DNA from: Cohnella rhizosphaerae
GTDB lineage: Bacteria; Bacillota; Bacilli; Paenibacillales; Paenibacillaceae
Direction of reading: 5' to 3'
NCBI RefSeq assembly: GCF_029525575.1
Contig: NZ_JAPDIA010000005.1
Location: 1 to 64,000, forward strand
Length of the DNA: 64,000 nucleotides
The notes under the pieces: model-generated
Databases searched by the model: none
Told to the model about the DNA's origin: nothing
What the model saw: the letters and a program-made list of their open reading frames with translations, nothing else
Part shown: positions 1-64,000 of the stretch, piece by piece
Layout of the letters: each line of letters begins with the position of its first letter
How positions within the stretch are numbered: position 1 is the first letter of the stretch
Translations under genes and position numbers: made by a program

Positions 1-2349
<2,349 letters not shown>

Positions 2350-2522
2350 TAACGCTCCGAGTTGTCGATGTCACTGCGTTCTCCGATCAACCCGCCGACC
2401 TGCTTCCGCAGTCCGGCCGATCCTCGAAAGGCTGTTCCATTCGACATCTCTTCGCTCTCAGCAAAGTCTACACAAGGCATTGTAGAGAATTTCTAATTTG
2501 CGCATTTTCGTTTCGCTATCCG

Positions 2523-2536
2523 GTTTTCAAAGAACA
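2523..2536 (-). promoter_or_regulatory. boxA-like antitermination element before 23S
   Basis: Read on minus, TGTTCTTTGAAAAC resembles the NusB/S10-binding boxA found in Bacillus rRNA leaders and 16S-23S spacers. It lies in the 236-nt spacer between tRNA-Ala and 23S. I see no protein gene in that spacer (2350-2585). Confidence 0.5.
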
Positions 2537-2585
2537 AGTTCTGCCCTCCGCCCATCTGACCAGCAGGCTGCGCGGAGAATAAAAA

Positions 2586-2661
2586 TGGTGGAGACTAACG
2601 GGATCGAACCGTTGACCCCCTGCGTGCAAGGCAGGTGCTCTCCCAGCTGAGCTAAGTCCCC
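2586..2661 (-). tRNA. tRNA-Ala (anticodon TGC)
   Basis: A 76-nt cloverleaf on minus begins GGGGACTTAGCTCAGCTGGG and ends with an encoded CCA. The anticodon loop read on minus is CTTGCAC, with anticodon TGC. The T-loop GGTTCGATCC is intact. It lies in the rRNA operon between tRNA-Ile and 23S. Confidence 0.96.
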
Positions 2662-2687
2662 ATGGGAAGTATTCAATTAAAACTTGG

Positions 2688-2764
<77 letters not shown>

Positions 2765-2823
2765 GCATTGTATGGCCAGTCTCGCTGGCTTGATCCCGAT
2801 TCCGTTGAAGGAATCAAGACCGG

Positions 2824-2940
2824 CTTGGCGACGTCCTACTCTCCCAGGACCCTGCGGTCCAAGTACCATCGGCGCTGGAAGGCTTAACGGTCGTGTTCGA
2901 GATGGGTACGCGTGGAACCCTTCCGCCATTATCGCCAAAC
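2824..2940 (-). rRNA. rrf: 5S ribosomal RNA between 16S and the tRNAs
   Basis: About 117 nt on minus start TTTGGCGATAATGGCGGAAG and end GAGAGTAGGACGTCGCCAAG, the terminal helix pairing that defines 5S. The conserved loop CCCATCTCGAACACG is present. Its place is unusual: it sits between 16S and tRNA-Ile, ahead of 23S, rather than after 23S. Confidence 0.95.
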
Positions 2941-2962
2941 CGGTTGTTGATCTGAAGGATTT

Positions 2963-3000
2963 CTCCTTCAAAACTGAACTCGAGCGTTAAAACCACGGAC
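2963..3000 (-). other. 3' arm of the 16S precursor processing stem
   Basis: Just downstream of 16S in the transcribed direction, this 38-nt stretch is nearly perfectly complementary to 4646-4685 upstream of 16S (two one- or two-base gaps and one mismatch). Bacterial pre-16S is released by RNase III cutting such a stem formed by its two flanks. The pairing is seen directly; the cleavage is inferred. Confidence 0.7.
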
Positions 3001-3021
3001 TTCGTATTGCCCCGAAGGGCT

Positions 3022-4580
<1,559 letters not shown>

Positions 4581-4645
4581 GGTAAGCTTGACTTGCTCAT
4601 GATAAAGCTGGTATAACTTTTGCTTCCGCCCCGAAAGGCTTCAGC

Positions 4646-4685
4646 GTCCGTTTGTTTTAACGCTCGATGTTCAGTTTTCAAGGAG
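4646..4685 (-). other. 5' arm of the 16S precursor processing stem
   Basis: This leader segment pairs with 2963-3000 to give an interrupted stem of about 36 bp enclosing the 16S gene. See the 3' arm. It contains a boxA-like element at 4674-4687 (TGCTCCTTGAAAAC on minus), so antitermination and processing signals overlap. Confidence 0.65.
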
Positions 4686-4733
4686 CAATCTCGTCGGTCG
4701 TGTGCAAGATTTCCTCGCAACGGCGACTTTCAT

Positions 4734-4763
4734 AATATATCACAGCGCGCCCAGACAATGCAA
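4734..4763 (-). promoter_or_regulatory. candidate rRNA promoter P2
   Basis: On minus, TTGCAT (4758-4763) and TATATT (4734-4739) are separated by 18 nt, a fair sigma-A match about 155 nt upstream of 16S. Being proximal to the leader, it would be the second of two tandem rRNA promoters. Confidence 0.5.
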
Positions 4764-4839
4764 CTTGTAAGATATGTAAATCGTCTTTTTCTTCGCTGCA
4801 CCGGCTTGTTCGTTCTCCTCATCAGGAGGGGCGTTAGAT

Positions 4840-4869
4840 AATTTATCACATTCCGTCGTATATCGTCAA
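4840..4869 (-). promoter_or_regulatory. candidate rRNA promoter P1
   Basis: On minus, TTGACG (4864-4869) and TAAATT (4840-4845) are separated by 18 nt, with a TG dinucleotide close upstream of the -10. It lies about 105 nt upstream of P2. Apart from these promoters, boxA and the processing arm, I see nothing in 4581-4923. Confidence 0.55.
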
Positions 4870-4923
4870 CCCTTTATTGCGCGAACTTCAATTCTTTTAT
4901 TCCATAACAAAACCGCGCCTTTT

Positions 4924-5148
4924 TTAAGAGCGTTGATTGCGAAGCCCCGATGCATATCTGGACAGCTCCCTCGGCGCGGCGATCCTGGCGTACATTCTGA
5001 AAATCGTCTTGTACCGCTTGAATATCGCTTCTTTTACCGGCCCCTCCATTCTGCGGTCGCCCAGATCCAGCAGCATCTCGTCGAGTTCTTTGCGGAGCAT
5101 ATAGTCCAGCTCTCTGCATTCTTTGTCGGTGAACATCATTCCCAGCAT
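4924..5148 (-). CDS. small charged protein, function unknown
   Basis: A 74-residue product with many acidic and basic residues and a regular heptad-like N-terminal half (FTDKECRELDYMLRKELDEM). It has no signal peptide or membrane segment, and I recall no named family. A GGAGG lies about 12 nt before the first ATG; ATGs at 5139 or 5136, beginning MFTDKE, are alternative starts. It lies upstream of the rRNA promoters and downstream of the SpoIIM-like gene in the same direction. The amino-acid composition looks like a real soluble protein rather than a shadow frame, but this is a judgement. Confidence 0.6.
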   Translation of the reverse strand: MLGMMFTDKECRELDYMLRKELDEMLLDLGDRRMEGPVKEAIFKRYKTIFRMYARIAAPRELSRYASGLRNQRS

Positions 5149-5262
5149 CCTACGGTTGGCCTCCTGTGCAATCCCAGCATCGCGTGCGGCGGTCCGCCTT
5201 TAAGCGTTTTACTGTTATGCACCAATTGCGCCCGATTTATGACATGGGAGCCGGCAAAAAAA

Positions 5263-5874
5263 TCAAGACTTCACCAAATAAAGCGTCAGTGTGCTCTCGA
5301 TGACAGCCGCTGCAAGCAGCAACAGCGCTACGACCGCGTATATCGCGATCGAGCCCTTTATCGCTTCAACGAACCTTGCCCAAGGCTTGGGCTTGCCTGT
5401 AACGGAACGTCCGATGCCCTGCAGCAAGCCGAACGCCGAGCAGGATGCCATAAGCACCCGCAAGAAAAACGGCGGGCAGCTCCAAAATGCCGTGCGGCAG
5501 TATCCCCTTGACGATCAACGACCCTAAGTCCGCGCCTTCGTTCGCCAGCTTTCTGAATAAATAGCCCATGACCAATCCGTTTAGCCCCAGCGTAAATAAA
5601 GGCATGACGCACGCCGCTATGCCGAGATACATCGCGAATGCCGTAGCTACGAGATTGTTAACCAGAATCAGCCAGAACATCGAAAGGCTCGCATTATCCG
5701 ATTCATTGGCCCGCTTCGCGATCTCACCAATGCTCCGAAGCTGCTTGTCCAGCCAGTCGATGTCTCCGTTCGACATCGCGCCCGCGAACAGACTGGCCAA
5801 AAAAGATGACGGCCGCCGCCAAAAAGTAGGGTTTGACGTCCGCCCATGCCTGCAGTAGCGTTTTTTTTGATCAA
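5263..5874 (-). CDS. SpoIIM-family (stage II sporulation M-like) membrane protein, frameshifted in this sequence
   Basis: Joining three frames gives about 202 residues of a SpoIIM/DUF95-type multi-helix membrane protein: an N-terminal helix (KPYFLAAAVIFLASLFAG), the conserved core (GLNGLVMGYLFRKLA, IVKGILPHGILELPAV) and a last helix ending AAVIESTLTLYLVKS. SpoIIM itself acts with SpoIID and SpoIIP in engulfment; this paralogue's job is unknown. A TTG start at 5874 follows AGGGGGAG at a good distance. Three apparent +1 shifts occur: in T8 at 5861-5868, in the A6 run near 5800, and near 5440-5460 outside any long run. The first two sit in homopolymers and look like over-calls, but a real pseudogene cannot be excluded. 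It is divergent from pdaB. Confidence 0.7.
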
Positions 5875-5900
5875 ATTGGATCTCCCCCTTCGCGACCGTA

Positions 5901-5930
5901 TCATAACTTGCCATGGGTCAAGCATACATT
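5901..5930 (+). promoter_or_regulatory. candidate sigma-E type promoter of pdaB
   Basis: TCATAAC (5901-5907) and CATACATT (5923-5930), 15 nt apart, resemble the mother-cell sigma-E consensus (KMATATW and CATACAHT); the -10 matches well and the -35 only in its ATA core. It lies about 70 nt upstream of the pdaB start. B. subtilis pdaB is known to depend on sigma-E. Confidence 0.45.
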
Positions 5931-5996
5931 GCAATTAGAACAAGCTGTAGCGTCCAAGCCTTATTCTAACTTCTTATTCGAGAGGGGATCGGAATC

Positions 5997-6782
5997 ATGA
6001 ACTACTTTTTTGTATGGAGCGGCCGCCGCATCAAGCGATACTTTTTCCTCACGCTCGCCGTATTGCTGTCTGCGGGGGTGATCTGGACGGAAAGGGACAA
6101 CATCAGCGTATTCGCCCCGCATCCGCCCGCTGCCGTATATAGCGTGCCGACGGACCGCAAAATCGTCGCTTTGACCTTCGATATCAGCTGGGGCGAAAAA
6201 AGAGCGCAGCCGATTCTGGACATCCTAAAGGAGAAGAACGTGAAAAACGTAACGTTTTTCCTGTCTTCCCCATGGAGCAAAACGCATCCGGACATCGTGC
6301 AAAACATCGTGGAGGGCGGCTATGAAATCGGCAGCCACGGCCATAAACACGTAAACTACAGCCAATTGAGCGACGACGAGATCCGCAAGCAGATCCAAAC
6401 CGCTCACGGCATGCTGTCCGACCAGACCGGCAAAAGTCCGAACCTGATCCGGATGCCGAACGGCGACTTCGACAAACGCGTACTCAGAATCGCCGAGGAC
6501 ATGAATTACAAAGTCGTTCAATGGGATACGGATTCGCTGGATTGGAAAAACCCGGGCGTCAATACGATCGTGCAGCGCGTCGTGACCAAAGCTCATCCCG
6601 GGGACATCATTTTGCTGCACGCGAGCGATTCTTGCCTTCAGACGCATGAAGCGCTGCCGCAAATCATCGACCAGCTTCGCGCCAAGGGGTATGAATTCGT
6701 CACGGTGTCTCAGCTCATGAGCCAGACGGAAATCAAGGGACAGACGGTTCAAGATAAGCAGACCTGGAACCAAGTCGCCTGA
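5997..6782 (+). CDS. pdaB: polysaccharide deacetylase family sporulation protein PdaB
   Basis: A 261-residue protein with an N-terminal membrane anchor (about residues 14-30) followed by a carbohydrate-esterase-4 (NodB) domain. The metal and catalytic motifs are visible: TFDISWG with the Asp at 62, and SHGHKH with His 114 and His 118; an RMPNGDFD block and the C-terminal ILLHASD complete the fold. PdaB homologues are made in the mother cell and are needed for stable, late spore maturation. The ATG follows GAGAGGGGATC. The neighbours kbaA, gerD, salA and cwlD and the rRNA operon reproduce the B. subtilis order gerD-kbaA-ybaN-rrn, which supports the name. It is transcribed against most of the window. 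Confidence 0.93.
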   Translation: MNYFFVWSGRRIKRYFFLTLAVLLSAGVIWTERDNISVFAPHPPAAVYSVPTDRKIVALTFDISWGEKRAQPILDILKEKNVKNVTFFLSSPWSKTHPDIVQNIVEGGYEIGSHGHKHVNYSQLSDDEIRKQIQTAHGMLSDQTGKSPNLIRMPNGDFDKRVLRIAEDMNYKVVQWDTDSLDWKNPGVNTIVQRVVTKAHPGDIILLHASDSCLQTHEALPQIIDQLRAKGYEFVTVSQLMSQTEIKGQTVQDKQTWNQVA

Positions 6783-6802
6783 TCGTCGACGGATTGCCGC
6801 CG

Positions 6803-7426
6803 TTAATGGCTGCCCGCTTCTGTCTTGATCTTCTGGGCCGTGCCGGGAACGGTTAAGATATGATGCAGGCGCAGAATCTGATATGCATTGCAGACGAAGA
6901 TCGGCACCAGCGTAAACGTCAGCTGCGTCCAGAGCCCGCCGGACCGGAAGCCGGGCAAGCCTTCGATCGTCGTCACCGCGATCATAAAAAACAACGTCGG
7001 AATCCAGGCGCCGGATGTCGTCTCCTTCGCCTTGCGCCAAGCCACCGCGAGCGATCCGACCGACAGCAGCAACGGCACGATCCAATAGGCGTTGGGCGGA
7101 AACTCGCTGTCATGCGTCCAATAAACGATTTCCGCCAGCACGAATACCGCGACGAAGCCTTGAAGCGCCACCCAAAGGTACGGACGTTTGATAATGCTTC
7201 GGGCAATGTAATTCAGCATCAGATATGCAAAAAAGCCCATATGCGCGAAAGCGCCGAACGAAAGACCGGCCAGCGCCATCATGATCAGATTAAAGGTCCA
7301 GCCTTTGGCGCCGCCGATTTGAAAGTTCGGATCGCAAACCATCATGATGACGCCGGTGATCAAAGCGGCCCCGCCGCCGATGAGAATCGTCGTGCCGAAC
7401 AAGCTCATCCATTTACGCAAATTCAA
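6803..7426 (-). CDS. kbaA: KinB-signalling pathway activation protein KbaA
   Basis: About 207 residues of a polytopic inner-membrane protein with roughly six hydrophobic helices (for example FGTTILIGGGAALITGVIMM and YWIVPLLLSVGSLAVAW). KbaA in B. subtilis is needed for activation of the sporulation kinase KinB. I start it at TTG 7426, because GGGGGAGG lies seven nt upstream and the product then has the family length and begins LNLRKWMSLFG; the open frame extends much further upstream but across gerD in antisense. It converges with pdaB (20 nt between the stops) and diverges from gerD. Confidence 0.85.
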   Translation of the reverse strand: MNLRKWMSLFGTTILIGGGAALITGVIMMVCDPNFQIGGAKGWTFNLIMMALAGLSFGAFAHMGFFAYLMLNYIARSIIKRPYLWVALQGFVAVFVLAEIVYWTHDSEFPPNAYWIVPLLLSVGSLAVAWRKAKETTSGAWIPTLFFMIAVTTIEGLPGFRSGGLWTQLTFTLVPIFVCNAYQILRLHHILTVPGTAQKIKTEAGSH

Positions 7427-7517
7427 TTGTATTCCTCCCCCGTCAGTACAAAAACATTTTACCATGTCCGTCCCAAAAAGCCATGAAGTCTTCCTTATAA
7501 TCGGCCTGCCGAAGTCG

Positions 7518-7524
7518 CATACTA
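7518..7524 (+). promoter_or_regulatory. candidate sigma-G -10 element of gerD
   Basis: CATACTA lies about 35 nt upstream of the gerD start and matches the forespore sigma-G -10 consensus. The -35 18 nt upstream (CTTATA) is a poor match, so the call rests on the -10 and on gerD being a sigma-G gene in B. subtilis. Confidence 0.35.
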
Positions 7525-7558
7525 CGATCAAATTCCCGGAAAGGGTGATGATCGCATT

Positions 7559-8239
7559 ATGCGGCTTCGCTTGTGGTGGACCGGCCTCGCGCTTACGGCC
7601 GTCATCCTGCTCTCTTCCTGCGGTCCGGAATCGAGCGCCGGCAGCGAGCAGATGAGCTATAAAGACGTCAAATCGATGGTGATCGACATCCTGGGCTCCC
7701 AGGAAGCGCAAGAAGCATTGGATAAAGCGTCGACGGAAAAGTACGGAACCAGCTCCCTGCATGCGCAATCCTTGACTCCTTCCGATCAGGAACAGATCCG
7801 CACGGCCGTGAAGGACGTGCTGACCTCTTCCAATTATTCGAAGGTGCTCCGCGAGATCATGACCGATACGAAGTTCGCCGGAGAATTCGCGAAGGCCGTC
7901 AGCAAGGACAACAAGCAAATCCACAAGGACCTGCTTAAGGATCCGACGTACCAGCAGGAGCTCGTGAACGTTTTTAAAACGGGCGACATGAAAACCGTCC
8001 TGTTCGAAACGACAAAGACGGCCGAATACCGCAAGCAAATGATGAGCGCGGTCAGCGAAGCGATTCAAAACCCGGTGTTCAAGCTGGAGCTGATGAAAAT
8101 TTTGCAGGATGTCGTCAAGGAAGAACTGACGCCGAAACCTTCGCAATCAAAAGGCGAATCGGGAGGCGGCGGCGAAAGCGGAGGTCAAAGCGGCGGGGAC
8201 GGCGGCGGCGACCAACAGTCCGGAGGCGGCGGCCAATAA
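7559..8239 (+). CDS. gerD: spore germination lipoprotein GerD
   Basis: A 226-residue protein with a lipoprotein signal: a hydrophobic stretch (ALTAVILLSSC) and lipobox cysteine 21. The body is mostly alpha-helical (about residues 35-190), and the tail is very rich in Gly, Ser and Gln (about 195-226), a low-complexity end seen in GerD proteins. GerD is a forespore-made inner-membrane lipoprotein that clusters germinant receptors. The start ATG has AAGGGTGATG upstream. It lies between kbaA and salA as in Bacillus and ends at a strong hairpin. Confidence 0.92.
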   Translation: MRLRLWWTGLALTAVILLSSCGPESSAGSEQMSYKDVKSMVIDILGSQEAQEALDKASTEKYGTSSLHAQSLTPSDQEQIRTAVKDVLTSSNYSKVLREIMTDTKFAGEFAKAVSKDNKQIHKDLLKDPTYQQELVNVFKTGDMKTVLFETTKTAEYRKQMMSAVSEAIQNPVFKLELMKILQDVVKEELTPKPSQSKGESGGGGESGGQSGGDGGGDQQSGGGGQ

Positions 8240-8258
8240 CGCGAAAAGTTCAAAAAAA

Positions 8259-8290
8259 ACAACCGCCGGCGCAAAAGGGCCGGCGGTTGT
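8259..8290. terminator. bidirectional terminator between gerD and salA
   Basis: ACAACCGCCGGC and GCCGGCGGTTGT form a perfect 12-bp stem with an 8-nt loop. An A8 run precedes it on plus, giving U8 on the minus transcript, and the plus side is followed by a T-rich tail, so it can end both converging transcripts. Confidence 0.85.
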
Positions 8291-8297
8291 TTCGATT

Positions 8298-9422
8298 TTA
8301 TTTGCCGCAGCGTGCGATGACCTCGTCCGCAAGCGCCAGGTATTCGCGCCCCGTCGGATTGTCGGCCTTGTACACGGATGGCGAGTAGTCGGGCTCCGAA
8401 GGGTGATTGTCCGGCGCCCCGAGCGGAAACTGCGCGAGCAGCGACGTATGCAGCGTATCCGCCAGCATGCCGCCTCCGCCTCTTCCGAACACATAGTCGC
8501 GCTCGCCGTTTTTTTCGTACCATGCCATGTTCTCCACGACGCCGATGATCTCGTGCTCGGTCTTGATCGCCATTGCGCCTGCCCGCGCGGCGACGAAGGC
8601 TGCGGTCGCATGAGGCGTCGTCACGATGATCTCCTTGCTCTTGGGGAGCATCTGGTGCACGTCCAGGGCGATGTCGCCTGTGCCCGGCGGCAGGTCGAGG
8701 AGCAGATAATCGAGCTCGCCCCAATCGATTTCGGCAAAGAAATTGCGGAGCATTTTGCCGAGCATCGGACCGCGCCATACGATCGGGCTGTTGTCCTCGA
8801 CGAAAAAGCCCATCGAGATGACCTTCACGCCAAACCGCTCGATCGGCTTGATCTTGTCCCCGACCTGCTCGGGGCGCTCTTCGATCCCCATCATATCCGG
8901 CACGCTGAATCCGTAAATATCCCCGTCGATCAGGCCCACCCGCTTGCCGCGCCGCGCCAGCGCGACAGCCAAGTTCACGGTGACCGTGGACTTGCCTACG
9001 CCGCCCTTGCCGCTCGCGATCGCGATCGAGACGACCTCGCTGTCCGGCCTGAGCAGCGGATTCTGCTCCAGTCCCGCGCTATGGCCTTTGACCGGCGCCG
9101 ACTCTTTCTTGACGCCCGTCGGCGCCGCGGCCTGGGCCTGTCCGCCTGTGCGGCGCGATTGCGCCTCGCTCTGCTCGTGCTCCGTCATCGGCCGAATTCG
9201 CACGTGAGGCTTGCCTGCATGAAGGGCGGACAATGCCGTCGCAATCTCCGATTCGAGGCGCGACGCCCCGTCGATGCTGTCCGGGTGAAGCACGGCCGTC
9301 AGCGATATGCCCGCATCGCGGACGACGATATCTCTAAGCAAGCCCAATTGAGCAAGAGGCTGCTTCAAGGTCGGTTCTTCAAGCCCCTTCAGCGCCTCGA
9401 TCACTTCTTCTCTCGTTGCCAT
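8298..9422 (-). CDS. salA: Mrp/SalA-type P-loop ATPase (ApbC/NBP35 family)
   Basis: A 374-residue protein. An N-terminal MIP18/DUF59-like domain (about 1-80) is followed by a low-complexity linker and a MinD/Mrp ATPase with a deviant Walker A, SGKGGVGKST, DGDIYGFS and LPPGTGD motifs. Family members carry Fe-S clusters or, as SalA in B. subtilis, repress scoC and so affect exoprotease expression; the sequence does not separate these roles, but the neighbourhood (cwlD on one side, gerD on the other) is that of salA. Start chosen at ATG 9422 (MATREEV), with GGAGG 12 nt upstream. It has its own promoter in the short gap after cwlD. Confidence 0.88.
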   Translation of the reverse strand: MATREEVIEALKGLEEPTLKQPLAQLGLLRDIVVRDAGISLTAVLHPDSIDGASRLESEIATALSALHAGKPHVRIRPMTEHEQSEAQSRRTGGQAQAAAPTGVKKESAPVKGHSAGLEQNPLLRPDSEVVSIAIASGKGGVGKSTVTVNLAVALARRGKRVGLIDGDIYGFSVPDMMGIEERPEQVGDKIKPIERFGVKVISMGFFVEDNSPIVWRGPMLGKMLRNFFAEIDWGELDYLLLDLPPGTGDIALDVHQMLPKSKEIIVTTPHATAAFVAARAGAMAIKTEHEIIGVVENMAWYEKNGERDYVFGRGGGGMLADTLHTSLLAQFPLGAPDNHPSEPDYSPSVYKADNPTGREYLALADEVIARCGK

Positions 9423-9466
9423 TCGCGTTTTTAACCTCCAACCGTTGCGCATGATCTTAAGTGTTT

Positions 9467-9475
9467 ATTATAGCA
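9467..9475 (-). promoter_or_regulatory. extended -10 promoter of salA
   Basis: On minus, TGCTATAAT gives a perfect -10 with the TGn extension, about 45 nt before the salA start. No good -35 is visible at 17 nt, which extended -10 promoters tolerate. Confidence 0.6.
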
Positions 9476-9520
9476 CAATCAAACGTCTGCTATGGGTCTC
9501 GCAGGGACGGGCCGCCGTGT

Positions 9521-10345
9521 CTAAAACGAATTGGCCGCTTTGGGCGTCTTGGGAGACGTCGCTTTCCCCTCCCCTTCGGCATAACGAAGTATGCCTCTGT
9601 AGAGCGCCGCCGCCACTTTTGTCTGATAGGCTTCGCCTGCGAGCAGCCGCGATTCCGCGGGATTGGATAAGAAGCCGACTTCGACGAGCGCCGCCGGCAT
9701 CTTCAACGCCTTAAGCAAATAAACGTTGTCCTTCGTGAGCGCCACGCGATTCGTATTGCCCACGGACTCCCGAATCTCGGCTTGCACCAGCGTCGCGAGC
9801 CGCCCGCCCTCCGCGTTGGATGGATAATAAAACGTCTGCGCGCCGGACCATTTAGCCGAAGGCACGCTGTTCATATGGATGGTAAGAGCCAGAAAAGGAT
9901 TTTGCGCTTTGATCAGTGCGGTTCGTTTTAACAGGTCCTCGGTTTTGCGTTTGGAGTAGCCTTTAACTTCCGTATCCGCCAGATCGTGATCGCCTTCTCG
10001 CGTCAAATAAACGACCGCTCCAGCCTGTTGGAGGTAATCGCGCAGTTGGAGCACGAGCGCCATGTTGATGTCCTTCTCGATCACGCCGTCGCGGCTTACC
10101 GCTCCTCCGTCCACGCCTCCGTGTCCTGCGTCCAGCACGATCGTCTTGCCCGTCAGCGGCGTCCTCAGATACGTGCGCCCTCCCGTCTCCATGGCGGGGA
10201 TCTCCGCCCATAGCAGCGCGCCTAACAGCGCGGCCAGCGCCGCGATGGCGCCAAGGCGCGAGGCTCCCCTGCGGGTGATCCAAACAACGATTCTTCTGGG
10301 ATATTTGCTGCGCGAATAGCGGTGATCCTCGGTTTGCCGCATCAT
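9521..10345 (-). CDS. cwlD: N-acetylmuramoyl-L-alanine amidase CwlD
   Basis: About 274 residues: a basic N-terminus, one membrane anchor (about 31-50) and an Amidase_3 domain. The zinc ligands are visible in LDAGHGGVDGG, VIEKDINM and LTIHMNS, with the catalytic Glu in VEVGFLSN. CwlD, with PdaA, makes the muramic-delta-lactam of spore cortex that marks it for germination lytic enzymes. I prefer ATG 10345 over the upstream ATG 10363, because AGGGTGG lies five nt before it and the upstream codon lies inside a terminator stem with no ribosome site. It follows sat in the same direction. Confidence 0.88.
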   Translation of the reverse strand: MMRQTEDHRYSRSKYPRRIVVWITRRGASRLGAIAALAALLGALLWAEIPAMETGGRTYLRTPLTGKTIVLDAGHGGVDGGAVSRDGVIEKDINMALVLQLRDYLQQAGAVVYLTREGDHDLADTEVKGYSKRKTEDLLKRTALIKAQNPFLALTIHMNSVPSAKWSGAQTFYYPSNAEGGRLATLVQAEIRESVGNTNRVALTKDNVYLLKALKMPAALVEVGFLSNPAESRLLAGEAYQTKVAAALYRGILRYAEGEGKATSPKTPKAANSF

Positions 10346-10349
10346 AAAA

Positions 10350-10396
10350 ACCACCCTGTCCATTTGATGTACGCTACATCTTATGGGACAGGGTGG
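10350..10396 (-). terminator. terminator after sat, overlapping the cwlD ribosome site
   Basis: On minus, CCACCCTGTCC and GGACAGGGTGG form an 11-bp perfect stem followed by TTTTT. The second arm contains the AGGGTGG that serves as the ribosome site of cwlD, so the hairpin both ends the sat-cysH transcript and would mask cwlD translation in any read-through RNA. Confidence 0.75.
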
Positions 10397-10412
10397 CTAT
10401 TTATGATCGTCC

Positions 10413-11591
10413 TTAGCGGGCGGCCGTCTCGGCGGATGCCGACATGCCTTCGATCAGAATCTGGGCGACCTCGGGCCTCGAGAACTCGGGCGGCGGACAG
10501 ACGCCGTCGCGCAGCAGCGCGCGAACCTTCGTGCCGGACAGCGTCAAATGTTCTTCCTTGTCGTGCGGGCACGTCTTGCTGGATGCCATATTGCCGCATT
10601 TTTTGCAGAAGAAGCTGTGCTCGAAGTAGAGCGGCGTAATGCCAAGCTCGTCCGGCGTAAACGTCTTAAGCAGGTCCTGCGCTTCGTACGTGCCGTAGTA
10701 GTCGCCTACGCCGGCATGGTCGCGGCCCACGATGAAGTGGGAGCAGCCGTAATTCTTGCGCACCATCGCATGGAAAATCGCCTCGCGCGGGCCTGCATAG
10801 CGCATCGCCGCCGGGAAAACGCCGAGGAAGACGCGATCTTTCGGATAATAATTTTCGAGCAAGGCGACGTACGAGCGCATGCGGACGTTAGCCGGCACAT
10901 CGTCGGACTTGGTCTCGCCGACGAGCGGATTCAGGAAGAGGGCGTCCACGATCTCCATCGCGCACTTCTGAATGTACTCATGCGCGCGATGAACCGGATT
11001 GCGCGTCTGGAAGCCGACGACCGTCTTCCAGCCCTTCTCGGCGAAAATCCGGCGGGTCTCGGACGGGTCGAAGTAATATTCGCCGAACTTCTCCGGCTGC
11101 GGACGGTTCAGCACCTGAACCGGTCCGCCGATATACACGTTCGGACGTTCCATCAGCTTGACGACGCCCGGATGCGCCAGATCGTCCGTCTTAAAGACCT
11201 GTACGGCTTCATGCTTCTTGTCCGGCGTATAGATGCTCTCGATATCGACGACGCCGTATACGATGCCGTCCTGCTCGCCTACAAGCGCAGCGCGGTCGCC
11301 GACGGCCAAGCCGGCCGCTTGCTCCTCGCTCACCGTCAGCGTGACAGGAATGCTCCATACCGTGCCGTCAGCCAAGCGCATATTGTCGACGACGTTGTTG
11401 TAATCCTGCTCGTTCAGAAAGCCTGTCAACGGGCTGAAAGCGCCGACGCCGATGAGATCGAGGTCAGAGATCGTCCAGGCGTTGACCGGGATCGACTTCA
11501 AGCTGCCGGCTTGCGAGAGCAGTTGCTCTCGCCCAGCGCCTTCAAGCACGCGGTTGACCAATACGCCGCCGTGCGGCTGAATCGTACTCAT
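10413..11591 (-). CDS. sat: sulfate adenylyltransferase (ATP sulfurylase)
   Basis: A 392-residue monofunctional ATP sulfurylase, converting sulfate and ATP to adenylylsulfate (APS) and pyrophosphate. Active-site motifs are present: [11 protein letters not shown] with the HxxH-type pair, [10 protein letters not shown] and the PUA-like N-terminal domain. Near the C-terminus [15 protein letters not shown] forms a cysteine cluster typical of bacterial Sat. The ATG at 11591 begins MSTIQPHGG and follows AAGGAG. It is cotranscribed with cysH, 31 nt after its stop. Confidence 0.94.
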
Positions 11592-11622
11592 GAAATGTAG
11601 TTCTCTCCTTCCGCGTTGCTTG

Positions 11623-12315
11623 TTATTTATGCAATCCGCACTCGGTTTTCTCTTGTCCTGCCCAACGTCCGGCACGCGGATCTTCGCCTGGCATAACCTG
11701 ACGCGTGCAATATTCGCAGCCGATGCTCGGATAGTGATTGTCGTGAAGCGCATTGTAAATGATATTGTTGGAACGGATGTAGTTCCAAACGTCGTCGTTC
11801 GTCCACGAGGCAATCGGGTTAAACTTCACAAGACCGAACTTGGTATCGTATTCGACCTTCTTGGCGTTGGCGCGCGTAGGCGCCTGATCGCGGCGAATGC
11901 CGGTGATCCACGCTTCGTACTGACCCAGAATGCGGGTCAGCGGCTCCACCTTCCGGATATTGCAGCAAGCGTTGGCGTCGACCTTCCACAGCTCGGGGCC
12001 ATGCTGGCCGGCCTGCTCCTCAGGCGTGATGAGCGGGCTGACGCGAACGAACTCAAGGTTATAATAAGCCGCGAGCTTGTCGCGGGTCTCGTACGTTTCT
12101 TTGAAGTGGAAGTCGGTATCCAGGTAGAAAATGTCCGTCTTCGGACTGATTTTCTGCAGCATATCGACCAGCACGACGTCCTCCGCGCCGAAGCTGCAGG
12201 CGAACGTGATGTTCGGGAACGTCTCTACCGCCCAGCGGATGACCGTCTCCGGAGAAGCATGCTCGAACGCTTCCGCTTTTTCGCGAATCAGCGCTTCCTT
12301 TTCAAGCAAATTCAT
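11623..12315 (-). CDS. cysH: adenylyl-sulfate reductase (thioredoxin), CysH family
   Basis: About 230 residues with the PAPS-reductase fold: a phosphate-binding [11 protein letters not shown], the arginine motif [11 protein letters not shown], and the C-terminal ECGLH with the nucleophilic cysteine. Two cysteine pairs (ACCNIRK and GCEYC) would hold a [4Fe-4S] cluster, which marks the APS-using type; this fits the absence of an APS kinase gene nearby. It reduces activated sulfate to sulfite using thioredoxin. A TTG two codons upstream also reads through, but ATG 12315 has better spacing to AGGGGGG. Confidence 0.92.
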
Positions 12316-12372
12316 TTTCAACTACCCCCCTGTTGACAAGTAGGTGTACCTTACGATGCTTTAGTCCAGTAA

Positions 12373-12401
12373 ATTATACGCTTCCTGATCGGAATATACA
12401 A
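12373..12401 (-). promoter_or_regulatory. sigma-A promoter of cysH-sat
   Basis: On minus, TTGTAT (12396-12401) and a perfect TATAAT (12373-12378) are 17 nt apart. A leader of about 50 nt follows; I do not see an S-box or other riboswitch in it. Confidence 0.75.
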
Positions 12402-12416
12402 GAATAAAATCGGCAT

Positions 12417-12457
12417 AAAAAAAGCCCCGACGTCGTCCGAAGACGCCGCAGAGGCTT
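12417..12457 (-). terminator. terminator after rpsI
   Basis: On minus, AGCCTCTGCGGCGTC, a TTCG loop and GACGACGTCGGGGCT form an imperfect stem followed by TTTTTTT. It ends the rplM-rpsI transcript. Confidence 0.8.
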
Positions 12458-12469
12458 GAAGAGCGAGAA

Positions 12470-12862
12470 TTAACGCTTGGAGAACTGAGGCGCACGGCGT
12501 GCAGCCTTGAGTCCGTATTTCTTACGTTCCTTCATACGCGGATCGCGCGTCAGGAAGCCGGCCTTCTTCAGCGAGCCGCGAAGCTCCGGATCAGCCTTCA
12601 GAAGCGCGCGGGAAATGCCGTGACGGATCGCGCCAGCTTGGCCGGCGATGCCGCCGCCGTTTGCCAGGACGATAATGTCATACTTGCCAGCGGTCTCGGT
12701 CAGATTCAGCGGCTGCTTAACGATCAGCTTGAGCGTCTCCAGACCGAAGTACTCGTTGATGTCGCGCTTGTTGATCACGATGCGGCCTTCGCCGGGCACG
12801 AGACGTACGCGCGCTACCGAATGCTTGCGTCGGCCAGTTCCGATGTATTGCACTTGAGCCAT
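12470..12862 (-). CDS. rpsI: 30S ribosomal protein S9
   Basis: 130 residues, full length. It begins [20 protein letters not shown] and ends in the diagnostic [12 protein letters not shown] tail that reaches the P-site tRNA. It follows rplM by 20 nt, as in nearly all Bacillota, and GGGAGG precedes the ATG. Confidence 0.98.
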
Positions 12863-12882
12863 TGGTAGGTCCTCCCTCTCGA

Positions 12883-13320
12883 TTAACCGCGAAGTTCGTA
12901 AACTTCAGGTTGTTGTGCTTGGTGCGGGTGCTCAGCGCCAGCGTAAACCTTCAGCTTCGTCTGAAGCTGGTGGCCGAGCTTGTTCTTCGGCAGCATGCCG
13001 TAAACGGCAAGCTCGATGATGCGAGCCGGCTTCTTGGCGATCATGTCGCCGGCCGTCGTCGTCTTCAAACCGCCCGGGTAGTGCGAGTGCGTGTAGTACT
13101 TCTTCTGTTGAAGCTTCTTGCCCGTGAGGACAATCTTCTCGGCGTTGATGACGATGACGAAATCGCCCGTATCGACGTGCGGCGTGAACTCCGGCTTGTG
13201 CTTGCCGCGGATCAGCGATGCCGCTTCGGTAGCCAGACGACCCAGCGTCTTGCCTTCAGCGTCGATGACATGCCACTTGCGTTCAACTTCGTTCGTCTTC
13301 GCCATGTACGTTGTGCGCAT
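12883..13320 (-). CDS. rplM: 50S ribosomal protein L13
   Basis: 145 residues, family length. Conserved blocks [28 protein letters not shown] and MLPKNKLG are present. It is the first gene of rplM-rpsI; GGAGGAAGTAAC precedes the ATG. The transcript has an unusually long leader (see promoter 13524). Confidence 0.98.
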
Positions 13321-13523
13321 GTTACTTCCTCCTTCAATCCTGCTCTTATCCTTGATCGGCCTCTAGGCCTCATCGATTGCGTATCGGTCGGGAAATGCGA
13401 TTGTTGCCGTATGGTCCGCTTCTGCGTCTCCATCTTCGGGAAGGAGCAAGCGCGGCGCGCGACCGGCCGCTTTGCGTATTCTTCATCGGGGCCGTGGGAA
13501 GCCATGAAGAACACACAATGACT

Positions 13524-13552
13524 ATTGTACATGATATCTCTGGGCGCCGCAA
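13524..13552 (-). promoter_or_regulatory. sigma-A promoter of rplM-rpsI with a long structured leader
   Basis: On minus, TTGCGG (13547-13552) and TACAAT (13524-13529) are 17 nt apart. The leader to the rplM ATG is about 195 nt and contains a perfect 8-bp stem (TTCTTCAT with ATGAAGAA, about 13486-13515). An L13-responsive leader RNA is known upstream of rplM in Bacillota; whether this leader is one needs a covariance-model match. Confidence 0.6.
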
Positions 13553-13576
13553 TACTTAATCATACATTTTAACGCA

Positions 13577-14381
13577 TTAATTATACGGCGGCTTCCAGTT
13601 CAATCCCCACTCAGGCCCGTACGCGACGCTGCACATCGTCAGACCGTACGGCACGGCCGTCGGTCCGCTCCTTGCCCGGTTTTTGGCGGCAAGAATGTCG
13701 GCGATGTCTCCCGGCTTCCGCTTGCCTTCCCCGACCTGCAGGACCGTTCCGGTGATGATTCGCACCATATTATATAAAAAAACCGTTGCCCGTAACGGTA
13801 ATATGCGCGATTCCTCTTCCGGATTCCTCGCCGCCCGCCGACCCCGTGTCCACGCGCAACGAAGCCTCGTAAAGCGTACGGACATGGTGCGGCTTGGTCG
13901 AGAGCGGCGACGTGAAGGACGTAAAGTCGTGCTCGCCAAGCAAATGCTTCAGGCCCTCCCTCATCGCGGCAAAGTTTAAAGGCGCCGGATGATGGAATAC
14001 GCGATTCCGCGCGAACACATCGGGAAACCGGTAGGAATTGATCGAATAACGATACGTTTTGCCCACGGCGCAGCGTCTGGCGTGAAATTCCGGCGCCACC
14101 TCGACCGCCGCATGCACGACGATATCGTTCGGCAGCCGCGAATTGAGCGCGATCGCCCAGCGTTCGGCCGGAATGCTGGACGCCGTCTGGAAGTTCGCGA
14201 CTTGCCCGAGCGCGTGTACGCCGGCATCGGTGCGTCCCGAGCCCGTCAACTTGACGCGCTCGCCGGAGAGCATAAAAATAGCCTCTTCGACCTTGTCTTG
14301 CACCGTATTGCCGCCGGGCTGACTCTGGAAGCCATAATAAGCCGTGCCGTCGTAGCTGACGAGCAGCGCGATGTTGCGCAT
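13577..14381 (-). CDS. truA: tRNA pseudouridine(38-40) synthase TruA, frameshifted in this sequence
   Basis: About 267 residues once one extra T is removed. It begins [19 protein letters not shown] and carries the catalytic aspartate motif [14 protein letters not shown]. The frame breaks at a T7 run (minus; 13784-13790) where [15 protein letters not shown] should read on, and continues in the next frame to the stop at 13577. TruA modifies positions 38-40 of tRNA anticodon arms. The ATG is preceded by AAGGAGG. It is next downstream of rplQ after a terminator. Confidence 0.9.
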
Positions 14382-14403
14382 GCGCCATTCCTCCTTGTGG
14401 CAC

Positions 14404-14451
14404 AAAAAAAAGGATGTGCCGAAAGGGTAGCATTCGGTCCATCCTTTTTTT
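14404..14451. terminator. terminator between rplQ and truA
   Basis: AAAAAAAGGATG with CCGAA and the facing TTCGG with CATCCTTTTTTT give a long stem with A and T tails on both sides. It closes the alpha operon after rplQ. It lies just upstream of the truA ribosome site, so truA is read-through or separately started. Confidence 0.75.
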
Positions 14452-14604
14452 GAATTCAAAGCGCCCACCGCCGAAGGCGGCGCGAGCCTGGAATTCCTCC
14501 GCGTGAACGGACGCGCGCCTCCCGAAGGAGGGCGAAGCCGTTAACGTGCGCGCAACGGCTTCTCGTCTTGGAGAGGTCGAAACCGATGCGCATGATCCGC
14601 GGAA

Positions 14605-14970
14605 TTAAGCGCGGTCGACGAGCTCGAGATACACCATAGGAGCGGAGTCGCCCCGGCGAGGTCCGAGCTTCAGGATGCGCGTGTAGCCGCCTGCGCGCTC
14701 CGCGTAACGCGGCGCGAGATCGGAGAACAGCTTTTGGATCGCGTCCTGCTCGCCGTTCAGCGTCTCGCGACGCACGAATGCCGCCACTTGGCGACGCGCA
14801 TGCAGATCGCCGCGCTTAGCCAGCGTGATCAGCTTCTCGGCGATGGAGCGAACTTCTTTCGCTTTCGCTTCCGTCGTTTGGATACGTTCGTAAAGGAACA
14901 GGTCGGTGACCAGGTCACGGAAGAGCGCCTTCCGCGAGCTCGAATCACGACTCAGTTTCTGGTATGCCAT
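14605..14970 (-). CDS. rplQ: 50S ribosomal protein L17
   Basis: 121 residues, complete. [20 protein letters not shown] and the C-terminal [14 protein letters not shown] are diagnostic. It is the last gene of the alpha operon, 44 nt after rpoA. Confidence 0.97.
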
Positions 14971-15014
14971 CTGTTATTCCCTCCTTGTCGCTTGATGCGG
15001 TCTTATCCGGTCTT

Positions 15015-15959
15015 CTATTCTTCGAAGCGAAGACCGAGACCGAGTTCTTCGAGCTTCTCCTGCACTTCCTCCAAAGACTTGCGGCCCAGGTTGCGGACCT
15101 TCATCATGTCTTCTTCGGTCTTGGTGATCAGCTCTTGAACCGTGTTGATACCGGCGCGCTTCAGGCAGTTGTAGGAGCGAACGGAGAGGTCGAGCTCTTC
15201 GATGGTCATCTCGAGCACTTTCTCCTTCTTGTCCTCTTCCTTCTCCTTCATCGTCTCGGTATCCTTGGCTTCGTCCGTAAGGCCGACGAAAAGCGACAAG
15301 TGATCCGTCAGGATCTTGGCGCCCAGACTGACCGCTTCTTCGGGCCGGATGCTGCCGTCGGTCCATACTTCAAGCGTAAGCTTGTCGTAGTTGGTGACTT
15401 GACCGACGCGCGTATTCTCGACCTTGTAGTTAACGCGGGTAATCGGCGTATAGATCGAATCGATCGGAATAACGCCGATCGGCTGATCTTCCTTCTTGTT
15501 GCGATCCGCCGGGACGTAGCCGCGTCCCTGTCTGGCGAAGATGCGCATGTGAAGACGCGCACCGGAAGCCAGCGTGGCGATATGCAGATCCGGATTCAGG
15601 ATCTCCACGTCGCTGTCTGCCCGAATGTCTCCAGCCGTGATGATGCCTTCTCCTTCGGCATCGATCTCCAGCACCTTCTCCTCGTCGGAGTGAATCTTCA
15701 GGGAGAGGCGCTTGAGATTGAGGATGATCTCGGTGACGTCCTCAATCACGCCAGGAATGGTGGAGAATTCGTGAAGCACGCCATCGATCTGAACCGATAT
15801 GACGGCGGCGCCTGGCAGAGACGACAGCAGAATCCGGCGAAGGGAGTTGCCGAGCGTCATGCCATAGCCGCGTTCGAGCGGTTCCACGACGAAGCGTCCG
15901 TACCTCTTGTCTTCTTGAATCTCCACCGATTCGATCTTTGGCTTCTCGATCACAATCAC
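15015..15959 (-). CDS. rpoA: RNA polymerase subunit alpha
   Basis: 314 residues from GTG 15959, the same length as in B. subtilis. GGAGGG lies seven nt before this GTG, while the upstream TTG overlaps the ribosome site. The N-terminal assembly domain ([28 protein letters not shown]) and the C-terminal DNA/activator domain ([34 protein letters not shown]) are intact. It lies between rpsK and rplQ. A 187-nt gap precedes it, with a possible weak internal promoter (TATACT near 16056). Confidence 0.97.
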
Positions 15960-16146
15960 AACCAAACCCTCCTTCAAAACGTCGCTGCGTTGCTGACGTT
16001 GCCGTTTGTTCGCCCCGTCCGGTCAACCGGGATGACGTACCGTCCCTCAACCAGTATAACCGAATTGGGCAAACCATGTAGTATGCCTAACCATTACAAC
16101 CATTATTCACAAGTTGTTTTTGTTTGATACCACATAGTGGCGCATA

Positions 16147-16546
16147 TTATACGCGGCGACGCTTCGGAGGACGGCAGCCGTTGTGAGGGATCGGCGTTAC
16201 GTCTTTGATCATGCTGACTTCAAGACCTGCGGCTTGCAGGGAACGGATCGCGGCTTCGCGGCCGGCGCCAGGACCCTTGACCATAACTTCGACGGCGCGC
16301 ATGCCGTGTTCCATCGCGGCGCGTGCAGCCGTCTCGGCAGCCATTTGCGCGGCGAACGGCGTGCTCTTGCGCGAGCCTTTGAAGCCCATGTTGCCGGAGC
16401 TGGCCCAGGAGATCGCGTTGCCGTGCGGATCCGTGATCGTAACGATCGTGTTGTTGAACGTCGAGCGGACGTGCGCGACGCCGGACTCGACGTTTTTCCG
16501 ATCGCGGCGTTTCGTGCGGACAACCTTCTTGCCTTTTTTGTGCCAT
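16147..16546 (-). CDS. rpsK: 30S ribosomal protein S11, frameshifted near the start in this sequence
   Basis: About 132 residues. The body reads normally ([20 protein letters not shown] through [12 protein letters not shown]). The ATG at 16546 follows GGGAGG, but after MAQ an A6 run carries one base too many; with five A the frame continues [20 protein letters not shown] into the intact part. The total length (3n+1) agrees with a single extra base. S11 is essential, so a base-calling error is far more likely than mutation. Confidence 0.94.
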
Positions 16547-16565
16547 GCTGATTTATCCTCCCTTC

Positions 16566-16934
16566 TTACTTCTTCTTGTTCGCTACCGTACGACGCGGAC
16601 CTTTGCGCGTGCGGGCGTTCGTTTTCGTACGTTGGCCGCGGACAGGCAGGCCGCGACGGTGACGGACACCGCGGTAGCAGCCGATTTCGATCAGGCGCTT
16701 GATGTTCAACGCGATCTCGCGGCGCAGGTCGCCCTCGACCTTTTGCGTCTTGTCGATCGCATCGCGCAGACGGGCGAGCTCGTCTTCGGTCAGATCGCGT
16801 ACGCGAGTGTCGGGGTTGATTTCTGCCGTAGCAAGAAGCTTCTGGGACGTTGTCTTGCCGATCCCGAAGATGTACGTCAGGGCGATTTCCACGCGTTTGT
16901 CGCGCGGGAGGTCAACACCACTAATACGTGCCAT
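16566..16934 (-). CDS. rpsM: 30S ribosomal protein S13
   Basis: 122 residues, complete: [20 protein letters not shown], a helix-two-turn-helix region and the basic tail [20 protein letters not shown]. It sits between rpmJ and rpsK. Confidence 0.98.
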
Positions 16935-16953
16935 ATGTTAGGAGCACCTCCTC

Positions 16954-17079
<126 letters not shown>

Positions 17080-17154
17080 CTAAAGTGTGCGGCGGCGCTG
17101 AGGCGCGAATGCGCGTCATGCTGCCGTCACGTGTGGTTCGGTAGACCGGAAGAA

Positions 17155-17376
17155 CTATTTGCGGTATGTGATGCGGCCTCGCGTCAGATCATACGGCGAG
17201 AGCTGGATCACGACCTTGTCGCCCGTCAGGATCCGGATAAAGTGCATCCGGAGCTTGCCGGAGACATGAGCCAAAATCTCATGGCCGTTCTCGAGCTTCA
17301 CCCTGAACATCGCGTTCGGCAGCGGTTCGACGACCACGCCTTCCACTTCGATTACGTCCTCTTTGGCCACCGTCAT
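17155..17376 (-). CDS. infA: translation initiation factor IF-1
   Basis: 73 residues forming one S1/OB domain: [40 protein letters not shown] and [13 protein letters not shown]. It blocks the A site during initiation. Its ATG overlaps the stop of the KOW-domain gene by four nt, which suggests translational coupling. Confidence 0.97.
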
Positions 17377-17681
17377 TCTCCTTTCTCTTCAGCATGCGCT
17401 TCGAGCCGCCTCGTGGCAGTGACGACGGCATGCCTGAGCTTGCCGTTGGTCACGCGTCCGGTGTCCCGAATGCTGCTTGCGACTTCGTCGCTCACGATGC
17501 CGACCGATTCGAGATGCAGCACGTTTTTGCGCTTCGGCCGGTCGAACCGGCGTTTATCGCCGTCGGCGACAAACGCGAATCGCCCGTCTTCGAGAGCGAT
17601 GACCACCGCCAGCTGACCTTCGTCTTTGCCGCGGCGGCTTCTCACGACTTCCCCGGGCGACAGCGATGACGTCTCCGTCAT
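17373..17681 (-). CDS. KOW-domain RNA-binding protein (L14e/L6e/L27e-like)
   Basis: 102 residues with an N-terminal KOW motif ([20 protein letters not shown]), then [19 protein letters not shown] and an acidic-basic tail. Such small KOW proteins occur between map and infA in many Bacillota and are presumed to bind RNA or ribosomes; the function is not settled. It begins 9 nt after the map stop and overlaps infA by four nt. Confidence 0.85.
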
Positions 17682-17690
17682 GGCCGCCGC

Positions 17691-18443
17691 CTAGTCTTCC
17701 GCACGGGTCAGAATCTCGAACCCGTCCTCGGTTACGGCGATGGTGTGCTCAAAGTGCGCGCACAGCGAGCCGTCCACCGTCACGACCGTCCAGTTGTCCG
17801 AGAGGGTCCGCACGTAGCGCGAGCCCAGGTTCACCATCGGTTCGATGGCGAGCACCATGCCCGGCTTCAGGCGCGGCCCTCGGTCAGGTACGCCGTAGTT
17901 GGGAATCTGCGGCTCTTCGTGAAGTTCGCGCCCGACGCCGTGCCCGACGTATTCACGAACGACCGACATTCCCGCCTTTTCGATCACCTTCTGGATGCCG
18001 TGTGACACCGTGAACAGCCTGACATCGGGTTTCACAAGTTCAAGACCTGCGTACAGCGAGGCTTCGGTCACCTCGAGCAGTCGCTGCGCGTCCGCCGAGA
18101 TGGCGCCGACGCCGTACGTCCAGGCGGAATCGCCGTGGTAGCCCATGTACTGCGCGCCGATGTCGATGCTGATGATATCGCCCTCTTGAAGCACCCGGGG
18201 ACCGGGGAAGCCGTGCACCAGTTCTTCGTTGACCGATGCGCAAATGCTGGATGGAAAACCGTTGTAGCCTTTGAAAGACGGAACCGCGTCCTGACTGCGG
18301 ATGTACGCGTCGGCGATCCGGTCAAGCTCGGCGGTCGTCACGCCCGGGCGAACAGCTTCACGCATGAGCTGATGCGTCCTCGCGACGATCTCCCCGGCCC
18401 GTCTCATCAAGTTCAGTTCCGATTCGGACTTGCACACGATCAT
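17691..18443 (-). CDS. map: methionine aminopeptidase, type I
   Basis: 250 residues, pita-bread fold. The five metal ligands are visible: Asp in ISIDIGAQ, Asp in YHGDSAWTY, His in [12 protein letters not shown], Glu in LAIEPMV and Glu in AHFEHTIAV. It removes the initiator methionine from nascent proteins. It lies six nt after adk, the usual secY-adk-map-infA arrangement. Confidence 0.97.
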
Positions 18444-18449
18444 GGCCGG

Positions 18450-20430
<1,981 letters not shown>

Positions 20431-20431
<1 letters not shown>

Positions 20432-20874
20432 TAGATCACCTCGGAGTTACCGCCGGCGGCCTGGATTTTTTCAGCAGCGGATTTGGAGAACTTGTGGGCT
20501 TTAACGGAGATTGCTGCAGTCAGCTCGCCGTTGCCCAGAATCTTGATGCCGTCCTTAGGGTTCTTTACGATCCCTTCGGAAAGCAGCAGTTCCGGCGTTA
20601 CTTCCGTGCCGGCTGCGAATCCGCTCAGTTGATCCAGGTTAACAATCGCGTATTCCGTAGCAAAACGGTCGTTGTTGAAGCCGCGCTTCGGGAGTCTGCG
20701 GTACAATGGGTTTTGACCGCCTTCGAAGCCGGGGCGTACGCCGCCGCCGGAACGAGCGTTCTGGCCTTTATGGCCGCGCGTGGACGTCTTGCCCATGCCG
20801 CTGCCGATGCCGCGACCGACGCGTTTGCGGCTGAACTTGGATCCAGTTGCAGGAGAAAGTTCATGCAATTTCAT
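20431..20874 (-). CDS. rplO: 50S ribosomal protein L15
   Basis: 147 residues from ATG 20874 ([20 protein letters not shown]). The glycine-arginine-rich N-terminal half ([19 protein letters not shown]) and the [10 protein letters not shown] block are intact. Confidence 0.97.
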
Positions 20875-20924
20875 CGTTCGTCGCACCTCCTTGATTGATT
20901 TGCCTTGCTTTTGGCTATATAGCC

Positions 20925-21104
20925 TTATACTTCTTCGACGGAGATCAGGTGGCTAACGGTGTTAACCATGCCGCGGATCGCCGCGTTGTCTTCTTTAACG
21001 ACCGTCGAGTTCACTTTGCCGAGGCCCAGCGATTTGACGGTTTGGCGTTGGTTCTCAGGACGGCCGATCAAGCTGCGCTTGAGGGTGATCTGCAATTTCG
21101 CCAT
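20925..21104 (-). CDS. rpmD: 50S ribosomal protein L30
   Basis: 59 residues, [20 protein letters not shown] to [16 protein letters not shown] lies before ATG 21104. It sits between rpsE and rplO as in the spc operon of B. subtilis. Confidence 0.97.
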
Positions 21105-21116
21105 TTTAACCCCTCC

Positions 21117-21614
21117 TTAACCCAACAGCTCTTCCACGGTTTTACCGCGGAGCTTGGCTACGTCTTCGGCGCGCTTCAGGCGGGACAGACCTTCCAACGT
21201 CGCGTTGATCATGTTCATCGAGTTGGAGGAACCCAGCGATTTCGTCAAAATATCGCCGACGCCGGCCAGTTCGAGTACAGCGCGGACAGGACCGCCCGCG
21301 ATGACGCCCGTACCTTCGGATGCCGGCTTCAGCAGCACTTTGCCGGCGCCGAAGTGACCCGTAACGGCGTGCGGAATCGTCTTGCCGACAAGCGGAATGA
21401 AAATCAAATTCTTTTTGGCGTCGTCGACGCCTTTGCGGATTGCGTCCGGTACTTCGCTGGCTTTGCCGATGCCCGCGCCAACCCAACCTTTGCCGTCCCC
21501 TACGACGACAAGTGCGCTGAAGCTAAAGCGACGGCCGCCCTTGACGACTTTGGAAACGCGGTTGATCTGGACCATTTTTTCGGTAAGTTCCAGGCTATTA
21601 GGATCTACACGCAA
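21117..21614 (-). CDS. rpsE: 30S ribosomal protein S5
   Basis: 165 residues from a TTG start with GGAGG eight nt upstream (product [15 protein letters not shown]). The double-stranded-RNA-binding-like domain ([20 protein letters not shown]) and the C-terminal domain ([20 protein letters not shown] type) are present. Confidence 0.97.
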
Positions 21615-21641
21615 GTCGTTAACCTCCTTGTTTGCGTAATA

Positions 21642-22007
21642 TTAGAACTGAAGACCGGCTTCGCGAGCCGCGTCCGCCAGTGCTTGAATGCGTCCGTGGT
21701 ACAGGTAACCGCCGCGGTCGAATACGATGCTCTCGTATCCCTTCGCTTTAGCGCGCTCTGCCACCAGTTGACCGACTTTAGCCGCCGCTTCGACGCTGCC
21801 GCCGTTGCCGATCTCGCCGATTTCCTTGTCCAGCGTGGATGCCGATGCCAGGGTCACGCCCTTGACGTCGTCGATCAGCTGCGCATAGATATGCTTGGAA
21901 GAACGGAACACGGAGAGGCGCGGACGTTCGTTCGTGCCGCTGATCTTCTTGCGCACGCGCAGGTGACGCTTCAGACGGGCTTTGTTCTTGTCGCCTTTGG
22001 TAATCAT
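21642..22007 (-). CDS. rplR: 50S ribosomal protein L18
   Basis: 121 residues from ATG 22007 ([20 protein letters not shown]). A GTG four codons upstream is unlikely, because AAGGGA abuts it. The 5S-binding block [20 protein letters not shown] is present. Confidence 0.97.
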
Positions 22008-22113
22008 TCCGGGGTTCACTCCCTTCTCGCTTCGCTATCCGACCGGTGTCAGGCAACGGATCGCCGTGTGCCGGCCGAGTGCCATATGCTGAGCGGCTCG
22101 TCGCCGCCGTTCA

Positions 22114-22656
22114 TTACTTCTTCTTGCCGGCTTTGCCTTCCTTGCGGATAATGCGTTCGCCTTCGTACTTGATGCCTTTGCCCTTGTACGGCTCAGGCGG
22201 ACGGACTTCGCGGATCTTGGCTGCGATCGCGCCGACCGCTTCCTTGTCGATGCCGCGAACCGTGATGCGGTTCTGAGCCGGCACGTCGAACTCGATGCCG
22301 CCTGCTGCGAGGAATTCGACCGGATGCGAGTAGCCGACGTTCAGGACGAGCTTCTCGCCTTGCTTGCTGGCACGGTAACCGACGCCGACAAGCTCAAGGT
22401 TTTTCGCGAAGCCTTCGGTAACGCCGCTTACCATGTTGGCGACGACGGAGCGCGTCGTGCCGTGCAGGGCGCGATGTTCTTTGTTGTCGGAAGGACGTTC
22501 GACGTTGATGACGCCTTCTTCGACGACCAGCTTCATGTCTTTATGCAGTTCGCGGCTCAGCGTGCCCTTGGGGCCCTTCACCGTGATGACGTTGTTGTCC
22601 AGGTTCACGTTCACGCCGTTTGGCACCTGGATGGGTTTGCGTCCGATACGGGACAT
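22114..22656 (-). CDS. rplF: 50S ribosomal protein L6
   Basis: 180 residues with two similar domains. It begins [20 protein letters not shown], and the C-terminal signature [14 protein letters not shown] is intact. An 106-nt gap separates it from rplR. Confidence 0.98.
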
Positions 22657-22685
22657 AGGTACACCTCCTAACTTGTCGCTTTAAA

Positions 22686-23084
22686 TTACCAGACGTAGCA
22701 AAGGACTTCGCCGCCGGCTTTCCCTTGACGGGCTTCCTTGTCGGTGATGATGCCTTTGGACGTCGAGATGATCGCGATGCCGAGGCCGCCGAGTACGCGC
22801 GGTACTTCGTTCGACTTCGTGTAAACGCGCAGGCCGGGCTTGCTGATACGCTTCAGGCCCGTGATGACGCGCTCGTTGTTCGGTCCGTACTTCAGGAAGA
22901 TGCGGATCAAACCTTGCTTGTTGTCTTCTACGTATTCGGCGTCGCGGATAAAGCCTTCGCGCTTCAGGATCTCAGCAATTTGCTTTTTGACCGTAGACGC
23001 AGGCAGCTCCACCGATTCGTGGCGGACGAGATTCGCGTTGCGAATGCGCGTCAGCATATCTGCAATGGGATCAGACATAACCAT
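22686..23084 (-). CDS. rpsH: 30S ribosomal protein S8
   Basis: 132 residues, [20 protein letters not shown] through the C-terminal [20 protein letters not shown]. It also acts as a translational regulator of spc-type operons in other bacteria. Confidence 0.97.
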
Positions 23085-23114
23085 GGGGTAAACCTCCTTC
23101 CCGAACTAGGCTGA

Positions 23115-23300
23115 TTACCAGCTCGCTTTTTTAACGCCAGGAATCTGGCCTTTGTATGCCAACTCGCGGAAACAAATCCGGCAAATTTTAAACTTTTGCA
23201 GCACGGAGTGCGGACGTCCGCAGCGCTCGCACCGCGTGTAAGCCCGAACTTGGAACTTCGGCGGACGCTGCTGCTTGATTTTCATCGACGTTTTTGCCAC
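23115..23300 (-). CDS. rpsZ: 30S ribosomal protein S14, zinc type
   Basis: 61 residues with two CxxC pairs (CERCGRPH and CRICFRELA). This is the short zinc-binding (C+) paralogue rather than the long zinc-free form. It lies between rplE and rpsH. Confidence 0.97.
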
Positions 23301-23355
23301 TTTGCTTTCACACCTCCCGTAGGGTACCTTGGCCTTCCGGCCAGGCTCGGCGGAG

Positions 23356-23898
23356 TTACTTCACGAACGGTGCGCCCAGTTGGGTCAGCAGTTCGCGCGC
23401 TTCTTCGTCCGTATTCGCCGTCGTGACGATGACGATGTCCATCCCGCGGACCTTATCGATCTTGTCGTATTCGATCTCGGGGAAGATCAGTTGCTCCTTC
23501 AAGCCGAGCGTGTAGTTGCCGCGACCGTCGAACGATTTGCTCGAGATGCCGCGGAAGTCACGTACGCGAGGAAGCGAGATGTTGAACAGCTTGTCGAGGA
23601 AGTAGTACATGCGGTCGCCGCGCAGCGTGACCTTAACGCCGATCGGCGCGTTTTCACGGAGGCGGAAGCCTGCGATGGACTTCTTCGCACGGGTGATGAC
23701 CGGCTTTTGACCGGCGATCTTTTGCAGATCTTCGACAGCCGCGTCCAGAACCTTGGAGTTCGAGACCGCTTCGCCGACGCCCATGTTGATGACGACCTTC
23801 TCGATCTTCGGCACTTGCATGACCGATTTGTAGCTGAACTTCTGCACCAGCGCAGGCGCGATTTCAGCGTTGTAACGTTCTTTCATTCTTGCTGCCAT
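23356..23898 (-). CDS. rplE: 50S ribosomal protein L5
   Basis: 180 residues; [19 protein letters not shown] and [19 protein letters not shown] are diagnostic. L5 binds 5S rRNA in the central protuberance. The ATG at 23898 has AGGAGG 12 nt upstream; ATG 23886 is an alternative start. Confidence 0.97.
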
Positions 23899-23933
23899 GT
23901 GTCACAGTGACCTCCTTTCTTTCGGGGATCGTA

Positions 23934-24287
23934 TTAGTCGATTTCTTGGCCGGACTTCTTCGCGACGCGGACTTTTGTGCCGTTGTCCAGCACCTTGTAG
24001 CCGATACGCGTAGGCTTGCCGCTCTTCGGATCCACGTGCATGACGTTGGATACGTGAATCGGCGCTTCTTGCTCGATGATGCCGCCTTGCGGGTTCGTCT
24101 GGGAAGGACGCGTATGCTTCTTCACCAGGTTGACGCCTTCGATCAGTACGCGGTTTTGACGCGGGTAAGCGGCGATTACGCGCCCTTTCTTGCCCTTGTC
24201 CTTGCCGGTGATGACGATGACGTTATCGTCTTTTTTGACGTGAAGCTTATTGTTGTGCGATTCCAGCACTTTTTTCAAACGGGGCAT
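23934..24287 (-). CDS. rplX: 50S ribosomal protein L24
   Basis: 117 residues with the KOW motif [20 protein letters not shown]. It is an assembly-initiator protein. GGAGGTGTACCC precedes the ATG. Confidence 0.97.
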
Positions 24288-24329
24288 GGGTACACCTCCT
24301 TGAGTGTTTCTCCATGGACATCGGCCGGA

Positions 24330-24698
24330 TTAGAGCACTTCCGGTGCCAGAGAAATGATTTTCATGAAATCACGTTCGCGAAGCTCGCGGGCGACTGGTC
24401 CGAAAATACGGGTACCGCGCGGGCTCTTGTCTTCCTTGACGATGACGGCTGCGTTCTCGTCGAACGCGATGTAGGAACCGTCCTTGCGGCGTACCGAACG
24501 CTTCGTGCGAACGATAACGCATTTAACGACATCGCCCTTCTTGACAACGCCGCCTGGTGTTGCTTGTTTTACGGAAGCGACGATCAGGTCGCCGATATGG
24601 CCGACGCGACGTCCCGTGCCTCCAAGCACGCGGATGCACATCAGTTCCTTCGCGCCCGAGTTGTCGGCAACGCGCAATCTCGTAAACGGTTGAATCAT
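24330..24698 (-). CDS. rplN: 50S ribosomal protein L14
   Basis: 122 residues, [20 protein letters not shown], complete with the C-terminal [20 protein letters not shown]. Confidence 0.98.
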
Positions 24699-24734
24699 CG
24701 TGAGGTCCTCCTTTCGGTGCTAAGGTGGCGTTTC

Positions 24735-24998
24735 TTACAGAATAACGGCTTTCTCGGTGATCTCGACCAGGCGCCAGTTCTTGTCCTTGGACAGCTTGCG
24801 GGTCTCCATGATCTTGACGGTGTCGCCGATTTGCGCTTCGTTGTTCTCGTCGTGCGCCTTGAACTTCTTCGTGTACTTGATCCGCTTATGGTACAGGCTA
24901 TGCTTCTTGTGAGTCTCCACAGCCACTACGATCGTTTTGTCCATCTTGTCGCTGACGACTTTGCCGATCTGAACCTTACGGTTGTTGCGTTCGCTCAT
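24735..24998 (-). CDS. rpsQ: 30S ribosomal protein S17
   Basis: 87 residues, OB fold; [20 protein letters not shown] and [20 protein letters not shown] are the family blocks. Confidence 0.97.
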
Positions 24999-25042
24999 GG
25001 TAATACTCCTTCCCGGAGGCGTCTCAGGAATCGAATCAGCAA

Positions 25043-25243
25043 TTAGCTGATGATGCCCAGTTCACGCTCGCGCAAAATGGTTTTGGCCCGGGCAATTTCT
25101 TTCCGCAGCTCGCTGATGCGGTGCGGGTTGTCCAGTTGGCCGGTAGCCAGTTGGAAACGAAGGTTGAACAGCTCTTCCTTGAAGCCGGAAACCTTCTGTT
25201 CGATTTCAACCGAAGTGAGGTTACGGAATTCACTGGCCTTCAT
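25043..25243 (-). CDS. rpmC: 50S ribosomal protein L29
   Basis: 66 residues from ATG 25243 ([18 protein letters not shown]), with GGTGGTG upstream. The start overlaps the 3' end of rplP. It is a two-helix protein near the exit tunnel. Confidence 0.96.
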
Positions 25244-25667
25244 TTGCTTCACCACCCAGTTCTTCGCGTTTCACGAACTTCGTCTTGATCGGCAGCTTGT
25301 GCGCGGCCAGACGCATCGCTTCGCGTGCGATTTCCTCGGGTACGCCAGCCAGCTCGAACAAAATCTTGCCCGGCTTTACGACGGCTACCCACTTTTCAAC
25401 GTTACCTTTACCGCTACCCATCCGCACCTCGAGAGGCTTTTGGGTAATCGGCTTGGACGGGAAGATCTTGATCCATACCTTACCGCCACGCTTGATATAA
25501 CGGGTCATCGCGATACGCGCAGATTCGATCTGGCGGTTCGTCACCCACGAAGGCTCCAGTGCTTGCAAGCCGAATTCGCCGAAGCTCACTTCCGTGCCGC
25601 CCTTGGCACGACCCTTCATCTTCCCGCGGTGCTGCTTGCGGTGTTTGACGCGTTTAGGGACCAACAT
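25230..25667 (-). CDS. rplP: 50S ribosomal protein L16
   Basis: 145 residues, [20 protein letters not shown], with the conserved [20 protein letters not shown]. Its 3' end overlaps rpmC by 14 nt. Confidence 0.98.
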
Positions 25668-25669
25668 GC

Positions 25670-26338
25670 TTAGTTGCCTCCTTCCTCAGCTACTACTCTC
25701 TTCTTCTTGGCTGGAAGGACTTCGCCGCGGTAGATCCAGACTTTGACGCCGATGCGACCGTAGGTCGTGTGCGCTTCAGCCGTACCGTAGTCGATGTCGG
25801 CGCGCAGCGTGTGAAGCGGAACCGTTCCTTCGCTGTAGCCTTCCGTACGTGCGATTTCGGCGCCGCCCAGACGTCCGCTAACGAGGGTCTTGATACCCTT
25901 CGCGCCCATGCGCAGCGTGCGCTGCATCGATTGCTTCATGGCGCGGCGGAAAGAGATACGGCGTTCGAGTTGTTGCGCGATGCTCTCGGCGACAAGGATG
26001 GCATCCATTTCCGGGGTCTTGATCTCGGAGATGTTGATGTGCACCTTCTTGCCGTTCGTCAGCTTCGTCAGCTGACCGCGGATCACTTCTACTTCGGAAC
26101 CGCCCTTGCCGATGACCATGCCCGGCTTGGCAGTATGAATCGTTACGTTGACGCGGTTCGCAGCGCGTTCGATCTCGAAGCGCGATACCGATGCGTCCTT
26201 AAGCTTGGCCTTGAGGAATTCGCGGATTTTGACATCTTCCATAAGAAGCGTGCCGAAGTCCTTTTCAGCGTACCACTTGGATTCCCAATCGCGGATGACG
26301 CCGATGCGAAGACCGACCGGATTTACTTTCTGACCCAC
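25670..26338 (-). CDS. rpsC: 30S ribosomal protein S3
   Basis: 222 residues, GTG start at 26338 (product [20 protein letters not shown]). The KH domain [18 protein letters not shown] and the C-terminal domain are intact. It overhangs rplP by a two-nt gap. Confidence 0.98.
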
Positions 26339-26351
26339 ACGTTATCCCTCC

Positions 26352-26690
26352 TTATTTCTCGGATACGACCAGCGTGATGTGGCTGGAGCGCTTGAAGATG
26401 CTGAACGCGCGGCCCTGCGAACGGGGTTGGAACCGTTTGAGGGTCGGACCTTCGTTGACGAATGCTTCGCTGATAACCAGCTTGTTGACGTCGAGCTGAT
26501 AGTTGTGCTCTGCGTTAGCCACTGCGGAGTTCAGAAGCTTCTCCAGGATCGGGGAAGCCGAACGCGGCGTGTGGCGCAGAATGGCGATTGCGTCGCCTAC
26601 CTTCTTGCCGCGGATCAGATCTGCGACCAGACGGACTTTGCGGGCCGGGATACGGATGTATCGCGCTACGGCCTTGGCTTCTTGTGCCAT
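26352..26690 (-). CDS. rplV: 50S ribosomal protein L22
   Basis: 112 residues with the tunnel-lining hairpin ([20 protein letters not shown]). It begins [20 protein letters not shown]. Confidence 0.98.
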
Positions 26691-26742
26691 CGATGTACCT
26701 CCTCCCGTATTGCGATCGCCGGACGAGGCCGGCGCTTAGGAT

Positions 26743-27024
26743 TTATCGTTTGCCGGTTTTCTTGTCGTCGGCGGTATGGCCTTTGTACGTGCGCGTAGGC
26801 GCGAATTCACCAAGCTTGTGACCGACCATGTCTTCCGATACGTATACCGGCACATGCTTGCGGCCATCGTAGACGGCGAACGTGTGACCTACGAATTGCG
26901 GGAAAATCGTCGAACGACGCGACCACGTCTTGATGACGACTTTCTTGCTGGACTCGTTCAACACTTCGACTTTCTTCAACAGATAGCCGTCGATGAACGG
27001 GCCTTTCTTTAAGCTGCGACCCAT
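26743..27024 (-). CDS. rpsS: 30S ribosomal protein S19
   Basis: 93 residues, [20 protein letters not shown] and [16 protein letters not shown]. It lies between rplB and rplV. Confidence 0.98.
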
Positions 27025-27061
27025 GGGTAAATCCTCCCTTCAGCCCGGAATGGACTCGCCT

Positions 27062-27890
27062 TTACTTGCGGCGGCGTACGATATATTGGCTCGAGGCCTT
27101 CTTCTTCTTGCGCGTCTTGTAACCGAGCGTCGGCTTGCCCCATGGGGACAGAGGAGACTTGCGGCCGATTGGAGCGCGGCCTTCGCCACCGCCGTGCGGG
27201 TGATCGACCGGGTTCATGACGACACCGCGGACAACCGGGCGTTTGCCGAGGTTGCGGGAGCGGCCGGCTTTACCGATGTTGATCAGCTCGTGGTCTTGGT
27301 TGCCCACGGAACCGATCGTAGCGCGGCACTGCTTCAGGATGCGGCGAATCTCGCCGGATGCCAGACGGATCGTGACGTAAGTCTCTTCCTTGCCCAGCAG
27401 TTGAGCTTCGGTACCTGCAGCGCGAACGAGTTGTCCGCCCTTGCCCGGCTTCAGCTCGATGTTGTGGATAACCGTACCGACCGGGATGTTCTCCAGCGGA
27501 AGGGCGTTGCCCACCTTGATGTCGGCCTCCGGACCGGAGACGATCTGGTCGCCGACCTTGAGTCCCTTAGGAGCGACGATGTAGCTCTTCGCGCCGTCCA
27601 GGTAGTGGATCAGAGCGATATAAGAGGTACGGTTCGGGTCGTACTCGATCTGAGCGACCTTGCCCGGTACGCCGTCTTTGTTGCGCTTGAAGTCGATGAT
27701 ACGATACTTGCGCTTGTGTCCGCCGCCTTGGTGACGAACCGTAATCTTGCCTTGATGGTTACGGCCGCCGCGCTTCGACAGCGGTGCAAGCAAGGATTTC
27801 TCCGGTACGTTCGTGGTGACTTCCTCGAACGTCGACATCGTCATTTCGCGACGGCTAGGCGATGTCGGATTAAACTTTTTTGACTGGCAC
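27062..27890 (-). CDS. rplB: 50S ribosomal protein L2, frameshifted at the start in this sequence
   Basis: About 275 residues. The intact part starts [20 protein letters not shown] and includes the catalytic-site neighbour [14 protein letters not shown]. The first 15 codons are recovered from GTG 27890, with GGAGGG upstream, only if the A6 run at codons 4-5 is read as A5, giving [20 protein letters not shown]. The length of 3n+1 fits a single extra base. L2 is essential. Confidence 0.95.
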
Positions 27891-27919
27891 TTGGTTTCCC
27901 TCCTTACTTTACGAAGATG

Positions 27920-28213
27920 TTAGACCGATGCTTCGAAAAATTCGAGCGGCTTGCTGTCCGCGGACAGCTGCACGATGGCCTTCTTCCATTCGGAAGTGTA
28001 GCCGGAGTGGCGGCCGTAGCGGCGCGGCTTCGGCGGTACGCGCATCGTGTTGACGCTGACGACCTTCACCTTGAAGATCGCTTCGATCGCTTGCTTGATT
28101 TCCGTCTTGTTCGTGCGAAGATCGACTTCGAAGACGTACTTCAGCTGATCGATAAATTCGCTCGTGCGTTCCGTGATGACGGGGCGCTTGATAATATCGC
28201 GAGGGTCTTTCAT
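27920..28213 (-). CDS. rplW: 50S ribosomal protein L23
   Basis: 97 residues, [20 protein letters not shown]. It is the ribosome-exit docking protein for trigger factor and SRP. The ATG shares a base with the rplD stop. Confidence 0.97.
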
Positions 28214-28836
28214 TACGCGAATACCTCCTCGACTTTAGCGACCGCGTCCTTCGTGATGATGAGCTTGTCGTGAACAAGTACATCGAGCACGTTGATTCCG
28301 TTGGCGGAGACGAACTTGACGCCGGGAATGTTGCGTGCGGACAGGGCCACATTGTTCTCATAATCGGCAGTGACGACGAGCGCCTTGCGGCCGACCTTGA
28401 GGTTGTTCAAAATGCCTTGGAATTCCTTCGTCTTAGGCGTTGCCAGGCTCAGTTGATCCAGAACGATGATGTCGCTGGCGATGACTTTGCTGGACAGCGC
28501 GGACTTGATCGCCAGACGGCGAACCTTGCGCGGAAGCTTGAAGCCGTAGCTGCGCGGAGTCGGTCCAAAAACGACGCCGCCGCCTTTCCATTGCGGGGAA
28601 CGGATTGAGCCCTGACGAGCGCGGCCGGTACCCTTTTGCTTCCATGGCTTGCGGCCGCCCCCGCGTACTTCGGAGCGTCCTTTGGTCTTGTGAGTGCCTT
28701 GGCGCACGGATGCTTGTTGAAGCACGACCGCGCTGTGCATGACCGATGCGTTCGGATTGACGCCGAAGATCAGGTCCGACAGTTCGATCTCGCCGACCGC
28801 GCTGCCGCTCACGTTGTATACAGATACTTTAGGCAT
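28213..28836 (-). CDS. rplD: 50S ribosomal protein L4
   Basis: 207 residues, [20 protein letters not shown], with the tunnel loop region [33 protein letters not shown] precedes the ATG. Confidence 0.98.
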
Positions 28837-28866
28837 GTGGTAGTCCTCCTTTCTTGTTGAATCGGA

Positions 28867-29487
28867 TTATTTCTTCACCGACGAGCGGAGTTTGAGGTAG
28901 CTGTTGCGAGCGCCCGGCACGGAACCCTTGATCAGGATCACGTTGCGTTCAACGTCGATCTTGACGACTTCGAGGTTTTGAACCGTGATCGTCTCGGAGC
29001 CGAGACGGCCGTGCATTTTCTTGCCCTTAGGAACGCGGTTCGCGTCGCGAATCGTTGCGAGCGAGCCATTACCGCGGTGGTACTTCGAACCGTGCGTCAT
29101 CTTGCCGCGTTGGAAGCCCCAACGCTTGATGGCGCCAGCCGTACCTTTACCTTTGGAGATCCCCGTTACGTCAACAAATTGCCCTTCGGCAAATACGTCA
29201 ACTTTAACTTCAGCGCCGACTTCGAGTTCCGAAGATCCGCTAACTTCGCGGATGAAGCGCTTGGGCGCCGTACCGGCCTTCTTTGCATGGCCCGTTTCCG
29301 GCTTGTTTGCGAGCTTTTCGCGCTTGTCGGCAAAGCCGAGCTGCACAGCTTCATAACCGTCGTTGTCGGAAGTTTTCTTCTGCAGCACGACGTTTGGCGT
29401 TGCTTCGATGACGGTGACCGGCACGACGCTTCCGTCAGCCGCGAACACTTGCGTCATACCGAGCTTACGTCCCAAGATTCCTGGCAT
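28867..29487 (-). CDS. rplC: 50S ribosomal protein L3
   Basis: 206 residues, [20 protein letters not shown], with the peptidyl-transferase-reaching loop [20 protein letters not shown]. Confidence 0.98.
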
Positions 29488-29543
29488 GTTGACACCTCTC
29501 TTCTACTTCTTATTCACATCTGGATAAGGATTGGTATTGCTTA

Positions 29544-29918
<375 letters not shown>

Positions 29919-30004
29919 TTAACCGCTCAGCCACCCTATGGCAAAGGGGCCGGGTGTGTCGGCAACCTCTCACATCATCGCACAGTCGCAGACCAACATT
30001 CACT

Positions 30005-30033
30005 ATTATAGCGATTCGCATGGGCCAATGCAA
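30005..30033 (-). promoter_or_regulatory. sigma-A promoter of the S10-spc-alpha superoperon
   Basis: On minus, TTGCAT (30028-30033) and a perfect TATAAT (30005-30010) are 17 nt apart. The leader to rpsJ is about 145 nt and GC-rich, with pairing potential (for example ACACCCGGCC and the GGGTGGCTG region), so a regulatory leader is possible. Nothing else is seen in 29854-30208 apart from the tuf terminator. Confidence 0.8.
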
Positions 30034-30152
30034 CAAAATTCTATACATTTTTCAAGAAGCATGATTGTGCGCAGGATCGGCGCCTGGTTACAGCGATCGT
30101 TCGTCGCGTTTCTTCTATATAAATGGCGCATCATAAAGGATGCACCGAATGC

Positions 30153-30192
30153 AAAAAAAGACCTTACCGAGCTGCTAAGCCCGATAAGGTCT
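30153..30192 (-). terminator. terminator after tuf
   Basis: On minus, AGACCTTATCGGGCT and AGCTCGGTAAGGTCT pair with a short loop, followed by TTTTTTT. It ends the str operon ahead of the S10 promoter. Confidence 0.88.
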
Positions 30193-30208
30193 ATTTAAGG
30201 AATTGAAA

Positions 30209-31399
30209 TTACTTTTGGATGGAAGCAACAGCGCCGGCGCCAACCGTACGTCCGCCTTCGCGGATGGAGAAGCGCGTGCCTTCTTCAACGGCGATCGGAG
30301 CGATCAGTTGAACGGTAACGGTGATGTTGTCGCCAGGCATAACCATCTCGGTGCCTTCCGGCAGGTTGATGATACCCGTAACGTCAGTTGTACGGAAGTA
30401 GAACTGAGGACGGTAGCCCGTGAAGAAAGGCTTGTGACGGCCGCCTTCTTCTTTGGTCAGGACGTAGATTTGAGCCGTGAATTCCGTGTGCGGCTTAACC
30501 GAACCCGGCTTCGCGATAACTTGACCGCGCTCGATGTCCTTACGGTCAACGCCGCGAAGCAGTGCGCCGACGTTGTCGCCCGCTTGAGCGGAGTCGAGCA
30601 ACTTACGGAACATTTCTACGCCGGTAACGACGGATTTGCGGGAATCTTCAACCAGGCCGATGATTTCAACTTCATCGCCGATTTTGATCGTACCGCGTTC
30701 TACACGGCCGGTAGCAACCGTACCGCGGCCCGTGATCGTGAACACGTCCTCGACTGGCATAAGGAAAGGCTTAGCCGTGTCGCGCTCAGGTTGCGGGATG
30801 TAGGTGTCGACTTGTTCGAACAGCTCGACGATCTTGTCAGCCCAAGGGCCGTCAGGATTTTGCAGAGCTTCGCGAGCAGCGCCGCGGATGATCGGCGTGT
30901 CGTCGCCCGGGAACTCATACTCGTTCAGCAGGTCGCGAACTTCCATTTCAACCAGCTCGAGGAGCTCTTCGTCTTCAACCATGTCGCACTTGTTCAGGAA
31001 TACGACGATGTAAGGAACGCCGACTTGCTTGGAGAGCAGGATGTGCTCGCGCGTTTGCGGCATAGGGCCGTCAGCAGCGGATACAACCAGGATCGCGCCG
31101 TCCATTTGAGCAGCGCCGGTGATCATGTTCTTGACATAGTCGGCGTGTCCAGGGCAGTCAACGTGAGCATAGTGACGGTTAGGCGTTTCGTATTCAACGT
31201 GAGCCGTGGAGATCGTGATACCGCGCTCGCGCTCTTCTGGAGCCTTGTCGATTTGGTCGAACGCAACGGCTGCGCCGCCGTACTTCTTGGACAGAACCGT
31301 CGTGATGGCAGCCGTCAGCGTCGTTTTGCCGTGGTCGACGTGGCCGATCGTACCGATGTTAACGTGCGGTTTGTTACGTTCAAATTTAGCCTTTGCCAT
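30209..31399 (-). CDS. tuf: elongation factor Tu
   Basis: 396 residues, complete. GTP-binding motifs are present: [20 protein letters not shown] and NKCDMVED; the C-terminal beta-barrels end [13 protein letters not shown]. It carries aminoacyl-tRNA to the ribosome. It is the last gene of the str operon, 93 nt after fusA. Confidence 0.99.
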
Positions 31400-31492
31400 G
31401 GATCTTTTCTCCTCCTTGTTAGTAAAGCCATTTTATAGGGAGGACAACGCCGGAGGCTTCACGCCTCGCGGCTCGTCCGAATGCCCGAAAAC

Positions 31493-33568
<2,076 letters not shown>

Positions 33569-33604
33569 GCATTTGTCTCCTTTCGTTCCCTAGTGTCCGC
33601 GGGA

Positions 33605-34075
33605 TTACCAGCGGTAGTGGGCGTACGCTTTGTTGGCTTCAGCCATCTTGTGCGTGTCTTCGCGCTTCTTGACGGCAGCGCCGGTGTTGTTCGAAGCGTC
33701 GAGAATCTCGGCAGCCAAACGTTCTTCCATCGTCTTCTCGCCGCGGTTGCGGGAGTAGTTGACGAGCCAGCGCAGTCCAAGGGACGTGCGGCGCTCCGGC
33801 TTGACTTCGATCGGAACTTGGTAGTTGGCGCCGCCTACGCGGCGAGCCTTGACTTCGAGCACTGGCATGATGTTCTTGATGGCAGCTTCGAAAACTTCCA
33901 TCGGATCCTTGCCGGAGCGCTCTTGAATCAGCGTGAACGCATTGTAAAGCAGCTGCTGGGCTACGCCCTTCTTGCCGTCGATCATGATGCGGTTGACGAG
34001 GCGAGTGACGAGCTTGCTGTTGTAGACCGGATCCGGGAGCACGTCCCGCTTCGGTACTGGTCCTTTACGTGGCAC
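33605..34075 (-). CDS. rpsG: 30S ribosomal protein S7
   Basis: 156 residues, [20 protein letters not shown] to the C-terminal [11 protein letters not shown]. It nucleates the 30S head. Confidence 0.98.
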
Positions 34076-34133
34076 TTGAGTTCCTCCTTTCCCATATCAA
34101 TGATAAAGCCGAAATGTTCCGGCAAAATTAATC

Positions 34134-34554
<421 letters not shown>

Positions 34555-34707
34555 GTTGCCACCCCCTTCCCATGATTGCCTTGCATAAAACTAACGGCTA
34601 CCGGTTCCCGCGGCGCGAAGCCCACAGATCCAGGCGGTTCATTTTGAGAAAAACGAAAGGGTCCGCCCGCTGAACTCCCCAAACGAGAAGCGCGGTAAGG
34701 TCCCGGT

Positions 34708-34962
34708 TCATGCTCTCTCTACTACCACGGCCATCGCCGTGCCGACATCGATACCGCACTGTCTGCCGAGCTCTCGCATGGTGCTCACCTCGGTTAAGGG
34801 AACGCCACGCTGCTGGCACAGCTGCGCGATGCGGCCGATCAGGCGCGAATCTGCATCTTGCGCGACATAGACGCCGATGGCCTTGCCTTGTTCTACCATC
34901 TTGGTCGTCTGCTTGGTGCCGACTTTGACGTTGTTCGCAAGATGATGAGCCATCAAGTCCAT
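34708..34962 (-). CDS. rplGB: ribosomal L7Ae-like protein (YbxF/RplGB family)
   Basis: 84 residues from ATG 34962 (MDLMAHHLANNVKVGTKQTT). It is an L7Ae/L30e/S12e-fold protein; in B. subtilis the homologue YbxF binds kink-turn RNA. Motifs: VEQGKAIGVYVAQDAD and the C-terminal CGIDVGTAMAVVVER. It is the first gene of the str operon, normally lying directly downstream of rpoC; here a 23-kb island intervenes. Confidence 0.9.
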   Translation of the reverse strand: MDLMAHHLANNVKVGTKQTTKMVEQGKAIGVYVAQDADSRLIGRIAQLCQQRGVPLTEVSTMRELGRQCGIDVGTAMAVVVERA

Positions 34963-35018
34963 CGAAACAACTCCTACGAAACGATCAAAATCCACCACGT
35001 CGGGCACACACATAGGCT

Positions 35019-35047
35019 ATCTTAACACCTTGGTTAGGCAGTGTCAA
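35019..35047 (-). promoter_or_regulatory. strong sigma-A promoter of the str operon
   Basis: On minus, a perfect TTGACA (35042-35047) and TAAGAT (35019-35024) are separated by 17 nt, about 57 nt upstream of the L7Ae-like ATG. It makes the str operon independent of rpoBC. Between it and the next gene (to 35264) I see only the terminator at 35185-35220. Confidence 0.85.
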
Positions 35048-35184
35048 GGAAGCCTTTAACGCCAATTTCATCGCGTCCGAGCGCTCAGAACGTCTACGGG
35101 TTGCAATCCGTTTCGCGGCATCTTTAATGGTTTCAATCGCTGTGTGGCAGGGACGAAAAGATTCCCGATCGTACAGACAAAGAC

Positions 35185-35220
35185 GACAGCTGCGCGCCGG
35201 GGAAGGGCCACGCAGCTGTC
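35185..35220 (-). terminator. terminator after the SLH-DUF5722 gene
   Basis: On minus, GACAGCTGCG and CGCAGCTGTC form a perfect 10-bp stem with a GC-rich extension and a weak T-rich tail (GTCTTTGTC). It marks the str-side edge of the accessory island. Confidence 0.65.
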
Positions 35221-35264
35221 TTGGCGTTTATTTCGATGAAGCGAGCGCTTTCGGCTTCGCTAAT

Positions 35265-38200
35265 CTATTCTGCTGCCTCGCCCGCATAAAGATATATTCG
35301 GTATAGAAAGACTGCCGCTTCAGCCCTCGTCGCGTGTTCGACGGGGCGAATTCTTCCTTCATTGCCTTGAATCAGCCCGGCGGCCGCGAGTCTCGCTATT
35401 CCTTCGCGGGCGTAAGCGGAAATCTGGCCGAAATCCTCAAACTCAGGCGGAGATCCGGCTTCCGGCGCTTCCAGCATGCCTTGCGACCGGAGCGCCCGCG
35501 CCGCCATCGTCATCATCTCCTGCCGGGATATGACCGCGTTCGGCAGGAAGCGGCCGTCTCCCGCGCCATTCGATATGCCGTTCTGCCGCAGAGCGCCGGC
35601 AGCCCGGTAGAAGTAATCCCCCGGCTTCACGTCGGTGAAGCTCGACGGCGTATCGCCCGCAAGCCCCAAGGCCTCGACCAGCATAACGGCGAATTCGGCT
35701 CGCGTGACGCCGCGGCCCGGTTCGAAGGCCTGGCCGCCTACGCCGCCGACGATCCCTTTTGACGCGAGCGCTTCGATGCTGTCGCGCGCCCATGCATGGC
35801 GCTCCAAATCGGCGAAGCTCTTTTTTCGAGAAAGCAACCCCGAACCGCGAGAAATGGTCCGTCGCGAAGACAACGGCGCCGCTCGCGCTGTCGTATCGGC
35901 CGTTAGGAATCGGCATCATTCGCCCTTGGGCATCCACGTAATAAGCGATGATGGCACCCGGCGTCCGAAGCTCCTCCTCCGAAGGCGCATAAGGAATCGC
36001 TACCGTAATCTTGGCTTGCGGGTTGCGCCATTCTTCGGAAACGCCGTTCCGAAACAGGACGAGGTCGATCAACGGTCTGTCGCCAACTGCCTCAGCAGCC
36101 GACGGATCGAGCCGCGACCGATCGCCCGGGGACACCCGAATCGCGATCTCGCCGCCAGCGCCCTCGTCCGCCCGATCCCGCTGCAGCATGTCGGAAGGGA
36201 TCGTTACCGTTCCGAGCGCGGTTTTCACGGACACCCGGCGGTCTCCGTCGCCTGCGGCGAAAAAGCCGGCCGGCAGCTTCAGTTTATAAGAATCGACGCC
36301 CGACGTCTCCGGCAGCTCGATCAGAACCGTTCGATTGCCTCCCGCGCTCTCCGAAGCGGCATCCAGCGCCTTGGCCAGCGCTGCCGAATCCAACGTTATG
36401 TCCAGCTCCTTCGCGGCGCGGTCGAGCATCGCCGTAGCGATGCCGCCCGGCACGGCCACCTGCTGTATCGATGGCTGCTCAGTTGTCGACGGAAGGTCGG
36501 GACCGCTTGGATTCTCCGGATCGACGGAGCCGACGACCGTTACGTTAACGGATGTCTCGAACGCGCCGTATACCGCCTTGACGACTGTCGTCCCCGCAGC
36601 CTTCGCTTCCATCCATCCGTCCGGGCTCACGGACAAAATCGAACTGTCGTAGCCTTCGTACCTGGCGCCCGCCGACGCAAGCCGTCACGTCCCGTTCGCT
36701 CCCGTCCGACATCGCCGCCCGGACGGCCAGCTGCACCCCGCCCTGACCGAGCGTCATCGTCTCCGCCGTCCTCGCTGCCGAGATGCCGGTCGCCACGGGC
36801 GCCGCGGCGTCGGTGCGAATATGATCGATAAAGAAATACCCGCCCCACGGTCCCGAATAATGCGCCGTATCTTTGCCCCGATAAGAGATCTCCAGGCGCT
36901 TCACGCGATCGCGGCCCGCGAACGCGGAGATGTCCGCGGACACGGTCGTCCAGCTGTCGCTCGCGATCTGCCGTTCGACGGTTAACGTCTCGCCGCTCTC
37001 CGACGTCAGCTTGATGCCGGCGATATACGCCGACGAGGTGCCGCCCCAGCCGAAGATGTCGAACTCGACCTTGCCGTATGCGCTCAGATCGACCGGTGAT
37101 TGAAACGTCTTAGACACCTTGCTCTCGGTCGTCGCGATTTTGGCGGTTTTCGCCGCCTCCAGCATATAGCTTCCTTGCTTCGCCGCGCCCGGCGTGCCGT
37201 TCGAGGAGCCCCTTTTCACCGCGCCGACCGCCGACGTCTCGGAACCTGCGATCCATCCGTCCTGCACGCCGCCCTCGAAGTCGCCGAACACGAGGCGGGC
37301 GCCGTCCTGCTTGTAGTCCGGCACATACGCTTCGGTCAGGTCGAACGCGAACGTCTGCCCGTCCGCCGTCACCTCCAGTTTGCCCTTCTGCCCCGCGACG
37401 GGCACGATGCCGGCTATGATCGCTTCGATCCGCTCGTCTGCGCCGGGCTGCACGGACACCTGCGCGACGCTCCGGTCGAGCGCGACGCCGCCCATCCCCT
37501 TCAGGCCGACCTCGCCCGCGAAGACGCGGTTGCCCCCGTTATGCAACGCGATCGTCAGCTTGTCGCCTGCCTGTGCCTGCCCCGGCCGCGGTAGCGGATC
37601 CAGCGAGACGGACACGTTCGAGATCGCCGCAGAAGCGGCCAGGGAGACGTCGTCCACCTGCAGCGCGCCGTTCGTCCAGGCGACCTTTTCGTTCGGCCGC
37701 GCCCATATTTTGATGCGATCGACGCCGCCGAGTCCCTCCCAGCCGGTCAGATCGATGGCCACGTCGTTCCAGGACTCGGCAGACCCGACGGCCGAGCCTT
37801 CGATCACGCGAGCGCCGCTGTAGGCGCGGATCATGAACTCGGCCTTGGCGCCGGTCCCGATGCCGCTTGCCTTGACCGACGCCCGTATGACCGGCGTCGC
37901 CGACAGGTCGAGCGGAGACGCGAAGCTTCGGGTCACGCCCTTGAAATCGCCGCGGTACGTCCCCACGACGCGAGCCTTCAGACTGGCCGCGCCCGAAGCA
38001 TGATCCGTCGTGTCCCGCTCTGCGCCAGACACATTGTCCGTGCCCTTCCAGCCGTCCGCGTCGGCCTCGAAGTCGCTGAGCGGCACTTCGCCTTGTACAT
38101 CTGAAGCCGTTCCCATCCTCGCCGTCTCCTGGGCCGGTTTCATCTCCAGCTTCGACGGATCGAAGCCGGGGATGGCCTCCGCCCAATCGGCGACGCCGAC

Positions 38201-40823
38201 GATCGCCTTGGCGAACGCCGTCGCCTCCAGCGACTGGACGGTGTCGATCCGCTTGAATACGTCGTAGATCGCCTTCGGCTGGTCCGCCTCCGCGATCTGT
38301 CCTTTCATGTTGGTCCACAAGCCGAGATTGAGCCCGCCTTCGCCGGCATGATCCACGTGCCTGTGCAGGATGAAGGCGTCGATTCCCGTCAGCGACTTCA
38401 CCTTGTAATAGGCGTAGGCATACGCCGCAGCCTGAATGCGCTGCTCCTCGGGCGTATTGCCGCCGCTGTGGAAGCCTTGCTCGGACAGGATGACGTGGCG
38501 CTGGGCGCCCTCGTACGTCATCGAAGCCAGCTGCAGGTATTGCGTCAGCACCTGAAGGTTTTTGAAGGTGATCCGCTGCGTGTCGAAGCTGTCGGTCGCC
38601 GTCGTGTCCTCCCACGTTTTCGGATCGAACAGGTCCTCCGGATACGGATGGAAGGCGACGTTCCACGCATAGTCCCCGCCTTCGCGGGCCAGCTTGGCCA
38701 GCGCGTCCACGAGCGCCCTGTTGCTGTAGATCCACTGCGAGTCCGGCGACTGGTAATCGTTCCAGAAATGGTCGAGCGAGATGTACACCCTCCCGCTCGC
38801 GTTCACGCTGCGCACGATGTTGTAGGTCAGCCGGAGCTGGCGCTCGTACTGCTTCACGTATTCGCCCAGCAGCTTCGGCCCCATGTTGTTCCACACCTTA
38901 TTTTGCCCCACCTCGTTGCCGACGATATAGCCCGCCAGCCTGCCGTAGGCCCGGTCCGCGCGCGAATAGCGCTCGGCGAGGAAGCGGGTGATCGCCGCGT
39001 AGTACCGGACGCCTGTCTCGTTCGTCAGATTCGGCGCGAACACGGTTCCTTCCGCCGTGGCGTCGGGATGCACGATGTCCTTGTTGGGCGAGTCGGGGTC
39101 CGTCATCCCCGTCCGGTACAGGATCAGAATCGCGGTCACGGCCATTTGATTGTCCGTCATCGATTTGATCTGGCTGTCGAGGCCGTCTACCGCGGATTTT
39201 CGGAAATAATAAGTTTGGCCCTCGTACGTAAAAGGAATCGAGGAGGCTCCGTGGTCGGTGAGCGTCAGCATCTCGTTGTAGGCGATATTGATCGCGCCGT
39301 GCCGCACGCCCAGTCGCTCGGCGTCCGCCGGCAATTGCACCTGCAGCCCCTTGATGCTGTCGGTGACCGGATAAGGCTCCCGGTTCGCGGCCAGCGCCTC
39401 GGGATTGGTCACGTACTTCGGCCCGTCCGCCAGCGCGAATTCGCCGCCGTCCGCCAGCACGGCGACGAACTTGTCGTACGCCCGGTTTTTGGCGCCCTCG
39501 ACCGCCGGGAACGAAAGGCTGAAGGTCGGTCCCGCAGCGCTCTCCGCAAGCGGAGTCATGGACGCGAAGTCCGCCTCTTTCTCGTCTTCGTACAGAGGCA
39601 GCGCGTAGATCCCGACCGTCGCGCCCGGATGGGCGGTCAGATAAGCGGCGTCCACGCTTCCCTCCGCTGCCGCAACCGCCGGATCGCCGGCGACGGTCAG
39701 ACGCTCGAGCTTGCCTTGATACGCGTAATCGTCCACGTTGCGGAGCGCAAAGCCGATCTTGTCGATGTCCAGCGTCGTGCCGGCCGCCGCTCCCTCCGGA
39801 TAAATGCGGATGCGATCGACGATGCCTTTCCATAGCGGGCTCGTCATCACCAATTCGTAATCCGCGAACATAGCCGCGTCCGAGGCCGGGAACGACTGCG
39901 ACTTCGCCTCGTCCCAATTCGGATCCTCGCGCGTCGTCCAGGCGACCTTAAGGCTAGATGCGCCTGTGTCGCCGGCCATCCGCAGCAGGACGGCATTGCG
40001 CTTCGCTGCGTCCAGGGACAGGCCGGGCGACTCAAGGTACGATTCCGCCGGATCCGTCACCGTATAGATCAGGGAGCCCGACGCGGCCGACTGAACGGCC
40101 GTGCCCGACGCGGCGACGAAGCCTTCGTCCGAGCCCGGGATATGAAAGTCCAGATCGGCGGCCGCCGTCGCGGCGAGCGAATCGATCTGCAGCCTGCCGT
40201 CCCAATATTCGTAGCCGGGATCCCCCGAAGACATGCCTTCCAGATCGTAATTCTTCATATAAGAGATCGACATCCCGTCGATGCCGGCTCTGCCGTCCCA
40301 TTCGCGGACGTCGAAGTAGACGACGTTCCACTTGTTGGCCGCGATCCCGGATATCGCCTCGAACGTATCGTCTCCGCTATGCAGCGTCAGCTTCACGAAG
40401 AAGTCGTCCTGCTTCCAGCCCCAGATGTCGACGGCGGCGGCGATGAAGTTCGCGTCCGACAGGTCGAGCGGCGCGTCGAAAGCGCGCGAGATCGTGCGCC
40501 ATTCGTAAGCCTTGACCTTTAGGGGCGTCACCTCGAGCGCCCCCGCGCCCTCGAACGGCGCCCCCCGGCGCGTTCAGCAGCGTGCCGGTCACGCCCGTCT
40601 TGTCCACGTTCGGGCCGGGCGTCCACAGCGCCGCCTGCGAAGCATCGTTAAAGTCGTTAATCATCCGCAGCGGGTAGATGGCATGCCCTTGATAGGCATC
40701 CTTCTCCGTCAACGTCGGTTCGTAAGCGCCGGCCAGCGCGCCGGACCCGCCGATCAGCTGAACCAGCATGGAAGCGATTGCAATAATGATGATCGCAGTC
40801 GTTCGAAATAAGCGATGTCGCAT
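35265..40823 (-). CDS. giant cell-surface protein: DUF5722 domain, carbohydrate-binding-like modules, Ig-like domain and three SLH domains (frameshifted)
   Basis: About 1850 residues after joining four frames. Signal peptide about 1-32 (IIIIAIASMLVQLIGG core); beta-rich, jelly-roll-like segments at about 50-330; a DUF5722 core at about 490-880 with IVGNEVGQ (near 636) and ILSEQGFHS (near 781); two more CBM-like modules at about 915-1070 and 1180-1340, each opening with a DFExxxDGW-type strand; a Big_2-like Ig domain at about 1340-1430; and three SLH domains at about 1660-1850 (FADLERHAWARDSIEALASK; FTDVKPGDYFYRAAGALRQN). SLH domains bind pyruvylated wall polymer, so the enzyme-like part should be displayed outside the wall. 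Three +1 shifts: C6 near 40560, one near 36670 outside a run, and T6 near 35825. The substrate is unknown. Confidence 0.82.
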
Positions 40824-40885
40824 GAAACGTCTCCCACCTTTGTTTTAGTCGTAGGCGCGCGCTCCAGGCGGCCCGCAAGCCGCGT

Positions 40886-40938
40886 CGAGATCGAGATCGG
40901 GATCGGGATCGGAGTCGGGATCGGAGTCGGCCCGGAGG
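40886..40938. repeat. imperfect hexanucleotide tandem repeat (GATCGG/GAGTCG)
   Basis: Eight or so degenerate copies of a six-base unit (gagatc, gggatc, ggagtc on plus) fill the space between the two DUF5722 genes, just after the stop of the upstream one. In one frame on minus it would encode an Arg-Ser repeat, but that frame lies beyond the true stop. Confidence 0.75.
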
Positions 40939-40955
40939 CACGCTCTTTCGCACGG

Positions 40956-43647
40956 TTAAACGCCGAAGCCGACCTGATCGACCTGATACTTGGCGTTCCA
41001 GAGCGCCGTCGAATCGGTACTGAACCATATCTTGATCTTGTCGACGCTGCCCTTGTAAGGCCAAGCGCCGGCGTCCATCGAGAACTTGTTCCATGCGTTC
41101 GGCGTCATCGTCGCCTTGCCTTCCAGCACATGGCTGCCGCTGTACAGACGTACGGTCACCTTGTATTGGGTGGCACCTGGACAGCCGCCGTAGGCGTCGA
41201 TCGCGAACTGGAACTTCGGAGCGGCAGTCGCGTCGACAGGCGCGGCGAACGTCTTCACGATTCCTTTTTCCGCCCGCGCGCCTCCGACGCCGTCGCCGGC
41301 CGTCGCCGTGTCCATCGTCACTTCCAGCGACCTGGTCCCCGCGAACGGCGTTCCCGGCGCGTTGGCGAAGCTCGACACGGTCGCGACGGACGCCGCATAT
41401 TCGGATGCCGTCCATCCGTCGGACGACGTCTCGAAGCCCGATAAGGCCAGAGAAGGCGCGATCGAACCGACGGCGGACAGCGTTCCGGCCGCGGGGGGCT
41501 CGCGATCGGCGAGCTGAGCGGCATTGTAGCCGGGAATGACGCTCGCCCAGTCCGAGATGCCGATGATGCTCTTGGCGAAGCTCGCGACGGCTGCGGACTC
41601 GCTCGTATCGATTTTTTTGGAACACATCGTAAACGTACTTGGGATCTTTGGGGGCCGATGCGGCGGATTTGGTCGGATCGCGCGTCCACAGGCCGAGATT
41701 CAGCCCGCCCTCCTGGCCGTGATCCACGTGCCGGTGCAGGATGAACGAATCGATGCCGCCGAGAAACTTGGCCTTATAGTAGGCGTAGACATACGCAGCG
41801 GCTTGCGTCTTCTGGTCGGCCAGCGAGTTGCTGAGCGAGTGAAAGCCTTGCTCGGACAGGATGATCCGGCGTTTGCTCCCGTTGTACAAGTAGTCGGAAG
41901 CACCGATGTAGCCGGTCAGCACCTGGAGGTTTTTGAAATTGATGCGGAGCGTGTCGGCGGACGCCGTCGCGGTCGTATCGTTCCACACGGTCGGATCGAA
42001 CAAGTCTTCCGGGTACGGATGATAAGCGATGTTCCACGGAATGTTGCCCTCCGCCCGGATGCGCCGGTTGAACTCGTCGAGCAGTGCCTTGCCTTTGTAC
42101 GTACGGAGGGCGTCCGTCCCGACGCTGCCGTTCCAGAAGTGATCGAGCGAGATGTACGTCCGGCCGTTCGCGTAATATTTTTTGACCGCCGTCTCGGCGA
42201 TGCGGTAAGCGCGGGCGTACTGCTCCACGAAATCCTGCAGCGTCTTCGACCCCATATCGTACCAATAAGCCTGCGAGTTCACCTCGTTGCCGACGATATA
42301 GTTGACCGCCCGCCCGTACTGTTGGTCGGCTCTCGTGTAGCGGCTCGCCAGAAACTCCATGCCGGCCTTCCAGTAACGGGTTCCTTCCGCGTCCGTGACA
42401 TTGATGGCGGCGACCGTGCCGCTGCCCGAAAAACCCGGATGCTTCAGCTTGGCGGCAATCGTCCCGGTATCCGGATACAGAATGAGAATCAGACTGACGA
42501 CGACGCCCTCGTCGGACAGCGTCTTGATGTCGCGATCCAGCTGCGCCACGTACGAGGCGTTCAAATAATAGGTCGTTCCGTCCAAAACAAAAGGGACCGC
42601 GCCCGCCGCGCTGTCGACGAACAGCTGGTTGAACGCGACGTTCAGCGCCGCGTGGCCGATGCCGAGCTTCTGGGCGTCGTCGATCGTCTGCACCTGAAGT
42701 CCCTTGATCGAGGCGGCTGTCGGAAAGGCGTACGTATTGACCGGCGCCGTCTGAGAGGTGATGTAGGTCGGGCTCGCAACCAGCTTTTTCGTGGCATGGT
42801 CGACGACGACGAACTTGGAATACACCTTGTCCCGGGAGCCGCCGTATCTCGTTCCGCTCAGCGTGAAGCTCGCGACGCCGCCGCTCGGCGCGACGGATTG
42901 CGTGGCCATGGCCGTATAGGAGGCGGTCATATCGTACTTTTCATAGGGTTGCAGCTCGATGAGGTCGAGCTGCGCAGAAGCGGAAGTCGCATACGTGCCG
43001 GAAAAGCTTATTTGCGTCGCCGAAGCCGTCGCCTGGCTGATCGAGCCCGGATAGGCGGCGGGATAAGCGGAAAAGCCGACGTTGTCCAGTTGATGCTTGC
43101 CGGCCCAGTTCGTCGCGAAGGTAACGGAGCGATAGGCGACCTCGATTTTCGTAATGGCCGTTCTGTAGCTCCAGCCGCTTAAGTCCACGCTGAGCTCGTT
43201 CCAGCGGTCCCCCTGAATGGCCTGCGTGGATACGAACGTCTGGCTGTTGCTGTAAAACGTAATTCGCGCTTCGAACTGGGTGTTGGACGCATCGATGCCG
43301 TAGGTGTTGAACGCGCCGTGGAAGTAAGGCACGGACGAGACGTTCAGCGCCGGGGAAAAATCGCGGTACACCGACCGCCAGGACGTGCCGGGCACGCCCG
43401 CCGTCGTCAGCTCGGCCATCCGGTTGCCCGCGTAGGGCGCCGCCGGCGCGTTGGCGCTGCTCGCCACATGGGAGAGCGCGGTCACGTTGGCTCCCCATTG
43501 CCAGCCGTCGGTGCCGCCTTCGAACCCGCCGATCTCGGCGTCGAGCACGGCGGCCGACGCCCGTCCCCCGTCTCCGGAAGGCATGAACGGCAGCAGCAAA
43601 GCCAGGCAGACCGTCGCGGCCAGCCAACGTTTGGATATAAGCTTCAT
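40956..43647 (-). CDS. secreted DUF5722-domain protein (frameshifted)
   Basis: About 896 residues, a paralogue of the next gene downstream but without the wall anchor. It has a signal peptide (about 1-33, cleavage after ASA), a CBM-like beta module at about 35-200 (GGFEGGTDGWQWGANVTA), a DUF5722 core at about 310-700 with IVGNEVNSQ (near 453), SLDHFWNG, HPYPEDLFDP and ILSEQGFHS (near 597), and a C-terminal CBM-like module (GFETSSDGWTASEY) to the stop. The frame breaks once, in the T7 run at about 41613-41619, where VFQK should continue IDTSESAAVASFAKS; the length of 3n+1 agrees. ATG 43647 follows GAGGAGG. The two paralogues are head-to-tail, 132 nt apart. Confidence 0.82.
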
Positions 43648-43679
43648 CACAAGCCTCCTCTTGATCGTGCTATCTATAT

Positions 43680-43724
43680 AAAAAGAGCAAGCCGGCATCG
43701 GAAAACCAAATGCGACTTGCTCTT
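43680..43724 (-). terminator. terminator after the glycoside hydrolase gene
   Basis: On minus, AAGAGCAAG and CTTGCTCTT pair around an inner CGCAT/ATGC-type stem and are followed by TTTATATA. It separates the sugar-transport operon from the DUF5722 pair. Confidence 0.7.
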
Positions 43725-43761
43725 GCGACCTCGTCCTTAGCTGCGGCTCGCGCGGCGTGAA

Positions 43762-46700
43762 TCAGTGGCGTTGAATGGACAGCCGCACGCCCGCCAACCC
43801 GCAAGGCGCGAAGGCGTAGGCTCGGCCGGGAGGAGGCCCTTCCGCCGGTCCGCTTCTCCACATCCAGGGCGAAGCGATGCGCGCGGGCGGGCCGGCGTGA
43901 TGCGGTCCCCATACGTTCTGCTGGGTAGCCGATACGATAATGGACAGCCGGTTAATCCCGGGGGACAGCAGCGAGGTGACGTCCGCGGCGGCAGCGCCCA
44001 TATGGATCGGCAGCCGGCAGCCGTTGACGCGTACATGCGCCGCTGCGCCTTGCAGCCCCTCCGGCCGAATCACGTATTTATTGGACGCGAGCGACCGTTC
44101 GTCGGCCGCGATCGGCTCCAGCGCGTATTCCACCTGCCCGCCGTAGAAGGGCAATCCCCTGATTCGTCCAATCGCCGGATGCGAGTCTCGGCATGCCTGC
44201 CGATATGCGAAATCCCGCTTCGCAAGGCATGACAGAAAAGTCGCCCAGCACATAGATCGGCTCAAGCTCCAGAAGCGGATCGAAGACGGGCGCGGTCAGC
44301 TTCAGTTCGTTCTCGCCGGCCGAGAGCGCGCACGCGACATCGTAAACGGCGAACGCGCGGTCCATCCATCGCCCCGATGGAGAAGGTGCGAGCGTCATGC
44401 CGTTGACCTCGAGCCGCATCCGGCTTCCCTGCTCGACGGCCAATCGAATGCGCGCCGGAACGGCGTCGACCGCGAGGCGGAACGCCGCCTCGAACCCCTC
44501 CGTGCTTGCGCTCGGCGCCCGCTCCGCGATGCGGCGTTTGTACTGCACGGCATTGTCCCACGGATTGCCGTCGAAGCCGTTCTCCCGATAGAGCAGCGGG
44601 CACGCCCGGTATACGGACACGCCTTTCATCTTTAGGTGTCTGCCCGTTACGTTCGCATAATCGAGCATTAGCGCGTTTTCGCCGAGCGGAACGATGCTTT
44701 GAATCGGCAGGCTGCCGTCGGAACCGGCTACCTTCGCAGCCGCGCGCCCGTCTTCCCGCACTTCGAGGTTCGCCTCGGCCGGGACTTCTTCCGCGACCGG
44801 GTCCGCACCCTCCGCGGTCCGCATAAACGGCAGCGACGATCCGATCCGGGCGAACGCCGCCGCGTCGTCCAGCAGCAGATAGCAGCAAGACTCCCCCCTG
44901 CTCCAGCCTCAGCTCCTGCGCCTCTCCGGTAGCGGCGGCCGGAACGGCCGTTCCGCGCAGCAGGTCGAGCCGCATCGCCGCCGGCGCATGCAGGGTCAGC
45001 TTCACGGCCAGCGGCTCCGGCGCGCTGTAGGCAAGGAACAGCAGCCGCCCGCCTTCCGGCAGCACGCGCGACTGAACGGCAAGCCCGCGAATTTCGACCG
45101 CATCGGAACCCTGCGCCGCATCCGCTCCTTCGTCCGCCGGCCCCCCCGCAGCCCTCGCCGGCCAGGCTCAGCCCGTACCCGCAACGCCGTCGGCTGTCCG
45201 CCGACCAGGCCGCGATCAGCGCGTCCGCGGACGCGCGGACGAACGATTCCGGCCGCCGGGCAGCCAGCGCAGCCAAGACGTCGTCGCGCATGCCGTCCAC
45301 GCAGTCCGGCATGCGGTCCCCCAGTACGCGCACGATGCCTCCCGCGGCGGCATAAGCTTCCAGCAGTCCCACCGTCGAACGCATCGCCGACTCCATGCCT
45401 GCGGGGGAGAATGACCTCGTCGTAGCTCGCAGCGCCGACGACCCATCGGCCGGCCGCATCGATTCGGCCGTGCCGGGCCATGATCTCCTCGTCGCCCAGG
45501 TCGTAATCGATGCCCGCATCCGAAAGCCGCTGCAGCAGCGTCTTGTACGACGCCACCATCTCCTCGAAGGGATGGCCGGCCGCTTCCCAGCTCGTCGTGG
45601 CGGGATACAGATAGGCGGTCCGGGTCGGATGCAGCAGCAGGACGCGCCTGTCCGCCTTCCCCTGGGTCAGCGCAAGCTGGGCCCGCGCGATATAATCCGT
45701 CAACTGCCTCAGCTCATACTGCCACGGCAGGCGCCAATCGAACGATTGCGGATGATCCCGCTTCCTCGCGCCGGCGAGAGAGGCCGCCGTCAGATGCGGA
45801 TTCAGGAAGTCGATGCCGTGCGCGAGCAGCCAGTCTCCGATCCGCTTGAAATCCTGCGTCGACGCGTCGAAGCCGCCCGCGCCGAATGCCTCGCACAGCG
45901 TCCGCGCCTTGCCGAGCTGGCGAGAGACGCTCGCCGCCTCCCGCACGGTGACGAGGAGCGCGTCGGTACCGTCCGCCGACAGCGGGCTGCACGTCAGGAA
46001 GTCGATTCCCGGCCAGTCCATGTATTCGTAGAGCGACATGACGCCCGGAGAGAAGCGCACCCACGGAATCGGCCACTGATGCTCCAGATAGTGCCCCGTG
46101 AACGCAAGCCCGTTCGCCCGGCACCACTCGCCGAGCGGGATGACATAGTTGTCGCGCCAGAGCTCGAACATGATCCGGTAATAATCGGCGCGCACTTCCT
46201 TCGCGTCGCGCAGACCGCCCGTACCGTCTTCGGCGTCCTGGAACAGCAGCGGCAGATGCGCGATCAGATCGTAGCCGGCGCGGTCCGCGAACTGCGCGGC
46301 GAACCAATAGGAGAACGGGACCGCCGTCTCCGCCTGGAACAGGTTGCCCGGCGACACCTCCGGCTCGTCGGTGAACACGGCCGGTATCGTCTTGCCGAAG
46401 CTGGCGCCGAAGCGCGCCTTGTAGCGCTCGTGCGTCCGCTCGATGAACACGCGCGCGACCTCCGGCCGCAGCAGATCGACGTAGGCGAAGCCGCCCAGCC
46501 AGCCGTTCGTCTCCGCGGCGCGCCAGTCGTAGATCAGGTAAGAATGGCCATGCTGCCCCCATTCGGACGAAGGCATTCCGTCCAGACGGCGGGTCAGGCG
46601 CATCCGGCCGGCCGAAGTGCGCTCGAACGCATAGACCGCGATCGGCTGCCCGGGACTGGACAGGAAGTGCGCATTGGCATACGGCAGCTCGCCCGGCCCC

Positions 46701-47068
46701 GGACGCTCCAGAATCTTCTGGCCGGCGGACCGGCTCAGGCAATCCGGCAGCTCGGCGGATACGTGCCCGCCCGCGAAGCCGGAAGGATACGAATTTTCGT
46801 CGTATATATAAAGCTGAAGACCCCTTTTCTCCGCTTCGTCCAAAGCGGCCGCAAAAAGGTCGAACCATTCATCGCTCAAATACTCGTTCGCAAGACCTGG
46901 ACGCGGGTGAAAAAATCCGCCGCCCATGCCCATCTCCTGCAGCCGGGCGACCTGCTCCCGAATCTCCTCCGCGTCGTGCCGTCCGTTAATCGACCATAGC
47001 GGCACGGGCCGGTACTTGGCCGGCGGATCTTCGTAGGCCTCCAGCCATTCGTACAAGCCGTTTTGCAT
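43762..47068 (-). CDS. GH106-like glycoside hydrolase (frameshifted four times)
   Basis: About 1100 residues when five frames are joined. The N-terminal barrel matches the GH106 (alpha-L-rhamnosidase) family: an opening YRPVPLWSINGRHDAEEIRE, MGGGFFHPRPGL, IYDENSYPSGFAGG and FTDEPEVSPGN. The C-terminal third (about 780-1100) is a beta-rich, galactose-binding-like region (WMDRAFAVYDVACALSAGEN). No signal peptide is seen, so it may act on imported oligosaccharides. The +1 shifts lie near 45405 (G5), 45140 (C7), 44893 (C6) and 44165 (C5); net length mod 3 agrees with four insertions. It follows the second permease by 12 nt, so it belongs to the transport operon. Substrate specificity is not proven. 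Confidence 0.75.
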
Positions 47069-47080
47069 ATGCGACTCCCC

Positions 47081-47977
47081 CTACATTTTTAAGGCGCCCT
47101 GGACCATCCCTTGAATGTAATACTTCATGCCCAGCGAGAAAATAACGATGAGCGGCAGCGACGAGATGGAGTAGGCGGCGAACTGGACGCCTTTGTCCGT
47201 AATGCCGAACTGCTTGGTGAACTGCGTCAGCCCGACGCCGATCATCTGCATGCTGCTGTCCCGGATCGTGAGAAGCGGCCAGACGTAATCGTTGTAAGTG
47301 CCGACGGTCTGCATAATAAATATGGTCGCCAGAATGGGAACGGACAGCGGGAGCACGATACGGGCGAATACGGTAAACTCCTTCGCGCCGTCGATGCGTG
47401 CCGCTTCGAACAGCGAGGACGGGACGGACGCCATCGAAGTCCGGCACAGGAAGGTGCCGAAGATTTGCCCGCCGGCCGCGTGCGCGATGATGATGGCAAG
47501 CGGCGTGTTCGTCAGTCCCAGCTTCTCGTACCAGACGTAAGCGGGGATCAACGTAAGGATGCCAGGCACCATCATCATGGCGAGCAGCAGCAGGAACAGG
47601 AACTCCTTCCCCGGGAACGCCTTCTTCGCGAACACATAGCCGGATACCGCGGACAGGCCGACGACGAGCAGACTCGCCCCTCCTGCGTACAAAATCGTAT
47701 TGAGCACGTAGCGCCAGATGCTGGCGAACGCCTCTCCGTAGTTCTCCCATTGCGGCGGCGAGGGCAGCGACCAGAAGCTGCCGAGAATCTGCGAGTTGCT
47801 CTTCAGGGAGCTGTAAAACATGAACAGAATCGGGACGAGCGTCAGGACGATCAGCAGCGCGAGCGTCCCGATCAACAGCGCCTGACGGACGGCCGACGGG
47901 CTCGGCATCGGCAGGCCGGCGATCGTTCTGGGCGCGCTCGTCGCGCGAACCGGCGCGGGCATAGGCATCCTCCTCAC
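47081..47977 (-). CDS. carbohydrate ABC transporter permease, MalG type
   Basis: 298 residues, six membrane helices, with the EAA loop EAARIDGAKEFTVFARIVLP that docks on the ATPase. The family moves oligosaccharides. Its ATG overlaps the stop of the upstream permease fusion by four nt (translational coupling). No ATPase gene is in the operon; Bacillota often supply a shared MsmX-type ATPase from elsewhere. Confidence 0.93.
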   Translation of the reverse strand: MRRMPMPAPVRATSAPRTIAGLPMPSPSAVRQALLIGTLALLIVLTLVPILFMFYSSLKSNSQILGSFWSLPSPPQWENYGEAFASIWRYVLNTILYAGGASLLVVGLSAVSGYVFAKKAFPGKEFLFLLLLAMMMVPGILTLIPAYVWYEKLGLTNTPLAIIIAHAAGGQIFGTFLCRTSMASVPSSLFEAARIDGAKEFTVFARIVLPLSVPILATIFIMQTVGTYNDYVWPLLTIRDSSMQMIGVGLTQFTKQFGITDKGVQFAAYSISSLPLIVIFSLGMKYYIQGMVQGALKM

Positions 47978-49893
47978 TCCTGCGAGCTTCGCAGAAACTT
48001 CATGTTGACGACCGTGATGATCAGGATGACGAAAAACATCGAGACGCCGAGCGCCGAGGCGTAGCCAAGCTCGTCGAACTTGGTCGCGGCGTAATACATC
48101 TGCAGCGCGGGCACGTAGGTCGAATCCATCGGTCCCCCGCCGGTCACGATCAAGATAGCGTTAAAGTCCTGAATGACGCCGATCAGCGTCAGGATGATCA
48201 GAAATTTGAACTGTCCCGCCAGCAGCGGCAAATGGATGGAACGGATAATGCGCGGCAGCCGTGCGCCGTCCATCTTGGCGGCTTCGATCAATTCGTCGGG
48301 AATGCCGATCAGGCCCGAATAGAGCACGAGCAGCTGCAGGATGCCGACGAACGGGAAGCCGATGAAAATAACGGCCCAAATCGCCGTCTTCGGATCGCCG
48401 AGCCACGAGTTGGTTAATCCGTCCAGGCCGACGGCTTCCAGGAAGCGGTTGATGAGTCCGACGTTCGGGTCGTACAGGTTTTGCCAGATCAGCAGCAGCG
48501 CGACTGCCGGCACGATCATGGACGTCACGAACGCCGTTCGGAAATAATACTGGAGCCGCTTGCTTTTCAGATGATAGATCAGCTCCGCTACGAACAGCGG
48601 GGGCACGATGGCTTTGAGAAGGCCCGTGACGATCAGAATGCCGAGATTAACGATGCCTTTGCCGACGTAGTCGTCGCTCAAGATTCTGCGAAAGTTCGCC
48701 AGGCCCACGAACGAAGATCTCCCGCCGGGGTTCCATTCGTAGAGCGAGTGGTACAACCCGGACAGCGCAGGCACGTACATGAAGCCGATCAGCAGAATGA
48801 AGGCCGGAGACAAGCACAGATAGATCCACTTGGCCTGCCAGATGCGTTTGAAAACGGATAGCCGGTTATATTTTTTGAGCAGGTAAAGCCCGGCGGCGAT
48901 CAATAGTAAAGCGGCCGCGGCCGCGGCGATCTGCACGATTCGTTTTTGCGCCGCCGCGGATTCGGCGCCCGCAACGACGTTCTCCACATCGTAGCTGTAG
49001 ATGCCGCCGTTCTCCGTCCCGCCGTACAACGTCTCGCCCTTCGCGCCGAACGCGAGCTGCGTCGCCGGAGCGGGCACCTGCGTCTGCCAGATCGTTTTGC
49101 CCGACGAGGAGATCAGATAAAAATGACCGGCATAATCCGCCGCGCCGATCGTCTCTCCGTCCGGCGTCAGGGTGACGTCCTTGACCGAATCGAGCACGGC
49201 GATCTCGCGCAGCTTGCCGCCGTCGCGATCCAGGAGCACGACCGCCGACGTCGTCAAGCCCGCCGCCACGCGGCCTTCGTCCGATACGGCCACGCTGCCG
49301 ATCGTGCCGTTCATGCCGGCTTTGAACAGGACGTTGCCGCTGCCGTCCAACAGATACACGTTCTGATCCTTGCCGCCGACCGCGATATAACCCCCGCCCG
49401 GAGCCGCAGCGACATCGGCCGCGCGGGCGCCCAGCGACGCCTTGCCTTGCGTCGTTCCGTCGGCCGGGTCGATCAGGAGCAGCTCGGAGCTGTTCTGTAC
49501 CGTCACGGCTGCCGTAGAACCGTCAGTCGACGGCGCAACGCCTTCGACGCGTTTTTTCAGATCCTGCTTCCACAGCAGTTCGCCGCCCAAGCCGAAGGCG
49601 TACAAGCTGCGGTCGTCCGAGGACGCCAGCAGCCGGTCCGCGCCGGCGAAGCCCACGCTCGTGACGACGTTGCCGGTCTTCATGACGGCGATCTGCTTGC
49701 CGGCCTCGTCGAACAGATAGACATGCGTGTCCGAGCTGCCGACGGCGAGCAGCTTGCCGTCCGGAGACATCGCCATCGCGGTGACCGATTTTCCTTGTTC
49801 CAGATTCCACGCCGTTTGCGCCCGCGCGCTAACCGGCGCGAGCAGCAAACACAGCGCTATAATGGCCCAACCCAGCTTCCTGGCTTTGCGCAA
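47974..49893 (-). CDS. fusion of a secreted beta-propeller and a MalF-type sugar ABC permease
   Basis: 639 residues in one open frame. A signal-peptide-like start (about 1-25, ending ARA) leads into WD40/PQQ-type repeats at about 28-310 (AMSPDGKLLAVGSSDTHVYL; TLTPDGETIGAADYAGHFYL). Then comes one helix at about 322-340, a short basic linker, and a complete MalF-like permease at about 350-639 with the EAA loop EAAKMDGARLPRIIRSIHLP. The topology predicts an extracellular propeller tethered in front of the channel. It pairs with the downstream MalG-type permease. The junction lies in a single frame without homopolymers, so it is not an assembly artefact of the kind seen in neighbouring genes. 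Confidence 0.9.
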   Translation of the reverse strand: MRKARKLGWAIIALCLLLAPVSARAQTAWNLEQGKSVTAMAMSPDGKLLAVGSSDTHVYLFDEAGKQIAVMKTGNVVTSVGFAGADRLLASSDDRSLYAFGLGGELLWKQDLKKRVEGVAPSTDGSTAAVTVQNSSELLLIDPADGTTQGKASLGARAADVAAAPGGGYIAVGGKDQNVYLLDGSGNVLFKAGMNGTIGSVAVSDEGRVAAGLTTSAVVLLDRDGGKLREIAVLDSVKDVTLTPDGETIGAADYAGHFYLISSSGKTIWQTQVPAPATQLAFGAKGETLYGGTENGGIYSYDVENVVAGAESAAAQKRIVQIAAAAAALLLIAAGLYLLKKYNRLSVFKRIWQAKWIYLCLSPAFILLIGFMYVPALSGLYHSLYEWNPGGRSSFVGLANFRRILSDDYVGKGIVNLGILIVTGLLKAIVPPLFVAELIYHLKSKRLQYYFRTAFVTSMIVPAVALLLIWQNLYDPNVGLINRFLEAVGLDGLTNSWLGDPKTAIWAVIFIGFPFVGILQLLVLYSGLIGIPDELIEAAKMDGARLPRIIRSIHLPLLAGQFKFLIILTLIGVIQDFNAILIVTGGGPMDSTYVPALQMYYAATKFDELGYASALGVSMFFVILIITVVNMKFLRSSQE

Positions 49894-49920
49894 GTCATCA
49901 CCCTCTCCGATGCTTCGAAG

Positions 49921-49965
49921 CGCGGCGTCCCGCGCGGACCGCAGGCGCGCGAGCGGGACGCCGCG
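49921..49965 (-). promoter_or_regulatory. intercistronic hairpin between binding protein and permease genes
   Basis: CGCGGCGTCCCGC and GCGGGACGCCGCG form a 13-bp perfect stem with no following T run. Such hairpins typically protect the binding-protein mRNA and lower permease expression; that role is inferred here. Confidence 0.6.
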
Positions 49966-49971
49966 TTATTC

Positions 49972-51658
49972 TTATTTCCGCTCCGGCGGCTGCCGCTCCG
50001 GCGTCTCCAGATCGGACAGCTCCTTCTTTTTTATCCTTCAGCGCAGGCTCCAGATACTTGTCGACCGTCGCTTGATATTTGGTCAAGTACTGGTCGATCG
50101 TCATCTTGCCGCCGAAGTATTGCTGGATGAGGCCGACCCACTCTTGCACGGAGGGCTGATAGTCCCACAGTCCGCGGGCCAGCATATTGTTCGCGCTGGT
50201 GAAGCCTTCCGTATTGCCGATCGGCTCGAAGTTCGCGAACGCCTTCGCCATCTCTTCGGGCAGCTCGATATCCTTCAATGCCGGCGCTCCCGCGATCGAA
50301 GCATCCTTGCTGTTCTGAATGGCGGTCACGTACACCTTGTAGCCTTCCGGACTCGTCAGGTACATCATGAAGTCGACGCCCAGTTCGGTTTGCTTGGCAT
50401 CCTTGGATACCAGACCGTAGAACCCGATCGGGATCTGGATCGTGCGCGCGGGCGCCAGCACCCCTTCGCCTTCCATCGACGGCATGTTGAAAAATCCGTA
50501 TTCGAATGCCTTGGCGCCGCCTTTGGCGCCCGATTTTTTCTCGTCGGCCAAGTCCTTCGGCAGCTGCCAATAGGCGCCCGGGGTCGTGAGCATCGTCGCC
50601 GCCTTGCCGGTCAGGAACAGGCTGTACGCCTGGTCCGCGTTCACGCCGAAAAATCCGGGCTCGGTGTACTGGAACAGCGTCTTCAGATTTTCCATAAACG
50701 CCTTCCACTGCGGATTGCCCTCGATCTTGAACGGCCCCGTTTTATCCTTGATCGCCTTCCAGACGCGGAGATCGTTCTTGGTTACTTTGCTGTTGGAGTC
50801 GTTGTACGGATCGGTCGGATCGTACTTCCAGACGTCGTCCACGCCGGGCACGAAGTTGTAATCGTTCGGCTGCGAACGGATGACGTTAACCGAGTCCCGC
50901 ATATATTGGTCGCCGTATACCCGCACGAGCCAGCCCGCCTCGCCGCTCCACATCGAATTGGAGTTGCCCGCGAGCGACAGCGGAATGTAGCCGGCCGCCT
51001 TGATTTTTTTGAACGCTTCGATCAGTTCGTTAAACGTCTTGGGCGCTTGCGTCACGCCGGATTTGTCGAAAATCTCCTTGTTGTACAGCCAGACGATCTG
51101 CACCGATTCGAAGTTAAGCGGATACAAATGATCGTTTTCTCCGAGCGCATCCAGGTTGATGCCCATCGTGCCGAGATCGAGGCTCTCCTTCCACGCTTTG
51201 CCCGTATACGGGTTGTTCTTGTCCAGCCAGGGCAGGAAGTCCACGAACTTTTTGTCGTCCTGCAGGCTGCCGACTTCGTTGATGACCGCCAGGTCCACGT
51301 CCGGCGTGCCTGCGGCGAATTGGGAGGTCAACCATTCTTTGTAGCCGTCCATCGGTTTGTTGTCGACGGCGATCTTAACGCCCGGGTGCTTGGCCATGTA
51401 GGCGTCCGCGACCGCGTTCCATACGGAAGCGGAGGCGTTTGGCAGCGATATTTTGAAAGTTCCCGACAGCTCCGAACCGGCCGGCGCGGATGCCGATCCG
51501 GAAGGGGATGCAGACGCGGATGGGGCCGATGTAGAACCGTTGGAATCGCTTTCAATCGGAGGCGATGAAGTTTTGCCGTTGCCGTTCGAGCATGCGGCGA
51601 CCATGGCGATCGCCAAAGTGGAGCCGACGACCGGCAACCATTTGTTCAGGGCTCTCAT
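49972..51658 (-). CDS. extracellular sugar-binding lipoprotein of the ABC system (frameshifted near its end)
   Basis: About 561 residues. Lipoprotein signal with lipobox AIAMVAAC (Cys 23), a Ser/Ala/Pro/Gly linker (about 30-70) and a family-1 solute-binding domain (FKISLPNASASVWNAVADAY; TFNELIEAFKKIKAAGYIPL; FLTGKAATMLTTPGAYW). It delivers a carbohydrate to the two permeases encoded next. An A6 run (plus T6 near 50028) has one base too many; read as A5 the tail becomes LKDKKKELSDLETPERQ and stops at 49972. ATG 51658 follows GAGGAGAGG; a TTG five codons upstream is unlikely. Confidence 0.9.
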
Positions 51659-51680
51659 AGGACCTCTCCTCAACTAAATT

Positions 51681-51713
51681 AAGTATACTTGCATTTATTA
51701 ATATATACTTTGT
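51681..51713. promoter_or_regulatory. candidate operator of the GntR/LacI-type regulator (binding-protein promoter)
   Basis: Two TATACTT half-sites, at 51684-51690 and 51704-51710, flank a GCATT core and cover the promoter -10 and start region. The same elements, TATACTTT and GCATT with AAAGTATA, occur at the regulator's own promoter (52932-52971) and nowhere else I noticed in the island. Confidence 0.5.
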
Positions 51714-51728
51714 AAGAGGATTATTCAA
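51700..51728 (-). promoter_or_regulatory. sigma-A promoter of the sugar transport operon
   Basis: On minus, TTGAAT (51723-51728) and TATATT (51700-51705) are 17 nt apart. The candidate operator overlaps the -10, consistent with repression. Confidence 0.65.
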
Positions 51729-51742
51729 GAGGAAAAATAAAA

Positions 51743-51760
51743 GACGGCCCGAGGGCCGTC
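51743..51760 (-). terminator. terminator after the regulator gene
   Basis: On minus, GACGGCCC and GGGCCGTC pair with a two-base loop and are followed by TTTTATTTTT. It lies directly upstream of the transporter promoter. Confidence 0.85.
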
Positions 51761-51784
51761 CCGTAAGCGCGATAGGATTGCGTT

Positions 51785-52903
51785 TCATTCGTCTCCGTTC
51801 CATTCGGCCGTGCTGTCGCGAACGATCAGACTTGGCTCGATCTCATCCTTGCTGAACGTTTTGCCGCTCGCGGCCTCGCCTTCGAGCAGCAATTCAACCG
51901 CCCGCTTGCCCACCCGGTACGTATTCTGATTGACGGACGACAGGCTGGGACGGACGTAGCTGCTGACGAACAAATCGTCGTAGCCGACGACGCTGACGTC
52001 TCCGGGGATGGCAATGCCCCTGCGCTCCGCCGCTTTCATCGCGCCGAACGCCTTGATGTCGCTCGTCAGAAAGATCGCCGTCGGCGGCGCGTCCAAGTCC
52101 ATGAGCCGGTCGAAGCCCTGGGCGCCCGAGTCGGCCTGCTCCATGGTGCCCTCGATGACGACGACGAGCGTCGGATCGAATTCGATCTTATACTGCGACA
52201 GCGCCAGCTTGTAGCCTTGAAAACGCAGCGAGAACTCCTGATTGAGTCCCGCGACCGAGCTTCCCGTCAGCACGATGCCGATCCGCCGGTGGCCGATCGA
52301 GAGCAGATGCTGGGTGGCGAGGTATCCGCCCGTCATATTGTCGACGATGACGTACGGGATCTGAAGATGCGGAAAATAAAAATGCACCGTTACGATTTTG
52401 CGGCCTTCGCTCTTCCAGCCGGCCACGATGTCCGCCGATACGAAGTCCGTCTCCATCGCCCCCGGCAGCAGAACCAGGCCGGAGCGCTCGGAATTCGGCG
52501 GCAGCTTCTCGCGCTCCCCGATATCCCATAGCTGGAATTGAACGCGATTTTCCTCGCATTTCTCGTGCAGCCCGCGCAGCAGGTCGGCGAAAAAGCCATG
52601 GTTGAACTGCTCGACCGGCAGCGCATGATAAATCAAATAAATAGTCTCGATGCGCGCTTCGGCGCCGGATGCTTCGGCGTAGGCGCGGCTGACGTAAGAG
52701 CCTTTGCCGCGGACTCTGTAGATGAGCCCCTCCTGGGCCAATTCGGTCAACGCGCGCCGCGACGTAATTTCGCTCGTTTCATATAATTTGGCCAGCTCGA
52801 TCTGCGATGGAATCGGTTCTTCGGTCGAGATCTCGCCGTTTAATATTTTTCGTTTAACGTCGTCAACGATCAATTGGTACATCGGACGCTTCACTGTCTT
52901 CAT
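51785..52903 (-). CDS. GntR-family regulator with LacI-type sugar-binding domain
   Basis: About 372 residues from ATG 52903 (MKTVKRPMYQLIVDDVKRKI). A winged-helix GntR DNA-binding domain at about 1-70 (IPSQIELAKLYETSEITSRR; GLIYRVRGKGSYVSR) is joined to a periplasmic-binding-like effector domain (GYLATQHLLSIGHRRIGIVL; AIPGDVSVVGYDDLFVSSYV), the architecture of AraR. It probably represses the downstream sugar operon and itself until a sugar binds. Both promoters carry TATACTT half-sites. Confidence 0.9.
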   Translation of the reverse strand: MKTVKRPMYQLIVDDVKRKILNGEISTEEPIPSQIELAKLYETSEITSRRALTELAQEGLIYRVRGKGSYVSRAYAEASGAEARIETIYLIYHALPVEQFNHGFFADLLRGLHEKCEENRVQFQLWDIGEREKLPPNSERSGLVLLPGAMETDFVSADIVAGWKSEGRKIVTVHFYFPHLQIPYVIVDNMTGGYLATQHLLSIGHRRIGIVLTGSSVAGLNQEFSLRFQGYKLALSQYKIEFDPTLVVVIEGTMEQADSGAQGFDRLMDLDAPPTAIFLTSDIKAFGAMKAAERRGIAIPGDVSVVGYDDLFVSSYVRPSLSSVNQNTYRVGKRAVELLLEGEAASGKTFSKDEIEPSLIVRDSTAEWNGDE

Positions 52904-52931
52904 GCTGCTACTCGCTCCTCCCGTCACAAAC

Positions 52932-52971
52932 CTAGTATACTTTACCGATTATTTGAATGCAAAGTATATTT
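52932..52971 (-). promoter_or_regulatory. regulator promoter with overlapping operator half-sites
   Basis: On minus, TTGCAT (52957-52962) and TATACT (52934-52939) are 17 nt apart. TATACTTT (52936-52943) and its inverted copy AAAGTATA (52961-52968) overlap the -10 and -35, so autoregulation is likely. Confidence 0.6.
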
Positions 52972-53045
52972 CCTTCTACAGGAAGATCGGTCCGATCCGG
53001 ACAAGAAGAGCGAAGTTAAAACCTCAGCCAGCGTTTCGCCATGCG

Positions 53046-54056
53046 TCAGGCACGCTTGAGCAGCAAGTAAATAAAATACGGCGCGCCTATAAAAGAAACG
53101 ACGATGCCGGCCGCGATCCCTTCCGGCCCCGCCACGTTCCGTCCGATCGTGTCTGCCAGCAGCAGAAGGAATCCGCCGATGAGCACGGCTGCCGGGACGA
53201 AGCGCTGGAACCTGGGACCGACCAGAGACTTCGCGATATGCGGCGCCATCAAGCCAACGAATGCGATGCCGCCCGTGACGGCGACCGCGGACGCCGCCAG
53301 CGCCACCGCGGCGAGCAGCAGCAGACCGCGGTCCCGGGAGATCCGGACGCCGGTGCCCATGGCGGTCGCGTCGTTCAGCGACAGCAGGTTCAGCGCATTG
53401 GATTTGTACATCGTGTACGGGAGGAGTACGAAGAGCCATGGCAGTTGGGCCCAAAGGAAGGTCCAATCGGTCCCCCACACGTTGCCGGCCAGCCAGCGCG
53501 AGATGAAGTCGACTTTGTAAATATCGACCGCGGACGTAATGAACACCATGAGCCCGGCAAACGCGAGGGAAAATCCGATGCCCGTAAGAACGAGACGCAT
53601 GGGATGGAGCCCCGATTCGCGGCTGTAGGAAAAGGCGTAGAGCAATATCGCCGTCAGAAGCGCTCCGATAAAAGCCGACACGGGTATGACGTAGACAAAG
53701 GCGCCCGGCTCGGACGGAATAAGCAAAAAGCTGACCGCGACGCCAAGTCCCGCTCCCGAATTAATGCCCAGAATGCCGGGATCGGCCAGATCGTTGTTCG
53801 TCACGCCCTGCAGGATGGCGCCCGACAGGGCCAGCGACATGCCGGCCGCCAGGACGATGCATATGCGGGGCAGACGGAGATCGAACAGGACGAACTTTTC
53901 CTTGAACGCTCCGTGTCCGAGCAGCGTCGGCAGGATTCGATCGTAGGATACGGAAGATGAGCCCAATCCCAAGCTTACGAAAACGGTCAACAGGATGAGC
54001 GCGGCGAGCGCCAAGAGCAAGGCGCGCTGCTTGCGAATCGAACGGGCGTCGGTCAT
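53046..54056 (-). CDS. iron-siderophore ABC permease, FecCD family (second)
   Basis: 336 residues with about nine or ten helices. Family blocks: LPRICIVLAAGMSLALSGAI, QGVTNNDLADPGILGINSGA and GGIAFVGLMAPHIAKSLVGP. It forms a heterodimeric channel with the adjacent permease. Its ATG overlaps that gene's stop by four nt. Confidence 0.93.
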   Translation of the reverse strand: MTDARSIRKQRALLLALAALILLTVFVSLGLGSSSVSYDRILPTLLGHGAFKEKFVLFDLRLPRICIVLAAGMSLALSGAILQGVTNNDLADPGILGINSGAGLGVAVSFLLIPSEPGAFVYVIPVSAFIGALLTAILLYAFSYSRESGLHPMRLVLTGIGFSLAFAGLMVFITSAVDIYKVDFISRWLAGNVWGTDWTFLWAQLPWLFVLLPYTMYKSNALNLLSLNDATAMGTGVRISRDRGLLLLAAVALAASAVAVTGGIAFVGLMAPHIAKSLVGPRFQRFVPAAVLIGGFLLLLADTIGRNVAGPEGIAAGIVVSFIGAPYFIYLLLKRA

Positions 54057-55057
54057 GGGACGGTCTTCACTCCTTTGCGCACGATAAACAGGAAGAACGG
54101 CAGCCCCATGATCGCGATAATCGAAGCCATCGGCGCCTCGTAAGGCGCGATCGCGTTGCGCGCGATCGTGTCCGCGGCGAGCATGAAGAGCGCGCCGACG
54201 ACTGCCGACATCGGCACCACCTTGCGATAGTCCGTACCGATGAGGAATCGTACGATGTGCGGAATCATAAGGCCGACGAACGCCATGTTGCCGACAAGCG
54301 CCACGGACGCGCCCGTCAATACGATGACCGCGGCGTACAGGATCAGCTTGATCTGTCCGGTGCGAAGTCCGAGGCCGACGGCGGCTTCTTCATTGGCGCT
54401 GAGCAGGGTGAGCGCCTTGCCCAGAACGATGGCCGCGACGACTCCCGCAGCGATGAACGGCGTGATCGTGGCGATCTGTTGCCAGTTCGTGCCGATGAGA
54501 CCGCCCGCCGTCCACATCGATACGCTTTTGGATATTTTAAAGGCAAGACCGATGCCCTCCGCTACGGCATACAAAAACATGGACACGGCCGAACCGGCGA
54601 GCACCATCCGGATCGGAGACATGCCTCCTCTACGCGAGACGCCGATGCCCAGCACCAGGCAAGCGCCGATCCCCGCGCCGACGAAGCAGGCGACCATCGT
54701 GCCGAAGTAGCCGACGGCTGGCATGAGGGCCATCGTGAACGCCAGCGCCGCATTGGCGCCCGAGGACAAGCCGATCAGACCGGGATCCGCCAGCGGATTG
54801 CGCGTCAAGCCTTGCATGATTGCGCCGGCTACGCCAAGCGCCGCCCCGACGATCATAGCTGCCGTCTCGCGCGGAAGACGCAGCTCGCGAAGCGCGGTGA
54901 ACTGTTCGCCCTCGATACGGGTGGTCAATGCGAGCCATACGTCGCGGACGGACGTCTCTTTGGCGCCGAACACCATCGAGACCGCGAACATGCAGGCCAG
55001 CGCGATGAATCCGGCGACGATGGCCAACGCAAAATTCATTTTCTTATTCGAGTTCAT
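54053..55057 (-). CDS. iron-siderophore ABC permease, FecCD family (first)
   Basis: 334 residues, multi-spanning. LPRETAAMIVGAALGVAGAI, QGLTRNPLADPGLIGLSSGA and MAFVGLMIPHIVRFLIG identify a BtuC/FecCD permease. It lies 80 nt after the binding protein, with a hairpin (55092-55119) between them. No cognate ATPase is encoded in the operon. Confidence 0.93.
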   Translation of the reverse strand: MNSNKKMNFALAIVAGFIALACMFAVSMVFGAKETSVRDVWLALTTRIEGEQFTALRELRLPRETAAMIVGAALGVAGAIMQGLTRNPLADPGLIGLSSGANAALAFTMALMPAVGYFGTMVACFVGAGIGACLVLGIGVSRRGGMSPIRMVLAGSAVSMFLYAVAEGIGLAFKISKSVSMWTAGGLIGTNWQQIATITPFIAAGVVAAIVLGKALTLLSANEEAAVGLGLRTGQIKLILYAAVIVLTGASVALVGNMAFVGLMIPHIVRFLIGTDYRKVVPMSAVVGALFMLAADTIARNAIAPYEAPMASIIAIMGLPFFLFIVRKGVKTVP

Positions 55058-55091
55058 CAGCCGCTCCGCTTTCTATATAAATATGGGAAAG

Positions 55092-55119
55092 GGGAACTTC
55101 GCGCGTTCGCGAAATTCCC
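55092..55119 (-). promoter_or_regulatory. intercistronic hairpin in the iron-uptake operon
   Basis: GGGAA with TTCGCG and facing CGCGAA with TTCCC pair to give a 10-12-bp stem around a short loop, between the binding-protein and permease genes, with no T run. Confidence 0.5.
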
Positions 55120-55137
55120 GGTGCATTCGAAGAATCG

Positions 55138-56176
55138 TCAGTTGCCGAGGAACTTTTCCTTAAAGAACGCAAGCTGCCATTCCAGCGTCATGGCGTCGTT
55201 AAAGTAGAACGTCCGCGCATCGACTTCGTATACGCGATTGTTTTTTTACAGCCGGTATATTTTTGTACGTAGCGGTCTGTTGGAAGGAAGCGTCGGCTCC
55301 CGGTTCCTTGCTCAGAACGATGTAGTCGCCCGCGTAATCGGGCAGCACCTCCGCCGAGAGGGTGAAGTAGCCGTCTTTCGCGGTCGCTTCCTTGACCTTG
55401 GGCTGCATGTTCAGGCCCATCAGCTGGAACAAAACCTCGGTTCCGCGTCCCCAGGCATCGCCGAACGTGTACACCTCTTTGTCGTACGCCTCGAAGACCG
55501 AGACGGTGGCGTCCGCTCCGATCTTGGCCTTGATTTGCTCGCCTGCTTCCGTCGCCCGTTTTTTAAAATCGTCGATCCATGCCTGCGCTTCCTTTTCCTT
55601 GTTCAACGCCTTGCCGATCTCCAGATACTGCGTCAGATAGTCGACTTTGTTGTACGTATAGGTGACGAGCGGCGCGATCTGCTTCAGCTTATCCTGATTT
55701 TTGCTGTCGGAAGATCCGATGATAAGGTCGGGCGACAGCTCGATGATTTTTTCTACGTCTTCGTCGGACACCTCGGTCACGCCTTGAAGCTTCTCTGCGA
55801 AGCGAGGGTTGTTCAGCGACCACGAGTCGACGCCCACCAGCGGAACGCCGAGCTGGAGCACATCGCCCGTATAGCCGGACAGGACGACGACGCGCTGCGG
55901 ATTGGCCGGCACTTCGATCGGACCCGCTTCGGACGCGTAGGTGATCGTGCCGGTCTGCGCCGCGACAGACGGGCTTGCGGAGGGATTCGCGGATCCGGTC
56001 GCCGAAGCGCTTGCCGTGGCTGCGGCGGAACTTTTCGAGTCTGGCGAAGCATTATTTCCGTTCTTGTTGTTGCCGCATGCGGCCAGCGCAAAAACGACGA
56101 CCATCAGGCATGCAACCATCAGCATGCGTTTGCCGATTTTACGGCCGCTCAAATACGAACTTGCCTGTCCAATCAT
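55138..56176 (-). CDS. iron-siderophore-binding lipoprotein, FecB/FhuD type (frameshifted near its end)
   Basis: About 345 residues. Lipobox FALAAC (Cys 34), a Ser/Ala-rich linker to about 80, then a class III binding fold (EVPANPQRVVVLSGYTGDVL; VEKIIELSPDLIIGSSDSKN; FGDAWGRGTEVLFQLMGLNM). An A7 run (plus T7 near 55232-55238) must be A6 for the frame to continue NNRVYEVDARTFYFNDAMTL to the stop at 55138; the length of 3n+1 agrees. It is the first gene of an iron operon controlled by tandem Fur boxes. Confidence 0.9.
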
Positions 56177-56198
56177 TGCCTTAAACCCCCCAAATATG

Positions 56199-56231
56199 AA
56201 TGATAATCATTATCATTGATAATCCTTATCA
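56199..56231. promoter_or_regulatory. two tandem Fur boxes
   Basis: AATGATAATCATTATCATT (56199-56217) is a near-perfect 19-bp Fur box, and TGATAATCCTTATCA (56217-56231) is a second, sharing one base. They lie between the -10 and the binding-protein ATG, so Fur-Fe(II) would block transcription when iron is sufficient. Confidence 0.88.
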
Positions 56232-56233
56232 TT

Positions 56234-56262
56234 ACTTTAGGGGTTAACGCTTGTTTTGTCAA
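56234..56262 (-). promoter_or_regulatory. sigma-A promoter of the iron-uptake operon
   Basis: On minus, perfect TTGACA (56257-56262) and TAAAGT (56234-56239) are separated by 17 nt. The Fur boxes start just downstream of the -10. Confidence 0.75.
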
Positions 56263-56336
56263 TAAAATATCGGCGTTGATTAGCGTGAAGCGCTCGTGAA
56301 GGAAGAGAAACGATATCGGATCGGCGGCAGCTCGGG

Positions 56337-57224
56337 TTACATCATCCTCCCCGATCCTAGCGTGACCGAATCGACGGAGGCTCCAGCTTCCAGCAGCTCC
56401 CGCAGCAGCGCATCGCTGCTCGCAGGCTCGGTCCAGTAGACGGCTTGCCCGCTCTCGGTTCGGCATCGCAGCACCCCCGGCCAGCTTGCGAACGTCTTCG
56501 CGTCCTCCGCTTTTCCCTTCGGCCACTCGCACACGATTCGGCGCCAGCGTTTCCTTTCCTCCAAGTCGGCCGGCACCGCGACCGATTGAATCCGCCCTTC
56601 CGATATCGCCATGATCCGCGTCGCCCACTGGTTGACCAGCGCGTGCTCGTGGCTCGCTACGACGATGGCCGTTCCTTGCAGCCTCAGACCAAGCAGCATG
56701 GAAGCAAGCGCGCTTTGCGCTTCTTCATCCAGACCGCCGATCGGCTCGTCCAGCAACAGCAGCTCCGGATCGCCCAGCAGCGACTGCACGAGGTTTACTT
56801 TTTGCAGCATGCCCTTCGAGAAAAACCTCATTTGCTGTCCCGGCTTGTCGCGCAAGTCCACCAGTTGGAGCAGCTCCTCGATCTTCCTCTCCCTCGTCGC
56901 AGCCTCCAGCCCTCGAATCGAGCCCATATGGTTCAAATATTCGCGTGCCGTGAATTTGAGCTTCGGGAGATGATCGGGCGCATAGCCGATGATGAGTTTG
57001 CCGCCTTCGCCGGATCCGCTCACTTCTCGTTTGCCGGAAGAGAGCGCGGAGAGGCCTGCCAGCAGCTTAAGCAGCGTCGTCTTGCCCGAGCCGTTGGGAC
57101 CGGTGACCGCCACCGTCTCTCCCCTGCTCAGTTCCAGCGAAACGCGGTTAAGCACCGTTTTCCCTTTTAAACTTTTGCTCGCCTGCACTAAACGGAGTAT
57201 GACGTTCGGATTCAAAGTCTTCAC
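56337..57224 (-). CDS. ABC transporter ATP-binding protein (CcmA/YtrB-type)
   Basis: 295 residues. Walker A TGPNGSGKTT, signature-like FSKGMLQKVNLVQSLL, Walker B LLLLDEP and a His switch in VASHEHA mark a complete ATPase of the export type; the last 80 residues are a substrate-specific extension. It follows the small membrane-protein gene in the same direction. No larger permease is adjacent, so the partner is unknown. It is unlikely to be the FecCD ATPase, because its closest-looking relatives serve drug or peptide exporters. Confidence 0.88.
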   Translation of the reverse strand: MKTLNPNVILRLVQASKSLKGKTVLNRVSLELSRGETVAVTGPNGSGKTTLLKLLAGLSALSSGKREVSGSGEGGKLIIGYAPDHLPKLKFTAREYLNHMGSIRGLEAATRERKIEELLQLVDLRDKPGQQMRFFSKGMLQKVNLVQSLLGDPELLLLDEPIGGLDEEAQSALASMLLGLRLQGTAIVVASHEHALVNQWATRIMAISEGRIQSVAVPADLEERKRWRRIVCEWPKGKAEDAKTFASWPGVLRCRTESGQAVYWTEPASSDALLRELLEAGASVDSVTLGSGRMM

Positions 57225-57554
57225 TCCCGTTCTTTAACGGACCTTTCTATTTATAATATTAAAATTAAAGTCCGTTTCACTATGCGTTTATTCACAATCC
57301 GGCTGGAATTATCCCGAACTTGTGGGCATTTCGAGGAAAGAGGGGAGCATCTTTATGCTTTTCTCGTTTATTCACAAGCGTTTCGGGTCTAAAGCGGCTA
57401 TCCCCCCGTGGACAAGTGTCGGAGGATCCTCCTCTATTCACATGTGAACAACCGCGCGGCACGTTAAAAAAACCCGTTCGCTCGCTTCTTGAAGAAGGAG
57501 GCGAACAGGTTGTTAGGAGATCGGAAAGCGGGACACCCTTTCCCTCATCCGCGT
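57225..57554. other. AT-rich intergenic region with DnaA-box-like sites and an inverted repeat
   Basis: No gene is seen here. It contains AACGGAC (57236-57242) facing GTCCGTT (57270-57276) around an AT-rich, promoter-like core upstream of the ATPase gene; TTATTCACA at 57288-57296 and 57368-57376; a variant CTATTCACA at 57434-57442; and a terminator at 57466-57511. Confidence 0.6.
57466..57511 (-). terminator. terminator after the small membrane-protein gene
   Basis: On minus, AACCTGTTCGC and GCGAACGGGTT pair around an inner CTTCTT/AAGAAG stem and are followed by TTTTTTT. It separates the membrane-protein gene from the ABC ATPase gene, which therefore needs its own promoter. Confidence 0.8.
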
Positions 57555-57867
57555 TTAGAATGCGTCCAGAAAAAAAACGACGTAAATGGCAGCCAGCAGC
57601 CATATTACAGGGATGAACCCCCACCAGAGCGCGCCTTTGAACCTGCGCTTGTGGTAAAGCGCCCAGCTGACGACCATGCTGACCAGCAGCGCGACCGGAT
57701 AAGCCCAGTAAAAAAACGACGACTGCGAACGGCCATGTGTCAATGACGGAGTCCGGAGAATCCAGAGCAATAAAAGAAGTTAAGGCAATGACGACCCAAG
57801 GAACGATGAGAAGGACAAAGATGAGCTGGCTAATCAGCAATGCAGCGGCTGCTTTCGCATTTTTCAC
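57555..57867 (-). CDS. small three-helix membrane protein, function unknown (frameshifted)
   Basis: About 103 residues after removing one base: helices LLISQLIFVLLIVPWVVIAL, AYPVALLVSMVVSWALYH and WWGFIPVIWLLAAIYVVFF, with a basic loop (HKRRFKGAL). The frame breaks at a T7 run (minus; 57713-57719), and T6 joins AVVVFYWAYPVALL. I start it at GTG 57867, GGAGG ten nt upstream. I do not recognise a family. It is the last island gene before the rpoC terminator. Confidence 0.7.
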
Positions 57868-58035
57868 GGTCGTTCGGCCTCCTTGCCCTCCGGCTCTTTT
57901 CCGCAAGATGAATACATAGGCATAGCCGCCTACCCTTCACCCGATTTAGGGCGTTTTCTAGAGTTTACCCGTTTTTGAAGGGTTTCGTAAACAGTCGCCA
58001 CGCCCCACCCTTTTTAAACGCTTACGTCCATGAAC

Positions 58036-58067
58036 AAAAAAACTGCCGGGCAGCTTGCCCGGCAGTT
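58036..58067 (-). terminator. terminator after rpoC
   Basis: On minus, AACTGCCGGGCA and the facing TGCCCGGCAGTT form a near-perfect stem (13 bp) followed by TTTTTTT. It ends rpoBC transcription and marks the other edge of the island. Confidence 0.92.
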
Positions 58068-58113
58068 GGCGATGCATGGCTTAAAACAAAGCTTTAGGCG
58101 ATGCAGCGGCGCA

Positions 58114-61731
<3,618 letters not shown>

Positions 61732-61868
61732 GGAGCAAGCCCTCCTTCATCGTGGCTCGGATTACGTTGCGATGGACGAACGGTCGTGACGATGTTCAGG
61801 TATCCGCGTCGGCGATGCGGCAGCCGGCCGCGCGCCAAGCGCGCGGTCCGGTCCGTCGCATGACGATC

Positions 61869-64000
<2,132 letters not shown>

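Follow-up and report, generated by a model that had tools for sequence, protein, structure and literature searches.

Brandis 2021 describes operon junctions at which genes insert while the operons on both sides stay intact; its examples include tusDCB, lying between rpoBC and str, and ilv/leu genes, lying between str and S10. A small insertion comes first there, and disconnection (more than 10 kb apart) follows. Hotspots of horizontal transfer without mobile elements are described in Oliveira 2017 (PMC5635113). Judged against Brandis 2021, the locus reported here, in which accessory genes lie between rpoC and the str operon of Cohnella rhizosphaerae, is a well-resolved new example of an already published kind of event. 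The main text of that article contains no match for 'paenibacill', and among the literature matches listed there is neither Cohnella work in connection with rpoC or a genomic island nor a description of the Cohnella rpoC-str locus. Reconstructions of how this cluster broke up have until now mostly compared distant species; here, a single genus displays a near-empty junction, a first small insert, the erosion of that insert, a second insert and a 23-kb state. Because these stages coexist in one genus, the idea that a first insertion relaxes the selection on gene order becomes testable on living relatives.

The window, by which we mean the whole 64,000-nucleotide stretch analysed (positions 1 to 64,000 of contig NZ_JAPDIA010000005.1), has 23.1 kb of accessory genes separating rpoC from str, with both operons, rpoBC and str, intact on either side. 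We reject a false join, since two other Cohnella assemblies, G125 (on an 8.67-Mb contig) and G131 (Cohnella sp. JJ-181, on a NODE_ contig), carry the same arrangement at the same place. An assembly error is therefore exceedingly improbable as the source of the arrangement, even though the window assembly has frame breaks and a completeness of 91.5%.

Both edges of the insert carry the signals that the preliminary description had proposed. Upstream, rpoC (58114..61731, minus strand, as are all features below unless stated; five Pfam RNA-polymerase Rpb1 domains, 1-5) ends at a strong terminator, a 12-pair hairpin with a T run behind it (58041..58067, -22.4 kcal/mol, T7). Downstream, the first gene of the str operon, an L7Ae-family gene (34708..34962, PF01248, ATG at 34962) that we take to be of the rplGB/ybxF type, is preceded by its own predicted promoter, TTGACA-17-TAAGAT at 35019..35047, identified as a sequence match and forming the first block downstream of the insert common to all six close species. 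Such a str promoter was found in 50 of 50 rows, that is, in 46 of 46 distinct genomes scanned, each single match being modest (the same score is reached by 0-7 of 50 shuffles). With the promoter present in all 46 genomes, the junction would already have functioned as an operon boundary, and the earlier view that it was equipped beforehand holds for the str promoter and, in most Cohnella, for the rpoC terminator too (strong in 17 of 19 Cohnella versus 6 of 27 Paenibacillus). A terminator-like hairpin (35178..35222, -25.5 kcal/mol) lies 3' of the last inserted operon, also in G125 and G131; its T run is good in G131 only and weak in the window and G125.

Twelve genes, one more than previously counted, lie between these edges, all in the same direction. 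The first encodes a small membrane-type protein (57555..57869) with no Pfam family above cut-off; it is probably frame-broken in the window, and an ORF of 103-122 aa occupies its position in four of five close relatives. Next comes an ABC ATPase (56337..57224, PF00005), the remnant of what we call layer 1. In relatives the ATPase adjoins a permease partner of 234 aa that is missing in the window genome (G000), where about 680 bp are absent near 56263-56281 and the joined stretch gave no match to the permease. The ATPase looks as if it took part in iron uptake; we reject it as part of the iron importer, since it pairs with a different permease in relatives and belongs to this older pair. Layer 2 comprises an iron/siderophore-type substrate-binding lipoprotein (SBP; 55199..56176, PF01497) and two FecCD-family permeases (54053..55057 and 53046..54056, both PF01032). 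Two adjacent Fur-box-like 7-1-7 palindromes, one exact and one with 1 mismatch, lie upstream of the SBP gene (56201..56231). With at most two mismatches allowed, the window holds three such matches against 0.06 expected; the third (2 mismatches) is at 19771. The Fur boxes support the proposed role in iron uptake, and layer 2 would serve the uptake of iron-siderophores.

Layer 3 is a 17.7-kb sugar-uptake/glycosidase operon with its own GntR-HTH/LacI-sensor regulator (51785..52927, PF00392 and PF13377) and palindromes at two promoters. The inverted TATACTTTRC pair before the regulator gene (52936..52968, assigned to neither strand) is a likely operator, conserved in G125 and G131 and present in a differing version in G132. 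There follow a carbohydrate SBP (49898..51673, PF01547), a predicted exported beta-propeller fused to a MalF-like permease (47974..49893, by domain match), a second sugar permease (47081..47977, PF00528) that by its position may be MalG-like, and a GH106-like protein of the alpha-L-rhamnosidase family (43777..47068, PF17132). The Pfam match of the latter is partial, spanning profile positions 268-534 of 743 only, and its NCBIfam match is far below cut-off. The operon closes with two DUF5722 proteins, a (40956..43662, PF18989) and b (35265..40823, PF18989), of which b also carries a galactose-binding-like domain (PF21253) and three S-layer-homology domains (PF00395). DUF5722 has no sequence match in the PDB. 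It may be a clan GH-A glycosidase, a (beta/alpha)8 barrel with two catalytic Glu. Its low-confidence model (pLDDT 52) matches barrels of the GH5 and galactanase types as well as GH20 enzymes (best E 1.5e-5, TM up to about 0.5, rmsd 7-12 A), and the Glu residues in its NE and SEQG motifs are invariant in four sequences. Literature searches turned up no publication on DUF5722 or on a propeller-permease fusion in Paenibacillus. The domain content supports the use of surface polysaccharides suggested earlier, and the operon may degrade and import an oligosaccharide, possibly one containing rhamnose.

The GH106-like gene and both DUF5722 genes are frame-broken in the window and open in relatives: the former is split into three ORFs where G131 and G125 have one of 1080-1098 aa, and DUF5722 protein b is likewise split. 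Homopolymer sequencing errors are the most likely cause, because the breaks are mostly single extra homopolymer bases and also hit rpsL, rpsJ and rplB; for rpsL, too, an error is most likely. As essential genes are also broken, we do not favour a reading of the sugar-operon genes as decayed pseudogenes. Gaps not divisible by three occur at 0.53 per kb both in the sugar operon (9 in 17.1 kb) and outside it (24 in 45.1 kb), where about half compensate each other. If only uncompensated +1 gaps are counted, there are 9 in the operon versus 12 outside (binomial p=0.09), so that the operon matches the rest by the first count and has twice its rate by the second, a difference that is not significant.

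The arrangement is rare, and it is derived, as had been proposed. L7Ae lies 177-737 bp (median 242.5) from rpoC in every one of the 102 measurable genomes from other genera of the family, a count that leaves out 4 genomes with no L7Ae match, and the contiguous state is accordingly ancestral. In the 22 Cohnella that have the two markers on the same contig, this gap ranges from 132 to 23,771 bp. The rpoC-rpsG distance, measured in 36 of 37 Cohnella, is 0.9-3.4 kb in 30, 6.7-6.8 kb in three and 24.0-24.7 kb in three; only these last three, the window and two others, exceed 10 kb. The preliminary description had named, as a case against its own view, an interval gene-rich in all close relatives, that is, an old and ordinary arrangement. 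This case is partly true: the interval is enlarged in every one of the six close species, in three of them to only 5.8 kb, and the gap of C. ginsengisoli DSM 18997 measures 5.9 kb.

What had been described as one 23-kb accessory island is made up of three or more modules that differ in their distribution, and their nested layout is visible in the alignment. Among 17 intervals drawn from the 31 Cohnella outside the close group, the layer 1 ATPase/permease pair is intact in eight, fragmentary in four and absent from five. The Fur-boxed importer is present in all six close species and the sugar operon in three of them; the other three (G124, G134 and G138) carry layers 1 and 2 without layer 3. 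Among the matches listed, copies of the iron SBP at this position (82-86% to that of the window) belong to the six close species alone, with homologues of 52-70% elsewhere in other Cohnella. The interval is thus one of high turnover at a single core position, the only other interval compared being tuf-rpsJ. That junction, one operon downstream, is also variable.

We consider it probable that the Cohnella rpoC/str junction forms a transcriptional boundary and has acquired self-contained gene modules stepwise. The ATPase/permease pair would have entered early in Cohnella, followed by the importer before the six close species separated and by the sugar operon, most simply also before that separation, the operon later being lost twice, from GbtcB17 and from the C. 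ginsengisoli/OV330 line. Each of the two later modules carries control elements of its own, Fur boxes in the importer and a GntR/LacI-type regulator with palindromes in the sugar operon. The terminator-like hairpin and the str promoter may insulate str, which would leave ribosomal expression undisturbed; later homologous exchange between lineages may have replaced part of the sugar operon. That the whole 23 kb arrived by site-specific integration as one horizontally acquired genomic island is, by comparison, very improbable. Its presence is indeed patchy, and over most of the sugar operon the G+C content (62-68%) exceeds that of the flanks, which is not decisive; however, subsets of the layers stand alone in relatives, as in the three species with layers 1 and 2 only, and the layers differ in dS. 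Neither the integrase or transposase, nor the att repeats, nor the tRNA site of an integrative island was found: no such enzyme or other mobile-element Pfam domain is present in the proteins scanned, the rpoC-str interval holds no tRNA, and the three junctions share no exact repeat longer than 8 bases, the end regions holding only short imperfect repeats. In the SNAP model, segmental duplication followed by asymmetric loss moved genes to the junction from another place in the same genome. Brandis 2021 discusses this model as avoiding the cost that direct insertion would have, and other Cohnella do have homologues of the iron SBP and the sugar operon elsewhere. We regard it as unlikely here, as rpoC and rpsG are each single-copy in G000 and no duplicated flank was seen.

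For the history of the sugar operon, an ancestral gain with two losses and three independent gains both require three steps under unweighted parsimony. In the housekeeping tree (17.3 kb, G129 as outgroup), G131 lies outside (86) and G125 groups with G124 and G138 (100, 98), whereas G125 joins G131 in the flank DNA tree (87%), and G000 is not paired with G134 in the str-side tree with outgroups, unlike in the housekeeping tree. The dS between G000 and G125, expressed as a ratio to their mean distance to G131, is 0.51-1.03 for 16 housekeeping genes, 0.70-0.76 for the ATPase and importer (4 genes) and 0.29-0.66 for the sugar operon (7 genes), which is lower than the housekeeping genes (Mann-Whitney p=0.0005) and than all 33 other genes, ribosomal ones included (p=0.0009). 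The ratio is clearly low for the second permease, GH106-like and DUF5722b genes (0.29-0.36), while those of the regulator, SBP, fusion and DUF5722a genes (0.49-0.66) come close to the control range; two short genes of the ribosomal block, rplJ (0.22) and L7Ae (0.30), are equally low. The flanks, in which the trees conflict, vary as well, with rpsL at 0.66, rpoC at 0.93 and fusA at 1.02 beside L7Ae. These sequence comparisons suggest that lineages which had already split exchanged part of the sugar operon, and such exchange may be the cause of its low divergence. A repeated gain, or sideways passage into the window lineage, in place of ancestry and loss, would fit this low divergence and the lack of the operon in G134, the nearest genome to G000 in most trees. 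We find it rather doubtful, because the three carriers match in position (between FecD and the str promoter), gene order and hairpin, and dS to G131 is at about backbone level.

Returning to stepwise acquisition, it is tempting to extend it: rpoC/str could possibly be a growing docking site, where species gain, lose and trade cargo through homologous recombination with rpoC and str as its anchors, the promoter/terminator pair making such swaps neutral for ribosome synthesis. If this tentative idea were true, the variable tuf-rpsJ junction would be a second such site.

The cargo itself resembles known systems. Gram-positive polysaccharide-utilisation loci combine a regulator, an SBP, two permeases, glycosidase-like proteins and an SLH-anchored enzyme in an operon without a sugar ATPase gene. 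The Cohnella sugar operon has the same gene set, also without that gene, and differs in its beta-propeller/permease fusion, its two DUF5722 proteins and its location. Layer 2 shares its SBP, two FecCD permeases and Fur boxes with FecCD-type siderophore ABC importers but, unlike them, has no dedicated ATPase, the neighbouring one belonging to another pair. As for the site, the locus is like the insertion-type rearrangements in Brandis 2021, with extra genes between intact rpoBC and str operons now more than 10 kb apart. In contrast to the cases described there, the Cohnella insert grows in place within one genus, its intermediate stages are living, and its cargo serves sugar and iron uptake. 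Like the hotspots in Oliveira 2017 (PMC5635113), a single interval between core genes gathers variable genes without integrases and with signs of homologous exchange; unlike them, it varies between species of a genus rather than between strains, holds few cargo layers, and has its exchange seen in the cargo and not proven in the flanks.

In the window, rpoC has its 3' end at 58114, with a 12-pair hairpin and T run behind it, and the str operon begins with an L7Ae-family gene whose start is at 34962, with TTGACA-17-TAAGAT 57 bp upstream; the strong terminator and the separate consensus promoter of the preliminary description are thus both found. The interval is gene-filled, as had been described, with twelve genes rather than eleven, all in one direction. 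The genome measures 8.5 Mb in 9 contigs (completeness 91.5%; window in contig C3). Its close relatives are the Cohnella genomes G124 (C. ginsengisoli DSM 18997), G134 (GbtcB17), G138 (OV330) and G131 (JJ-181), together with G125, which consists of two contigs, one of 8.67 Mb. Homopolymer frame breaks occur in rpsL, rpsJ, rplB and other genes (34134-34554 and elsewhere); since the relatives have intact copies, the assembly should be polished before gene counts are trusted.

We located RpoC and L7Ae in 118 family and 37 genus genomes (143 distinct), with both on the same contig and strand in 124; in G120 they lie on separate contigs. Comparison of the interval across the Paenibacillaceae, as the preliminary description had proposed, gave 177-737 bp (median 242.5) in all 102 genomes of other genera and 132 to 23,771 bp in the 22 of Cohnella. 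The rpoC-rpsG distance, measurable in 36 of the 37 Cohnella genomes, is 0.9-3.4 kb in 30, 6.7-6.8 kb in three and 24.0-24.7 kb in three. The L7Ae search gave no match in 8/118 family and 14/37 genus genomes (E<=0.001 for the latter), though rpsG is present in all 37; in those 14, L7Ae appears to be lost or strongly diverged. G122, listed with 7% contamination, has several rpsG and L7Ae matches spread over contigs.

Alignment of 20 stretches from 18 genomes to the window gave a nested layout. The whole block is present in G131 and G125, and G124, G134 and G138 carry the rpoC-side 5.8 kb only. A block between rpoC and str is therefore real; the single 23-kb island originally proposed is not, as relatives hold nested subsets of it. 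The first layer pairs an ABC ATPase with a membrane protein of 234 aa: of 17 intervals from the 31 Cohnella genomes that lie outside the close group, eight contain both (one being the contaminated G122), four contain fragments and five neither, and the window keeps the ATPase and lacks the partner. The second is an iron importer whose substrate-binding protein is at this junction in the six close species only; homologues (52-70%) occupy other loci in other Cohnella, and at E 1e-50 nothing was found in 10/37 genomes. The third, the sugar operon, is absent from the junction in G124, G134 and G138. None was seen elsewhere in G124 and G138, where the best matches to its beta-propeller/permease fusion, among 33 candidates scored per genome, cover the permease half only; in G134 the best, scored likewise, is a 53% relative at another locus. 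G132 has a related operon at another locus (59-86% identity), with no separate first DUF5722 gene seen ahead of its DUF5722b homologue, within which the compared stretch stops. In 18/37 Cohnella the fusion (47974-49893) is matched over 628-639 of its 639 aa, mostly at other loci.

Two palindromes matching what we take to be the Fur-box consensus precede the importer. In the sugar operon, the gene for a GntR/LacI-type regulator carries a TATACTTT/AAAGTATA pair at its promoter; the sugar-binding protein gene is preceded by a related pair. The remaining products are that binding protein, two permeases, of which the first is fused to a predicted exported beta-propeller, a GH106-like protein and a pair of DUF5722 proteins, one of them carrying S-layer anchors. 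The fusion begins with a signal-peptide-like start, followed by a WD40/PQQ-like propeller and then the sugar ABC permease. A weak DUF5722 structure model (pLDDT 52) matches barrels of the GH5 and galactanase types as well as GH20; no paper on DUF5722 was found in the literature searched. The operon likely serves cell-surface degradation and import of an oligosaccharide that induces it, and, from GH106, our guess would be rhamnose-containing polymers.

All 50 rows scanned, from 46 distinct genomes (four rows are duplicates; L107, a Gemmatimonadetes match, was excluded), have the str promoter with an exact TTGACA, its score being equalled by 0-7 of 50 shuffles per row. Its presence in all 46 genomes means that at least the promoter predates any insert. 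A hairpin with a T run, at least as stable as -10 kcal/mol, stands downstream of rpoC in 17/19 Cohnella versus 6/27 Paenibacillus (Fisher p=1e-5, relatedness ignored); this terminator belongs mainly to Cohnella. These signals would explain why the insert is tolerated. Between the sugar operon's end and the str promoter lies a second hairpin, whose T run is good in G131 and weak in the window and in G125.

The housekeeping tree (17.3 kb, outgroup G129, G134 left out) is (G131,(G000,(G125,(G124,G138)))), G000 being the window genome, with supports of 86, 100 and 98. On this tree, the presence of the sugar operon in G131, G000 and G125 takes three steps: it was gained once and lost twice, or gained three times; we favour the single gain, to which the same position and the shared hairpin would point. 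G134 pairs with G000 in the rpoBC, str and importer trees. Trees of the immediate flanks disagree: in one, G125 joins G131 (87%), and in the str-side tree with outgroups G000 and G134 are unpaired, which would reflect either local exchange or weak signal. Dividing dS between G000 and G125 by the mean distance to G131 gives 0.51-1.03 for 16 housekeeping genes, 0.70-0.76 for the ATPase and importer genes and 0.29-0.66 for the seven genes of the sugar operon (p=0.0005 compared with the 16, p=0.0009 with all 33 others); GH106, DUF5722b and the second permease have the lowest values. On the simplest reading, a portion of that operon was exchanged once the lineages had split; equally low ratios occur in rplJ (0.22) and L7Ae (0.30), both short ribosomal-block genes. 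The ATPase and importer genes (53046-57224) have dS of 0.68-1.14 among G000, G125 and G131, roughly double the value in the housekeeping genes nearby.

At the following operon junction, tuf-rpsJ (about 29.8-30.2 kb), the spacing likewise varies (247-3386 bp, 36/42 rows measured). In G124, G138, G131 and G125 it holds a 554-aa chemoreceptor with HAMP and MCP domains, G134 has only a 43-aa C-terminal match directly after tuf, and the window has a 368-bp gap without it.

Brandis 2021 (PMC8046335) defines the gene cluster, counts 163 alterations in 204 genomes, and reports that the separation of operon pairs usually begins with a small gene insertion. The Cohnella insert fits this pattern of operon separation, and it also resembles the hotspots described in Oliveira 2017 (PMC5635113). 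Cohnella thus offers an unusually complete set of intermediates for a known type of event.
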